From the NCBI GenBank assembly GCA_021234155.1, contig JAJEKV010000011.1:434001-498000 (forward strand): a DNA stretch of 64,000 nucleotides, read 5' to 3'. The notes under the pieces are model-generated. The model saw only the letters and a program-made list of their open reading frames with translations. It ran no database searches and had not been told where the DNA came from. Positions 1-64,000 of the stretch are shown one piece after another; position 1 is the stretch's first letter; each line of letters starts with the position of its first letter. The translations under genes and the position numbers were made by a program. The stretch comes from Isoetes taiwanensis. Taxonomy: Eukaryota > Streptophyta > Lycopodiopsida > Isoetales > Isoetaceae.

Positions 1-1147
1 TCTATGCTCAGATGACCTGCAAAATATCCCAGCATCGTGCGGGGAAGGAAAGTTGTTCTCGGCATTTTAAATCCTGCATCTACTTCTTATAGCACTGCAC
101 AAATTTGAAAAGTCTGTTGATTGGGAAACAGCTCCATTCTATCTCTTAAAATGGTCCTTTGGATTATAATATGTTTTTATACAATATTCTCATCAATATG
201 TACTGTCAATGTGGAACCGTTTATGATGCTCGAGAATTATTCCAATCCATGTTTTGCTAGTGTTTGCTTTGTCTATTGAATTGGGTAATGTGATGCGTTG
301 TAAATCTATATTTGCTGGTTTTAACAGTGACGTGCATTTCTATTGCCTCGTACTAGCGCAGAGATTAGTAGGTTTTGGATGCTAGCATATATAGGTAGGG
401 ATGTTGTTGCCTTAGAACAGGGACTGCAACTGGTTCTGCATTTGCTATGCTTTATTATGATGCTAGTGCTAGCAATAGAAGAAGGTTTATGGTTTGAGCC
501 ATAGAAGAAGCTAACTATAAGGATAGGTTTAGGTAGTTCAGTAGCATTAGTAGGTGTTGCATGGATGCATGCTTTGTGCTGCCCTTTGCATATGCACACA
601 TATGCTTAGTTCAATTAGTAATTTGAGTTAGTTGCTTAGTCTGGCTGATTGTGCACAGGCATTTGGTTAGTCTTAGTTGAGTACTTTGGATTTGATGTGT
701 GGCCTCCTTGGATGTGCACTTTGTAGATGAACTGTTCATGGACGTCCACTAGTTGTTGTGTGGATAATGGGATTATTCTATGGACATGTTGTGTATGCTA
801 GTGCATACGCTTGAAATAAGCTTGATTTTTGAGTTGTTCACCTAAGCTGAGGAAAGAGACACATATTACATTTCATGCTTTGAGTAACATATTAGGTGTA
901 CATTTCTTAGGCGTGGTGCACAACTCACGCTAAGAAATAAAAGTGTTTGGTTCTATTGGAAGATGTTAATATTTGCTGTCTAATTTTGAAAATTTAAGGA
1001 GTAGGTTATTTGCAATAGGCATTATTTTGGTTTATTGTGCTTGCTAGGAGATGCAATTTGCTTAATCGAAGACGCATGGTGGACATTAAAAAAAAAACAA
1101 AAAAGAGAGAGAGAGATTTTACGGTAGCTTTACGATTGAAGCAAATT
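1..1147. other. Stretch without recognisable gene
   Basis: AT-rich DNA on both strands with only short, unconvincing reading frames and no recognisable protein motif. A purine-rich run (poly-A followed by GA repeats) lies near 1088-1120. Nothing functional can be supported here. Confidence 0.5.
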
Positions 1148-1293
1148 CATGATCTTCCAACATCATTTAGGATCAAATAATTACAAACTTCTATAGAGAA
1201 AAAGGGGCCATCATTAAGCTATGATCTTCCAACATCATTTAGGATAAATAATTACAAACTTTTCTATAGAGAAAAAGGGGCCATCACTAAATA
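1148..1293. repeat. Tandem duplication, ~72-bp unit
   Basis: A segment beginning at the ATGATCTTCCAACATCATTT motif and ending in AGAGAAAAAGGGGCCATCA occurs twice in direct tandem with a few indels. It is non-coding and looks like a simple local duplication. Confidence 0.8.
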
Positions 1294-1679
1294 GATTGAA
1301 CTGGGGCAATAACACTAACACACCTCAGCAGATCATTAATGTCAAGAACTAACACACCTTAGCAGATTAATGTCAAGAACTTCTTCTGAACACATTAAGA
1401 ATATCTTTTGGTACCTTATACTTCATTATTGTTTACAATCGTGAGCACACAAGTTACTTCATTCGTGTTGATTTCGAATTATTGTACTTTTAGAGATACT
1501 TATGATGGTGCCTCATATGACGTTGTACTCATTATGTTGAACTAAGGATCCCCAGTCCTTCAACATATATTGATTGTACCTTTGTTTGATCAACAACTTT
1601 TTTATGATCTAATAAGTTTTGATGTACATGGAAAATGCACATGTATTTTGCACTATTTCTTTTTAACACTGACTATCTT

Positions 1680-2126
1680 CTACACGTGGTGTCTTTTGCA
1701 CTTAGTCGAACAAAAGAAATGTTCGCGGCAGCCTTGGCTGCCGCGATAAACAAGGCTGCCGCAATAAATTTCTTGTAACATTAAGTGACATCCTTGAGGA
1801 TAGTTTTTTACTTTAAAAAGTGTTTCTTGTGTCAAGGATTGTTGCTTCAAAAGTTGGAAGTAGGCACGAAGTTCCTTAGCCACATCTAAGACATTTGTGT
1901 TTGGATATTGGATGTCCATTAGAAGAAGGGGACAAACAAGCAATCTTTGCGTGATATCATATTGACACCATCTTTTGGACATATGGTGCACATAGCACAT
2001 CAACGTTGTCTGCGACTTTGCCCTAGTCACCATGTAACTCTTAGTCAATGTACATCTCATGTAACTCCTAGCCATGTGATTTCCATGTATAGAGATGTAT
2101 AATACGCCACAAACTAGTGCTTCCAT
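1680..2126 (-). CDS. Hypothetical 148-aa reading frame, possible gene fragment
   Basis: An ATG-initiated frame. The middle (residues about 65-115) reads like real protein, with motifs such as TNVLDVAKELRAYF and LTQETLFKVKNYPQG followed by a Tyr-Cys-Gly. The first 50 residues are Met/His-rich and look unselected, and the last 25 run through a GC-rich hairpin (1725-1762). I do not recognise a family. It may be the remnant of an exon of a transposon or host gene on the minus strand rather than a complete gene. No neighbouring exon could be joined to it. Confidence 0.25.
   Translation of the reverse strand: MEALVCGVLYISIHGNHMARSYMRCTLTKSYMVTRAKSQTTLMCYVHHMSKRWCQYDITQRLLVCPLLLMDIQYPNTNVLDVAKELRAYFQLLKQQSLTQETLFKVKNYPQGCHLMLQEIYCGSLVYRGSQGCREHFFCSTKCKRHHV
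1725..1762. repeat. GC-rich inverted repeat
   Basis: GCGGCAGCCTT and AAGGCTGCCGC form an 11-bp perfect stem, and a further GGCTGCCGCG lies in the loop. It stands out against AT-rich surroundings and may be a MITE remnant. Confidence 0.6.
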
Positions 2127-2621
2127 GCTTCTAGAGTACGGTCCACACTATATTTTTATAAATGCCAAGGGGATATTAATTTGATTATATCCAAATTTCC
2201 TCAAAAAATGGGAATCCCTTCAAAGGGGCTAATGAATAGGGTAACCAAAATGGGCATAGAAGTTTTTATGATTTTGCAACATAATGGGAAGTGCCGCCTA
2301 ATCTAAGACGGAACAAATTCCAACTTTCATATAATATGGGATCATTCGATGCTTAATTCGAAGACAAATTCCATCATTGGGCCATTATGCTAATAGAATA
2401 TTGCTCTGAATGGAGGCTCAGCGGCGCAAACATGTGCACACAAACTCAATGCGTCCTAAATCATTGCATTTCTGTTTAGCGTCCTAATTAACTGGGATAA
2501 CTTTCAGTGATTTATGTCATCGCTTAATCGACGTGAAATGAACACAGCTTGAGTGAGATTGTAATGTGGCAAATGCATTTTTATCAGTACCAAGTGAACA
2601 GACAGACTTGTAAGAGCTTTA
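2127..2621. other. Stretch without recognisable gene
   Basis: AT-rich sequence between two minus-strand reading frames. I see no motif, repeat or convincing coding sequence. Confidence 0.45.
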
Positions 2622-2993
2622 TCAAATATTGCATTCTGTACGTTTACAATTTGTCCGATTATAAGCATTAGGTGCTATTCCCTTTACATATTTTGTAGTA
2701 TTAGTCTCCATCATCTTATACTCCCTATTCTCCCGACGTAGAGTTATCTCTTGAAATTTAGGGACTTGAATGAAGCTTCTACCCATAGTAGACTCAATTA
2801 AAATACCAGAGCAGGAGCGCGGAACACCTTGGCTCTCGCGGGGAGGAATTACCATTTTTTTACCAACGAAAACACATCTGTTTACTTGTTGAATGCATAT
2901 GCTTTCACCTGTATCGTTTCTGATTTTGATGAGTTTGGGTCGCCCAAATGCAAAGCTCAGCAGCATCATAAAGCAAAGAATCTGGAAATCCAT
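2622..2993 (-). CDS. Small secreted cysteine-containing protein
   Basis: An intronless frame of 123 codons. The first ATG, at 2993 on the minus strand, gives an N-terminus MDFQILCFMMLLSFAFG, a convincing signal peptide with a hydrophobic core; the frame open upstream of it has no better start. The mature part (~105 residues) is basic, with five cysteines: SIC and RC near its N-terminus, SC in the middle, and NC and EC at the very C-terminus. It also has possible N-glycosylation sites (NDT, NTT, NRT). The protein is probably exported to the apoplast. I do not recognise the family; length and cysteine content would fit an antimicrobial-type or inhibitor-type peptide, but no signature supports either. 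The frame is clean, so it may be a real gene. Confidence 0.45.
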   Translation of the reverse strand: MDFQILCFMMLLSFAFGRPKLIKIRNDTGESICIQQVNRCVFVGKKMVIPPRESQGVPRSCSGILIESTMGRSFIQVPKFQEITLRRENREYKMMETNTTKYVKGIAPNAYNRTNCKRTECNI

Positions 2994-2999
2994 AGAAAC

Positions 3000-3717
3000 T
3001 GGCTCGTGAATCAACTCACTTGTCCTATTGCGATCTCGGATTTTACTTCACTTATTATGACCAATAGCTTCAACGAAAAGCCACATAACTGAGCAATAGC
3101 TTCCACTACAAGTCAGTGTTCTCATAATGACGTCGTTGACGTGGTCCACGCCCAAGTGTGATTCGAGCACGTGTTGAATTTTAAAATTTATTAATCGTCT
3201 AGGGTTGGTTCACACTATACGTTAGGGTTAGTTCAAGTTAAAGTAAAAAATAATACAAACATGTTCATGATTTTTTTATTTGGATGGGTGATTTTTGCAT
3301 GGCTCGCATGGCCAACCCTCTGGTCTTCAAAGAATTTATTCTTCGTCGTGTCGCACGTGTGAACAGCGTGTGTAACCTCATCCTAAACTTGACCAAACAT
3401 TGGGAGAACTTTGGGGTAGAAAAGGTTTTCTGGATTGCAAACTAAAGATTACTGGTTGTGTTAGTGCCTTGTAGGAATTTTGAAAGACTTTCATATATTT
3501 TTCTATAAGGATGATGAAAATCTCCAGTTGGAAACTTAAAATATCCGACTGTTTAGAGGAAAATTAGGAGATTTTTTTTTTGGTAGGCTCTAAAAGTCTC
3601 GCCAACACTGCCAATTTCCTGATGTCATATTGGGCTCACATTAAGCTATTACTAGTAATGGTGCCCAGCGTTGCTGGGCAAAAGTTGGTAACCTGTAAAT
3701 GATAGTCATGTGGATAC
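3000..3717. other. Stretch without recognisable gene
   Basis: Upstream side of the small secreted-protein gene. No clear TATA box or coding exon can be pointed to. A T-rich run lies near 3570-3580. Confidence 0.4.
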
Positions 3718-3908
3718 ACTGACGTCTTGGATTTGTTCACATTTACTTTTAATAAATTTGTTCACATTTATACTTTTAATGCATGTTGGATTTGTTCACA
3801 TTTATTACTTTTAATAAATTTGTTTACATTTACCTTTAATGCATGACGTCTTGTGTTTGTTCACATTTACTTTTTAATAAATTTGTTCACAATTACTTTT
3901 AATGCATG
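3718..3908. repeat. Tandem repeat, three ~62-bp units
   Basis: Three degenerate direct copies of a unit containing TTTGTTCACATTTACTTTTA and ATAAATTTGTTCACA, each ending near TTTTAATGCATG, followed by non-repetitive DNA. It is a non-coding minisatellite-like array. Confidence 0.8.
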
Positions 3909-5750
3909 GTAGTATAATTACACTATGTCATGCCTGTATAATGTTGTTGCAAGAAACATAGGAGCTAGAGGTCAGGATCAAGAGACATGGAAGCCAAAGC
4001 GTAGAAGAAATTCCATGACCACACTAAAGAGAGCTAGTCTTCTCATTTCTTATCTTTAGTTCAAGCTTATCTTTAGTTCAAGCTATTTTGCATTTTTATA
4101 CGGTATCGTTTGTTTGTGGAGGGACAAACAATTGTGCATGCAAAAAACCAAATTCATGGAATTAACCTAAAAGCATTATGAAATGGAAATCGAGAACCAC
4201 ATATATTTTACTCTAGCCTTTTGCGAAATGATTTGATTATAAACGTCTACGGTGCTAAATTTCATGTCCACTTTGCAATGTTCTATATTTTTTAAGGGAA
4301 TATCAAACTATTGGATTTCAAATTTTCTTGTAACTACTCATTTTGTTATGTGCATTTTGTTTTTCTTCAATTCCATACCCACTTGTCCAAGTTACTGACA
4401 TCTGAAACAGTATCAGAACAAATTGAGGACGAAAACCAACACTAAATTACCTTGCCCAATTAAGTTGGCTTACCTCATTCCAAACTTTCCCTTGAGATAT
4501 CCTTGGATATGCTGGAAGCTTTGGATGAGCAAATTTTATTGTATTTGAAGTTGCCAGTAATACAGGCTGTAAGGATAAACATCAGAGATAGATACATGTA
4601 GACAAATCCAGAGATGTTTTTGTAGTGAGCTGGAAATTAGTTACTAAGACAAAAGTATCTCTCAAAATCTTGGAGGTGCAGGGTTTATTTGGATATGAAG
4701 CTCTAAGCTCCCATTCTTTATTTTTCAGATACTTTGCCTTGGTCACAGAGATTCTGTTACCCTGCATTCCTTTTAACTCCTGTTTGTTCTGCATCTGCAT
4801 TATGTATTGTTGAAAATTATATGCACTGTATAAATCTGTATTAAAGATGAAGCATGGCCATGAGTATACAGTGTTAACAATTATCTAGCATTTTCAAAAC
4901 TAGAATCTCACCAAAACCTGACATGAATATGAGTGAAACATGGAGGGCGGATAGGTTAATTCGTTTTTGAAGCCAATAGAAATTTGGCAGATGTCCCCAC
5001 TAAAACGCAGCTTGGACTATAAACTTGTAACATGCTTACAAAAAGCATATATGCTTGATATTGAATATAACTCTAGCTAGTAGTTCTTGCGATATTGCAG
5101 ACGATCCCTGAAAGTTTAGCACCACCAGCTACCTCTTCAAGGTTGTCTTTCACATCCAAATTGATGAATAATGCTGTTCAACATCCATTTTTGTTATCGA
5201 CCATGAAGGTCTGCAAATAAAATATAATAGATGAGTAAAAGAATTAAAGAGCGCATACAACAGGTGTCTTCAACTTTCTGAAATTAAAAATACTATCATT
5301 GCAAACCATAAAATGCAGCTTCAAAGTGACAGGCTGTGGCTCTATTTGTAATTTCTAAAGCCACGTTTCCCATGGACCTTAAAAGTTACAGTGATAGAAT
5401 ACTCTAAATAATGTGTTATTCATAAAATTCCTGGAGATGTACATCACCACCAGCGTGGCAAACCATATTCCTCAGATGCCGACATGCCAACATAATCAGA
5501 GGAGTTGTAGAATGATGCTTCAGAGAAAAACAAAACTAACAAACACCGCTAATACCAGAAGCAAGATAATAAAATCATTCATGAAGAATGTTAGCAGAAG
5601 CAATAGGTATTGCCTTATAGAATGTTTGTTTGTCTAATAAGCATAAGATGCTTGTCTGGCTGCAAAGACATGGTAATACTTTGATTTAGATGGCTGCAAC
5701 AGAGAAAAACTTTAAGATGAATATATTTTTTTAAAAGTTTTCATATTACC
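3909..5750. other. Mostly non-coding; possible unrecognised exon remnants on the minus strand
   Basis: AT-rich sequence. A minus-strand stretch around 5100-5215 reads as DVKDNLEEVAGGAKLSGIVC and could be an exon, but I cannot place it in a family. A TTTTTGTAGTG at about 4613 resembles a CACTA terminus by chance only, because no subterminal repeats accompany it. Confidence 0.3.
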
Positions 5751-6551
5751 TCATTCGGCCTTGATAGTCAACAAAATAGGCTTTTCCAAGAAGTTCTCTT
5801 GAGCAGCTTCAAAACGCATCAAATTTCACACCAAACAGAGCTTTCTAAGCAGAGATATCGCACAAAATGTGTAGGGCTACCTTTGGGCTGCGGAAAAGGT
5901 ATTTGACAGTGGATGATAGTGTAAGTTTCTGCTACCTCAAGAAGACATTTAAACGGAACAAAATATTCAAACTTACATGGAAGAAGACCCCATTATCTTG
6001 CATCGTAGAAAGAAGGGTTTGCCTTTGCTATTGCATCTCTTGCATCAACTGCCTGCAACATGTAAGCTCCTGTAATATGCTGGCATCTAGATTGGGGTGG
6101 GTTTGCAGCTGCGAATTATGGAAGGCGAGCTCATTAAACCATTCTTTATCCAGGTCTTCAATCAAACTTTCTTCCAGGTATAGCTCCTTTAACCCTCTGC
6201 ATCATAAAAAGCTCTCAAAATTACTATGCATAGTATGTCACAGCAATGGCATAACAAAGAAGAAATGGCGAAAGCATACCTACAGCAATGGGCTACAGCA
6301 CGGACACCCTTGGTCGTAAATCCAGTACACTTATCCAATCTAAATACCTGCAATGAGCTAGAAAATGTGCGGGCTATGGATATCAGGTCTTCATCAATAA
6401 CTTCGAGGCGGCGAAGATGAATGGATTGAAGGGCAGGATGAGCCTTAAATTGTATAGCCGCCTTGGTAATCTCCAGAATCCATGGCCGAGCAAACCCACC
6501 CCAATCTTTGGGAAGCAAAGCAAAATCATAGGGCCTAGGTTTTCCCTTGGG
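5751..6551 (-). pseudogene. COI1-like F-box/LRR gene fragment
   Basis: COI1 is the F-box/leucine-rich-repeat jasmonate receptor subunit of an SCF ubiquitin ligase; the related TIR1 is the auxin receptor. One exon (about 6551 to 6280) reads KGKPRPYDFALLPKDWGGF, then RPWILEITKA, LHLRR-like SIHLRRLEVIDEDL and LQVFRLDKCTGFTTKGVRA. This follows the order of the COI1 LRR region (DWGG, HFRRM, LDKCSGF). A GT-AG intron (6197-6279) joins it in phase to CRGLKELYLEESLIEDLDKEW and FNELAFHNS, again matching COI1. The F-box and most LRRs are missing. A further short spliced-looking stretch (FLGKAYFVDYQGRMR, near 5750-5818) is not obviously from the same gene. The frame opens at MAATAAMVPKGKPRP, inside the first unit of a tandem duplication, so this is a truncated copy or captured fragment, not a full receptor gene. 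Confidence 0.65.
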
Positions 6552-6555
6552 CACC

Positions 6556-6916
6556 ATGGCTGCCGTGGCCGCCATAGCCCAAAAAAACGAACAGAACCCT
6601 AATACGTCCAAACCCCCTTTTTTTTTGCTTTTTTTTAGCTAAAAAGGCTTTTAACGTGACATCATCTACACCGTTGGGTAGATTAATCCGGACCGCCCAA
6701 TTTAGGGCTCGGTGCACTACGCACTTACGGTATAACATGGCTGCCGTGGCCGCCATAGCCCAAAAAAACGAACAGAACCCTAATACGTCCAAACCCCTTT
6801 TTTTTTGCTTTTTTTAGCTAAAAAGGCTTTTAAAGTGACATCATCTACACCGTTGGGTAGATTAATCCGGACCGCCCAATTTAGGGCTCGGTGCACTACG
6901 CACTTACGGTATAACA
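6556..6916. repeat. Tandem duplication, 181-bp unit
   Basis: The block starting ATGGCTGCCGTGGCCGCCAT and ending CACTACGCACTTACGGTATAAC occurs twice head to tail (6556-6736 and 6737-6916), nearly identical apart from homopolymer length. The first copy overlaps the N-terminal codons of the COI1-like fragment. High identity means a recent duplication. Confidence 0.9.
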
Positions 6917-7295
6917 TTATAATATAAGAAAGATGAATGTCAACGCGGGGCACCCTTTACTAGAGACTAATTAAGGCTTCTAGGAGTCTTACGCAGGAAC
7001 AGAACGCGGACCCATTATATGAAATATTAATAATTATAGTATAGCAATCATAGGCATCACTATAATTATAGTAACAGCTTGGCACCATTAAACATATGTG
7101 CTGGCACATATACGATGTTTATTCTTCTTTTTAGGAGTTGAAATTTCCTTTTCTAGAAATGTAAGTGTGATAGCTTTATATGATATGATGAATATGTCAG
7201 TACTAGATCTAAGGAAAATTTAGAATTTCTATCTAGTTTCAGACTTGATCTGAAAAAACTCTTTCTATGTGATACAGTGATAATTGTGGCTCATA
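6917..7295. other. Intergenic, possible promoter of the membrane-protein gene
   Basis: AT-rich sequence with repeated TATAATTATAG-like runs around 7035-7065. It may hold the promoter of the plus-strand gene downstream, but no specific element stands out. Confidence 0.3.
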
Positions 7296-7880
7296 ATGTC
7301 AAAAGTCTGCGCAAATCTAGATCTACCACAAATACCAAATGTTTTCTACGAAGCAATTACTTCACCAAAGCACAACGCAGCCTACAACTTGTTGGTAAAG
7401 GATGAGAAGATGTACAGGAAACGAATATATCGTGAAGCCCAAGATCGAAAAAATTTAAATAACAAAATCTACCAATTACTCGGATTATATGCTGTTTTCC
7501 AAGGGGTAATCATTAGTACAGTTTCTCAGTCGACTATTGTGAGTCCCCGCTTGTCTTGGATGCCTGTTGCTTTATCTGTCATTGCATCAATTATTGCATT
7601 TTATGGGCTCTCTGATAAATCAAATGAGAAACAGTACCTGGATAAGAAAAGGAAAAAGCACAAGCTACTTGAACGCCGAATATACGATAATGTCCAGAAC
7701 CTTAAATTTAAGGGAAAGGGTTTTGATCTGGAGAATCATTATAAAATGCGGAAGCAGGATTCTGAGAAGGATGAGACCTCTCAATCATGCTTTTTCCTAC
7801 CACACATTTTTTTGTTGATGTTTTCCTTACTTGTTCTGCTATTGTTGTTTTATTATATATATGTACCGCATAGCGTGTGA
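7296..7880 (+). CDS. Small multi-pass membrane protein, paralogue of the locus at 47.7-48.4 kb
   Basis: An intact frame of 194 codons, taken from the ATG at 7296 because the frame upstream has no better start. The N-terminal third is charged and helical (LLVKDEKMYRKRIYREAQDR), followed by the signature NLNNKIYQLLGLYAVFQGVI. Hydrophobic stretches lie at about residues 62-78 and 88-106, then a basic loop (KKRKKHKLLERR) with KGKGFDLE, then a strong C-terminal membrane helix (LLMFSLLVLLLLFYYIYV). I do not recognise a named family, but the locus at 47741-48443 codes for the same protein type (VYREEQDLRNVNNEIYQLLG, HGKDFDLN), so this is a genuine conserved gene family. The role is unknown. It lies just outside TE-A. 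Confidence 0.6.
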   Translation: MSKVCANLDLPQIPNVFYEAITSPKHNAAYNLLVKDEKMYRKRIYREAQDRKNLNNKIYQLLGLYAVFQGVIISTVSQSTIVSPRLSWMPVALSVIASIIAFYGLSDKSNEKQYLDKKRKKHKLLERRIYDNVQNLKFKGKGFDLENHYKMRKQDSEKDETSQSCFFLPHIFLLMFSLLVLLLLFYYIYVPHSV

Positions 7881-8229
7881 ACCTGTGAAGTTGGAATTAC
7901 AATAAGCTCCAACCGGTTGTTTAGTAATCGATTCCCATAAAGTTTGCATATATGGCTTTGTTATCGTATAGTCCCCAAGGTGGCTTTGTCTTTTCTTCTA
8001 AAGCGTGTATTTTTTGTTTCTTTCCTTTCTTTTTTGGAAAAAGGATAGAGTACCATTGTCAACCTAATACAGAACAAAGTTGCAACAGAAGGTTGCAGCA
8101 CCAAACACAACTACAAAGAACAGTTTCATTAAAGTTGGAAATTTCGTGATTCCATTTTCGCTCGAAATGAAATTGTTCGTTGTTTTTTCACACATTCAGC
8201 AATCAAATCTGCGCTATTTACTTGAAAAT
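7881..8229. other. Flank between membrane-protein gene and TE-A
   Basis: AT-rich, pyrimidine-rich DNA with no gene. The outer limit of TE-A should lie here or slightly upstream, but I could not find a terminal inverted repeat. Confidence 0.35.
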
Positions 8230-8462
8230 GCACAATGATCAGCATGAAAACCGCTCTATTTGACACGCAATGGGGCGGAAATCGACGGGCGCAACAACCA
8301 GGTTGCGCCATTTGAATAAAAATTGGAAAAAAAGCAAGAAAATCGCTGCATTTGAAATGAATCATAAGGAAAATACACGGAAAAAAAGCAAACAAATAGC
8401 GCGGCCGCGCAGTCTGCCGCAATATATTCACATTGCAAATGGCGCTGCTGCGCTATTTGCTT
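8230..8462. repeat. Palindrome cluster 1 of TE-A
   Basis: Variants of AAATGGCGC-n-GCGCCATTT occur here: GCGCCATTTG near 8306, AAATAGCGCGGCCGCGC near 8393, and the fuller palindrome AAATGGCGCTGCTGCGCTAT near 8437. The same motif recurs at 10.3, 33.0-33.2 and 34.5-34.65 kb, always in non-coding parts of TE-A. It is probably the transposon's own binding site for a DNA-binding protein. Confidence 0.65.
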
Positions 8463-8840
8463 TAATGAAATCGTTATTCTTACAGAGTAGACAACACATC
8501 GTCATAGAATATAGCATCATTTTTTACATAAAGCTAAGGCATAATGACAGGCATCGTATTATTATATAACAACAAGTAAGATATACAAAAGGGGCAAATA
8601 CAGTAAGATCGTATGTTTTATCAGTATTCAAAAGAGTAACCAGTACAGTAATTATTAATACCAAAGAGGTAAATCTTATATACAAGTATGATATGCAAAT
8701 CAGTTTTCAATATTCCTCACCAAAAACAGTAGAATCTGCTTTATCAATATCATCCGGGTTAATCTTACTGAGGTCAATCTGCGTCTCTGTGTCTTGTACC
8801 ACTTGTTCCCCGGATCCTGTGGCGCCTCATTCACCAGCCT

Positions 8841-8904
8841 GTGATGTCTCTCCTCCACCACCATGTGATGTCTCTCCTCCACCACCATGTGATGTCTCTC
8901 CTGT
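8841..8904. repeat. 24-bp coding repeat
   Basis: Three tandem units starting at 8841, 8865 and 8889 (GTGATGTCTCTCCTCCACCA type). On the minus strand they encode the repeated GETSHGGG tail of gene A. The count probably varies between copies. Confidence 0.85.
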
Positions 8905-10309
8905 AGTAGTCCCAGGCAGTGTCAAAAGTCGACGAGTGTCTATGGCTGATGGATCAAGCAAGGGATTAATGACGTTGTCAATTCTTTCAAGAATCCCTAG
9001 CATACATTGGATCTTTTTTGCATCATGCTCATAGGCCACACTACTCCGTTTTAACTGCAATGATGCCCTAGTAAAAGCCCCAGCAAGAAAAAAGTCCAGA
9101 ACAAAGTTACCTGGAGGGCAGAGCTTATCGACAAGGTATGCGGTTGTAGCAGGACCAACCTGCTTGTGAACCAAGTATTCCCCTTCCATACCTTGCCAAT
9201 CGTATTTGAACCTGTCCCTCAGAAGCTTGTTAGCCATATTCTCTGGTTCGGCACCAACTGCATCTTTAGGGGTCTTAGGAACTTCAAGTGCTTTCCGGGG
9301 ATGTTCACCATAAAATCTGAGATCCAGGTTTTCGTCAAGCTGAGCTTGGGCAGAGATCCTGGTGGCTAGAACCACAGCTGTTGGCTCCTTTATGCCACCA
9401 CCAGGTGACCACCCACTTTCCTCTTCATACATGCCTAAGTAAACTCTAGATCTGGATTCTAGTCTCTCAAGGGCAGTACCGAAGAGACTCGTATGTTCTG
9501 GCCTAGGAAAACATATTATCCAGTATGTCTCAACATCTGTCATCTTAGAAGCAGCATCAAAGAATTTGGCCAGAGTGGCGGGATCCCAAATCGGAGTAAT
9601 TTGCCTCGCATCCAAACAGATCATGCTGGCAGGCAACACGATCGGATCCTGGACAATCCCTCCACTAGAAACGCACTCCACATAAAATCTTTTCAACTCG
9701 TTCTCGGCCTCGGGCTTAAGAATCTTACGAATGGATCTGCCTAATGAGAAGGGCACATGACCATGGACGCCCTCTTTCAGTATTCCGTCTGAGACCCACC
9801 TATGATGTACCACACCCCAAGATAGGAGGGTTGAATCTGGGAATCCGTCGGACACCTTTCTCAAGTCCTCGAACTTTCTGTACTTGATTCCAAGTTCATC
9901 ATGGATGTAGTGGAGAATCTCCTTCTTCATGTAGGCAATCATCCTTAAGTTCTGTGCTCTTGTCTTAAAAAAACTTTCACCCTTATAATCGGATGTGACC
10001 TTTACATAGATGTCCCCCCTGATGGCTTCCTGGAAAACAGTTCTGCAATCTTCATAATCCAGGCCTCTCATGCATCTGAGGTAGTTGTCGCTAAAATAGT
10101 CACTATCCTTTGCCCAATTGACTACTATGGGTTTCAGCTCCCCCTTTTTCCATTTATTCCACATTTGGCGAAAGAGAGCGTAAATGTCGTCTGGCATAAA
10201 AACAAACCTGTTGACATCCTTGGTATGCTTTCCCCTGAGAATCTTGTCAATCATGTCCAGGTAATGCTGAAGGACAAACAAAATATGTTAGAGCTTGAAT
10301 GTAGCAAAG

Positions 10310-10400
10310 CAGGGTCAAATGGCGCCGCTGCGTCATTTAGGATCAAATGGCGCCGCCGCGCCGTTTGATGGCAAATGGCGCTGCTGCGCCATTTGATTTA
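10310..10400. repeat. Palindrome cluster 2, inside the gene A intron
   Basis: Three successive palindromes (AAATGGCGCCGCTGCGTCAT, AAATGGCGCCGCCGCGCCGT, AAATGGCGCTGCTGCGCCAT) spaced about 28 bp apart inside the intron at 10267-10415. Presence inside an intron shows they belong to the element and are tolerated within its transcript. Confidence 0.8.
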
Positions 10401-11395
10401 TACAATGGTATATACCTTGTATTCGTCGCTTCTCGATTGCCCTTTTCCTGCTGGTGCTGGTTTGCCGCACTCCTGGTATTGCCTATGCAGGTGGTGTATT
10501 TGATCTGCGTAGGGTTCCTTTAACACCGTCCTGGCTACGATGTCATTGACATCCACACTGAGCTGAAGAAGGTCCAAGTCACTCAGTTCTCCAGAAAGAA
10601 CTCTTCAGATTCTATAAGTGTAAATCTTTCTGAGTTCTATTCTGGCATTTTCTGTCCCCAACTTCTGACACACGAGCTGAGCGGTTGAGACAGAATGGTT
10701 GCCATTGATGATGTAGAACCTCCTACCAACCAGGTCAGATTCTTGTGACCATGGTACGAGCACTGCTTTGTATCTGGATCAAAGGGCACCACATCTGCCG
10801 GCGTAAAGACTGGATGGGGATCTTCGGCAAATGACTTGCACAGTTTCCTAACATGTTCAGGATTTACAACTCTAGCCGTCATGTTAGGAGGTGCCTCTTC
10901 CATATCCCAGATGGATATTTTTCTTATATATGTCACACCTAGAGGAAACATGTGACCGTGCTGCTGTATTTTTTTTAGAGTTTCTTTTGCCAACTCCTCC
11001 TCGGCATCACGGTCCATCTTCAGCTCCGAAGGCACAACCAGACTTTCCATTTTCTTCTGCTTTCTGACCCTCATCTCCTTCTTTGTTTCCCTCTTCCTTT
11101 TAGCCGAAATGCTATCAGCCGTCGAGTCACCGACTTTACCTCTGATGTGGGGAGGATGCTTTAGTATCACTAATGGTTCTCTCTGAATCCTATTTGGCCG
11201 GGGACCTGATAGGAGAACCGATAGGTGTCCTGATACGAGGAGACTTGGGAGGTGACTTGGGAGGAGACTTGGGATTTTCCTCGTCTTTCTTTTGATTCTC
11301 TTCCTCTTGCTCTGTCCCTTCTATATGGAGTGTTCCTTTCTTTGGTTTGGCTTGCCTAAGGTTTGGCCCTCTCTTCCCATCCTTCTTTGTAATCT

Positions 11396-11860
11396 CACTA
11401 CAAGAGAATGAGCATTTTTTGTCAGAAAAAGCGTCAGATGGCCTTCACAAAATGGGCAAGTGTCCAGACCCTACTGGCTGACGATTTTCCTGACGCTTAT
11501 TTTCTGACGCTTTGTTGTCAGAAAAAGCGTCAGAAAAATTGTCGGTTTTTCTGACGCTTTGTTGTCAGAAAAAGCGTCAGAAAAATCGTCAGTTTTTCTG
11601 ACGATTAAGTGTCATAAAAAGCGTCAGAATAAACGTCGCCTATTCTGACGATAAGCGTCATAAAAAGCGTCAGAATAAACGTCTGCTTGTGTCAAAAAAA
11701 GCGTCAGAACTAACACCAGAAAAAGCGTCACATTATTCGTCGGTATTTGTGTCAGTTTCTTCGTCACCTAAATCGTCAAAATCCTCGTCAGTATTATCGT
11801 TTGGAATTTCGTCAAATAACGCGTCACCTATTCTGGCCAAAAAGTTGGTCACTGTAATCA
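11396..11860. repeat. CACTA terminus with subterminal TGACGC array
   Basis: About 20 copies of CGTCA or TGACG in either orientation within 430 bp, many as GTCAGAAAAAGCGTCAG. In En/Spm-type elements such arrays bind the TnpA protein and bring the two ends together. The terminal pentamer starts at 11396; the three bases before it (TCT) would be half of the expected target duplication. Confidence 0.85.
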
Positions 11861-12009
11861 CTGTTGTTGCTCTTTTTGTTGCTATTGAGATGGGTGCTCA
11901 AGCCATTAAATAAACTTGAAATTTATAAAGCTATAATCACACATTCATTGCAATGGACCAACTGCTAATTCAATGGACCAAATTATGATAGAAAGGATGG
12001 CATTTTATT

Positions 12010-13640
12010 GATATGATAAAATTATTGGAATAATGTACAAGATACAAGCTCGATGCTTTGATATATTGTATAATGTACACCATTATCTACTGGACTTGGG
12101 TTGCCAAGAAATCTCTGGCTTGCTCCTTTTTTCTTAAAAGTTGATGGAGACATGTGAAAATCTGCATGTGGGGATGGTGAAGATGGTGGGGATGTAAGTG
12201 ACACATCAACAGGATCGACATTCGAGAGGCTGCATCAAAGAAAACTCATCTGCATTAGCATATCAAGCAAGCAGTAATTAAAATATCCTTGCAAAAATGG
12301 GACAGTTGATACGAAAATATGGCATAGCTGGAGATACTTCCAAATAAAATTACCTTTGTTAGCATTCTAGATGCCTGTGAGTACCCTTCAACTTCAATTG
12401 TTGGTATGCTGGGCATTTGTCACCGGATGCAACTAATTCAAATAATCGGATACCAACGGCGTGCCTCAAGAATTCCCAAACCTATTATGGTCCAATGCAT
12501 ATTGAGCAGAAAATGAAATTTGCAAATAGGAATTTAAAAAATATAAAATGATAAGAGAAACAGGAAATTAGAAAACTTCAGAATGCGCTAAATACATGCT
12601 GGAAATACCTTCACGGTTGAGAACTTTGAAGCATGTGCACAATATCCTAAAGCAAAAATAGGTTGCTGAAATGGGTCAACTGAAGGCTTCCATGAGATTG
12701 ATGCTGCAGAACACTGACATTTTCCTATTTTCTCTGTTTGCATTCATCACATTGGGAAACTCCGCCTGGGATAATGGAAAATCAGTTAAGCATTTCATGC
12801 AAAGGTTTCACTAAAGGCTCTTAAAAGGATTCACAGAATTTAAACTGTGCATGATAGTAGACATTGGTCAACATATTGAGAAAAGGCATATTCTATACAT
12901 CTCTGTGTTTGCCTTTAGAGCAAGAAAGCAAGCATGTATATAGATAGAACCACCTAGTTTGATTGTTTGGCAGCAAGAAGTTGAAAGTTCACAAAAACAT
13001 ATTGTGACAATCTGCTAACCACTGGTGCCAACAACAACGCATCAAATGAAATTTGAAAGCACATTGAATATGATCTTGATAGTGCCTTTAAAACTTGCAA
13101 AACAATGCACCTGAACATAGAAATTGTCTTCGAAAGGCCTTTAACAAATGACAATACCTTTCTAACTGAACCCTTTGCTCCTGTGTCATGGCCAGATAAT
13201 GTGCAACAATTCTTAACCAAGTACATTGATGCTGGTTATGCTTCAATTCGGCAAAACAGAAAGCTCGTTAAACATACAACAAAATTCGAATGTTAAAACT
13301 CCATCAATTTTTGTCCATTCAATTAAAACGTATCTGCTGTATGCTTCATTATTTGGCATAACACAAATAAGATCGAGTTGGCATTCAAAATTCAACAGGT
13401 GACATGACCATGTTTCCACAAGTATTCTGTCATTTTACACAACAGTGACTTGCAATACATCTAACCACTTTGCTTTATTTAATCCTTTTGTCAGCAATTT
13501 GCTTTGCCATACTTGAAGCAATATTCTATAAGTCTTTGGCTGCTCGGGAATGCATACAGGCACTGGCACTTTGGACTTCAAAAGGGAATCATCTTTTGGG
13601 AAGTCGTCTTCAATAACTTTATAAACATGTACCAAAAGAT
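12010..13640 (-). other. Unrecognised spliced coding fragments inside the CACTA element
   Basis: Several minus-strand stretches look like exons with splice signals. One (about 12710-12610) reads SISWKPSVDPFQQPIFALGY followed by CAHASKFSTVK and a GT donor. The next (about 12495-12410) reads VWEFLRHAVGIRLFELVASG. Others read IPTIEVEGYSQASRMLTK (about 12410-12355) and, with a stop at 12022, SPPSSPSPHADFHMSPSTF. A further frame at 13640-13435 reads IEDDFPKDDSLLKSKVPVPV. The mix suggests captured host exons, perhaps from a WD-repeat type protein (ASKFSTVKVWEF), but I cannot name the gene. Confidence 0.3.
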
Positions 13641-13789
13641 AAAACTTTTGTTTTTTTGCACCTTATGACATAATTATTGTGCCACCAATCTAAGCAATTA
13701 TTTGTCATCTGTATCAGACATAAATATGGAACAACGAAATTAAAATTAGAAGAAAAGAAAGTATGCTTAGCTGGACACAAATATGATCC

Positions 13790-14998
13790 AAGGAAGATTC
13801 CCTGTGACAAATCTTTGACCTTGAGGTTTTCATTTGAATCCAGTAGCAAGTTTTCGGGCTTTGAGACAAAAGGTAAAGACAATTTGTGTCAGTTGAAGAT
13901 CATGTTGAATATCAATGTTGCAAAAACATAATTCTAATGCCTCTGTCATGCCCGCACTTTTCTTCTCGTGAGCAAAACAGAATTGTGTAAATGTTATACT
14001 TAAGTTACAACCATCTTTCAATGCATGCCCAAAGGCAGAGCAATCAACACTACTACACACCTTTTTGGCTAAGACAATGAACATTTATCATGTTTATATT
14101 AGGAATTCAGTGCCGAGAAAAGATTATACCCGTAAGTGCTGCGGTAGAGCGCTCAAACCGTTGCTCTTTGACCTTGAGGTTTTCATTTGAATCCAGTAGC
14201 AAGTTTTCGGGCTTTGAGTCCACAAAAGGTAAAGACAATAAATAAGCTTTTGTACATACTAATGGTCTAAAAATTTGCCATAATATAGCACCAACAGATT
14301 ACCTTGAGATCCCTGCGGATACACACACCTCGCTTTCTGGCGAAAGTCAACAAAGCGTTTATGAGCTGCTGGAAATATTTTCGTGCCTCGTCTTTTGTTA
14401 GCAGACCTTGATGCACCTGTTCATATCATCAACAAATTGATGTGATGTGATGTGATCTTGATTTATCCTATAGAATAATCTGCAGGAAATTGACAACACC
14501 AAAGCATTTAACTCCCTTTGGCATTTAATAGGACTTGTTATCATACATGAACAAAATCCAATGCAAATGTATTTGGAATGAATGAAATCTATGGTGGTGG
14601 ATGATCTCTGCATTCAGAATCGTCTAGATCACTGTTTTTTATGTAGTTTTAAAGTTTCCACTGACAGGTTTACAATTTACAAGAAAAAATATATATACTT
14701 CAAGGCATTATTCTTCAAATAACATCACCTAACATTTGCAATAATGCCAGCATGAAGGTATGAAAAGAGAAAATAGAGCTTGAAAATTCTGCTTTGACAT
14801 TTTTACCTCGTACAATTGTACTACATTTGGATGTTTCACCAGCTTCATAGTGGAAATTTCCCGCTTTATCTGAAAATTGCCGATGATTAGACTCCACAGG
14901 TGTAGAAATCTGCCTTGGATGCATCAAAACATCCTAACAACTATGCAAGTAGCGCGTACCTGTATCTGCTTGGTATCATACATGTTGACTTGTACTTC
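13790..14998 (-). pseudogene. CIPK (SnRK3) protein kinase fragment
   Basis: CIPKs are Ser/Thr kinases activated by CBL calcium sensors. Exon 14869-14807 encodes [20 protein letters not shown], the helix C region of CIPKs. Exon 14413-14303 encodes VHQGLLTKDEARKYFQQLIN followed by RKRGVCIRRDLK, where the catalytic HRD is changed to RRD. The next exon encodes PENLLLDSNENLKVKD (subdomain VIb-VII) and is present twice, at about 14211-14168 and 13858-13813. The intron boundary LK|PENLLLD is in phase. The glycine loop, DFG, activation loop and NAF regulatory domain are missing. With the lost catalytic His, the duplicated exon and the location inside the CACTA element, this is a captured, non-functional fragment. 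Confidence 0.75.
13813..14218. repeat. Duplicated CIPK exon (53-bp identical direct repeat)
   Basis: The 53 bases at 13813-13865 recur unchanged at 14166-14218. They contain the PENLLLDSNENLKVKD exon and its splice acceptor. The flanking intron sequence also shares an ACAAAAGGTAAAGACAA stretch, so the duplication covers the exon and some intron. Confidence 0.9.
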
Positions 14999-15403
14999 TT
15001 AGACACGCACAATAATCTACGTACAAGTTAGTAACAATTTTTTTAAATGTTTTAAACATCTCATTTACAACGTACGCTCTTAAATCAAACACTTCCACAT
15101 CATTGCATAAGCACCAAAATACTTGACATTAAAGGTATAAAAAAGTGGTTCATCACAAGAGCTTGCTTTTAGAGCAATATATAGAGCTGTAGGTTCAGTT
15201 TCAGAAGTTGAAAATTCTGAAATCTTGTACCCGTGTAAAAAAACAGCTCTAATTCATAACAGAGGCTTGAAATTGGAGGTTTTACAGCAGACCTGACTTG
15301 CACTGAACACATCCAAATACCAAGTTTCAGAGCTAGAATTCAATAAAAAACACACAAGTAAATTAAGCGTAGATAGTTACCTGATTTTTTCAGCCCTGCA
15401 AAA

Positions 15404-15904
15404 TTATTTGCCCTTTTGAATGGATCTATACTGGGCAATATTCCTAGCCACAGTGGCTTCCCCAAAGTCTGGACTCAGATTCCGTCCGATGCCTCTACCT
15501 TTCTTCCCTTTCTTTTTGGGAATGGATCCATTGCAATTCTTCTCAGTGGCAACCTTCTTTTTCTTCAAAGTCCCCAACTCCTTTTCCTTTGCTAGAAGAG
15601 TAGCAGATGCAACTTCCTCGAAGATATTTTTGTTCAACAGCCCGTCCTCCATCTCTTGTGCCCAAGGAGGAGTACCATGAGCACCAAGAAGCTGTTGATC
15701 TTCCACCTCCCTCTCGTTTTCTTCCCAATCCACGTCATCTCCAACTACAAGCTGGTGCTCCTCATCAAGATTAACATTTTGCTCCTCTTCAAAATTGACA
15801 TTCTGCAACTCTAGATTCACCTGATCACCATCTCCCAAATCATCTCCTTGTATTTTAGGAGGATCTTCATGCAGCTCTATGTTCTTCATTTTCTCCTGAA
15901 ACAT
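15404..15904 (-). CDS. Acidic-then-basic nuclear-type protein, possible last exon of the TnpA-like gene
   Basis: A clean frame of 166 codons with an ATG. The N-terminal half is very acidic and Asn/Glu-rich (NVNFEEEQNVNLDEEHQLV), the middle has PPWAQEMEDGLLNKNIFEE and a helix (LLAKEKELGTLKKKK), and the C-terminus is a basic nuclear-localisation-like patch (KKKGKKGRGIGRN) ending RNIAQYRSIQKGK. Composition fits a DNA-binding accessory protein of a transposon. No enzymatic motif is visible. It could be an independent small gene or the 3' exon of the gene above. Confidence 0.4.
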   Translation of the reverse strand: MFQEKMKNIELHEDPPKIQGDDLGDGDQVNLELQNVNFEEEQNVNLDEEHQLVVGDDVDWEENEREVEDQQLLGAHGTPPWAQEMEDGLLNKNIFEEVASATLLAKEKELGTLKKKKVATEKNCNGSIPKKKGKKGRGIGRNLSPDFGEATVARNIAQYRSIQKGK

Positions 15905-16906
15905 TTATGGTTAGTATGCACTTATGTGGTATCAAAGCACAAGACTTATGTGGTTGCATTCCACTGTTGCAACCAAAATTTGCTACCCATGCATGTGGAA
16001 GTGCCACTGGCAGTAGTCATTTGGTTAGCTTAGCTATGCGTGATAAATCATAGATGCCCAGAGACATATGCAAGGTTAGTCAAACACAGGCTATAAACAG
16101 TAATAGCCAAGTCAATTTAGATTTGAAATCTACATAAAATTAATTTTATAAGTGCCATAAAATTTTATCTTAATTGGTAACACAAGTGCCACAAAATTAA
16201 TTTATTCTGCAAAAATCCCTTTAGTTTTACCCTTAACATTTAGGTAGCTATATTTTTGCTACCTACCATGTATAGGTTGCCCAAAATGGCTATAAATAGC
16301 CATGGTAACACCCTACGGCATAAAAATTAGATACAAAAATATATTTGTAAGGTTAAGCCATTACTGACCTTAGATGCTTTTTTCCTTGAGTTCCTGCATC
16401 GCAGTTAGTTGAGCTTGATCCCAATCCAAAATCACTTAGAACTTTAAAAATGCCTCTCAACGTTTATTAATTTATTTTAGCCCTCAACTTACCCCTTCTT
16501 ACTCATAGAAGCCTATGGGTCAGAGGCCAAGGCTTTAAACACAATTATGGCTTAAGGAGACTATTCTATCAACTTAATACTACCCCTGTCATTTTCGAGC
16601 CATATGCTAAAGGAATTCAAGGTAAACCTTAAATTAGTCCCAACCACATAACAGGCCATGTGGGTGCTTTGCCATGTGGTCTTACGTTTTGAGGCAAAAG
16701 GCTTCCACGAGGCAAACTGCTTAGGTTTCCACCATTGTAGTCACATTTTGCCACAAATGCATGTGGCTTAAGGAGCATTATCTGCTTGTTAATGCAATTT
16801 AAAGTCAATTATCCTACTCTGCCCCGGAGTCTTAGAACAATTCAGAGTAGGTCTTAGCTTTGTTTAAGCAAAACAAATGGCAAGGTTTTACATACCATTC
16901 CAAGCT
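15905..16906. other. Intron-like, AT-rich, no gene seen
   Basis: Non-coding sequence inside the CACTA element with short internal similarity (TTAGATTTGAAATC; ATAAAATTAATTT) but no array or exon that I can support. Confidence 0.4.
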
Positions 16907-17028
16907 GGAATATGTAGCAAAATAACAGGGGGTTTCTTTTGTATTTTTGTACGTTTTTTCCTAAGGTTTTTATATGATTTCATGGATGTATTTGATGAGG
17001 TATACTAATTAGTATATCTAGAGTGCGC
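16907..17028. repeat. Dispersed repeat R2, copy 1
   Basis: Begins ATATGTAGCAAAATAACAGG and ends near TATCTAGAGTGCGCA. A diverged copy with the same start, the same GGGGGTT run and the same end lies at 27290-27405. Both are in non-coding parts of the CACTA element. Confidence 0.75.
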
Positions 17029-17179
17029 ATACGCTTAAACTAATTTTGATGCTTAATTCTAATGGCTTAGACCCATATGTCATATATTTCTTTATTATAT
17101 TATTGTATTTTCTTGTAGTATCATATTCTGCTCGACATGCAAGCCTCGAGATAACTCATTTTAGGGTTATGTGTTGGGA

Positions 17180-18240
17180 ACTTATTGGCTTCCTTCGGCA
17201 TCCGGCAGCTAGTCAGGCCTCGGCATCAACATTCGAGCATCCAAACTGTCTCCAGAAGAACCGCACCAGCACAGGTGCCCGAACACAGGGATCTCCATCC
17301 CGCCCAACACCAAATTATGTCGGCTCCTTTTTACGGTAAAGCCATGGCAAGCATGTTCTTCCTTCCTAATTCTTTCCGATTTATACAGAGTGCTTAAGCT
17401 ATTGGATCTTTGCTTACAGATTCCAGGTTCTGGTGCTGCAGACTTAATGACAGATACGCTCCCTTGCCATAAATTTCCTTCTTGCAGTTATACAGATCCC
17501 TAAAACATTCCCTTGCTCGAACCCCCCTTGCTTTATAACTCTGGAATCAGGGTTCGAGGTAGATCCGGAGCTAAGCCCTGTTGCTGATTATCTTCAGTTT
17601 GCAAATCCGTCAGTGCATCTGGCTGGATTTTTCAGAGGAGGTCATAACTATGGAGCATTGGAACCTTGGCTATTGTCTTAAGGTGGGGTATGGCAAGATT
17701 CGGTTTTCTCAACAGGTAAAATTATCTGTCTAGCACTATGTTCATGTTGAGGTTCTTGCTCTACAAGGTTCTTGCTCTACAAGAAACCACTGGCTTTGAA
17801 TCATTTCTTATTTTCTCGCTCTGCAATCGGAGCTTTACTCAAACCGTCAAACCATGTATTTGTTGAAAAAAAATACCAGAGCTAGATTTGAAAGAGGCAT
17901 TTTTTTCTAAAGCCTGATGTGAAACTGCCAACAACGGCAAGAGTCTGTGCTTTTAAATGCCCCTGGTTCAGGATGGTCAAGTGACAACTTTTGTGCCTGC
18001 AGGTTTTGGATGAAAATATCAAGAAGGAACTGGACAGGATTATGCTGGAGATGAGGTGGAGAAATCCTACTCAGATGTTGATATTAACGTATGCATCTTA
18101 TATGAATTGTAACACAGTAGTTCGTGGTCTATGTCTAATCCTATTTTTCTCTGCAAAAATGACCAGGTAGATGCAATTTCAACAAGATTTCCAGTAGACA
18201 AAGCAGAGTTGATGCGCTTCTTTCTAAACCTTTACAGTTG
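17180..18240 (+). other. Possible captured exons upstream of the MATH fragment
   Basis: Short plus-strand coding-like stretches, for example ELSPVADYLQFANPSVHLAG near 17570-17635, not assigned to a family. They precede the MATH exons with typical intron-like AT-rich spacers, so they may be exons of the same or another captured gene. Confidence 0.25.
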
Positions 18241-18243
18241 CAG

Positions 18244-18692
18244 GTTTTCAATGGGCGATCTACTTTTATCCAGATGGCAAAAATGCTGAAGATAATTCTT
18301 TATATGTTTCAGTTTTTATAACCCTTGCCAGTGAGGGCACAGATGTGAGGGTGCTTTTTGAGCTTACTCTTTTAGACCAAAGCGGGAAAGGAAAACATAA
18401 GGTTCATAGCCATTTTGATCGCTCTTTAGAAAGCGGTCCTTACACTCTGAAATATAGAGGCAGTATGTGGTGAGCCTCTAACAACCCTTTAGGTAAAGTG
18501 TTGATGATGCCTCTAATTGTCTCATTTACGTTGAGTTTTTATTTAATGTGCAGGGGTTACAAACGTTTCTTTAGGAGGACTGCTATGGAGACATATGATT
18601 TTTTAAAAGATGATAGCCTTGCGATTGTAACATGGGCAATGGCTTGCATGCCAAATAATGGGGTGAACAGGAAGGGGGTGAAGATGCCTTAG
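18244..18692 (+). pseudogene. BTB/POZ-MATH (BPM) gene fragment, MATH domain
   Basis: BPM proteins are substrate adaptors of CUL3 ubiquitin ligases; the MATH domain binds the substrate. Exon 18244-18469 follows an AG acceptor and encodes [20 protein letters not shown], then [20 protein letters not shown] and [20 protein letters not shown], a near-canonical plant MATH domain. A GT donor, a short intron and an AG acceptor lead to exon 18554 onward: GYKRFFRRTAMETYDFLKDD. The frame ends at 18692 where BPMs would continue towards the BTB domain, which is absent. The plus-strand fragment sits inside an intron of the minus-strand TnpA-like gene, so it looks captured by the CACTA element. Confidence 0.8.
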
Positions 18693-18739
18693 GATTTCCA
18701 ATTCTTATGGTTAATTGACAACTGCTTTTTCCATCTTAT

Positions 18740-18960
18740 GAGTTATCATGCAAGAAAAGGCAGCGCTAAGTGGGTGCCTTGTACACATATCATGGTCTAT
18801 TGTGGAAATGGGAAGAACTAAACCATTCTTGGTTCCAGAGTGGCTCAAAGGAGGCACTGGGATTGGTGCAGGGTCAACACATTTTTCCCATCAAGGTACT
18901 TCCAATTTGGCAGATTATGATTCTCAGAGAAATCCAGCACCATATAGACTTTAGGGTATG
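18740..18960 (+). other. Coding-like fragment of unknown family
   Basis: A plus-strand stretch reads KPFLVPEWLKGGTGIGAGST and NLADYDSQRNPAPYRL. It looks like selected protein sequence and follows the MATH fragment, but it does not belong to MATH/BTB proteins. It may be another captured exon. Confidence 0.3.
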
Positions 18961-19180
18961 TATGCAACTTCGAGAAAAAACGAGGATTTAACTGTTTGTT
19001 CATTATTAATAAATTCTATTATTACATGCTAGGTATAATATTATATGTCTAATTCTATGCAATGTTTTCGTTTCCATAATTTGAGCACCTCTAGTTTGTT
19101 AGATTTGTGAGGCAATGATATACCATCCATCATTAAAGTATTAAATAATGTCTATATCTACATCCCTACACCATCCTTAA

Positions 19181-19530
19181 GGCCCCGAAGGGGCCAAAAA
19201 AATTTTTAGTTAACACGAACCATTAAAACACAACTAACATTATTAACACAAACCATTGCATTTGACACATTTAAATTAAAATCCCCCTTAAACCCCCTTT
19301 GGTTTGGGTGCATATTCACACGGGGGGTTACGTAGGGCAGCGAGAGCCTCAAAAAATTTATAATACATGTACAAAATTAACACCATTAAGTATATTCTCC
19401 CAAACCTTATAGTATTTTGCAAACTTTAATATACAGTATACAAAAACTTGTACATGCATACCCCACAAACGAGGATCGCTATGTACGGTCCAGATCTTGG
19501 AATAAAGGGCAAATATGCCAATCCGACATG
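19181..19530 (+). repeat. Dispersed repeat R1, copy 1
   Basis: Starts with the palindrome AAGGCCCCGAAGGGGCC and contains AAATCCCCCTTAAACCCCCT, GGGTGCATATTCACACGGGG and CATACCCCACAAACGAGG. Related copies lie at 29044-29440 (same strand) and 52325-52625 (opposite strand). This copy lacks the right inverted repeat seen at 29 kb. Confidence 0.85.
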
Positions 19531-21171
19531 AGCTTAAAAACTGCAAGCCAGTTCAATGGCCCAAAAAGGAGGTTTGATATCCGAGTCTTGCTACCGGCTA
19601 GACCACTGCCATGATTCAATTAAAGTCCACTGGTAACAAGCGTCCACTTTTATTCATTTGAACTTTATTGTTTTAATCCAACCTTAACACAATAGGGAAC
19701 ACCATAGGGAAGCTGTTTTACCACTGTTATAGCGTTGCAATGTGGTCTCAGAATTAAGGCAAAGATCTACCACCAGGCTTAAAGTAATGGATCAATTCTC
19801 AAATCCAGTAGAGTACTCTATCAAAGTAAATAAAGCAAGAGCATTAAATTTACAGCCCCTATCTTTATTATTTCCAGTCCTGTTGGCCTGAAACAGAATC
19901 TAGAGACCCAACTAAAAGAAATTTGTGCAATTAGGAAAAAAAATGAGACCTACCTTTCTTTGCCTTTTCAGCTGCTTGTTCTTCTTTTCTCCCTTCTTCC
20001 CTATGTAGTCCACACTTTTAAACTACAAACCGCAAGACCCATGTGTCAGACAGGATACAACTCATAATCTAATTAGAAGAAACACTACTTACGTTTCCAG
20101 GAATTCTACCTTCCGCAATCAAAGATTCCCTATACAACTTATATGTTTGCTTGGCTTTGATTTTTTTGATAGTGGTTGCAGAAGGATAGTGCCCCAATCT
20201 CGAAACTAAAAAAGATATAAATCAGGTATAATTAGTTAAACACAAAATTTAAGAATTAAACAAATAGTTTATGAATTAATAAGGTTCTTACATGATCTGC
20301 AAGCATGCCAGAAAAGCCACGTGGTCCCCATCTTTGTTTTTCATCAGCTTTTCGCGCAGCAGCTGCTCTCTTTTGCTGCGTATGATCAGCCTGCGTTTTA
20401 CTTCTAGTTAAGTAATTCCTGTCGCATCATAATAAGCAATTAAAAAACAATACTACTCAAAATCATAATTGACTCAAACAGATTATACTTACTTCCAGCG
20501 ATTGAACGACCGACCAGCTTTATACACAATGTCCCGACCCATTATCCCTGTGCCGAATTTAGATTCCATATGTTTCACTATCTTCTTCTTGACATCCACT
20601 GATATTTGTTTCCACTTCAAGTCAATATCCCGACAATGGAATTTAACTGCATGGCTAAGGGCCATTTTCCACCCTTGGCCATGCTCGTCCATGTGAATAT
20701 CACCTCCGCGAACCATTGTGACCTGCAAATAAGGTGAAAACCATCTACATATTAGTCCACGGAACTAAAATGACAAGCATCTACTACCCAAGCTTTCAAA
20801 AGCATTAGAAAAGAAAAAGAAAAGAGAGAGGGAGACAGAAATCAAACAACCTGGCGCTTCTTGAAAAGTTTTCTAAATGTGACGTACTCATCCTCCTCTT
20901 CACTTGATTCCTCTTCCTCCTCCAGCTCTTCATCCACATCTGTCTCATTCAGAATCTCGTGCTCTTCATCGTCCCCATGAGTATTCGGGGCATTTATAGA
21001 CTTTTGACTGCAAAAAAGAATTATGCATGAATACCCAAACATGATTACATCTCTCCTTCTCCCGAGCAGCATCATAAATGGAAGTCTGCAGAGAATGTTA
21101 CTGAATGGAACAAGGTTACTTCTCTTCTTATTAACTCCATTTAATTCTCTTACAATATTCATTTGACAATT

Positions 21172-21640
21172 TTCAGAAGTTGTCTTCAAATGAGGATATC
21201 TTCAATCACCAGATGTTAAGCACATTCCCAGCCAAAGATCTTCATGGCAAAGTTGTAATGGTCCGGTGCAGATTCCATGTTACATGTTCATTAATGATAT
21301 ATATATGAATTTTTATGTTTAAACCTTGGAGATTCATTTCTGACATGATGTCTTTTTCTTAGCTATCAGATCATATCTCCCGTCATCTTCAGCAAAGAGT
21401 TGAGGTGGCAAATGGAGTTATAGGAGAATAAGTACAAAACCTCATTAAGAATTTTAAGAATAAACAAGTTATTCTTCTGCAAAATCTGAGTTTACAAATA
21501 AGCAATGATATTGGATTTGCAAGGAGCTTAGTTGAGGGCATTGATTATCTGGTGAATGACGATTTCTCTACATCACATAGGATGCTTGCTTCAACTGTTG
21601 GAGCTGCGCGATTTGCCTGGATCTTAAATATAATATGACC
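21172..21640 (+). pseudogene. Phosphoglycerate-kinase-like gene fragment
   Basis: PGK makes 3-phosphoglycerate and ATP from 1,3-bisphosphoglycerate. A first plus-strand stretch (about 21180-21280) reads FPAKDLHGKVVMVRC, like the N-terminal PGK strand (DLKGKxVxVRxD). A second (about 21361-21635) reads LSDHISRHLQQRVEVANGVI, then VILLQNLSLQ, FARSLVEGIDYLVNDDFSTS and HRMLASTVGAARFA, matching the order of PGK (LLLENVRF, FA..LA...D.YVNDAFGTAHR.HAST.G). A TAA interrupts GE-VQNLIKNFKN. Only two pieces of the N-terminal domain are present, and they lie antisense in an intron of the TnpA-like gene. This is a captured fragment, possibly of a divergent PGK paralogue, since Phe-Ser replaces the usual Ala-Phe-Gly. 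Confidence 0.7.
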
Positions 21641-21999
21641 AGCCAATGGATCTTCAAGCATAAGACCTTTTGAAGCAAACTAGCTCTAGCTAAGCATGCA
21701 CTAAGCATAATGCATGTACGTATGCAAATAGACAAAGCCACGAACGATGTCAAAACAGCTAATACCATACCTTGATTTTCCAGCACTCTTAGAAGAACTT
21801 GAACCATTTTTGTGGCTCGTGACTGACTGCTTAAGTTGCTTGTCCAACAACGACTTGATCTTTAACAATCCCTCTTCCGACAGCTCAGCAATCATATTCT
21901 TCAAGTCATTTGTTGTGCCATCTTCATTGACGCTATCTTTCCCTCGTGAGCTAGCTCCTGATTTAGACTTGTTCTTTGGGGCCACTAAATAAAGTAAAG

Positions 22000-23340
22000 A
22001 AGCAAGTCATCCAAAACATACTCATGCAGAAATCAAACAAATACAAAGCAAATGAGTGTAAATGGAAAAGGATTACTTATCCCAGCAAATCTGAACTCTA
22101 AATCCTTTGTTTTATGCAGCAACCTACAGCCTACACCTGCAAATTCACATCAAATTAGAAATAAAACATGCATAGATAAAAAAGGAATAACACCTGATAA
22201 GGAAAGGGATAGAATTTACAGCACACTTAACATAGCAATTGACAACAGATACGCATGAATGAAGATAAAGTTCTTGGCATAGGCCTTTCTTCTAGTGGAG
22301 CTCCACCATTCATAATGCCTGGTCTAGATTATGGATCAAGATTCAACATAATGGAACTACAAACATGAAACCACCCAGAAAGGTAAGAAGGGCACCATGG
22401 AATAAAATAAAAGGACCTGCTATTTGTTAGAATTACAAGAATGAGGTTACAATTCCATGGTATATAGAATTGCTTAATCGATACGGCTATGTGGGATAGC
22501 TCCTGGCAGGATTCTTCAGATCAAGGCAGGCTGATTATACCCAAATATTATTTACCTACTTGTTTTAGAAGGGCTATGAAAAGTCTGAAGGTATATAGCA
22601 GTGTGCTGGAATAACTTCATTGATCAGCAGATAATATTCCATCCACCTAATTACAGGCTGAAATACATGTAATTGAAGTCACAACCTCTGCAGTTCTCAA
22701 GCAAGCATCTATTGTTCTGAAGCAAGCTAAGTTGTAATATTTTATTCCCTTGTGGTTACATAAAGGTTTTTTGAAGCTAATATGAACGTACATCTATGCA
22801 AGTACCCAATGCGGCTCTCAATTAGCAGACAGACCCTTGTTCATTCCTTAATTTCTTTCTCAGCTTTAAATTCGTAGCTTACTTTATGCATATTGAGCGA
22901 TTGCACACCTACGATAATAATAAATGTGTAGAACGTAAAAGACTTACACTGTAGCCTCCACAATAATAAATGCCTACGATTTCGAACTTTGGCTTTAATA
23001 TTCATGTAAAGAAAGTGGCAGATGGTGTGAGAAGCCAGGGAAGAACACATAAACAGGCAGATTCATCTTCACCGTGGCTATGGCTCACAGTTTGCATGCC
23101 GAAGCTTCTTCCTAAAGCTATGAAATCCTATAAATTATACAGACCTATTAGCGCTGCCCTTCAGAAATCCGCTTGATCACCAGACAAATGCTCTCGATCA
23201 CCAGGCGCATCAATTTTGCTCCTCGAAACTGGTTTTAGAACCTGGGAAAGGGCGGCAAAAAAGAGCAGAGGATACACACGCGCGACGTCTACTGAAAATA
23301 TTATGGTGGACTTAACCATTTTTTTTTTGGAAAATAGAAA
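22000..23340. other. Region between the two divergent CACTA genes
   Basis: No convincing exon. It may contain the shared upstream region of the TnpA-like gene (minus) and the TNP2-like gene (plus). Confidence 0.35.
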
Positions 23341-23351
23341 GTGCGCTCTGA

Positions 23352-23400
23352 CTATGTTTCTGACGCTCAAGCGTCAGATAAAAAAAAAGCGTCAGATAAG
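23352..23400. repeat. TGACGC/GCGTCA motifs near the TNP2 5' end
   Basis: CTGACGC, AAGCGTCAGATAA and AAAGCGTCAGATAAG occur in a row, the same motif as in the subterminal array at 11.4-11.86 kb. No CACTA terminus accompanies them. They may be an internal regulatory site for TnpA, or the remnant of another CACTA end. Confidence 0.6.
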
Positions 23401-24299
23401 ATAATAATAACGCCAAAGGTTTTTAGTTTTTTTTTTGGCCGAGTTTTTGGATTTAGGGTATATGCAGCAGGTTTGTGTCATCTAAGCTATTCCAGATGAC
23501 TGACTCTGATGATGATGACTCTGATTCTCACTCTAATCATGACTCCGGTTCATCGTCTTCAATGCCGTCGACTGATGACTTCCCACCAATGAGGTTTGAG
23601 CCCCCTCTCTCTCCTTTATCTTGTATTTATTAACATGAATGGAATGCATGGCTGCTCTCAGTGATAGAGCTTCTTCGTCGTCTCGCTCAAGCGAATCCAA
23701 AGTAGCTAAACCTTGGCTTCGGAATGATCCATTGGAGCGGCTTGCAAGGCAGTATGGCAATTGTTGGTGTAAGAAATGCCAAGGCAATAACAGAAGAATG
23801 TACAGCGTAAGACAAGAACACAAAAGAAAGTATGGTTTGATGAGAAATGCCCCACCTCCATCTGAGCCTGAATTGAAAGCACATCAAGAAGCAGACGAGG
23901 TAAGAACGTGCAGCTTGCAATTTTATTATTTGTCTTCTAGCAAAATGTCTAATATACATCTATATGATTTGTTGTAGTATTTGGACATGCTTGACAAAAA
24001 TCTTGCACATGTCAATCCAATAGGTAGTCCTACGTCTTCATCCTCGTCTACTACATCATCAACTGGTCCATTCCCCTTCATTTCTTTTGATTCAAGTTCA
24101 AGTTCTAGTTCAAGGAAAACTCAAGAAGTTAAGAGAGGTCGCACAAGGGGAAGTACAGTGGCTAAGATAGTTAAGAGTCGTTTTAAAAAAAGCTCGCATA
24201 ACCTTCTCATGCATGTGAAACTGAAAATGACATGGTTGATCAACTCCCTCATCATCTCAAAGCCTCTATTGATTTGTGCGAGCGTCGTTGGGTTGCTGG

Positions 24300-24896
24300 G
24301 ACGGTGAACTACCTCCAATGTTGGAAGAGTTTATGTATTGGGGCCATAAATATATGATAGCTCCTTCTCTAAAAATGCCACAAGCTGGAAGGGGGTTGTA
24401 TATAATGGAGCATATGAATGTACAGCCTGGTCACTCAGTTGTGTTGATGGTTTATGGCGGTCCCACGTACCCTTGGGGAGTATGGCATAAACTTACTTCT
24501 TTTATGCCTAGTATGTCTACTTATGCCATGACATTGAATGCGGCATCTTGGAGTGAGCAGAAAGATCGCGGAGAACATATTTCACGGGGCGCACTTGTAT
24601 ATATCGATGGTCGACCAAGCGTTCATGGCAATATTGTAGCACTTATAAACAGCTCTCGTGGCCGCCCTGAATTAACAAATGCTGAGTTTGAAGAGACCAC
24701 GGAACATGATCCACGGTACATGAGTGGATATGTTGGATCATACGTGGCGGTTTGTGCCATACGGAGCCTCCATCCTGGAGATGAGTTATTTGTGAATTAT
24801 CCCTTCAAAAGAGATATCTCTAGGCGGGTACGCCGCCAAAAAAATGGTGAACCTATTGTTGTGCCCTATGGCAGAAAACCTCACATAAATGGATAG
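24300..24896 (+). CDS. SET-domain-like reading frame inside the TNP2 region
   Basis: SET domains transfer methyl groups from S-adenosylmethionine to lysines, typically of histones. The frame reads LPPMLEEFMYWGHKYMIAPS, then AGRGLYIMEHMNVQPGHSVV (like GxGLFA...I..G..V), ALVYIDGRPSVHGNIVALIN SS with RG (like the NIARFINSS segment), and IRSLHPGDELFVNYPF (like I..GEELFVNY), in the order expected for a SET fold. It ends at a TAG at 24894. The 5' end is unclear: upstream residues (HHLKASIDLCERRWVAGT) are in another frame, so a frameshift or splice site near 24300 is likely. It lies on the transposase strand, between TNP2 N-terminal exons and the core, so it may be an exon of the transposon transcript or a captured gene. 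Confidence 0.55.
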   Translation, partial: DGELPPMLEEFMYWGHKYMIAPSLKMPQAGRGLYIMEHMNVQPGHSVVLMVYGGPTYPWGVWHKLTSFMPSMSTYAMTLNAASWSEQKDRGEHISRGALVYIDGRPSVHGNIVALINSSRGRPELTNAEFEETTEHDPRYMSGYVGSYVAVCAIRSLHPGDELFVNYPFKRDISRRVRRQKNGEPIVVPYGRKPHING

Positions 24897-24941
24897 CTAT
24901 ATAATGTTGGGAATCATGACAATACTTACTTGTTTTTCTAT

Positions 24942-25020
24942 AACATTGGGAATCTCGAATCTTTGATGTTTTAAGGTTTGACATTGGGAATCTCGAATCT
25001 TTGATGTTTTAAGGTTTGAC
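24942..25020. repeat. 39-bp tandem duplication
   Basis: The unit CATTGGGAATCTCGAATCTT plus GATGTTTTAAGGTTTGA occurs twice without change just downstream of the SET-like frame. It is a recent local duplication. Confidence 0.9.
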
Positions 25021-26179
25021 ATTTATGCTTGATAATAACAAGAATGTTCAAATATTTATTGTTGGATCAATTGTGAACTCTTTTTTTACGATCTATTATT
25101 CAACTTGTCTTTCTATTTTATTTAATTACCACATTCACAAATAAAATGTGTTTTTTTGCAGTCAAGTGATGATGATGTCTCATCTTCCCAAAGTGATTTC
25201 CACGCAGAGAGTGGTTTGATGGAAGCTATTCAAAATTACTTCCCAACCAATAACGATGTAAATGTCAGTGATGAAGAAGAGAGGCCAATCACACTTCTTG
25301 AGAGAGAGTCTAGCAAACCACTATATTCAAATGCAAAGATATCACGTCTTGCTGCATGCATTCTCATCCTCAATCTACAACATAAATCGGGATGGAGTAA
25401 CAATAGTGTGGATGAACTTCTTGGGTGGGTGGTTCTCTTCTATTATATTCTTTGCTTTTCTTCACTCATTCCTTATACTTTTATCATGTTTGATAGTTTG
25501 CTAGGTGAGTACATACTTCCAAATGATAATTGTCTTCCAAAATCACGAAGAGACGTTAAACAACTCTTGCAAGAGCTAGGTTTGGAGTACAATTGTATTC
25601 ATGCGTGCATAAATGATTGCATATTATTCCGCAATGAATATAGTGACATGAGTATTTGTCCTAAGTGCAACGAATCAAGGTATGATGAAAAAGCAAAGTC
25701 CAAAGTCCCAAAGAAAGTTTTGCGACACATGCCAATCATTCCACGATTACAAGTCATGTTTAAATGTCCCTCCCTGGCCCAATTTATGGACTTCCACGCC
25801 AAACACCGAAGCAACGATGGGATCTTGAGGTACCCAACCGATGGTGAGGCTTTGAAACACATAGAAGACAAATGGCCACATTTTAAGGATGAACCAAGGA
25901 ATGCTCGCCTTGCTTTGGGCATGGATGGAATATGTCCATTTGGCACGATGTCATCTACTCATAGTGTTTGGCCCATTGTTGTCATCAACTATAACATACC
26001 ACCTTGGATGGCAACTAAGGTAGGACATTTGATGCTAACGCTTATAGTTCTAGGTACATACCTTTATCCCTTGTGATTATCTTAAATAAGTTGTGGCTTA
26101 TGCAAAGATATTTTTAGGCAAATACCAAGTCAAAGATATGAATGTATACTTGGAACCACTTGTGGAGGAATTGGATATT

Positions 26180-27170
26180 CTAGAATGGGACTCGCATGAA
26201 ACCAACAAACCGCCCGATTTTCTACAATGGTGGATAATGGGTAGTCGCACACATGCGAACTACCCACAAAAAAATAAAGGGAAAATCCAATTATATCATT
26301 TGGACCCCAACAAAATACAATGCTAATAGAGATTGGGCTAGTGTACCTGCCGAAAGCTTATCACCGGGATTAAAAAACCCCGCCCTTTCGGGTTTTCGAG
26401 GAAAAACCCTAGTGATAAGCCTTCGGCAAGGGGCTTAGACAAACGTAAGGCATAAAAATCGCTCCCAAAACCCACGAATGGAGAAGCCGAAAACAGATGC
26501 CGCTCGCTAACCTGTACCTGCACATCACCAACAAAAACAACAAGACAAAACAAACCTCCCAGAGTGGAGGGGCTGATTACGCGCGTGCCACGCGATAAAA
26601 ATACAAAAAACAAAGAAGGGGGGGGGGAGGGTGGGTTCAAAGAGAAATAGGTACTGCTGAGAGAAGAGGAAGCGCCGATGAGACGTCGATGCAGAAACAC
26701 GCCTAAAATAACGAACTCCCAACCAGAACGGGCATGCGCCGCCCGCATGCATGCAAAACAGATGCTTTCGTCCCCATTCTAGAATGGCGATCCGGCTGTC
26801 TCGGATCGATGGAATTCTAGAATGGGACTCGCATGAAACCAACAAATCGCCCGAATACCAAAGGACTTCCTTACAAACTAAGATCGAGGACGAAGGTCAC
26901 AGGACGAAGGCTAAAGGCCGGAAAGGACAGCATGAAAGAACGCCAAATTGGCCAAACTAGGCAGGAAGAAGCCCCTCCCCTGCCTGGAAAACAATTCAAA
27001 GAGAAATAGGTACTGCTGAGAGAAGAGGAAGCGCCGATGAGACGTCGATGCAGAAACACGCCTAAAATAGCGAACTCCCAACCAGAACGGGCATGCGCCG
27101 CCCGCATGCATGCAAAACCTGCATGCTCGTCCCATTCTAGAATGGCGATCCGATGTCTCGGATCGATGGA
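26180..27170. mobile_element. Nested insertion in TNP2: two tandem copies of a small element with ATT duplications
   Basis: Removing 26180-27170 restores the TNP2 codons ...ELD-I and LWKGIK..., and an ATT stands on both sides (26177-26179, 27171-27173). Inside are two copies: 26180-26813 and 26817-27170, separated by another ATT. Both begin CTAGAATGGGACTCGCATGA, both share a block with ATGAGACGTCGATGCAGAAA and CGCATGCATGCAAAAC, and both end CCATTCTAGAATGGCGATCC ... GATCGATGGA. CTAGAATGGGAC and GTCCCATTCTAG are inverted repeats. Copy 1 also carries a hairpin element (26348-26428). No coding capacity is seen, so this is a non-autonomous DNA transposon family. Confidence 0.8.
26348..26428. mobile_element. 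81-bp hairpin MITE
   Basis: TGCCGAAAGCTTATCAC and GTGATAAGCCTTCGGCA form a 17-bp terminal inverted repeat, and the inner part (CCCCGCCCTTTCGGG) also folds. A diverged copy in opposite orientation lies at about 63160-63217, so this is a mobile family. Confidence 0.75.
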
Positions 27171-27289
27171 ATTTTATGGAAAGGCATCAAAATGTATGAC
27201 ATTTCGAGGCAACCACATAATTTTATGTTCCATGCAATACTATGCTTCACAATTCATGACTATCCTGGATTTAAAGTTGCGTCAGGTAC

Positions 27290-27405
27290 AATATGTAGCA
27301 TAATAACAGGGGGTTACTTTTTGTTTTTTATACGCTTTTTTCACATGGTTTTTCTATGATTTCGTTGTTGTATTCATTGAGGGTACTAAATAGTATTTCT
27401 AGAGT
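27290..27405. repeat. Dispersed repeat R2, copy 2
   Basis: It matches 16907-17028 over most of its length (ATATGTAGCATAATAACAGG start, TATTTCTAGAGTGCA end) with scattered substitutions. Confidence 0.75.
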
Positions 27406-27483
27406 GCACCCTTTATGGGCCGTTAATTTTCGTTGGCTGAAACAATCCGAGGGTTGTTGTCTTTCTCTGCATGTTTGTGCATG

Positions 27484-27612
27484 AACACTGCGCATGTGTA
27501 TGCATGTGCACGTGCATGTGCACGTGTGTGCATGTGCATGTGCATGTGTATTGTGCTTGTGCATGTGCATGTGCATGTGCATGTGCATGCGCATGCGCAT
27601 GTGCATGTGTAC
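27484..27612. repeat. TGCATG-type microsatellite
   Basis: Alternating GTGCATGTGCATGTGCAC motifs over about 130 bp. Long apparent reading frames rich in Cys/Met or His/Met across it are artefacts of the repeat. Confidence 0.9.
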
Positions 27613-29043
27613 TTGCCCTCTGGATTCTTGTTGCCGGAGTGGATGTTTGCTGATGGAAGGTTATCACGAGATGGATTTTTTGCTCACATTTACAAAGGTA
27701 TTTGTTTATTTAATGTTTCTTCAGTTAATATAATGGTATTTTTTTACAAGATATTGGTTTTCTGATTCTACAATGCAATGCTGCAAAACCCGCCTTTGTT
27801 TCCTTCACTTTGTCTGTTCTAAGATTTATTGCAGATTCTAAAAGAGGCCCTCTGTTTGCTTCCAACTTCTTGGATATCCTGGCCTGCTGGATTATTCATA
27901 GTAACCAGCCTTTAGCTTCAATCAACAAATGGATTCTTGTGCACACAGCAGGCGGATTATTCCATGCCGCTTTCTAAGTCGTGCAGATCAGTCAAATAGT
28001 GGCCATATGGAGCATCCAAAATCATATGGATTGATAAACAATGGTTTCATTGTGAAAGAGAAATAGCTGTAGCTGAAGTAACAACACGTGGAATGCTAAC
28101 AGAGCAAGCTTGCTTCAAAACCTCTATCCTTGATCTCGCTTCACTGACTGTTACAGGAAACCTACTCCACATCACCAAACTGGCCGATTCTCTTCACTTG
28201 TTAAACCAAAGCCAGGCAACCCGTGAGAAAGTGTCACTAAGTTCTTTATGAACCTCACCAATTGTTACTGCAGAGTAACGTTGATGTTGTTGTCTTTCAT
28301 GCAATGGTTTGTGAATAAAACATTATTGTCAAGCATATCAATATGTCTAAAGCTTTTATTTGATTCAATTTTATTTTGTTACTAAAGGTTTGTGAATAAA
28401 ACATTATTGTAGAGCATATCAGTGTCAAAAGCTTTTATTGATTCAATTTTATTTCACTAGTAAAATTCTATTTTCTAAATTAATATCAATCTAACCAATT
28501 TCTTTCCTTTACGCTCATGCACTATAGAATCTCTCAATCCATCAATTCCACATGACATTTCTTCGATGCACGAAGTCAACAAGATGTTGATCCAACATTA
28601 CTGTACTAGAGAATCCAATAAATGAAGATCAAGTTCAATTAGTCCTGCCACCATCAGCGCAACCACCACCTACGCATGGCGAAGACCCTATTGATGTGTT
28701 GTTATTATGGTTGGTTGGTTGGTTGGGTTTACGTGCGCAAGTAAATAGGCTAACTGCCCTCTGCAGACTGTTTGATAGGCAAATCAACGAAGATGTATAT
28801 CGTATCTTAAGCCGCTATCTATTTTGAGTGCTTCAAAATTGCTATAATACTCTTTGTCATCTTCAATGGCTTAATAAATTTTTAAATAATATGCTTTTAA
28901 AGCGTATGTAATTAAGTTACATTATGCTATAATATTATAGTTACTCAGGCTTCATATTAGTTTTTTTTTTTTTTTTTTTGTTATAATGCTAGATATTAGA
29001 TATTACATATTGCTACATGTTTTTACATATGTTTGGTTTTTTT

Positions 29044-29440
29044 AGGGCCCGAAGGGCCCAAAATTTTTTTTAATATAACAACCAACACATAACTACCATT
29101 AACATTAATTATCACAACCATTGGATCCAACACATTTAAATTAAAATCCCCCTTAAACCCCCTTTGGTTTGGGTGCATATTCACACGGGGGGTGACGTAG
29201 GGCAGCGAGAGCCCTTATAATTATATTTTGCACGTACAAAATCAACACCATATAGTATTTTGCTTCAAATCTTAAAGTATTTTGCAAATCTTGTTATACA
29301 GTATAGCAAATTTTGTACTTGCATACCCCACAAACGAGGAATTTTACGTACGGTGTAGATTAAGGAATAAGGGGTGAATATGCCTATCCAACAGCTCTCG
29401 TTGCCTGGAGTCACCCCCCGTGTGAATATGCACCCCTACT
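29044..29440 (+). repeat. Dispersed repeat R1, copy 2, with complete inverted termini
   Basis: After an AGGGCCCGAAGGGCCC palindrome, the segment 29169-29434 is bounded by about 43-bp inverted repeats. The left one is GGGTGCATATTCACACGGGG with GGTGACGTAGGGCAGCGAGAG; the right one is CTCTCGTTGCCTGGAGTCAC with CCCCCGTGTGAATATGCACC. That is the structure of a MITE of about 266 bp. Confidence 0.8.
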
Positions 29441-31990
29441 CGCTCTTACTACATGTTTTGTACGAGCTCTCTACTACAAGATTAACAATTGGGAGTATAC
29501 TTTTTTTGTAGGATTGCAAACTAGCGGATCATGTGGATGTCCCTCGTGCGGCCAAAACTTAACATCTTATAGATCACCACACTTGTCAAAGATGATATAC
29601 ATTGGCCATCAAAACATCCGCTCCGTCGTGGTGATATATCAGATGTGCCCGTGCAAAGAACACCACGTGATTGGTTGGATACATGGAATGATCATGACCC
29701 AAAGACGGGTAAACATCCTCCTGGCATGAAGATGCTATCTGCATTCTACAAATTAGAATATTGGTCTGAATTAAAGATTGCACACCTCTTAGATCCTATG
29801 CACATTTTCAAAAACATGAGCCATTCACTTTGGCGACATCTTACTGGAGATTGGGAAACTCTAAAAGCTAGGATGGATCTAAAGGATAAAGGCATCAAAA
29901 GTGAACTATGGCCAATTGAAGAAGAGGGTAGAGCTCCACGCTTTCCTCGAGGTCCTTGGGTATTGAAGAAGGATGAACTCAAACAAGTAAAATGTGCTAT
30001 CAAAAGTTTGCGCACTCCAACTGGTTATGGATCTTCCCTTAAAAGGGCATTTACAAAAGATGGGGATCTCACATGGTTAAAGTCACATGATTGGCACAAG
30101 TTTCTACAGGTACATATAAGTATATAAAGTGAATAAGTATGACCAACGGACTAAAGTAAACGAACTCCACCACTAATTTGCTTATAGTATCTTCAAGCTT
30201 GTAACTCTACGAGTTGGTGACATCTAATTTGGGTTCCTTCTTATAACAGCATATTCTTCCATGTGCCTTAGAGAATTGCCTCACACCACGCATTCGGAAG
30301 GTCATCTATAAACTCGCCAACTTCTCCAGGTGGGTCTCTTCTAAGCAAATTGTAGCTGCCGATATCCCCATCATGGAAATAGAGATTGCTGAGATATTAT
30401 GCCAACTAGAAGACCTATTTCCCACTAGTATATTTGATCTTCAGGTAATATAGCTATTTTGAATAAATTTCATGTACCAATCACGCCTAACAAATGTGAT
30501 TATTACCAGGTACATTTGTTGGTCCACTTGGCCGCGAGAAATATTGCTTGTGGGTCCGAACCCTTCAAGATGGATGTTCTTTTTAGAGAGATATATGAAG
30601 GCGCTAAAAGGCTTTGTGCGCCAGATGGCAAGGCCTGAGGGATGTATGGCAGAAGGGCATCTTATTGAAGAGACATTATTCTTTTTAACATACGCCACTA
30701 CATCGATAGATCCAAATGCACCAAAAATTTGGAGGAAAGAGATCCCTGATTGGTTAGAAGGTGAAGTCTTACAAGGTCTAGGTAAACAACGGAGATTAAG
30801 CGATGAAATGTTTGAAGGCATCAATAAATTCATTGTGAATAATACAGATAGCCTTAGAAGATGGGTGGAATTGTATAAAATTGAGAAGGCACAAAGAGAT
30901 AGTGATCGAAAAGCATATGCGGCAAGTAACCGTCGAGGACATCATAGGAGAGCTATACAATACCCTCGAGAACTAATGCCTCTACCTGATTCTCCACCCC
31001 ATTGGTGGTTATCAAAAAAACTTAGAGAAGCTGAAGAAAATGGAGAGAAAATTCAAGAAGATGAACTCAACATTGCATTTGGTTCTGAAAAATCAGTAAG
31101 TTCCTATTTTTTGTTGCCAATATGTATTTTGCATTTGTCATAAGCATCTCAGTCACTTATATTTAACCAATGTGTAGGCCAAGTTCCATAATTCAATGTG
31201 GGCATATGGTGCGCACTTTAGAATCGATGACATTGACAAAGCTCGCGTTACTTTTGACTCTGGAATCATTGCCTCATTCAATCAAAGGAGTCAAGCAAGC
31301 ATTTGAGATAATAACCCTATTGATGGAGAACTTGAATATGTTGGGGTTATTACTGATATTATTGATGTGGACTTTCGATCATTTCGACAGACTATACTGA
31401 AGGCCAAGTGGTTCAAACCTTTATATTGTGGACGAAATCACATAGTGAGAGCACATCCTTCTGGATTTTTTGAAGTTGACTCCACCCACGTCTTAGTGGA
31501 CAGAAGTGAGCCATATGTATATCCACATCAAGTTTGACAAGTTTTCTTTCATGTCAACCCTCAAAACAATGCATGGTGGATTGTAATTCCCACGGAACCA
31601 ACGTCTCGTCGACATATTTGCAATACAACCCTTGAAGAACAAGTGCAAGAGGATCAAGGAGAAGAGGTAGAGCATGAGCAAGTAATTGAATTTATTGAAC
31701 CAAGAGATGTAGAAGAATACGAAGCTCAAGAGAGAACAAGCAATCAAGGAGTGAGATCATTGATGCATTTCGATGAAGATTGTATTGAAGAGGAGGTTGA
31801 AGGAGAAACAAACAATCAAGGAGTGAGATCACCGATGCATTCCGACGAGGATTATATTGAAGAGGAGGAAGATATTGAGCTCCATACTCCAAATATGCGA
31901 CGAAGGCTACTCCTACAACTGGATGATGACGAATGGGATGACATTGAACATGATTTTGCGGACGAGAGTTTGATGTCTGGTGATCAATAA

Positions 31991-32307
31991 AAACAACATT
32001 TTATCTTATATTGAGTTCAAATGTGATTAAAGAATACTAATGTACCCCCAATATAATGCTTTTGGTTTTCAAGATATTGCATGCTTTCTTTCTTTCTTTT
32101 AAATTTCGTGCCAATTGCCTTAAGATCTTGAAATTGCTAGATTATTGAATATTTGTGAGGTAACAATAAATTGCCAAATTACAAGAGTTTTAAACTTACA
32201 ACCTTAAAATTCGGCTATGATGTGTTTTTGGTATTTAGACATTGACTGGAGTATATTTAGTCACTTTGAAACATATAAAGATTTTAGGAATATCAAATAT
32301 TAAACTA
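31991..32307. other. 3' flank of TNP2, presumed right end zone of the CACTA element
   Basis: AT-rich with no TGACGC array and no GTAGTG terminus. If the CACTA element ends here, its right terminus has been lost. Confidence 0.4.
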
Positions 32308-33242
32308 CTAGTTAGCCAATATTTGCAATGACATAGCATGTCCATAACAAATTGTGCTGTCCATTAGAGCAGGCATATTACCAGAGGTCTTGGCTCTAAC
32401 AATATGTGACACTGAGTTCTTAGATGCGTCCATGGCTGAACGGAGTATGCCAAATCCTCTAAGGAGCTCGACCGTGCCATTAATAGCAACAGCCTCTCTG
32501 CTTTCATATGAAGGCAACGGCCAGCCTTTTCTTTTGGCAGACACTGTCTGGTCCTTGATGCTGGACTCCATCATCTGTGGATCATAAAACTGCCAGTCCA
32601 TGCAGTACAGATCAATGGTGCAATTCACGGGATCCTCCACCGTGCAACCAAGGAAGTCTATTCTTCCCTGCTTTTTCACCTCCCGCATGTTGACAATGAT
32701 GCCAAGCTGCATCACAACGTCCTGTTCACCACTTCTCGACTTTGTGAGGAGGCAAAGTTCTCTCCTCTTGTCCCCCTTTGTGGGGTCGACACCTTCCTCC
32801 AGAGGTATCGCCCTGACAATTTCCATGCACCATGGCCTTCCAGCCATGACCACGGTCTTCTGCGTCACAACATTTTGTATCTTGGACAACGAAGCTTCAC
32901 CAAAAAAAACAACTAATCAACATTCAAATGATGAAACCCCAACCCAACCCAATGCAGAAGTAACTTTGCACGTAAATGGCGCCACTGCGCCATTTGCATG
33001 CAAATGGAGCCACGCGCCATTTGCATTATACTACATCTGCTCTAAACTAACTACAAAACTAACACATCACAAAGAAATGGCGCGAACGCGCCATTTCTGA
33101 CAGAAGGACCACAGAAACTCACTCTCCTAGACACCTGGATACACGAAACAGCGCGGTAGCGCTATTTATATATCCATGACAACCTTTAAGATCCATAAAA
33201 AACCATAAAAAACAGTACGAACTAACCTGAACCCGAGGCCAT
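32308..33242 (-). CDS. Candidate 5' half of TE-A gene A
   Basis: A minus-strand ATG at 33242 opens a 16-bp exon (MASGS) with a GGTTCAG|GTTAGT donor. The intron (32895-33226) contains the TE-A palindromes, and after an AG acceptor the frame continues in phase: ASLSKIQNVVTQKTVVMAGR and on to a TAG at 32308. The ~200-residue protein has PWCMEIVRAIPLEE, CLLTKSRSGEQDVVMQLGII, GRIDFLGCTVEDPVNCTIDL YC and HIVRAKTSGNMPA; I recognise no domain. Strand, intron palindromes and position opposite gene B match gene A (8.8-11.4 kb), whose coding sequence starts abruptly at the CACTA end. I therefore infer one gene split by the CACTA element. It could also be a separate small gene. No internal stop is present in this part. 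Confidence 0.5.
32974..33170. repeat. Palindrome cluster 3, inside the gene A first intron
   Basis: AAATGGCGCCACTGCGCCAT, AAATGGAGCCACGCGCCATT, AAATGGCGCGAACGCGCCAT and AACAGCGCGGTAGCGCTATT lie within 200 bp, matching the palindromes at 8.4, 10.3 and 34.5 kb. Confidence 0.8.
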
Positions 33243-34104
33243 CGTATTTGCGACCGTACCGGGAGCGTACACGGACCGTATAAATTCTACTCCACCTTTT
33301 TTCCTGGAGCTCCCGGATCAACAGGCGCTACTGGAAGGCACTAGAGAGAGAAAGACAAAGGCGCTAGAGAGAGAAGGCGGAAGGCACTGGCCACTGGCGG
33401 AGGAGAAGGCGCTGGCGGAAGAGAAGGCAGATGAAAATGAAATGAGAGAAATGAAATGAAGAGAGAGAAATAAACCCGTCGAAAATATGGCGCGAAAGGA
33501 TTTGGCCCGCCAGCCCGTCCGCCCGCCACTTCATTTCTTTGCATCCGTCAACCCGGCCGGCCGGCCTTCCGTCCACCACTTCAATTTCAAAATTTGAATT
33601 TCCCGCCCGTCCGCCACTTGAATTTTAAAATTTGAATTCCCCGCCCGTCCGCCACTTGAATTTTAAAATTTGAATTCCCTGCCACTTTTTAAGTTTTCGC
33701 ATTGTCTCAAAGCCGTTTATAAAATCTGCGTGTATAGATATGGTAAACAGAAGGCGCTTTCGTCCTCGTATTCGCAGGTTGCGATTTTATGCTCCACGTC
33801 CTCGCTTCAACATTCGCAGGTACTTGCGCCTGAGAGGACTTGGCCGCCAAAGCAGGGCGCTCGCCAGACGTCTATTCCGCCTTAGGCATTGGTTCTTCAG
33901 GAGACTTATTTGAGCTGTGTTTCTTTGTCCAGCAGGCGCTTCTTTGGGCGCTACCTTCAGTTGCAGGCACTTTAGTTGGTTGCAGGTGCTTCACTTGGTT
34001 AGCAGGCGCTTCTTTATTTGATAGCAGGCGCTTCTTCATTTGATAGCAGGTGCTTCCTCTATTTTGAAGGCGCTTCTTTGAATCAAGGCTCTTCCCTTCT
34101 TTCA
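33243..34104. promoter_or_regulatory. Divergent promoter region between genes A and B of TE-A
   Basis: The region lies between the minus-strand ATG at 33242 and the plus-strand ATG at 34105. GTTTATAAAATC at about 33716 could serve as a TATA box for gene B, and a GAATTTATAC on the minus strand near 33282 for gene A. It contains three ~48-bp tandem units around 33560-33680 (CCGCCCGTCCGCCACTTGAA and TTTTAAAATTTGAATTC) and GA-rich repeats at 33335-33430. Confidence 0.45.
33920..34090. repeat. Degenerate repeat with AGCAGGCGCTTCTT core
   Basis: CAGGCGCTTCTT or close variants recur about seven times between 33931 and 34080, spaced roughly 20-25 bp, just upstream of the gene B start. This may be a 5' leader repeat or a binding-site array. 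Confidence 0.7.
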
Positions 34105-34192
34105 ATGGCAGATTCTCGATCTACAATGACCCCAAGGTTAGTGACTGTTCTGTTTTAGTGCTGAATTTTTCCTATAAGTGCAGAATAATGTT

Positions 34193-34460
34193 TCTACCCT
34201 GTAGTAATCTGTAGTAACCTGTAACAATCCAGGAAAGAATCTGTAGTTTGTAGTAATCTGTAGTAATCTGTAGTAATCTGTAATAATCCAGGAAATAATT
34301 TGTAGTACGTAGTAATCTGTAATAATCTTGTAGTCTATAGTAATCTCTACTAATGTGTAATCTGTAATCTTTAGTAATCTGTAGTAGCCTGTAGTTATAT
34401 GCAGTAATCTGTAGTAATTTTTAGTAATCTGTAGTCATCTGTAATGTGTAATCTGGTTTC
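34193..34460. repeat. Minisatellite with TCTGTAGTAA unit inside gene B intron 1
   Basis: About 20 degenerate copies of an 11-bp unit (AATCTGTAGTA and variants with AATAATCC) fill the first half of the intron at 34137-34724. Non-coding. Confidence 0.85.
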
Positions 34461-34491
34461 CTAAGTTTTCCTGTTTTGTTTCCTAAGGAAG

Positions 34492-34653
34492 CCAAATGGC
34501 GCTGGTGCGCCATTCGCCTCAAAATAGCGCAGCCGCGCCATTTGCCTCAAAATAGCACAGCCGTGCCATTAAGGCAAATGGCGCGGCTGCGCTATTTTGA
34601 GGCAAATGGCGCGGCTGCGCTATTTGAACAAATGGCGCACTCGCGCCATTTGC
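34492..34653. repeat. Palindrome cluster 4, gene B intron 1
   Basis: At least five copies of the TE-A palindrome in both orientations, e.g. AAATGGCGCTGGTGCGCCAT, AAATGGCGCGGCTGCGCTAT (twice) and AAATGGCGCACTCGCGCCAT, separated by CTCAAAATAGC. This is the densest cluster in the window. Confidence 0.85.
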
Positions 34654-37600
34654 CTATTTTGTCAATATTTTCTGGTCATTTCCGCGGGGTTTCTAACAAT
34701 GTGTGTGTCATTGTATGCTTTCAGGAAAAGGACCTTGCAGAACTTCCTCTGTGGTGACATGGTTGTTGCCAGGGGGCATGAACTGCATAGAGGGCACATA
34801 CATGGAAAGAACATTGACTTTAGGAATGTCGTCGTGGAGGTCACTGAAGCCATAATTCCATCCCATGTGCTTCCCATTCCATGTGCAGGCGCGGATAATG
34901 TTGCTGAAGCCGTAGGCACATTTATCGAATGGCCAAGAAATGACGTGAGAATCTGTCCAGATGCTTCACCTGTATCATCATCTGATACCGAAACCCCCAA
35001 CCTGCCTAGTAGTTCCTCTGCATCGTCATCACCCAGTTCTCCTTCATACCAGTCAATAAGCAACACAGAGAACTTGGTGAACTTATGCAGTGACAATGTT
35101 GTTGTTGGCAGAGGTCATTGGCTGAATAGAAGTAGCATCCATGGGAAGGATGTCGATGCACAGAACGTAGCTGTGCAAGTTATCGAGGCTGTGGTGCCAA
35201 CTCACATGCTTCCGATTGCATGTGCAGGTGCAGATAATATTGCAGAGGCTGTGGGCACATTCATCGAATAGCCTCGAAGCGATATACGTTTTCATGGCAT
35301 TGATGCAGCCCATGATGAGACACCAAGATCAGACGGGGATACCTACCTCACACAACTCATACATAGAATCTGTGGAGGCAGTGTCAGATGCAGATGAATA
35401 GATTGATCCATCAGTGGATTTAGCTACTCGGTTTGCTCGCAGAATACCATCAGATGATGATGAGCCACCACCTAGTTACTCACGAACAGAACTCTTGGAC
35501 ATGCAGTGCCACATTCTCCATTCTTGTACTAGAACTAAATATGCAGAAGCTATAGTTCTATTCAGTGATCCACAGGATGCTGTTGATGATGAATTCTTAG
35601 GAGACACAAAGGTTGGCCTTTGTGTTGGAAAGGTGCTTCCTGAACTAATGAAAGAGGATCTGAGATGTCATGCTTGTGCAGAAAGGCCAAGTGAGAATGC
35701 ACTTGTTCGGTGGAAAAATAGTGATGTGATGCTGCTGGATGGAAGGACTGTCTCACAACATCTGCAAGCTCGAGAAGCTAAAGAAAATGAGGATATAGAG
35801 CTATCATTTGAGGACAACATTCAGGCTCAATTCAAATGAAAAAGGAAGTATACTTACACAAATAGGATTCCAAGAGAGCACAAGGGAAAAAGCAAAGAGG
35901 AAAGGCTATGCTCAACAAGTTCCATCAACAAGTTTATGAAGTCAAGCTGCTGCAAAAATACCTGCAACAAGAAACTTACCAAGCATCAAGTACATGAATT
36001 AAGAAAAGAATTTTTATCCCAACCATACAATGCAAGCGTTACGTTTTTTTTTTACGTGCTGAGTGTGACTTACATAGGAGAAGGAGAGGACAGGATAGTG
36101 CTCAAGGGGATGGAATTCTGTCTGGCTGGGTGGTGCATGGCTTTAGGTATCAGTCAGTCAACATTTTACAATTGGAGAAACAGATTTGAAGCAGGTGGAA
36201 AGGTAGATGAACATGGTAATACTGGCTCTAAGAAGCCTAGATCCACTACACTGGCCACCGAATGTGTACTAGACAGATTCATTCAGGAGAATGCTGAAAG
36301 TATTCCCCATAGGAGCAAAAGAGGTAGAGATGATGTAAGAGAAAATGTACGCAAGCTTCCTTCCATTCTTAATAAGAAGCTTATACATAAAGAAGTTGGT
36401 GCAGTCATTGAAGAGCTTACAGGAACAACTGTAGCCTTGAACTCTTTATAGGATATGGAAAAGGGAATTTCCAGATGTTAGCATTGCAAAAAATACAGCC
36501 TTCTCTAAATGCAACATCTGCGTGGTAATTAAGCAAAAGCTGGAAAAAACAAAAGATACAAGAGAGAGATGAAATCTTGCAATTCAACGTCGGTCTCATA
36601 TGCTAGAGCAACGTTCTTGCAGAAGTCAATATTGGCATTGGAGAGCATTGTCACAGCTGTCTCCAGAAAATCATCTATGTATAATACATGATAAGACGGA
36701 TCAGGTTAAGACTTTAGTGCCTAGAGAGGTGATCGCTTGAAGAGCAGTTTTGACAGGAGCTCTGATTCATGGGCATGGTGGTCGTGCCTATGGTCATTTC
36801 TCACTTGATTTATGGAAAGATGATTCAAACTTCTACATTGGTTCACTTTCTAGGATATTGCATAACTTGGAATTGGTACAAGAGGACAAGATAGGTGACT
36901 TATGTGGAAGTAAGTCTGCATATTGCAAATGGATGCAAGCAGTCAAGGATATCAATCCTTTGAAGAACAAACTTGCTTCTATGCCAGAAGTATTGCCAAA
37001 TGCTTCAACTACAACGAATCCTGAGGTGTTCAACCCTCTCCCCCGAAATCTCTATTTGCAACTTGATAATGCATCAGGGCAAAACAAAAATAGGTATGTC
37101 TTTTCATACTTATCTTATTTGACTTGGCTTAAGGTCTTTGATGAGATCCAAGTGGGCTTTATGACGGTCGGCCACACCCATGATGATATTGATGCTTTAT
37201 TTGGAAAATTTTCAACCTTGATGACTTCATCGGATGCTTTGACACTACCAAAGCTACTTGTTCAGCAAGTGCAATGCAAAATCTCCAATTCCATACTTTA
37301 TTGATGAAGTTCCAAATTGGAAGGCTTTTGTGAAGGGATTCATCCCTGATAAGGGCCAATGCCTGGTTGGGCATACTGAACCATTGCTCTTCAAATTTAA
37401 GATGGCAGGAGATTGGCCTGTTATACAATACAAAATGCGTCCTACACATAAAGAGTGGCTTTCAGCAGATTCTCCAGGAGTTAGAATGTAGAAGGAGGAT
37501 GAACATGGTCAGCCAATGCTACCAAGTGGTGTGCCACAAAATATTCCTTCTAGACCAACATTGAAGGATCTTCCAGGGTTGAAGGATAGCATCAAAAATA

Positions 37601-38377
37601 CATCTCCCTATGGAAGGACATATGTAAGAATCAAGAGAGTAGCTTGTTTGCAAGGCAATACACAGCAAGTGTTGAGTATTGGAGCCAGCTTTTTATCTCT
37701 TTGGAGGATGTTGCTCCAGGACGTCCTCAAAATGATGCATTTTTGCCACAAACAAGACAAGCTCCTCTAGAACAAACATCATTTGTTCCAGAGGTCGACG
37801 TATCTGCCTTGGTCACGCGACCTTTACCATCTTATTGTGGCCCGTCAGATGGCCGTCCAGTGTTGCCTCTTGAAGAGTTTGATCCTCACGTACATGTGAC
37901 AAAGGGTATGTTTGTTCTAGTCAGACCTGGAGATGATAACACTGCCACTTGGTTAGGATATGCAGAGGAGAATGCTGCTCTTGATCCAGAATCTACATAT
38001 TTTGGCCATATTTTTGTATCGTGGTGGAAGCCTACTGGAGGGGACTACAAAGACTGCTTAACTAAGCGTTGGCGGCCTAATCCTTCCGATCCTTCAAGGT
38101 ACGAAAATTTAGATGCTATTCATTATGCTTGGGATGCCAATGGCAAGAGGCCGAAAACAATCCAAATTCCGAAATATATTGTAGACATGTGGAAAGACAT
38201 AGCACATTGTTCATCTTAATACATGAGATCTTGTACTTGTAATACATATCTTTCATCTTAATACATAAGATCTTGTACATTATTGTAATGTACATCATAT
38301 ATAACTGCTTACATCTTTAATATATAAATGCATACATGATTCATAGATAAGATGGTCAGAAGTGCTTATATGGTGAT

Positions 38378-38620
38378 TCACTCATCATCATGATCTGTTG
38401 TGGTGATCCCACTTATCTCATAGCTGTTGTGCTCGGGAAGCCAAATGAGGTGGATCATAACAAGAATCAGCCCGGGGCAACGAATCTCAGCACCATTGGC
38501 TTTGGATTGCAGGTAGGGATCAAGAAGAATACCCCTATCACTGCAACCCACAAGATCAGTGTAGCTCATTGAGCACTTGATCGCCTCGATGTGGTGAACA
38601 GAAGAAGGCGAATAATCCAT
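38378..38620 (-). CDS. 80-codon gene 1 of a three-member family
   Basis: An intact ATG frame of exactly 80 codons. The sequence has IKCSMSYTDLVGC, a DPYLQSKANG block, VMIHLIWLPEHNSYEI and an acidic DDE C-terminus. It shares IKCxMSYxDLxxC, LQSKA, IHLxWLP and DDE with the gene at 38861-39103, and I-C-M, IHLIW and DDSE with the plus-strand gene at 39332. A TATA-like ACTATAAAAG lies on the minus strand near 38657-38665, and the upstream region is homologous to that of gene 2. No known domain is recognised. It sits 160 bp beyond gene B in tail-to-tail orientation. It is probably a TE-A accessory protein; the role is unknown. Confidence 0.65.
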   Translation of the reverse strand: MDYSPSSVHHIEAIKCSMSYTDLVGCSDRGILLDPYLQSKANGAEIRCPGLILVMIHLIWLPEHNSYEISGITTTDHDDE

Positions 38621-38860
38621 TAGAGATGAATGACCTCTAGCCCCGAATGGAGCTGCTTTTATAGTGAAGTAAAATTATTGATGTGAATTATTGGGGTAGA
38701 CTGTAGCGCCATTATTGTAAGTATCATGTACTCGTACAAGTATGAAATATTTAATTACTCAGATTCTATACATCAACTAATATTCACTATGCTTATATTA
38801 TTATATCCTTAACAGATACACAAATCATAAGTGCTTATATTTATACATATCATCATTGAT

Positions 38861-39103
38861 TCACTCATCATCAACACCTGCTGAGGTGATGGCATTCAGC
38901 TCATAGTTCTCCTGATCAGGAAGCCAATATAGGTGGATCACAACACGAGTGAGCTTCCTGCAACCACTCGCAGGACCATCTGCTTTGGATTGCAGCCATG
39001 GATCCATCTTGACACCCTTTATTGCGCAATCATACAGATCACTGTAGCTCATGTAGCACTTGATGGTTCGGATGTTCTCCGGACGATCAGGCAAGGAAGC
39101 CAT
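38861..39103 (-). CDS. 80-codon gene 2 of a three-member family
   Basis: An intact ATG frame, same length as gene 1. Motifs: IRTIKCYMSYSDLYDC, MDPWLQSKADGP, VVIHLYWLPDQENYEL and a VDDE end. The 60 bases upstream of the ATG match those of gene 1 (ATGAATGACCTCTA and GTATAGTGAAGTAAAATTAT on the plus strand), so genes 1 and 2 arose by tandem duplication including the promoter. Substitutions between them are spread over the protein while conserved residues persist, which suggests selection. It is divergent from gene 3 across 228 bp. Function unknown. Confidence 0.65.
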   Translation of the reverse strand: MASLPDRPENIRTIKCYMSYSDLYDCAIKGVKMDPWLQSKADGPASGCRKLTRVVIHLYWLPDQENYELNAITSAGVDDE

Positions 39104-39331
39104 GGGAGATGAATGACCTCTAAGACCGAATGGTATAGTGAAGTAAAATTATTGATGTCCACTGCAGCAAAATTATTGGGTATATACGAGTACCATACAA
39201 GTATGTATATGATCCAATAATTTCCATGTATATACCATCAATAATTTTGGTGCTACATACCATCAATAATTTTGGTGGGTATAAATATACATCAAATTGC
39301 CGAGTGCAGCAACATTGGCCTCCATCTAGCT
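39104..39331. promoter_or_regulatory. Shared promoter of 80-codon genes 2 and 3
   Basis: A head-to-head spacer with AAAATTATTGATG on the gene 2 side and two CATCAATAATTTTGG copies on the gene 3 side, forming an inverted arrangement. TATAAATATAC at 39280-39290 is a good TATA box for gene 3. Confidence 0.55.
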
Positions 39332-39574
39332 ATGACGCATTCTGGTCCTGAACGTGATTCTATCACTTGCAAGATGAATCATGAGAACTTCAAGCGATGC
39401 CGTGAGCGAGATATACCGCTTGAAGACTGGATCACCACTGTTGCTCTCAATCCTCGCCATTATCCTGATCCCTTCGATGTTATCATCCATCTTATATGGA
39501 ATAGAGAGCATCAAATGTTCATGATCGAAAGGATCTCTGGAGCGCCTTCTGCTGCTTCTGATGATTCAGAATAG
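39332..39574 (+). CDS. 80-codon gene 3 of a three-member family
   Basis: The ATG at 39332 gives again exactly 80 codons; the frame is open further upstream, but this start matches the paralogues and follows a TATA box by about 45 bp. The sequence has SITCKMNHENFKRCRERDIP, LEDWITT, DPFDVIIHLIWNREHQMFMI and an acidic DDSE end. It aligns with genes 1 and 2 without gaps at I-C-M, F/L..C, the D/E-x-W/Y block, V-I-I-H-L-x-W and the acidic tail, but is clearly more diverged. No known fold is recognised. Confidence 0.65.
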   Translation: MTHSGPERDSITCKMNHENFKRCRERDIPLEDWITTVALNPRHYPDPFDVIIHLIWNREHQMFMIERISGAPSAASDDSE

Positions 39575-39579
39575 TAAGA

Positions 39580-39850
39580 GTAGAAGAATAATATTACTTA
39601 TCATCTTGTTGTAATCTGGTTGTGTTATTATACAACAGGTATATATAACCTTTTGTAATACACATAACCATACTATAAGTAATAGTAGAAGAATAATAGT
39701 ACATGTTATCTTATTGTAATCTGGTTGTGTTAGTATACAACAGGTACATAACCATACTATATGTTCTGAGGTATAGTATGCAACAGGTATACATAACCTT
39801 TTGTAATACACATAACCATACTATAAGTATTGAGGTATACATAACCCTCC
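39580..39850. repeat. Tandem repeat downstream of 80-codon gene 3
   Basis: Units containing TTGTAATCTGGTTGTGTTA, TACAACAGGTATA and ACACATAACCATACTATAAG occur two to three times with a period of about 110 bp. Non-coding; it may lie in the 3' untranslated region. Confidence 0.8.
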
Positions 39851-40083
39851 AAGGTATACTATATAAAATTTATTCCAACTTGTCTTCAGAATTCCAAATT
39901 TAATGAAACTCTACTTTACAGACCGAATCGACTACACATTCGAGCTTGTAGAGGTCAGACTATTGATGGCCGTTTGACTGTAAGCAGGTCTGAACTAGAT
40001 TAGTAGAACAAGAAAAAGACATTCCACTTGCATTTGCAACCGGTTTTGTGCTAGGGACCCATGGGTACGAGGGGGTTTCTGGC

Positions 40084-40305
40084 GGGAAACCGCCTGGCGG
40101 CGCCGCCGTGCGCATGTGGACCACTGCTATGGCGAAATTCCGTCCCTGTACGTGGACCACTGCTATGGCAAAATTCCGTCCCTGTTCGTTTCTTGCCGTC
40201 TCTGTTCTGTTCTCACTATTTTGTAGAGCTGTTTTGCCATTTCCAGGACGGATTTCCAAGGCCGATTTGCCATTTCCAGGGCCGATTTGCCATTTGCAAG
40301 GCAAG
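40084..40305. repeat. Short direct repeats, GC-rich
   Basis: TGGACCACTGCTATGGCRAA with ATTCCGTCCCTGT occurs twice, and GCCGATTTGCCATTTCCAG type units follow three times. Nearby GGCGGCGCCGCC palindromes (40099 and 40766) may mark another small element, perhaps the right flank of TE-A. Confidence 0.6.
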
Positions 40306-41251
40306 CAAGAATACTTGGCAGTTTTAGAATGACTCTGCAGGGCCATTGAATGCTTCTTGCAGAGCTATGTAAGAGGACATCCGGCAAAAGTATGGAAAGA
40401 GGAGATATGGTGGATGCCAAAGACATCTATGGGTTGATTGGTGCTTAGAAGACACTTTGATTTCGAGGAATCGAGCATACTCTGCCTTCAAATTAAGAAG
40501 AGGACTATGGCGAAGCAAGAGACACTGATTTGAGGAAAATACAGCAAAGGAAAATAGAGCAAGAAAATCCGATTGATCTTTTATTGTTCTAAGCAAGAAC
40601 GACTTCACGGCAAGAAAAAAATGGCAGGAGCCTCGACTTAGAACTTGAAGGCACCATAGCCAAAGGTTGAAGACGCCATAGCCGCCCTACCGGAGTTTAG
40701 CCAGAGCGAAGCAAGAACCGACCTGTGCAACAGACGAAAAAAAGTTTATTCGTTGGCAGGCTTGGCGGCGCCGCTTAGACATAGTATAACCTAGGTTATC
40801 TGAAAGGAACAAATAGTATAATTACCAGGAATTTTGCCTTAGCAGTGGTTTACGTCTTCCAAATCCATGTCTACCAAGTCTTAACTCGAAAGCAGTAATG
40901 GATTTATTGTTAGTCAGATCCCATAGCAGAAATGCATAAATCTGAAACCTGTTTAGTCACTCGAATGCCTTATCCAGATTCAGGAAGAAATCCTTACACG
41001 CTCCATTAGTTCTACATGTGTTTTTCTTCATGTGTCCTAAACTATGTTGTACTTGTAATGGTGCTGGGCAAACATTGGGAACCTCTCCACGATACGTGGT
41101 CTTTATTGAGATGAGGTCTTTTCTCACACATGCAAATTTATCAATGATTTGCTATAGGATCAAGTGCATGTTGAAGCAAAAGAGCATACGTAGGTGTGTC
41201 ATTAGGATACCTAGCAAAAAACCTAAATGGTGAGATAAGTTGGCGTAGTTA
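40306..41251. other. Stretch without recognisable gene
   Basis: No convincing exon. The repeated wording GCGAAGCAAGA (40505, 40688) suggests decayed transposon sequence. Confidence 0.35.
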
Positions 41252-41372
41252 GCATTGGACTAAAGTTTTTTTTTTTTTTGAAGAACTGTGTCATCAATAT
41301 ATTAAAAGAATGGTAATGTTACAAAGCCAGTGAGGAGGAAGGAGAACTGCCCCAAAGCGTTGGACTAAAGTT
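41252..41372 (-). mobile_element. Severely 5'-truncated LINE with target-site duplication
   Basis: An 89-bp insert (41268-41356) begins with a poly-T run (poly-A on the minus strand) next to GAAGAACTGTGTCATCAATATA, the typical 3' tail of plant L1 elements. It is flanked by a 16-bp direct repeat GCATTGGACTAAAGTT (41252-41267) and GCGTTGGACTAAAGTT (41357-41372). Confidence 0.8.
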
Positions 41373-41450
41373 GAAAACTTGTAACTGGAATTTTGTGTGC
41401 ATTCTACTCCAAAACTTGTAACTGGAATTTTGTGTGCATTCTACTTTAGA
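41373..41450. repeat. 39-bp tandem duplication
   Basis: AAAACTTGTAACTGGAATTT followed by TGTGTGCATTCTAC occurs twice in direct succession next to the LINE insertion. Confidence 0.85.
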
Positions 41451-42117
41451 TTGTTGAGAACTATATGCATGTTCCCAAATATCCAAGTTTATATTTTAGC
41501 ATAGTAATAGTGTCCAACGGTGCTGGAGTTTAGCTAGGAACCTATAAATGATAAGTCAACAATGAGAAGAGAGTGCATAATTTGGTTTCGATGTTCATTT
41601 ACATCTACGCATAATTTGGTTTTGCATGCAGTTTTTGTATTACAAAGTAGAATAGAATAACTTTTCTCTTTGACATAAAAGCCCCATGCTTTAGTATCCA
41701 TTTGACTTAGCTCTAGTCACATTCACTAAGCAAATGTTTATGTTGAACCTTTAGAAATGTTCAATTATACTATGTGAAAGAGAAATAATAATATGCCCAC
41801 CAAGACACTTTCAAAACATCAACCAATTTGCTAAAGTTTTTTTTAGCATGTCATCCTCAAAATGTCAACCAATTTTCTTTGTGCATGTCATCCTCGTGCG
41901 TTCTAGATTAGTCTATATCTTGGTACTACCAGTGCAAGAATTAAAGTTGAATTTTATGCTTCCCCAGCTAAATACATATGATTTGTATTTTTTACTCTTC
42001 ATGATCCTTGTAATGCATTATGGCATTTGCATGCAAGCATACCACGTTGGACCTTCACTATTATGGCATACTACTTTCTTCTGCTAAATAAAAACATCAC
42101 GGCACAGAAATACTATT

Positions 42118-42630
42118 TGAGCAAGTTTCTTAGAACAAATATGGAGTTGCTTAGAAGTTGTCTGATTCAATCAATTATTGCTTAAGCTACAATTGCTTAT
42201 TCAACAACTTCGGTCACAATATTCCATATTACTTTGAAGTTTGGTTCAACATGGTCTAGAGATTGGAATGAACCTAGAAGTGGTCGTAGAAGTAAAATGG
42301 ATGCCACACAATTTGACTGCCACATGGCCCATACAAAAGACCATATATGGGCGAAAAAAGAAGATAATTGAGCAAGTTCAATGAAACAAATATGGAGTTA
42401 CTTGGAATCTATCCGATTCATAAGGAAGCAACAAAACTAATTGACCATCTATTATTGTTTAGGCTACAATTCCTTTGAGATTCGGTTCAGCAGCTTCGGC
42501 GACAATATTTCATATTGCTAAGTCAACATGCTCTGTAGAATGGAATAAACCTGGAAGTGGAGAAGTAAAATGGATACCATACAACTTCAGATGACCCATA
42601 CAAAAGACCATATATGAGCGAAAAAGGAGA
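42118..42630. repeat. Diverged tandem duplication, ~255-bp unit
   Basis: Two copies, each running from GAGCAAGTT..AACAAATATGGAGTT through a TTCGGTC/GACAATATT segment to CCATACAAAAGACCATATAT. There are many indels between copies, so the duplication is old. No coding potential. Confidence 0.75.
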
Positions 42631-43149
42631 TATTGATTCTTTGTATTGGTTTGCCAGCTTCAGTGGCCAAATGTATATGTGTGAATGGTCCAGAACCTAA
42701 TGCAAAAGATAATATTACGCCAAGTCCTCAATTGCTGCCAAATATATCTGAATGTCACTGTAGGGTCCAGAAAACACATGCAAAAACTTCTGAGCTCCAA
42801 TTACAGAAGCGTCTAGATGTTTCTTTTGTAGAAATGAAGATATAAAAATGTACACATGCTTCTGTCACCTTATCCAAATGGGCCTAAATTTTAATCAACT
42901 GAAAGTTTAGGATGTGATCTTTCTAATGATGCCTCAGTTATGTTGGTTTGATGCATAAATCATGAGGTTCTAATTTTAAGTGCAGAATATATGAGCACCC
43001 TCCCCCAATTGTTAGGATGAAAACTTACAGCGCTTGCCCCATTTAAACAAACAACAAGATTAGATTCAAAACAATTTATTGGTCATGAAAATAATAATGA
43101 TAACTGTCATACAAACCCATGGCTAATTAAAAGCTATCCCAACGCATGG
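42631..43149. other. Stretch without recognisable gene
   Basis: Low-complexity AT-rich DNA between a tandem duplication and a LINE fragment; nothing else is seen. Confidence 0.4.
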
Positions 43150-43547
43150 CCTCCAGCTAAACAAGGGGCGTTTCATCTTGGTTCCAGTTGGCTCCTATCG
43201 TCGATATGGGAGCGTCGCAGACACCACATCTTTCAGGGCATTTATTCATCTGCACACAGTGTTATTACAGTGGCCCAGAAAAAGATATTGACAGCCTACG
43301 AGTGTTCTTCCCTTGACTCAGAACTGGTGGAACGCATCTGGATTCAGTATCTTCGAATTGATTCTTATCATTAGTCTTCTATTATGGAGTAAGTACATTG
43401 TGCTCCAGGCTCATGCTCCTGTGGCATCTCTGTGTACTTACACAGTTAGATGAGACATGTAAATTTTGTACTTTTTCTCTGATTAATAAACTTTTTGGTT
43501 TTCGTCCTTCCAAAAAAAATAAAAAATAAAAATAAAATAAAAAAATT
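43150..43547 (+). mobile_element. 3' end of a LINE (L1-type) retrotransposon
   Basis: A coding tail reads SSWLLSSIWERRRHHIFQGI, then VAQKKILTAYECSSLDSELV and ERIWIQYLRID before a TAG. This resembles the C-terminal zinc-binding region after the reverse transcriptase of plant L1 elements. A non-coding tail follows with CTCTGATTAATAAACTTTTT and an A-rich (AAAATAAAA) end. The reverse transcriptase and endonuclease are absent: a 5'-truncated dead copy. Confidence 0.65.
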
Positions 43548-45549
43548 CACATTGCATGGTTTTTATGTCAAGTTCTGCACCATAGGTGAGCTCTTAAGTT
43601 GTGTTAAACACATTGAACCACATTCCATAGGACACTAGATAATGCTCTACTCGCTCTGTCAGCTTATAGTTCATATATAGGCAATCTTCTTTGTCCAGAC
43701 AATTGAGCTATCGATGCTTTTGTGGATAGGATCCTCAGATGTAACAATTGTGGATCCCTTGATTGCCAAACTCAGAGATGGTTAGTGTTTTGCCTCTCCT
43801 TGAATACATGCTCACACGCAATAACTTCATGTGTTGTTTGCTCTTCATGTCTGGTCAAATACCCAGAATTCTTTAATGCCATTCTACAATCATGTACGTA
43901 TTGGTATGTCTTGTCGAACTTTCCAGCGCCCAATGCTAGGTTTCTTGATTTGCCCTCATGTGTTAGACTTATTTTGAATTTTGGATATGCCATGTGCATT
44001 ACAGTGGCCAACAATAATCCCTTTATACATGTCTTATCCAAGATTCTAAAGATCCTTTGCAGTATACATATAACTAGATTGCTTAAAAAAACCCCTTAAT
44101 CCGTATGTATACATAAGATTTAGGGTAAAAAAAACCCCACCTTCCTAACTCACATGTTATACACTATGTGAAACTCTTAGGGATTTGCCATTGCTTCAAC
44201 TTGAGCCTGAGCTTGTGCCTTTAGGCTTTACGGGAGGGTCATACCCTAGGGGATTCACCTCTACAATGATGGTACGTATAGATCTGTGTTCCTCAAGTTG
44301 GGAAAACCTCTATAAGGATTTTTACTCTGAACCTTCCCCTTCCCCCAGCCCCCCACCCTCAATTCTATATTTTCCTAAATTTATACCCCTACCATAGATT
44401 TTCCGCATAACTCTTTCTTAATTATTGTAACCTTATAGTGCTTGGAATGTCAAAATTCATGTCCTACTATACCCATTACTTAAATTTATAATTTTAAAAT
44501 AAAAAAAACCTATCTAGTGCCTTACATAAACATAAGGAAAATCCATAGTAAAAAACCCCCTGTCGACCAGTCACTAGTATTTTAAGGTTCAATAATGTGA
44601 ACCCCCCTTGGGTCACCCCCCATCACGACTCGCTTGCAGTCAGCAGATTGTCTGAGTCCCACTTGCAACTGCCTCCCTCGTGGTCACCATGCATTGTACT
44701 TCCTATGGGGCACAACTTGTCTTATCGACCTGGATCTTACCCCCTTTCGACCTTCATAGACATTCCAACTGCATCCAAAAAGCCCGCCTGAATCTTCGAA
44801 ATGCAATACATTCAATGCATGTTAACTTAAATTGGCAGGCAGATATATCAACTTTTTTTGAAATGGAGTGCATCAGAGATTTGAAATAGTTCGAATATGC
44901 CTTGAATAAAAAAGTTCCATACAAAGAACTTCTTGAAAGAACAGCTCTGCTGCACAATCACCATGGCGCTTACACGATCGAACATGATCCATGGTAATCC
45001 TGAGCTAATTTGAGTAGTTGCAGGGACCAAGAGGGTTAGAGAAAAACAAAGGAAGAGGAGAATATTTCGAATAAAACTCGGGTGCCATGAAGACCCTTCC
45101 ATCAAAGAGAGGCAACAGGCGAAACAACAAATATTGGAAATCCCAAAAGGGGTTAGTTATTTCCATTAGAGAGGTCTGAATTTGACAATAAGGGACTGGT
45201 AATATGGGAGGATCACTCATGAGCAGAAGTAGCATCCCTATATGTTAAGTTACATGGCAGCAATTGGGGGGGTTACACTTAGTGTCATGAAGGAAAACTC
45301 AGTACAAATGTCCACAACAATGCTGAGATCAATAGGGATAGTGAGATCCCAAGATCTCTTTGAGGAGTACACAAATATTAGAAAGAGCTTGGGTACTGGC
45401 CATGAACTAGCATAACAACGGATGTGTTATATAGGGCTTAAATAGATTTTTCATGAATTACAACTCCTTGCATCGATGGTTTGGAATGCTGATGAGACTA
45501 GCACATGTGGGCGAGGTTAGGGGTTTGAAGATCATAGCAAGAAAAGGTG
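43548..45549. other. Stretch without recognisable gene
   Basis: Several reading frames, including one with a hydrophobic start on the minus strand near 45100, but none with a recognisable motif, splice structure or paralogue in the window. Confidence 0.35.
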
Positions 45550-45554
45550 CCCGA

Positions 45555-47011
45555 TGTGACGTTCCATGTATTTATACGGCATATGTATACATACTATGAC
45601 ACGTCACCAGGGTATAATAGACCCCTATGGGTTGATCGATAGGGGATAACTTGGGCTAACCTTAGAGGGTTTTTATTAGCTATGCTAAAATATTAGTGAG
45701 TAAAATAACCTAAATAGGCTAATTAGGTTATTGATTAGTAAAAGACAGCCAACTAAGCAATGCCACCTGGCCCAAGTCGATTGGCCAGAGCCATACCCCC
45801 CATTCTGCCTCAATTTGATTTGGGGAGAGTTGGAGGAAGGAGGAGCTACCAACTGTTGTAACCAGACTTGAAGAATGGAAGCCTTTCGTGACAGTTGCTC
45901 TAGCCAAGAGACCGGCTAGTCCCTAGATAGTCTGTGCTTCATCTAACCCTTTAGATGGAATGGTCAATTTCTCTTTTATGTGTTACTAAGATGATGGTGA
46001 TGGATACTTTGATTTTGATTGTGTTCTCTCTTTCTGTTCTCCTGCTTGTTTGGGGTTAAGGGAGGGTAGAGACCTGAGAGCTTCCTAGAAGTAGAGATGT
46101 CTCTAGCTAGAACCCTTAAGACCCAATAATTGTGGCATGTGCACAAGAGCCCACCTGGCTGTGGATGCTATATCGTGATTCAACACCAAATAACGGCTAC
46201 GATGGTGAAACAAGGGTGGGTTTTTCTAGCATAGCTATAGGACTCCTATAATGTGCTAGGCTTATAGTCGGTCCTCGCGTTAGGCCGGGTATGGGTCCGA
46301 CACCTCCTGGGTTGCAGGAAACATGCCTATATGAAAGTCCTGGGCTCGACGGATGCGCCGGCGCGGCCCATGGATTTTGGAGGGTTCAAGTCAGGTACGG
46401 ATGCGGGGGTCACTAAGGAGGCACGCATTCTCTAGTACACCCAGGGATCTATCGTGGTCGGGAAGGGGATGCCTCCCTGACCTGCCTCATCGGACCGGGG
46501 AGATATAACTCGGAGTAGTCTCATAGGTTGAATCCATGAGATTGCGTTTCTGGAAGGCTACAATCACGCCATAGCATGTTTCAGCCTATCTGCAAAGTGT
46601 GCACAAGAGGGGCTGATTGAATGGACTGCCCTAGCCATTGTTCTATGCCAGCTGATATCTTGACGCCTTGACCGTCAGTCGACCCCATGGAGTCTGAGGG
46701 TATTTTGCTTATCTCATCTTGTACTTGTATTACCATGTGGATGGTGATGATGGATGGACCACCCTTCATGGTGGTATATTATTTTGAGCATGATTGATGT
46801 GTGCTAACATGTATGTATGCTTCCGCTGTATAGGACTCCCATGCCATAGAGGACGTGCGACGAATGACACCTCCGTGTTCCTCGCCCGGACACTTGGCCA
46901 TCCCAAGTGGTCCAAGTTAGACGAAGGGCCCTTCCATGATGATGTAGTTGCCACGGGCGGGGAATTCCCCATATTTGATGGGAGCATCATATAGATTCTG
47001 GGAGCGTCACA
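45555..47011. mobile_element. Solo LTR candidate, 1457 bp
   Basis: It starts TGTGACGTTCC and ends GAGCGTCACA, so it has TG...CA with a 7-bp terminal inverted repeat (TGTGACG/CGTCACA). The flanking pentamers are CCCGA (45550-45554) and CCTGA (47012-47016), a near-perfect 5-bp target duplication. The interior is non-coding and more GC-rich than the surroundings, as in LTRs of Ty3-type elements. No primer-binding site or internal genes adjoin, which fits a solo LTR left by recombination. Confidence 0.6.
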
Positions 47012-47159
47012 CCTGAGATGTAAGTGAGGTTGTTATGGATTAGTAGGGAATGGGTAACCATCTTAGTTTGTGTTGATGCTGTAGGGTTTAGGCTGGCAAA
47101 TTTGTATATATTCAAGAGGAAAAGAATAAGGCAAGCTACATTAGTAGATGCAAGGAGGG

Positions 47160-47420
47160 GGTCGTTCAAGCGGTGCAGCCAGATGCATAGATGACTACAG
47201 AGTTTTCATGTCATGGCTCACTCACTTTCAGACTAGAGTCCCTAGGGGAGTCTCACTACAAAGGCCACATCTAATCCTACTAGATGGATATAGCAAGCAT
47301 GTGGATTTGGAAGTTATCCTGGCTGCTAAGGAATAAGGCATCCATTTTGCCTTGCTTCCAGCCCACACTTCCTATAGGTTGCAACCCTTGGATGTTGCTT
47401 GCTTTGCTCCCTTCAAGGCT
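47160..47420 (+). pseudogene. Pogo-like DDE transposase fragment
   Basis: The frame reads FMSWLTHFQTRV, then RPHLILLDGYSKHVDLEVIL and, after an in-frame TAA, GIHFALLPAHTSYRLQPLDV and ACFAPFK. This is the conserved DDE_1 stretch of pogo/Tigger transposases (LLLDGHSSH, LPAHTTHxLQPLDVGVFxPLK). The second catalytic Asp region is present, with G-Y-S-K-H in place of G-H-S-S-H. N-terminal DNA-binding and terminal repeats are not seen. Confidence 0.75.
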
Positions 47421-47740
47421 ACCTTCGAGATGATGTGAGAAAAGTACATGGTCATGAAGAGTAGGTAGGAAACCTAAAAGGAAAGAAATTGTTGAGATAA
47501 TTTCCTTTGATTTCACTAAGGTCAAAGCAACCCCAATTGAAGGGCCATATAACGAAGTTTGTGGCTAAAGGGATGGGCCAAGTGTTGCTAGACATCTGGC
47601 CCAAGACTCTGGGGTAGGGATGATGATGAAGATAGATGACAACTTTAAATTGCTTTTGTGTGAACTTCACGTTAATGTTTCTTCCATATAGAAATTTACT
47701 TTAGTTGATATAAGCAGATTTTCATCCATTACATAAGAGT

Positions 47741-48443
47741 TCATATCCGATACTTGCACGCTGAAACTTCAATCACTATACAATGCATAAACACAATTAT
47801 AGAGAATATTGTTGAGAGATATAATAAGGTATAATAGAAAACATTTTCCATCAATTCTTTCTTGGTTAATTGACGATGGAGATCATCTCCTTCTTGAGTT
47901 GGTTGCTCATTGAGATCAAAATCCTTTCCATGATGTCTAAGTTTTTTGATACACCTTTTTATTGATTTTCGAGTTAACTTCTCATTTCGTGTGGCCCTTT
48001 CCTTTTTCCTTTTCGTGTTGAGTTTCGTTAACATTCCCAAAAAAGCGACAACACCTGCAGTCAGAGATAAAGCAGCAGGAATATGCATCTGAACTTCACG
48101 GCTTCAGAAATACTTTAAGGATGATCCCTTGGAAAAGAAAGCACAAGCCGAGTAACTGGTAGATTTCATTATTTACATTTCTCAGGTCTTGTTCTTCGCG
48201 ATATACGCGTTCAGTGAACATATTATATTCCCTAACATATAACTCATACCATTCTCTGTGTTTATCGTGCTTTTCTGTAAGTACTTTGATCATAGGAATT
48301 ATAGGAAGTAGTGAATGGTCACCTTCTGCTTTGGTAACGGGAAGCAGTGAATCCCTTATTTGGTCATCTGATGGATCTGATGTATTTGGTGGTAGTGATG
48401 AATCTCTTTTTGAAAACGAATCTGCTGTTATTCCAATCTCCAT
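47741..48443 (-). pseudogene. Frame-broken paralogue of the membrane protein at 7.3 kb
   Basis: The first frame (48443 to 48096, ATG start) carries a Ser/Pro/Asp-rich N-terminal extension, then YVREYNMFTERVYREEQDLR and NVNNEIYQLLGLCFLFQGII, and stops at TGA. The second frame (about 48100 to 47741) continues as IPAALSLTAGVVAFLGML, a basic loop, HGKDFDLNEQ and a C-terminal hydrophobic helix (YYTLLYLSTIFSIIVFMH). Order and spacing match the intact gene at 7296-7880, except that about 24 bp are lost and the frame changes within the 14 bases around 48100. A GTATTT...TTCAG at the break is only 25 bp, too short for a plant intron, so I call it a frameshifted copy. Substitutions elsewhere look conservative, so inactivation may be recent or a sequencing error. 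Confidence 0.6.
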
Positions 48444-48727
48444 AGAGGATGCTTCTGAAATACTGCCACTGCATCATTAAATCAATCCATCATCAGATCT
48501 TCATGTTTACATTTCTCTAGCTCTAGTAAGTAGTCTAGACACATTAACTATAAGTAATTCAATTTACCTCATAAAATGAGACGACAGGAAGCTCCATCTC
48601 TGCCGGACTTGCGCAAGAAAGGAAACTAGCAAACACACATACATAGTGAATCTTAATTTCAATTTTGAAACCCTGACTGAACTGAGTGATTTCGATTATC
48701 GTGTTATTCCTCCACCTATAAAGACAT

Positions 48728-49640
48728 ATGAAAGGTGAAGAACTATCAAACTTGCCAGTGAAGGACTTGCAGTTGTTGGAGCATCAACTAGAAGTGGGGT
48801 TGAGCCGTGCAAGGAAGGCAAGGTGTCTGGAAAAATTTATTGATGTTGAAGCCAGATATGCTGTACAGATTTTACATCAATCCATGCTCAACATTTCTGT
48901 GCAGCTGAATCTCTATGTTATTTCAATCAGGATCAAATTCTCATGGGGCAGGTTGAGGAACTCTGCAGGAAGGTACATTCAATATAACTTGTATGCAGTT
49001 AAACTGTGTTATCTTAGGAAAGATTTGTAGAGATGCAAAACGTGTTTACTTAGGTCAAATAGGGACAGAAACGTTCCACAGTGTCATGCTATGAGTTCCA
49101 ACTGCCTCTTTCTAAATAGATAATTGGTGCCTGATATGGCTATTGACCATTCCCTTACAATATTTTATCTACATTTTTTGATGCCAGTACAACTTATCCA
49201 CAATATTTTGCATGCAGGAACATCAATTGCATAAGGAAAACGAAATGTTACGAAGAAAGGTAAGAGGAATTTACCCCGATATATACTACAGTTAAGACTC
49301 TTGATATATTCTGCTGAATTTTCAGCTGGCTGAAGCACAGGGGACAGCAGAAGCTGCAGCAAAACCTATATCTCCACTAGCTGCTGCAAGTCCCCTGGAG
49401 ACAAGGGAACCTGCAAGCATGTCAACCATACCTTTCTCTCTTCAATTGAGCCCTGGAAATGTTAGGGAGCCCCAAATGCCTCAAACGTCATTACAACTTG
49501 GGTAAGATGCAAACGTCAAACCTCTATGCCAAGGCGAGCTTTTAGTTACTGGATGAATGTGGGCTTGTATGCCAGGTTATATGAACAGCGCCACACAAAC
49601 AAGAGGACATCTAAACAAGTTTGTGCAGTTGTAGGGGGAT
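48728..49640 (+). pseudogene. MIKC-type MADS-box gene fragment (K-box and C-terminal exons)
   Basis: MIKC MADS proteins are transcription factors; the K domain mediates dimerisation. Exons in order: KGEELSNLPVKDLQLLEHQL EVGLSRARKAR (48728-48835), then NQDQILMGQVEELCRK with a GT donor (to 48971), then EHQLHKENEMLRRK (49219-49260) and a C-terminal exon (49324-49500) with LAEAQGTAEAAAKP and a terminal LQLG. All follow the usual MADS exon boundaries. The DNA-binding MADS domain and I region are absent upstream, where the minus-strand membrane-protein copy lies. A piece between the first two exons is degraded (EKFIDVEARYAVQ). It is therefore a truncated copy, perhaps captured. Confidence 0.8.
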
Positions 49641-49739
49641 ATGAGGTAATTATTGAGTGCCATGACAGCCTCAGCCTGTGTGTTACATTATCCTAATCTA
49701 CAATATTTTATGTGTGTTGCTCCAGGATGATATACAAAC

Positions 49740-50300
49740 CTAGCAGTTAGCTCTGGCAATCCACTAGCTGCATCTGCATCAAATGTTATATCCTTTCGTG
49801 TTGTAAGTCTTCAAAACCTTGTTCTATGTAGAACCGTGCAGATTGAATCCTCTCGTGCACTTGATTTTACATTGGCACTTGCCAGATGGTTTGTCAATAT
49901 TAGTGTTGCGTGATCAGATCGCAGGGATGACAGCCATTGCTTTTAGCTTGCATATAAGATGTCTGTTCCATTTGATTTCGTAAGTATAAGGCCCCGTATG
50001 CTGCATCCAGCAACATAAAACTTCTTTAGTCAACACTCTTTCTTTTTATTTTTATCTTCATTTATCTACTAGGCCATTTAACCAGAGATATGTATGCCTG
50101 CATGACGGGCCATGACAAATAGGTAATCTAATACCATATTATCTGCTATATATAGAGATTAATCTAGTATAAAGTTTCTAATTGCCTTTCTTATTGTAGA
50201 TATATGTGCTAGTCATACATCCTTATGCCCCAAGGATAACCATGTGTGCTGGCTATGATGGACGAGTTATTATTGGGGATATGAGTTTATTAGCTCTGCT
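49740..50300 (+). pseudogene. WD40 fragment of a BRWD/PHIP-type protein
   Basis: Three short plus-strand exon-like stretches in WD-repeat order: SGNPLAASASNVISFRVV (about 49750-49803), VLRDQIAGMTAIAFSLHIRC LFHLIS (about 49897-49980) and VLVIHPYAPRITMCAGYDGR VIIGD (50204-50282). They resemble the WD repeats of bromodomain/WD-repeat proteins (ASASND, GH..AVTAIAFSP, HPFNPRIAMSAGYDG). Typical W and GH residues are lost, so the copy has decayed. No bromodomain is seen. It follows the MADS exons on the same strand within 250 bp. Confidence 0.6.
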
Positions 50301-51181
50301 TGGGCATAATATACAAACTTTTACTAACATATTTTACGTTGCTGGATCTGTGAAGGTTGTCTTATCTTTATATATGATACTGGAGATTTTAACCTTGTTC
50401 ATGGGAACTTTTCCTCGTGAGCATCAATGGTCTTCACTTCCATTGCTCTGCATTTGTGTCATGCATGGTAGTTATTTTCTTATGTTACTTATATCCAATG
50501 CTTCAGTTATTTGCATTCATTTTTCCTCATCTTATGAATGCCCTTATTGAAAGCTTTTTCATAAAAATAGAAATGGAGGTAATTGAGTAGGGATAAAATA
50601 ATGGCTAACTTATTTCTTAGGACTCCAACCACATGGTGGACATGAGTACGCCATCTTTTGCATAAGCTACCTACTTTCTATTCACAAGTATTACACCTTT
50701 ACTTATCTAATGGCTACTTCAGACCTATATTGCTAGACAATGAAACATACATTTGCAATGAGAATGTATAGAGATTTTAAGATTGCCTTTCCTACTATTT
50801 CTGCTAAAAATACCTCTTCCTCTAACAACACATGCTTCAGAGATCACAAGGCAGATTTCTATAGACCTGGCATTAAGAAATCGACACCCTATGTTCATAG
50901 ATTTACACGGCTTCGCACAAAACAAAAAATACCTAGCATGAAATAGCAAAACAGAAACCATGAAAATATAATACTCTGGGTATCGAAGGGCAACCCCTCG
51001 TGCGCAGCACCTTGTTTCAATAGACTAATGCTGGATTCACATGGGACCATTCACATGCCATTACATGTGCTAATTCATAATTCTAATATTTTGCTGTCCA
51101 TTTTTTGCCACAATAAAGAATATAGTATGGGCCTGATCACAACCCCCTCTGGCATTCCATCATAATTAAAGTCTTTCGGTA

Positions 51182-51243
51182 GCGCCTGGGCAGGCCTTTA
51201 TGCGGCCTAGCGAGCCGGTCACACATAAGGGCCTACCCAGGCA
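51182..51243. repeat. GC-rich hairpin, possible MITE
   Basis: GCGCCTGGGCAGGCCTTTAT and ATAAGGGCCTACCCAGGCAC form an inverted repeat of about 20 bp with a short loop. No second copy was found in the window. Confidence 0.6.
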
Positions 51244-52324
51244 CATTCCCCCACATAATGAGTGAGGACAGGAGATTTTTGATGATGTGGCATCGGCATA
51301 TGGAGACACGTGGCATAAAATAGAAGCTCACTTAGCAGGGCCCACTGGTTGACATAGGCCTACATTACTAAATATAATCTAGGTCTGAAATCGTGCGAAA
51401 TCTCCTGCCGCCTCTCATGACATGCATAATACGTAGTCTTGTTATATCCAGTTGCAAGTCAGCGCTTAGAGTCTGCGCTACATGCACCAATAAATGAAAC
51501 AGTCCAAATGTTGACTTGACTTATTCCTTTGTACGATAATGATACATCATCAACTCTTGCCAACTAATTATCCATTTAACTATACCTATAGGAAGAGCCC
51601 TTGTATTTAAATTGCTTATTTTTTTATAGATTGTATTGCCCACTACAAATTAAAATAAGGTAAGACATTCAACATCCTGTAGACAAAAAGATAAAGATAA
51701 AGATAAGAAAACCTTTCAGATGCACACCATTTGAAAGCCCTTCGAGAGAGGTTTAAGATGCACTAATCCGACATTGGTGGAGAATGTTACACACAGTTGC
51801 AGGGCAGGGTCGGATGTGCGCAATACAGGGGGTAGAGCAAGAGTGCGGAATTGGGCTGCGCAATAGCAGAGTAGTGTGTTGATAGTGGGCACCCTCCCCT
51901 ACTACATAAAGCAATAGGATATGTCATTGATTTGAAAATCAAACCCCTACAAATCTTCGATGTGACATGGCTACGCATAAACAACAAACTAACTGATTAT
52001 AGAATGATCTGAAATTTGCATTTTTAAATGCAAACGTTTTTGTTGTTCTTATTTATGTGATAACACTTTTAAGCTTAGTTTCGTATATCTATTGGTTTGA
52101 AACATAGTACAAAATAAGGATACGCAATACAATATGGCAGGCTCGGAAAAAAAATCGAATACGAAATACAGAAAAAGAATATGAAAAATACTGCATAGTA
52201 CTTAAAATGAGCAGGATTGTAACATATAGTAATTTTTTAGCACATAACATAGTTTAAAACATAGAACACAGTTTTAAACAGAATAGTTTAGAACATGACA
52301 TCATCCTATATCCTATCCTATATT
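51244..52324. other. Stretch without recognisable gene
   Basis: AT-rich, with no convincing frame on either strand. Confidence 0.4.
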
Positions 52325-52625
52325 ATAAAATTATAGGCATATTCATCCCCTATTCCTTAATCTACACCGTACACAAAGTTCCTCGTTTGTGGGGTAGATG
52401 TATAGGATTTGTTATACTGTATAACAAGATTTGCAAAATACTATAAGATTTCAGGCGATATACTCTATGGTGTTGATTTTGTACGTGCAAAACATAATTA
52501 CAGGGGCTCTCGCTGCCTTATGTCACCCCCCGTGTGAATATGCACCCAAACAAAAGGGGGTTTAAGGGGGAATTTAATTTTAAACGTGTTTAATGTAATG
52601 GTTTATGTTATAGCACAGATCCAAG
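52325..52625 (-). repeat. Dispersed repeat R1, copy 3 (inverted)
   Basis: On the minus strand it follows copies 1 and 2 from CCCCCTTAAACCCCC and GGGTGCATATTCACACGGGG to CTACCCCACAAACGAGGAAC and GGTGTAGATTAAGGAATAGG. It is slightly diverged, and as in copy 1 the distal inverted repeat is absent. Confidence 0.85.
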
Positions 52626-54521
52626 CATTTTCTTGATTTTTAGCGCAGAGAATAGCACAGATCCTAATTTATGCTAGTAGAGTCACTTGAACCACAAATA
52701 GCATGGATTCTTTTTTAGGGTTCTTAGCTTTTTGTTTCTTCCCGTGGATATCCCTACTCTTCTACTGCACGAAATGCCCAACGGCCTGCTCTCGTCCAGA
52801 ATGGGCCAGATCTGGCTGAATCTTCCCTGAATCCGCTGATCTCGGTTGCCTTAACCTCTCGACTGATCTGGAAGACCGCTTCCTATGATCCGTTTATGCC
52901 TTCATATGCTCCGCCATCAGTTCTGGTCGGCATGTCTCTGATCTCTGCTGGTCGGCCCTGGTCGATCATTCCAAAATCTTTGGTCGAATCTTCCAATGTT
53001 GTCTATCTCTGGACGAATCTTCCAATGCTGGCTACCTTCGAATGCTCCGCCATCTATTTTGGTCAGCAGCTTCTCTCTCTGTGATCCGGAATGCCCTCTG
53101 CGCCAATCGGCTGCCTGCCCTGATATGTCTGCTCCTTCCTTGATATCGTGAATGATGGTCGACCATTTTTTGCTATATGCTGTTATGCTGAAAGTAAATA
53201 CTAATTAATTTTGTTATTAAATCAACAAACTTCCGTTAAGCATTTGGTTGGGGCTTGAGTTGTTGCCCCATTGATCTAGGTTCGAATTTGCCCTTTATAC
53301 TATAGATTTATTTTAGTTCGAAGTTGCCCTGTGCCCATTATTTTATTCTAGACTTGATGTAAAACGGTAGCTTATGTTCCTGAACCATAAACTATGGTTT
53401 ATTTCTAGTTCAAAGTTGATGTTCCTGAACTCAAAACGTTTTCCCTTAACTACGGTTTTTATTCTAGTTCGAAGTTGCTTGTGCCGTAGTTTTATTCTGG
53501 ACTAGGTAAAATTGTAGTTTATGTTCCTCAACTCATAACATTTTCACTCGAAGACCTTCGTTCCAAGACCATAGTTTTGTTTCTAGTCCTTTGCAAGCAT
53601 CCTCGGCCACCTTGATCCTTATAGATTCTCCCATATACACTTCTATAGCTTGTATAATTCATCTTTTTACCATTGAATTGAGTGGGATATTGATATTTCT
53701 TCTTACAGTTTTTCTTGAGCATTATTTATCATATGAATCTATATACGATCTCCCATGTCTATTGGTGTCTATAAACCATAGGACCAAGGTTGCACTTTAG
53801 TGCCTTATTGTTGCATTTTGGTTTGGCAACTTTGACTTCGTTTATTAAGTCTTAAATATCTTCAAACTCATATTCTATGCTTGTCCCTCGTTTTTCCCAT
53901 ACTTACAATGTGAATAGACTTTTGCTTACATAACTGCAGTTCTTGGTTCAACTAGCTCGTCTTTTTTTATCGTATTAGGGCCTAGAGATTCTTCTTTGAT
54001 AGTGCTTGTAGCTCCCAATAGTACTCTTTGAGGTTTTTTCCATCTGAATTCCATCATTCCTTCTTTTTAGGGTGGCCTTTGCCAACTTCTGTTAACCAAT
54101 TTGACATTACATTCTTTATAGCCTACGGCCAAAGCAGTGCTTATGTGTACATCTAATGTGATGTGTAGATTAGCGTCTACAATCCAATTATCCTTTGGTG
54201 CTTTTTTTTTTTTTTCCGGCAATGCAATACTTTGGTTGTTTGGTCAATACTAAGTACCTATTCTTTCTTGCATAACGTTCGTGTTTGCCCTTCTCTATCT
54301 GTCCTCGTAGCTACAAATGGGGTCCCATTGGAGGACTTATCCCATTTATATATTCTATGATTATTTTTTATCCTCTTTCTCTTTTTCTTTCTTGATGTTT
54401 GTTAACTTCTTTTACTCCATCTGTCTTGTCTTGCATCTCATCTTTTATTTTCTCGCTAGTTTTTTCTGCTATCTACCATTGCATCTAGGGTTTATGAGGT
54501 GGAGTGTTCCTCTTCTTTCAA
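52626..54521. other. Stretch without gene; diverged duplication at 53.3-53.55 kb
   Basis: A C/T-rich stretch (52740-53110) repeats GGTCGAATCTTCCAATG-type wording. Then two diverged copies of a unit with TTTTAGTTCGAAGTTGCC, TTTTATTCTAGACT and TTATGTTCCTGAAC lie at about 53308-53400 and 53455-53545. No exon is supported. Confidence 0.5.
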
Positions 54522-54565
54522 CCATATGTGTTGTTAATTTTGCTAGAAGAGTCTTCCCAAGAATG
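54522..54565. repeat. 44-bp direct repeat, left copy
   Basis: CCATATGTGTTGTTAATTTT followed by GCTAGAAGAGTCTTCCCAAG and AATG. It is identical to 63384-63427. The two copies lie about 0.6 kb outside either end of TE-B. The left copy overlaps a perfect hairpin (CCAAGAATG, ATGGTTCTATG, CATAGAACCAT, CATTCTTGG; 54557-54603). Confidence 0.9.
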
Positions 54566-55609
54566 CAATGGTTCTATGGCAACATAGAACCATCATTCTT
54601 GGAGAAGACGGGCCTTTTTTGGAACGTCTATTTTTTCCATAAGATCTTTTTTACAGGTTATATATCTCATCAGTTCTAGGTTTTCATCATCGGCCTTCCT
54701 CTTGAGCGTTACATCTTTTTGTGTTTTGTCTTCTTACTTTCCCACCCTCCCATGCCCTTTTGCAATATACTTGGAATGTGTGGTCTTTTTTCCTCACCTG
54801 GTTTGTTTACGTTTCCTTCATTTGTAATTTATGGGTGGATGTTCTTCCCTGCCTTAATTGCATTTGATATCTTTCGTCTAGGCAGATGTTCTTCCCCACT
54901 TCATTTTCTGTGTTGAGTTGTTTGGACGGATGTTCTTCCCCGCACTAGTTTGCAGATGTCATTCCTGGCTAGGCGGATGTTCTTCCTCGTCCCTTCGCTT
55001 GTGCTCATTTTATATGGGTGGCTTGCGCAGTTCTTGCTTCACATTGAACTGGAAATATTTTTTTGTATGCTTGTTTATGGACTTTGACATGACTAATGGT
55101 TCCGTAACGTGTTTCAGTTTCAAGTTTTTGTTCTTTTAGATCTATTCGAGGGTGCAAAATCGGTACGGGGTAGCAGAAATCACCGTCCGGACGCCGCTTA
55201 CAAGTGCTTAAAATCGGTGTGTTTTAAACACGACGTGCGTGATTGAAGTATTGACATGTAGGGTGCGCGCCCGTCAAATGACAGGCTGAGAGAATCATGA
55301 ACATGTTTGGTGCCGGAAACATGAATGCCTGTAGCCCGCCATATTCCTGGATGGCGGGCTAACCCATCTTGAATTCAAGCAAAATGGAGGGACTAATTGT
55401 TTCCAAGAATTGCCTGAACCAAAATTCAACAATTTGCCCTCACCAATTCAGCAATACACAGAAATCCGGGATAGATGAAACCCAATTCCTCTCCCCGTTC
55501 AATTTACAGAGCCATTGATGCAGCAAGGAAGAGAGATCGAGGCGAGATTGTATGCAAAGAAGGTAGCAATGAAGAAGAATTCCCCTTCTAAAGATTAAGC
55601 CTTCAAAGA

Positions 55610-58193
55610 CGAATAAGAAATTGAGACCGAAAGTGACCAAGAGAATAAGAGAAATTTCAGAGAAATTTATGAAGTATTCAACCAAATTAGTACAAATGTT
55701 GATGACAATGACAAAGGCCGCATCCTTGACAGTCTTCTTTGGAGGGCAAGGGATTTACCAATTGCTTCTATAAAGAAATCTAAGCAGGTTACTATGGTAG
55801 AGCAAATGGTGAAGAATTTGAAGGAAACAATGCAAGAACATAAGTTTGAGAGGAATTATGACATGCTTCGGTGCAAGGAAGTCCACCCCGATAATGGCGG
55901 CAGTACAAATGGTGTCAAGCCATTGAATCAAGCGTAGTGGCCAGATTGCTTTCAAGATCCCCGAAAAACAATTTCAATGCTTTTCAAAGAAGGGTGCAAG
56001 CTAACAAAGGGGAAGGACCTTGGTCAATGTTCGGAGGAGGAAGCGGATGGATAGCATGTTAGATCACAATAGAGAAGTCAAGTTATCAAGTTCGACACGA
56101 AAAAATACAAGAGTTTCTCCATACAAGAAAGACGTGAGGAAGTATGTATCGAGAGACAGAATAAAGATGGAACATCCAATTCACCTTCTTGAAGTCACCA
56201 AGTAAGTATTCATCCTATATTGTAGGGTTCATTATATGTAGCATTTATTTGGCATTCACACGATTTCCCCTAGCAGTTGCAATTCTACCTCGTGGTTTAG
56301 AGAGGAGAATCCTCATATCAAAATTGCATTGCGTACTTTTGAGAGGTTGAAACCGAAGTTTTGTAAGGAGGATGCGTGAGAGGCATACATGCCGTTGCAT
56401 TTACCACTTGAAATTTGAATACATCATGCAAGGATTGAAATGACTGAGAAAATCGGGTGGAGTTCATGACAATTGCAACTGCCATCGAGATTTGTGGCCC
56501 GCCCGAGAATGTGCAGCCAAGGAGCATACAATCAAGTGTACCCGATGATTTATGGAGACAAGTGGTCCGCGAAAGGTGATGATGAGGAGTGGTTTGATCA
56601 TAACCGCTTGATGTTGGCGTGTAAAAAATGTGGGTTGGATAGAATTAGAAAATGTCCACAGAAATGGATGGCACGGGTTCAAGACTAGTTACTTGGAAGA
56701 CATTTGAAAAGCAACCTGGACGGGGCCGTGACGAGAATTGAGGGATCCAAGAAAGGCTTTGAGGTACAAACCCTGCCTTGAGATTAGTACGTATGAGAGA
56801 AGTCCCAAAGAATTTCAAGAGGAAGTGAAGAAGGTAATATCAGATTTTGTTCCACACAATTACATAGCACATTGGCGGGCCAATCGGTTTAAACAAGCAG
56901 TGTGTCCTCATTTCCGGAAGATACAATTGTATCTCGTTATTGACTTTGCAGAAAAATTACAAAGATCAAGATCCGCAATGAGCCCCATCCAATGCACCGG
57001 CATACGCATCAAGTTTCTATACTTGTTCACATAACATATAGGCATGACAAAAGTGCTGATATTCCTGTTCTGCAGCGCATTTAAGAAGACCGGCCCAAAG
57101 AAGAGAAAAAAAACGTAAGGTTGGAGCGGATCGAATAGACTCAACAACGGTAGGAAGATCATAAAAGAGACTCACTTTTACATTTCGATGATAAAGTGCA
57201 TGACTCATTATTTGTGGAACACCGCCTACAAAAGCATGTTGCATGGCTTAAGGAACAGGAAATAGAGTATGAGAAGCATTGGTTTTGGAGTGATGGCTGC
57301 TCATCACAATTCAAGTCGAAAACCTTTTTTTTTTAGGCGTGTACTTCACAATCAATGACAAGGAAATAGTGTGGAACTACTTTGCCAATTGCTCATGGTA
57401 AAGGTGAACATGATGGTGCAGTCTTTGTTATCAAAAGGTCGCTAAGTAAGGAACAACTCAAACCCAATGGTGTGCAACCGAGGCATGCTAAAGATATTGT
57501 AAAATTTACGTGTACATATTTCAGCCAGCTACTACCGATGAAGAAACAGATGAGATCAAAAGATATTTTGGGAAATTGAACTGTTTGTTGTGGCAAACAT
57601 GGAAGAATATGAAATTGAAACACTCAAAGGCACAAAGAAGATTCAATCAGATCGGACACTGCCGTGGGGACTAGACCAAACAAGGCTTGCTCATAGATGC
57701 CCTGTCATGTTTCTCGCTCATTTTGCATGGATCATAATTGGGACTCCCCATCAATACAGTAGATTTGGAAAGTGGGAGGTAACCGACTTAAAACCAGGAG
57801 TTGAGAAGAAAAAGGAGACTCTTGAACAAGCCAATGAATGGATCAAGAAATTTGGTAGAGGTAGGTGACAATTTTGCAGTGAATGCTGAGGTAGACAATT
57901 CAGAGGGTGTGGACTTCTACATCCTCAAGTGCACAGAACCCAAATGCACACTTGAAGATTCATACAAAGATGGATGGGGGCAAAAATTTGGAGTGCATGA
58001 GGTTATCTTAAGTGGATTGTATTATCAATTCTTGGGTAATTTCAAGTATATGTTGCTCACTAAACAACCCGAAGCCTCCGTGCACAGCCATGTGGTAAGA
58101 TATCCTAAAATTGATATGGAAAAAGTAGAAGGCACAGACATGTACGTAATTTCACAGAGACCCATGAAAAAATTATGGCCAGTCTCCCAATAA
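55610..58193 (+). pseudogene. Decayed transposase-like gene of TE-B (DFAE / SDG / HGKG family)
   Basis: Successive plus-strand pieces: REIYEVFNQISTNVDDNDKG, VEQMVKNLKETMQEHKFERN YD, RKNTRVSPYKKDVRKYVSRD with a GT donor near 56203, WFDHNRLMLACKKCG, YKPCLEISTYERSPKEFQEE, VIDFAEKLQRS (56940), WFWSDGCSSQFKSK (57290), HGKGEHDGAVFVIKR (57393), YFGKLN and a C-terminal part to 58193 with FYILKCTEPKCTLED and VSQ. The DFAE, SDG..QFK and HGKG..DG.G..K blocks are the conserved core of a large uncharacterised protein family of animals and plants, probably DDE-like with the two Asp as metal ligands. Many stops and frameshifts make this copy dead. The piecewise preservation suggests the original protein was about 800 residues. 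Confidence 0.55.
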
Positions 58194-58690
58194 CAATGTA
58201 ATTGTTTGACACTTAACGAAATTGATGTTATTCTTTTCAAGTGATTTGTTGTTCCAGCACCTAAGCATGTAAGCACATATTTTTATATATATTAACAATA
58301 GTGAGGATGCACAAGGGTGGTGTGCATGGACACGTACTTCGAAATGAAGATTGAATTGTTGTTTATAAGAATGTAGATTTGTGACATTGGAATAAGGTTC
58401 AATTATTTATTTTGGTACCATCACTATCCCAACATTCTTGGCAAAATTATATTGTCAAGGCGTTTCCTCGATGTGACATGTGTCAATTCGAAAGTAGTCA
58501 TAATGAAATATTGCAGCCCGGTTCTGAATTAATTGTTCTCGCGCGTGGGGTTTATCGTGATTAATCGACGCCGCTAAGCACGTGACTTAAGCAAGAGGGC
58601 GCCACAAGCTCACGCCCGCCACAAGCTCACGCCCGCCAATTCATCCGCCCCGCCAATTCCTCTCAGACTCCGACTCCGCCCAACTCTACG

Positions 58691-59213
58691 ATGAAGCGAG
58701 GAAGATCGAGGGAGCCGGAGGTCACTCGGCCGGGCGCTACTAAGCGCCGAAGAGGTGTTCCCTCCACTCTTCCCCGGCCGCGGAAATGCTTGCCGCCTCC
58801 CACTCACCGCCTCCTCTCCCCGCCCACTCCCCATCGCCTCCCGCTTTGAGGAGGAGTTTCGATTCTCATCTTCTCATTCCTATGAGGAATCAGAAAATGA
58901 GGAATCGGAAATGAATTCGCAGGAATATATCACCGCTGTGATGCAGGGATGGATAGGCGAAGAAGAAGAAGAAGAAGAGGAAGAGGAAGAGGAAGAGGAA
59001 GAGGAAGAGGAAGAGGAAGAGGAAGAGGAAGAGGAAGAGGAAGAGGAGGAAGAGGAAGAGGAAGACGAGGAAGCCGACTTGGAGGAGTTCAGGGCGGTCC
59101 TTAAAGGTACATGCAAATTTTCATTTGTTTTCTGTTTTCAATTTTTCGTTTGTTTAATCTTCGTTTGTTTAATTTTTCGTTTGTTTCATTTGTTGCAGAT
59201 GGAGAATGAAGAT
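58691..59213 (+). CDS. Poly-glutamate acidic protein gene of TE-B
   Basis: An ATG at 58691 opens a basic N-terminus (MKRGRSREPEVTRPGATKRR). The strongly acidic part lies in another frame from about 58846: FEEEFRFSSSHSYEESENEE, MNSQEYITAVMQGWIG, a run of some 35 Glu and EADLEEFRAVLK. It is followed by a GT donor at 59106 and an AG acceptor before ATGGAGAATGA, giving a stop after DGE. A short intron or frameshift between basic and acidic parts must be assumed. Such acidic proteins often accompany transposases as accessory factors; no defined domain is seen. Confidence 0.4.
58958..59076. repeat. GAAGAG/GAGGAA microsatellite
   Basis: About 120 bp of purine trinucleotide/hexanucleotide repeat coding for Glu on the plus strand; the Ser-run frame on the minus strand is an artefact. 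Confidence 0.95.
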
Positions 59214-59221
59214 GCGTATGC

Positions 59222-59315
59222 ATGAAGATGAAGAAGACACCCCCTTGAAGAAGACACCCCCTTGAAGAAGACACCCCCCTTGATGAAGAAGACAACCCCC
59301 CTTTGAAGAAGACAC
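59222..59315. repeat. Tandem repeat, GAAGAAGACACCCCC unit
   Basis: Four to five copies of a ~20-bp unit (GAAGAAGACACCCCCTTGAA) directly after the poly-Glu gene stop, likely in its 3' untranslated part. Confidence 0.85.
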
Positions 59316-60024
59316 TGGCCTCAGGGCCGAAATTTTGTAAAAATTTTGTATAAATCTCTTTTGTGTACATTGGCCTAAGGGCCTTTTTTTTTATAAAAAA
59401 TCTTGTTTACCATCAAACTTTGTTGTAACTTTGTTTCTTGTTTCATTGAGATCTTTTCTTCTTCATCTATGAAATGTTATTTTTGTCTATCTATCAAATT
59501 TATGAAGTTCGAATTCCTGTGCAGTCCATTCAGATTCTGCTTGAATGTAACAGTGCTCTAGCTCTTTCATTAGTTTCAAACACTAAGAATTTTAATCACT
59601 TTCAGTAGTGCCCGATGAGTAAAACCGAACACACGAGCACTTATATGCAATAAACACTACCTTTAAACGGTTATATGGCTTAACAATAAGCCTTTGACCT
59701 TACCTCGCATGACCGGTAAGCACATGATGACATTAAGCAACTACATAAAAGTATCTGTCACTGCATGACAATAAGCAGTATCTGCCATTAAGACTCAAAC
59801 CAGACTAGCACTTGCAGGCAATTTTTTTTTAAGCACTTGATAAGTTTTAAGCATTCCTTTCAGTCAGCATTGAAGTATATATAAACAATATAGCAAAAAC
59901 TTATAGACAAGTCTGCATTGAACTACATAAACAATATAGCAAAAACATTCTTAAATTAAGATAAAGATGGTACATGAAAAGTGTAGGATTCCTTGGCCTA
60001 AATAAATGACAGACAGGCCAATAA
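59316..60024. other. Spacer between convergent TE-B genes
   Basis: AT-rich; ACTACATAAACAATATAGCA-type wording is repeated at 59873 and 59920. No exon seen. Confidence 0.4.
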
Positions 60025-62707
60025 TCATGGAGAATGACAAGCGTCATCACCATAAACCTTCTCCAATTCCTCCTTCACAAACCTGCAGAACTGCAACTGT
60101 TTTCCAGAAAGTCTTTCCAAGCATAGCTTCATAATCTTTCTATCTGTCTTAGGCCAAGGCTTGTATCTATGTGTATTCTTCACCAAGACCTTCATTTCTT
60201 CCTCGGTCTTGGCCTCGCGAGTATTTCTTCTATCTTTGGGGTGAGTAATTGGTAGCACTTCATCATGGACATCCATCTTGAATGCAGTACCCCAGAGAAG
60301 TTTCAAGGACTGCTAAGGTAAGACTTGTACAATGAATCATCAAGAAGCAAAGTCTTACCCGAATCTCTTGGGTATGACTCATATATTTTCCCAAGTGGCT
60401 TCATCATGATTGGACAGCCCGTGGTTTGTTAGGGTGGTGAAAAAACTGGTCTCGCACACATTTTTCCCTGTCCCCATACAAATTCAAATCATCCCCTCAA
60501 ATCGGACATAGTACTTGCAACACATCTTCCACATTGGAGAGTTGCATTGATGACCATATACCAACACAACACTTCAGAACAAAGTCTTCAAGAAGAACAC
60601 CGCTTCGGTCCGAATATCACTTTCTTTACGCTAGTGTATGTCATTGTCAATCCTCGCCTCCAAGCGTATGTGTTCATTTGCACCAAATGTTTTACCAACA
60701 CACCATTTAAATCCAAGACAATGAGTTTATCTTTGGTCGGCAAATCAATATTTAGTACGTTGGAACATCCTGAATATCTACACAACAGAATTACTACATG
60801 AATAAATAGATGAAGATGAAAATGAAAAATGGGTTGAATGTGGAAACCTTTCAGATCAACAAAGCAGGATTCTCCTGACCTAACGTAATGAACCGGTAAT
60901 CCTACGATGAATGCAACAAAAGAAAATCAATAATATTCAATGTTTTAAGCAACACTAAGTTGTGGCCTTCTTGCCCAACAATGCCCATACCCCTTTCCGG
61001 GGTTAGTAATGGCAAAGAATCACTTGTTGAAGATCAGCGCACCAAACTTGAGGGCCCCGATTACGCATTTTCTTCTTGAGACACACTTCGATATGTGTGG
61101 TGTCATGATTGAGACTGCTTCACATCTTTTGCATAGCTACTTCTTGTTCTCTTTCTTGTAGCCCGAACAACTACTTTGCTATCCTCCGGCTTACCCCTCT
61201 TTGTTCTTACGCCCTTTCCTTTCTCGCAAATATTCAGCCAAGTTGCCCTCATCCGATGGAATTAATCCCTCAACTTCCTTAGGTGCTTCATTATTGTACA
61301 ATCGGGTCTCTTTGTTTTTTCCACAACCTTGTGTGTTTACAACCGGTCTTTGTGTTTACGACTTCTTCTATAGCTTCTTGGGCAGCTTTCTTGGATCGCT
61401 AGTGGTGGTTCTGGCTGTTGCAATCAAATCAGTCACAATTGATTTGACTCCTATAGGACTTTGCGGTGTTGTGCATCTTCAAATGGCACCATTGTCCTTC
61501 TTTGAACCCCGAATCGGTGAGACCTCAATTGCGTGACGGATTAACACATCCTTTTTTGGTGTACTATTTGAAGCACCCGCAACATGGCCAAAACCTAGCT
61601 CGTCAAATACACCCTCCGCACCTTTCGGGCAACCACGAATACATTGTCCTCCTCTCAACAATGAACAACAAGCTATATGATACTCATGTTGGCAATTCAA
61701 TGCTAAACTTAACCTTTGTAAGCTTTAGTGAATTCCGCACCACATGCCGAACATGTATAAAATGGATCTTCCACTAGCAACTTATCTCGTATAATAGTAG
61801 AGATGCTAAATGTTGCAGGAGTATCCATTTTCAGCTTCCACAAATTGTTTATGTAGAAATGCGTAAGTCTCTCGTTCTTCTTCGAGAACTTTTAACTCCT
61901 CCTCAAGTTTGAGTTTACGTTTGACCCGCTCATTAACGGATGTAGGGTTCATTGCTTTTTGTACCTTGTTCCTGTGCCAAGTTTCCATCCGACACCGCTC
62001 TAAATCTTTAATTTCTGCCTCCAACTCACATGTTGGATTAAGCTTGAACTCCTCCCGCTTTTGTAGCCAAATCATCGTGGGTTCTTAAACTGTTTTCGAC
62101 CTCTTCCAACATCATTTTCTCGTAATTCAAAGGCCTTCTCATTTCCTTTCAGCTCACTTCCCTCGCTTCCATTCTTTGTGATAAGTAAAACTGATTTTCC
62201 AATCTCCCATCTTTCGCATTCTCTAAGGTTTTATGTTTTCATCACATGCACCGACCTCATTTGATCCAAATTTGCCACCTTTGGCTTTGCCTTCATTTCA
62301 GTTTTCCTAACATGTGCTACAACATCTGCCTCTGTTTTTACTTGTCTATTGTTGTGGTATCTTTGACATTGCACAGCAAATGCAGCCCAGTTTACTTTAT
62401 GTTCCTCAGGTGCAAGTATTGATCTAGTGCAATTTTCAAATGCAAAAGCAAGGGCCAGTTGCTTTCTTACTTCTTTGTTGTGACAATTCTTGTAGATTTT
62501 TCGGCAGAGTGTTTCCAACTTCTCTTGAAGATGCTCCTTTGCACAGTGCCATTTTATCTTTCCCTTGTTCAACTTCTTTGTCCAAACAGAATCCCAATCT
62601 CGATCCGTGACATTATTTTCCAACCAAGCTTCTTCCTCGTGGGGCTTCACCCCCGAATTGCACAGACCTCTGATGGTGTGAAAATCATCCACGCTCCATG
62701 CCTCCAT
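60025..62707 (-). pseudogene. TE-B minus-strand gene: coiled coil, Cys/His zinc motif and FCP1/NIF-like HAD phosphatase domain
   Basis: From an ATG at 62707: MEAWSVDDFHTIRGL, WLENNVTDRDWDSVWTKKLN and a helical part, to a TAA at 62231. A coiled coil follows (RVKRKLKLEEELKVLEEERE, 62075-61806). Then CSACGAEFTKAYKG and, after a break, LNCQHEYHIACC with RGGQCIRGCPKG, a C-x2-C...C-x-H-x2-H-x2-C-C zinc-type motif. Near 60.75 kb KDKLIVLDLNGVLV matches the catalytic DxD-type box of NIF/FCP1 phosphatases (LDLNG variant of plants). FVWGQGK, KPLGKIYESYPR and GKTLLLDDSLYKS match the rest of that fold in order. The last part reads HRYKPWPKTDRKIMKL and LQFCRFVKEELEKVYG. Stops and frameshifts are frequent. 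A phosphatase of this class normally acts on RNA polymerase II CTD or related phosphoproteins; in a transposon it could be a captured domain. Confidence 0.55.
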
Positions 62708-62859
62708 CGTCAACAGTGAAACATTGATCTGAGTTTTTGCGCCCAGGGGAAAAGGAGGGAGAAGGGCGTGACGGGCTTCGACGTCCGCGAGTTTCAGCAC
62801 TTAAAGTGCTTAAACGCTTCGCCAAAAGTTGTACCCCACTAGCGATTTTACACCCTCGA

Positions 62860-63160
62860 GTCGTATTTGAATTTGGCCATGGCTTCATGACTATGGACAT
62901 TTATTTCAAGCCGAATTCGAGTGGAGTCGTGGCATAATAACTATGGAAGAATTTTCAACGGCTTCACACTCTGTCAAGCTATCATGGCCATTTGGAGTTT
63001 GCAATTGTTATGCGTACGGATGAATTTTCAACGGCTTCTCATTCTGTCTATCATGGCCATTTGGAGTTTGCAATGATTATGTGAAGACTGCAGATGCACA
63101 AGGATTATCAATGATCGTTGCATGATGCACTTGTGTGACTCCTAGTCTGTTATTTATCTT
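62860..63160. repeat. Duplicated segment outside TE-B
   Basis: GAATTTTCAACGGCTTC, CTATCATGGCCATTTGGAGTT and TTGCAATKRTTATG occur twice (about 62945-63015 and 63023-63085). It is a tandem duplication without coding potential. Confidence 0.7.
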
Positions 63161-63217
63161 CATGGTTTTCCTCGAAAACTCGAAAGGGCGGGGTTTTTAT
63201 TCCAGTTGATAAATCTC
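63160..63217 (-). mobile_element. Diverged second copy of the hairpin MITE
   Basis: TTTTCCTCGAAAACTCGAAA and GGGCGGGGTTTTTATTCCAG match the minus strand of the MITE at 26348-26428 (CCTCGAAAACCCGAAAGGGC, GGGTTTTTTAATCCC). The terminal inverted repeats are eroded. Confidence 0.7.
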
Positions 63218-63383
63218 TGACTTTGAGATTCATTGTGGCTTATCTCTTTTCTTATTGAAACCCTCGGTAATTGTCTACTTCCAAGGTTTATTTGGCTTTC
63301 TATCTTTTTAGCCAATCGTTTTTACTACTATGCTATTGTACTTTGATTTTTTGAACGCTCAATAAGAAAGCCACTTCACTTCG

Positions 63384-63427
63384 CCATATGTGTTGTTAAT
63401 TTTGCTAGAAGAGTCTTCCCAAGAATG
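63384..63427. repeat. 44-bp direct repeat, right copy
   Basis: Identical in sequence and orientation to 54522-54565. Its neighbours differ from those of the left copy on both sides. Confidence 0.9.
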
Positions 63428-64000
63428 ATAATTTCTGCTAAATTCTTCACCATATAAGGCAGTTTTTGGGTTGAAGCAGCATGAAATTTTGATTCTTTTC
63501 AATGATCAATTCTTAGTAAAGTGTCGTTTTGTTGCACTAGCCAATGCTTGGATTCCTGTATGCTCGATTCCGCTACCCCAAGTTTGGGGCATTTTTATAA
63601 TTTTGGAAAATATCGGGGCATTTTAGCAAATATAGAATAAAAGTGGGGCATTTTTAAAAATTTTCCCCAAATTTTATTCATTTTGAATGCATCTAGTTTC
63701 CCGCTTTTTCTTCTTTACGTTTCGTGGAGGAGGAGTTGAAGCGACCTCTAGTTTTCGGCTTCTCCTTCTGTAGGTTTAGCTATTCTTTAGGTGTAGAAAT
63801 TGTGGAGCGATTGATTGCGAAGGAGGAGCTGAAGCGGCAGAATGTAACGATGCCAGAGAAAAGATATCTGGAAGCGGCATCAAGGAGTGATGATTGAGCT
63901 GGTGGTCATGCGATGGAGTAAATGGCACCACCATCACACGGTATGAGTTAGATTGAGCTCCTACAGTTTATAGAGGAAGACACTTAATTTCGTTTCTGAA
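63428..64000. other. Window end, no gene; GGGGCATTTT repeats
   Basis: GGGGCATTTT occurs three times with AT-rich spacers (63585-63660). The rest holds no convincing exon. Confidence 0.4.

Follow-up and report, generated by a model that had tools for sequence, protein, structure and literature searches.

A multi-gene DUF7869 transposon family in the lycophyte Isoetes taiwanensis

The window analyzed here is a 64-kb stretch of the Isoetes taiwanensis genome (assembly GCA_021234155.1, contig JAJEKV010000011.1, positions 434,001-498,000, forward strand; all positions below are in window numbering), in which two divergent genes, A and B, lie together with three 80-codon genes and several groups of palindromes. 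The locus raises the question of whether these parts form one mobile element, as was proposed in the first-pass annotation, and whether such an element carries a DNA-modifying or partition-like module.

Termini, extent and copies of the element

A DNA transposon bounded by terminal inverted repeats (TE-A) spans positions 8116-39916, with inverted termini of 25-26 nt and a TACA/TACA duplication (Table 1); the ends drawn by the first-pass annotation (8230-39850) lie within about 120 bases of these termini. As that annotation had suggested for a check, termini and duplications were defined from genomic copies. The copy alignments end on the left at 8115/8116 (four copies) and on the right at 39916/39917 (seven copies) or 39921 (an eighth), and 4-bp target duplications are present in all four copies that were read at both ends (TACA, TTTT, TTTT, TTTA). 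Inverted termini and a duplication thus occur together in independent copies, which characterizes TE-A as a TIR DNA transposon. Single-ended flanks of the family are not AT-rich throughout (e.g. CCAC, TGTG, GTAT).

Table 1. Features of TE-A and of the transposon nested in it (window numbering).
Feature	Position	Strand	Remarks
Left target site duplication TACA	8112-8115		matches 39917-39920
Left terminal inverted repeat	8116-8140	+	form in other copies AAGCAGAGTTTCATTAAAGTTGGAA
Palindromes, left subterminal	8393-8459		
107-base insertion	8465-8571		not present in C1026 or C1064 (related copies)
Gene A, C-terminal exon, 486 codons	8830-10287	-	resembles motifs X-I-II of beta-class amino-methyltransferases; no [DNS]PP[YFW]
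Palindrome array, presumed gene A intron	10316-10395		
Gene A, middle part, ParB-like motif by eye	10640-11320	-	frame broken here; readable in L047:4019-4663
Nested CACTA-type transposon	11396-32353 (right limit about)	+	end CACTACAAGA; encodes Transposase_21 and DUF4218 proteins; splits gene A
Gene A, N-terminal part	32354-32916	-	joined directly to middle part in copy C908
Palindromes between divergent genes A and B	32973-33097		
Palindrome array upstream of / at start of gene B	34493-34652		26-28 base period
Gene B region, N-terminal part (N0), internal repeats	34573-35268	+	
Gene B, N-terminal and helix-turn-helix-like part	35402-36448	+	stop and frame breaks in window copy
Gene B, DUF7869, presumed DDE/D transposase core	36741-37301	+	LDNASGQNKN, GHTHDDID; transposase role from motifs and context
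Gene B, C-terminal part	37590-38216	+	
80-codon gene s1	38381-38620	-	
80-codon gene s2	38864-39103	-	
80-codon gene s3	39332-39571	+	
Right terminal inverted repeat	39892-39916	-	inverted repeat and copy alignments
Right target site duplication TACA	39917-39920		pairs with 8112-8115

The ends of the proposed 31.6-kb element were nearly right, but 21 kb of it (two thirds) is a nested CACTA-type insertion, and TE-A itself measures about 11 kb. Four related TE-A copies align continuously across the site without the inserted stretch, and the whole 31.6 kb was therefore rejected as the DNA of one element. The CACTA-type transposon is an unrelated, later arrival that splits gene A; its right inverted repeat was looked for and was not found. 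A CACTA identity for TE-A itself was likewise rejected: its termini are AAGCAGAG and its duplication is 4 bp, whereas CACTA elements generate 3-bp duplications, and the Transposase_21 match sits in the nested insert.

Ends of the TE-A family were found genome-wide at 246 left and 221 right places, and reversed-pattern controls gave 0. Pairing of the first 100 listed places of each end yielded 43 pairs, 26 of which have a spacing of 10.8-11.9 kb and none of which is shorter than 10.8 kb; in 26 of the 43 pairs the matches listed place one or more of A, B and s2 between the ends, and none is listed for the other 17. Ten copies, selected by B and s2 and irrespective of gene A, were read. The gene order A(-), B(+), s1(-), s2(-), s3(+) recurs in nine to ten of them, and the proposed co-occurrence of the parts held for gene A in nine; the exceptions are copy C379, where B and the small genes are present and gene A was not found in the stretch read, and copy C1061, which is without s3. 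Palindrome arrays accompany this order, in the presumed gene A intron, in the space separating A from B or beside B.

The survey that started from gene A comprised 95 matches, of which 88 rows were kept (seven second, low-scoring fragments of already listed places were left out; among the 88, two rows are adjacent parts of a single gene, C1027, and one row is that of the window itself). A partner feature (L, B, s2 or R) stands in the expected arrangement for 59/88 rows among the features listed, compared with 2/88 when strands were flipped and 0/88 after a 500-kb shift. For 29/88 no partner is among the features listed, and two rows have a B among the matches listed at up to 40 kb, but solely in a different arrangement. 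Starting from gene B, s2 is in the expected place for 21/150 matches among those listed. Copies in which the parts occur independently, with termini between them, were named in the first-pass annotation as the case against a single element; such copies were not found among the features listed.

The nested CACTA-type element and the abundance of DUF7869 genes in this genome might suggest that unrelated transposons accumulated here by chance and that no single element exists. This reading is refuted by the copies, since many places have the identical arrangement between identical termini, and we give it practically no credence. The data support the conclusion that a single mobile element, delimited by inverted termini of its own and flanked by 4-bp duplications, unites genes A and B with the palindromes and the three 80-codon paralogues. 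The interval in the window is almost certainly a decayed copy of an approximately 11-kb multi-gene DNA transposon family of this lycophyte, and this copy is dead.

Gene B, the 80-codon genes and the palindromes

Gene B extends over about 34573-38216 on the plus strand. Its DUF7869 domain (PF25273) scores 119.1 bits (Pfam cut-off, 26; 144.9 bits in the related copy L012), which, with a helix-turn-helix-like match and the TIR element around it, agrees with the annotation of a DUF7869-like gene with HTH in a transposon context. From its motifs and its context we infer that gene B encodes the transposase. A search of the gene B reading frame against PDB by sequence gave nothing significant, with no solved transposase matched, and an AlphaFold2 model of the DUF7869 exon from a single sequence was unusable (pLDDT 33.4); no mention of the name DUF7869 was found in the literature searched. 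The genome of Isoetes taiwanensis is rich in DUF7869 genes.

Copy L012 has an unbroken frame of 748 codons where the gene B of the window has breaks; several of these breaks are therefore decay, and a reading of all of them as introns was rejected. Hence both of the divergent genes that had been annotated as spliced are there, but some of the breaks in B are not introns, and splicing itself is a prediction.

The three paralogues of equal length reported beside gene B were recovered as such: s1, s2 and s3 have exactly 80 residues each, counted from the first ATG (length survey of near-full-length matches), and cross-match at about 31-57% identity (s1 versus s2 places, about 43-57%; s1 versus s3 places, about 31-34%). 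Their pooled dN/dS values (0.57, 0.59 and 0.53 for s1, s2 and s3; pairs pooled from 12, 23 and 9 distinct 240-base sequences, stop codons skipped) are only mildly below 1.

Palindromes were located, as first described, in the presumed gene A intron and in the left flank; others lie between the two genes and at the start of B. The 64-kb window contains 13 sites with up to five mismatches: 12 belong to TE-A excluding the nested insert, one (five mismatches) falls in the insert, and the rest of the window beyond TE-A has none; a site with up to four mismatches occurred in 0/100 single-base shuffles of TE-A. Genome-wide, the palindrome is found at 545 places (control, 0). The first 50 listed of these form 39 clusters, 30 of which lie within 15 kb of an element feature among those listed (these features make up 0.8% of the genome), and nine have no partner feature among those listed. 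In the comparison of palindrome cores, sites were picked at up to six mismatches, which itself raises the likeness of the cores.

Gene A: domain resemblance and selection

Gene A occupies 8830-11320 on the minus strand, with its N-terminus far off at 32354-32916. It had been described as a methyltransferase-like gene, and its C-terminus indeed resembles beta-class amino-methyltransferases, in the SAM-binding half only (hhalign score 43.8 at a probability of 73; the highest of 30 shuffles reached 25.7), with motifs X, I and II in the permuted order of N6_N4_Mtase proteins. An 83-residue piece, selected once the motif had been seen, has PF01555 as its sole Pfam match (E 0.006, under the curated cut-off), and its best PDB match is M.RsrI (E 0.07), with unrelated dihydroorotases close behind (E 0.16). 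The catalytic motif [DNS]PP[YFW] (also with H) is absent at motif IV from all six regions readable there among eight scanned (window, C1078, C1064, C1061, C16 and C996), which have CLDARQ or CLHARQ instead; C1026 and C1033 are unreadable at motif IV. Four xPPH matches in gene A regions (one in C1064, two in C996, one in C1026) all lie away from the motif IV position.

If gene A encoded a working amino-methyltransferase that deposits 6mA or 4mC on the element, the beta-class order X-I-II would fit, and methyltransferase-carrying elements are known: DIRS and dinoflagellate and charophyte retrotransposons (excerpts of PMC5890265) and Mariner elements of viruses (excerpts of PMC3627910). As the catalytic motif is missing wherever gene A could be read at motif IV, an active methylase was rejected as a candidate, and we consider this reading very unlikely. 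The DNA-modifying module of the first-pass annotation is unlikely: the similarity is confined to the SAM-binding half and the protein lacks the catalytic motif wherever motif IV is readable, so that DNA modification by the predicted gene A product appears doubtful.

The middle part of gene A contains a ParB-like motif recognized by eye (INPEHVRRLCKSFAED..YIINGNHSVSAAQLV). In a partition-like module, a ParB-like clamp would load at parS-like palindromes and then spread over the element; the by-eye motif, the clustered palindromes and the order ParB-like to methyltransferase-like, which is a phage layout (in phage Javan113, PF02195 at 24.4 bits, just under the cut-off, plus PF01555), would be consistent with it. 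However, when the ParB-like part was compared by hhalign with 10 phage ParB-N sequences, the score was 18.3, shuffles reached 18.4, and the alignment lay elsewhere than the motif; the best hmmsearch hit with a phage ParB-N profile had an E of 0.05 in a set of nine sequences; no match of gene A to ParB_N (PF02195) was found in Pfam (E up to 10), PHROG, NCBIfam or phages; and the GHxR box has Ser in place of Arg. As judged from sequence, ParB homology of gene A is not supported statistically, the earlier assignment being no better than shuffled controls, and a partition-like module seems extremely unlikely. Searches of gene A against PHROGs, NCBIfam and PDB by sequence and tblastn of phages gave nothing significant, a scan of IMG/VR gave 91 pattern matches with 0 confirmed, and AlphaFold2 of gene A exon 2 from a single sequence was unusable (pLDDT 34.5).

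Between the window and copy C1078, gene A has a pN of 0.18 and a pS of 0.77 (saturated), and less diverged pairs have dN/dS values of 0.09-0.67. There are two gene A lineages, saturated at synonymous sites and each beside near-identical B modules, which makes TE-A a mosaic.

Gene A and the 80-codon genes might also be passengers: a simple DUF7869 transposon would have captured them, or they would have hitch-hiked on it, and they would have multiplied along with it while contributing nothing to its movement. DUF7869 places of another subfamily (L001-L008) have no matches to A or s1-s3 within 1.5 kb on each side, a range short of the expected position of A, so the DUF7869 transposase may work without these genes; furthermore, host-gene capture by DNA transposons is known (Pack-TYPE elements, in excerpts of PMC8903248). 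The low pN against a saturated pS between the two lineages, the single gene order in nine to ten of 10 copies and the absence of end pairs below 10.8 kb (0/43, among ends listed) speak against passengers, and we regard this explanation as fairly unlikely.

Proposed mechanism and comparison with known systems

The explanation we prefer, and consider probable overall, is an element of about 11 kb with B as transposase, gene A on the element's own palindromes and small cofactors. B would act as a DDE/D transposase that cuts TE-A at the 25-bp termini and leaves a 4-bp stagger; the gene A product would have a methyltransferase fold, though a catalytically degenerate one, and would bind the palindromes of TE-A, by which it may control whether the element is expressed or silenced; and s1-s3 may encode small cofactors of 80 residues. 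That gene A acts through the palindromes, to which it is linked only by position, is put forward tentatively and is rather unlikely, an assessment that takes into account that the palindrome sites compared had been selected for similarity. A fuller scheme of self-recognition, in which a catalytically dead methyltransferase-fold protein (perhaps with a ParB-like clamp) would sit on the element's own palindrome arrays and shield it from silencing or guide its transposition, and gene A lineages would be swapped among elements with the same transposase module, is quite unlikely. If gene A determined specificity or were caught in an arms race, a single transposase module combined with two old gene A lineages would be an expected outcome, but the mosaic proves neither.

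Now that its ends, target duplications and genes are described and its copies surveyed, the lycophyte multi-gene DUF7869 transposon opens two questions to testing: whether proteins with DUF7869 act as transposases, and what keeps a methyltransferase-like gene without its catalytic motif, along with palindrome arrays, in a plant transposon.

VANDAL elements are MULE-like, with a transposase family unlike that of TE-A. As described in excerpts of PMC10398659, VANDALs with VANC anti-silencing proteins are, like TE-A, plant multi-gene DNA transposons with a short noncoding tandem-repeat motif; the likeness is by description, and binding is reported for VANC whereas it is guessed for gene A. Sola2 elements (excerpts of PMC3627910) share with TE-A the 4-bp duplications, inverted termini, a large transposase and, in some families, extra genes (Fanzor1), but their duplications are AWWT or ATAT/AAAT/ATTT, compared with the mostly AT duplications TACA, TTTT and TTTA of TE-A; this likeness is also by description, and the literature searched yielded no Sola2 element carrying gene A, s1-s3 or palindromes of this kind.

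Phage proteins with ParB-N plus amino-methyltransferase share the domain order proposed for gene A, which is much longer, has lost the catalytic motif and has a non-significant ParB similarity. DNMT retrotransposons and DIRS elements with a Dam-like methylase (excerpts of PMC5890265) likewise combine a mobile element with a methyltransferase-type gene, and a charophyte family among them is reported to be under purifying selection, as is seen for gene A here; they are retrotransposons, however, whereas TE-A is a DNA transposon whose protein is beta-class-like and, it appears, degenerate in its catalytic motif. The KolobokP composite transposons (excerpts of PMC9587614) are an animal family with a His-Me endonuclease as accessory, and, like TE-A as interpreted here, they pair a DDE transposase with an accessory protein unrelated to it within a single TIR-bounded element.

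Termini, copies and gene content of the element

The genome (1,658,258,908 bases, 1110 contigs) was searched with the parts of the element TE-A listed in the table, and ten copies were taken from it in which a listed gene B match lay close to a listed s2 match. Collecting copies, as proposed in the first-pass annotation, allowed the termini and target duplications to be defined: alignments to the window ended on the left at 8115/8116 in four copies and on the right at 39916/39917 in seven and at 39921 in an eighth, and an inverted repeat of 26 nt, with arms that are 88% complementary, lies at exactly these boundaries (terminus in other copies, AAGCAGAGTTTCATTAAAGTTGGAA). All four copies with both ends read carry a 4-bp duplication (TACA in the window, TTTT in copies C1026 and C1064, TTTA in copy C1078); where a copy was read at a single end, the flanking bases showed more variety.

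Features of the window and of TE-A
Feature	Position	Strand	Remark
Tandem repeat	6555-6917		179-base unit; two tandem repeats, 98% identity
TE-A	8116-39916
Gene A, exon 2 (C-terminal)	8830-10287	minus
Gene A, middle part	10640-11320	minus
Gene A, N-terminal part	32354-32916	minus
Interspersed repeat	19177-19528; 29041-29393; 52333-52610		~280-350 bases; 79-88% alike
Weak SET-domain match	24273-24893	plus	inside nested insert; PF00856, E 3.5e-4, 21.4 bits (cut-off 22.4)
Tandem array	34199-34443		between genes A and B; CTGTAGTAAT-based units; aligned in several copies too
Gene B	~34573-38216	plus
DUF7869 exon of gene B	36741-37301	plus
80-codon paralogues s1, s2, s3	38381-39571

A genome-wide search with each end plus subterminal bases (≤3 mismatches) located 246 left and 221 right ends, and none with the reversed patterns used as control. 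When 100 left and 100 right ends among those listed were paired, 43 pairs resulted, 26 at a spacing of 10.8-11.9 kb and 17 longer; 26 of the pairs enclose one or more of the listed matches to A, B or s2, and the other 17 enclose none of those listed. No pair was shorter than 10.8 kb, so that miniature copies or copies with internal deletions were not seen among these 43 pairs from the listed ends; a general lack of such short derivatives would be unusual in DNA transposons. The most similar two of 20 s2 loci share 97.3% identity over 2.2 kb, which gives no sign of very recent movement.

As read by tblastn with the window proteins, gene A is present in nine of the ten copies (no match in the stretch read of C379; C1106 and C908 show the middle part only, and in C1033 the gene runs off the end of the stretch), parts of gene B and s1 in all ten, s2 in all ten (being a selection criterion), and s3 in nine (missing in C1061), with one common order and orientation. 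For the 88 gene A matches listed, the listed partner in the expected arrangement was the left end in 24, B in 30, s2 in 20 and the right end in 25; at least one was found for 59, compared with 2 when strands were flipped and 0 after a 500-kb shift, and two had a listed B only in another arrangement. With the listings of B and s2 each limited to 150 matches, a listed s2 was in the expected place for only 21 of the 150 B matches and elsewhere for one. Among the copies and matches listed, the parts of the element therefore travel together, which bears out the earlier claim of one mobile element; palindromes, s1 and s2 were all present in ten of ten copies, and s3 in nine.

Gene B and the nested insert

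Gene B matches DUF7869 with 119.1 bits (cut-off 26), and its helix-turn-helix-like part matches PF13551 (E 4e-6, 27.2 bits; cut-off 28.1). Its motifs, including LDNASGQNKN and GHTHDDID, suggest by eye an RNase-H-like DDE/D transposase. The genome seems to be extremely rich in DUF7869 genes: a first look gave 9902 candidates, and all of the 150 that were scored exceeded the cut-off. The eight top-scoring places taken from it (L001-L008) represent another subfamily, with 42-46% identity to gene B over the best-matching 74 residues; their 1.5-kb flanks contained no match to A or s1-s3 and no palindrome, and the subfamily, distinct from that of gene B, appears to form a large transposon group of its own.

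The 21-kb CACTA-type insert starts with CACTACAAGA and encodes Transposase_21 and DUF4218 proteins; a right inverted repeat was looked for and not found. The SET-domain match within it possibly represents a captured chromatin gene. Four copies (C1026, C1106, C908 and C996) are continuous across the equivalents of 11396 and 32354, and the insert is placed inside gene A because a single frame in C908 links the equivalents of the N-terminal and middle parts. Gene A is dead in the window copy, being split by the insert and frame-broken in its middle part; gene B is decayed there as well, since copy L012 keeps a 748-codon frame open across the positions at which a stop and changes of frame interrupt it in the window.

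Gene A, its resemblances and the palindromes

Gene A had been claimed to be methyltransferase-like, and the beta-class amino-methyltransferase motifs X-I-II can be fitted to its C-terminal piece, which reads EYLVHKQVGPATTAYLVDKLCPPGNFVLDFFSGGAFTRAS..YEHD in C1064. The sole Pfam match of the 83-residue piece was PF01555 (E 0.006, 17 bits; cut-off 26.7), and its best PDB match was M.RsrI (E 0.07), followed by unrelated dihydroorotases (E 0.16). An hhalign comparison of an exon 2 profile (five sequences) with E. coli YhdJ plus ten phage methylases scored 43.8 (probability 73), against at most 25.7 for 30 column shuffles, 21.4 for the reversed profile and 13.5 for one gene B sequence; the methylase profile matched the gene A pieces of C1064, the window and C1078 with E 2e-6, 1e-5 and 0.006, within a set of nine sequences only. 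The beta-class catalytic motif is missing: all six gene A regions readable there (eight scanned) have CLDARQ or CLHARQ at the motif IV position. The ParB-like look of the middle part (INPEHVRRLCKSFAED..P..VVPF..YIINGNHSVSAAQLV) is a resemblance by eye that failed statistical tests, and that claim is not upheld; the combination of ParB-N and amino-methyltransferase is indeed a phage layout, as in a Javan113 protein, the ParB-N part of which is matched by 253 records.

The gene A protein has long been maintained, as pN is 0.18 at a saturated pS of 0.77 (exon 2, window and C1078); dN/dS was 0.09-0.67 for less diverged gene A pairs and 0.21-0.78 for gene B pairs. Constraint on s1-s3 is mild (pooled dN/dS 0.57, 0.59 and 0.53, decaying copies included). 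The window and C1078 nevertheless share 95% DNA identity in the DUF7869 exon and 97% in s3. In the nine copies that have gene A, identity of its C-terminal and middle parts to the window is 85-93% for five copies and 66-74% for the other four, whereas the DUF7869 exon is 92-97% identical in ten of ten; copies were partly chosen for similar B, which biases B identity, but the A/B contrast inside single copies is free of this bias and points to module exchange between elements.

The palindrome unit CAAATGGCGCNGCNGCGCCATTTG occurs at 545 places in the genome (≤1 mismatch; control, 0). Grouping the first 50 exact sites listed gives 39 clusters: 18 of them have a listed gene A match no more than 3 kb away, 30 have some listed element feature no more than 15 kb away (a zone that makes up 0.8% of the genome), and nine are near none listed. 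All ten copies carry 3-21 sites (≤4 mismatches) in one or more of four locations (the left subterminal region, the presumed gene A intron, the stretch that separates A from B, and next to B). Of the 24 palindrome positions, 14 are at least 90% alike in each of the two gene A lineages, and spacer positions are 30-72% alike, part of this likeness being due to preselection of sites at ≤6 mismatches. The units could also be alike through tandem amplification and conversion; a putative cis-acting site is a fair reading of the palindrome.

Proposed mechanism and known systems

TE-A is a TIR DNA transposon with an unusual accessory gene set. Gene B most likely acts on the termini, excising the element and integrating it with a stagger of 4 bp. 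The gene A product, a putative methyltransferase fold without the catalytic motif, may bind the palindromes and regulate the element.

In the literature searched (subscription papers and Repbase outside its scope), DUF7869 was not mentioned, and nothing like TE-A appeared among the papers listed for transposon-borne methylases or Sola2; no title named plant elements combining ParB, methyltransferase and terminal inverted repeat. In being 4 bp long and AT-rich, the duplications are reminiscent of those of Sola2 (PMC3627910), although they do not fit the Sola2 motif AWWT given there, and membership of TE-A in Sola2 would be tentative. The suggested role of gene A draws on analogy with VANC proteins, which bind tandem motifs in VANDAL transposons (PMC10398659): both systems combine an element-encoded protein with a motif repeated in the element, binding being reported for VANC and a conjecture for gene A.
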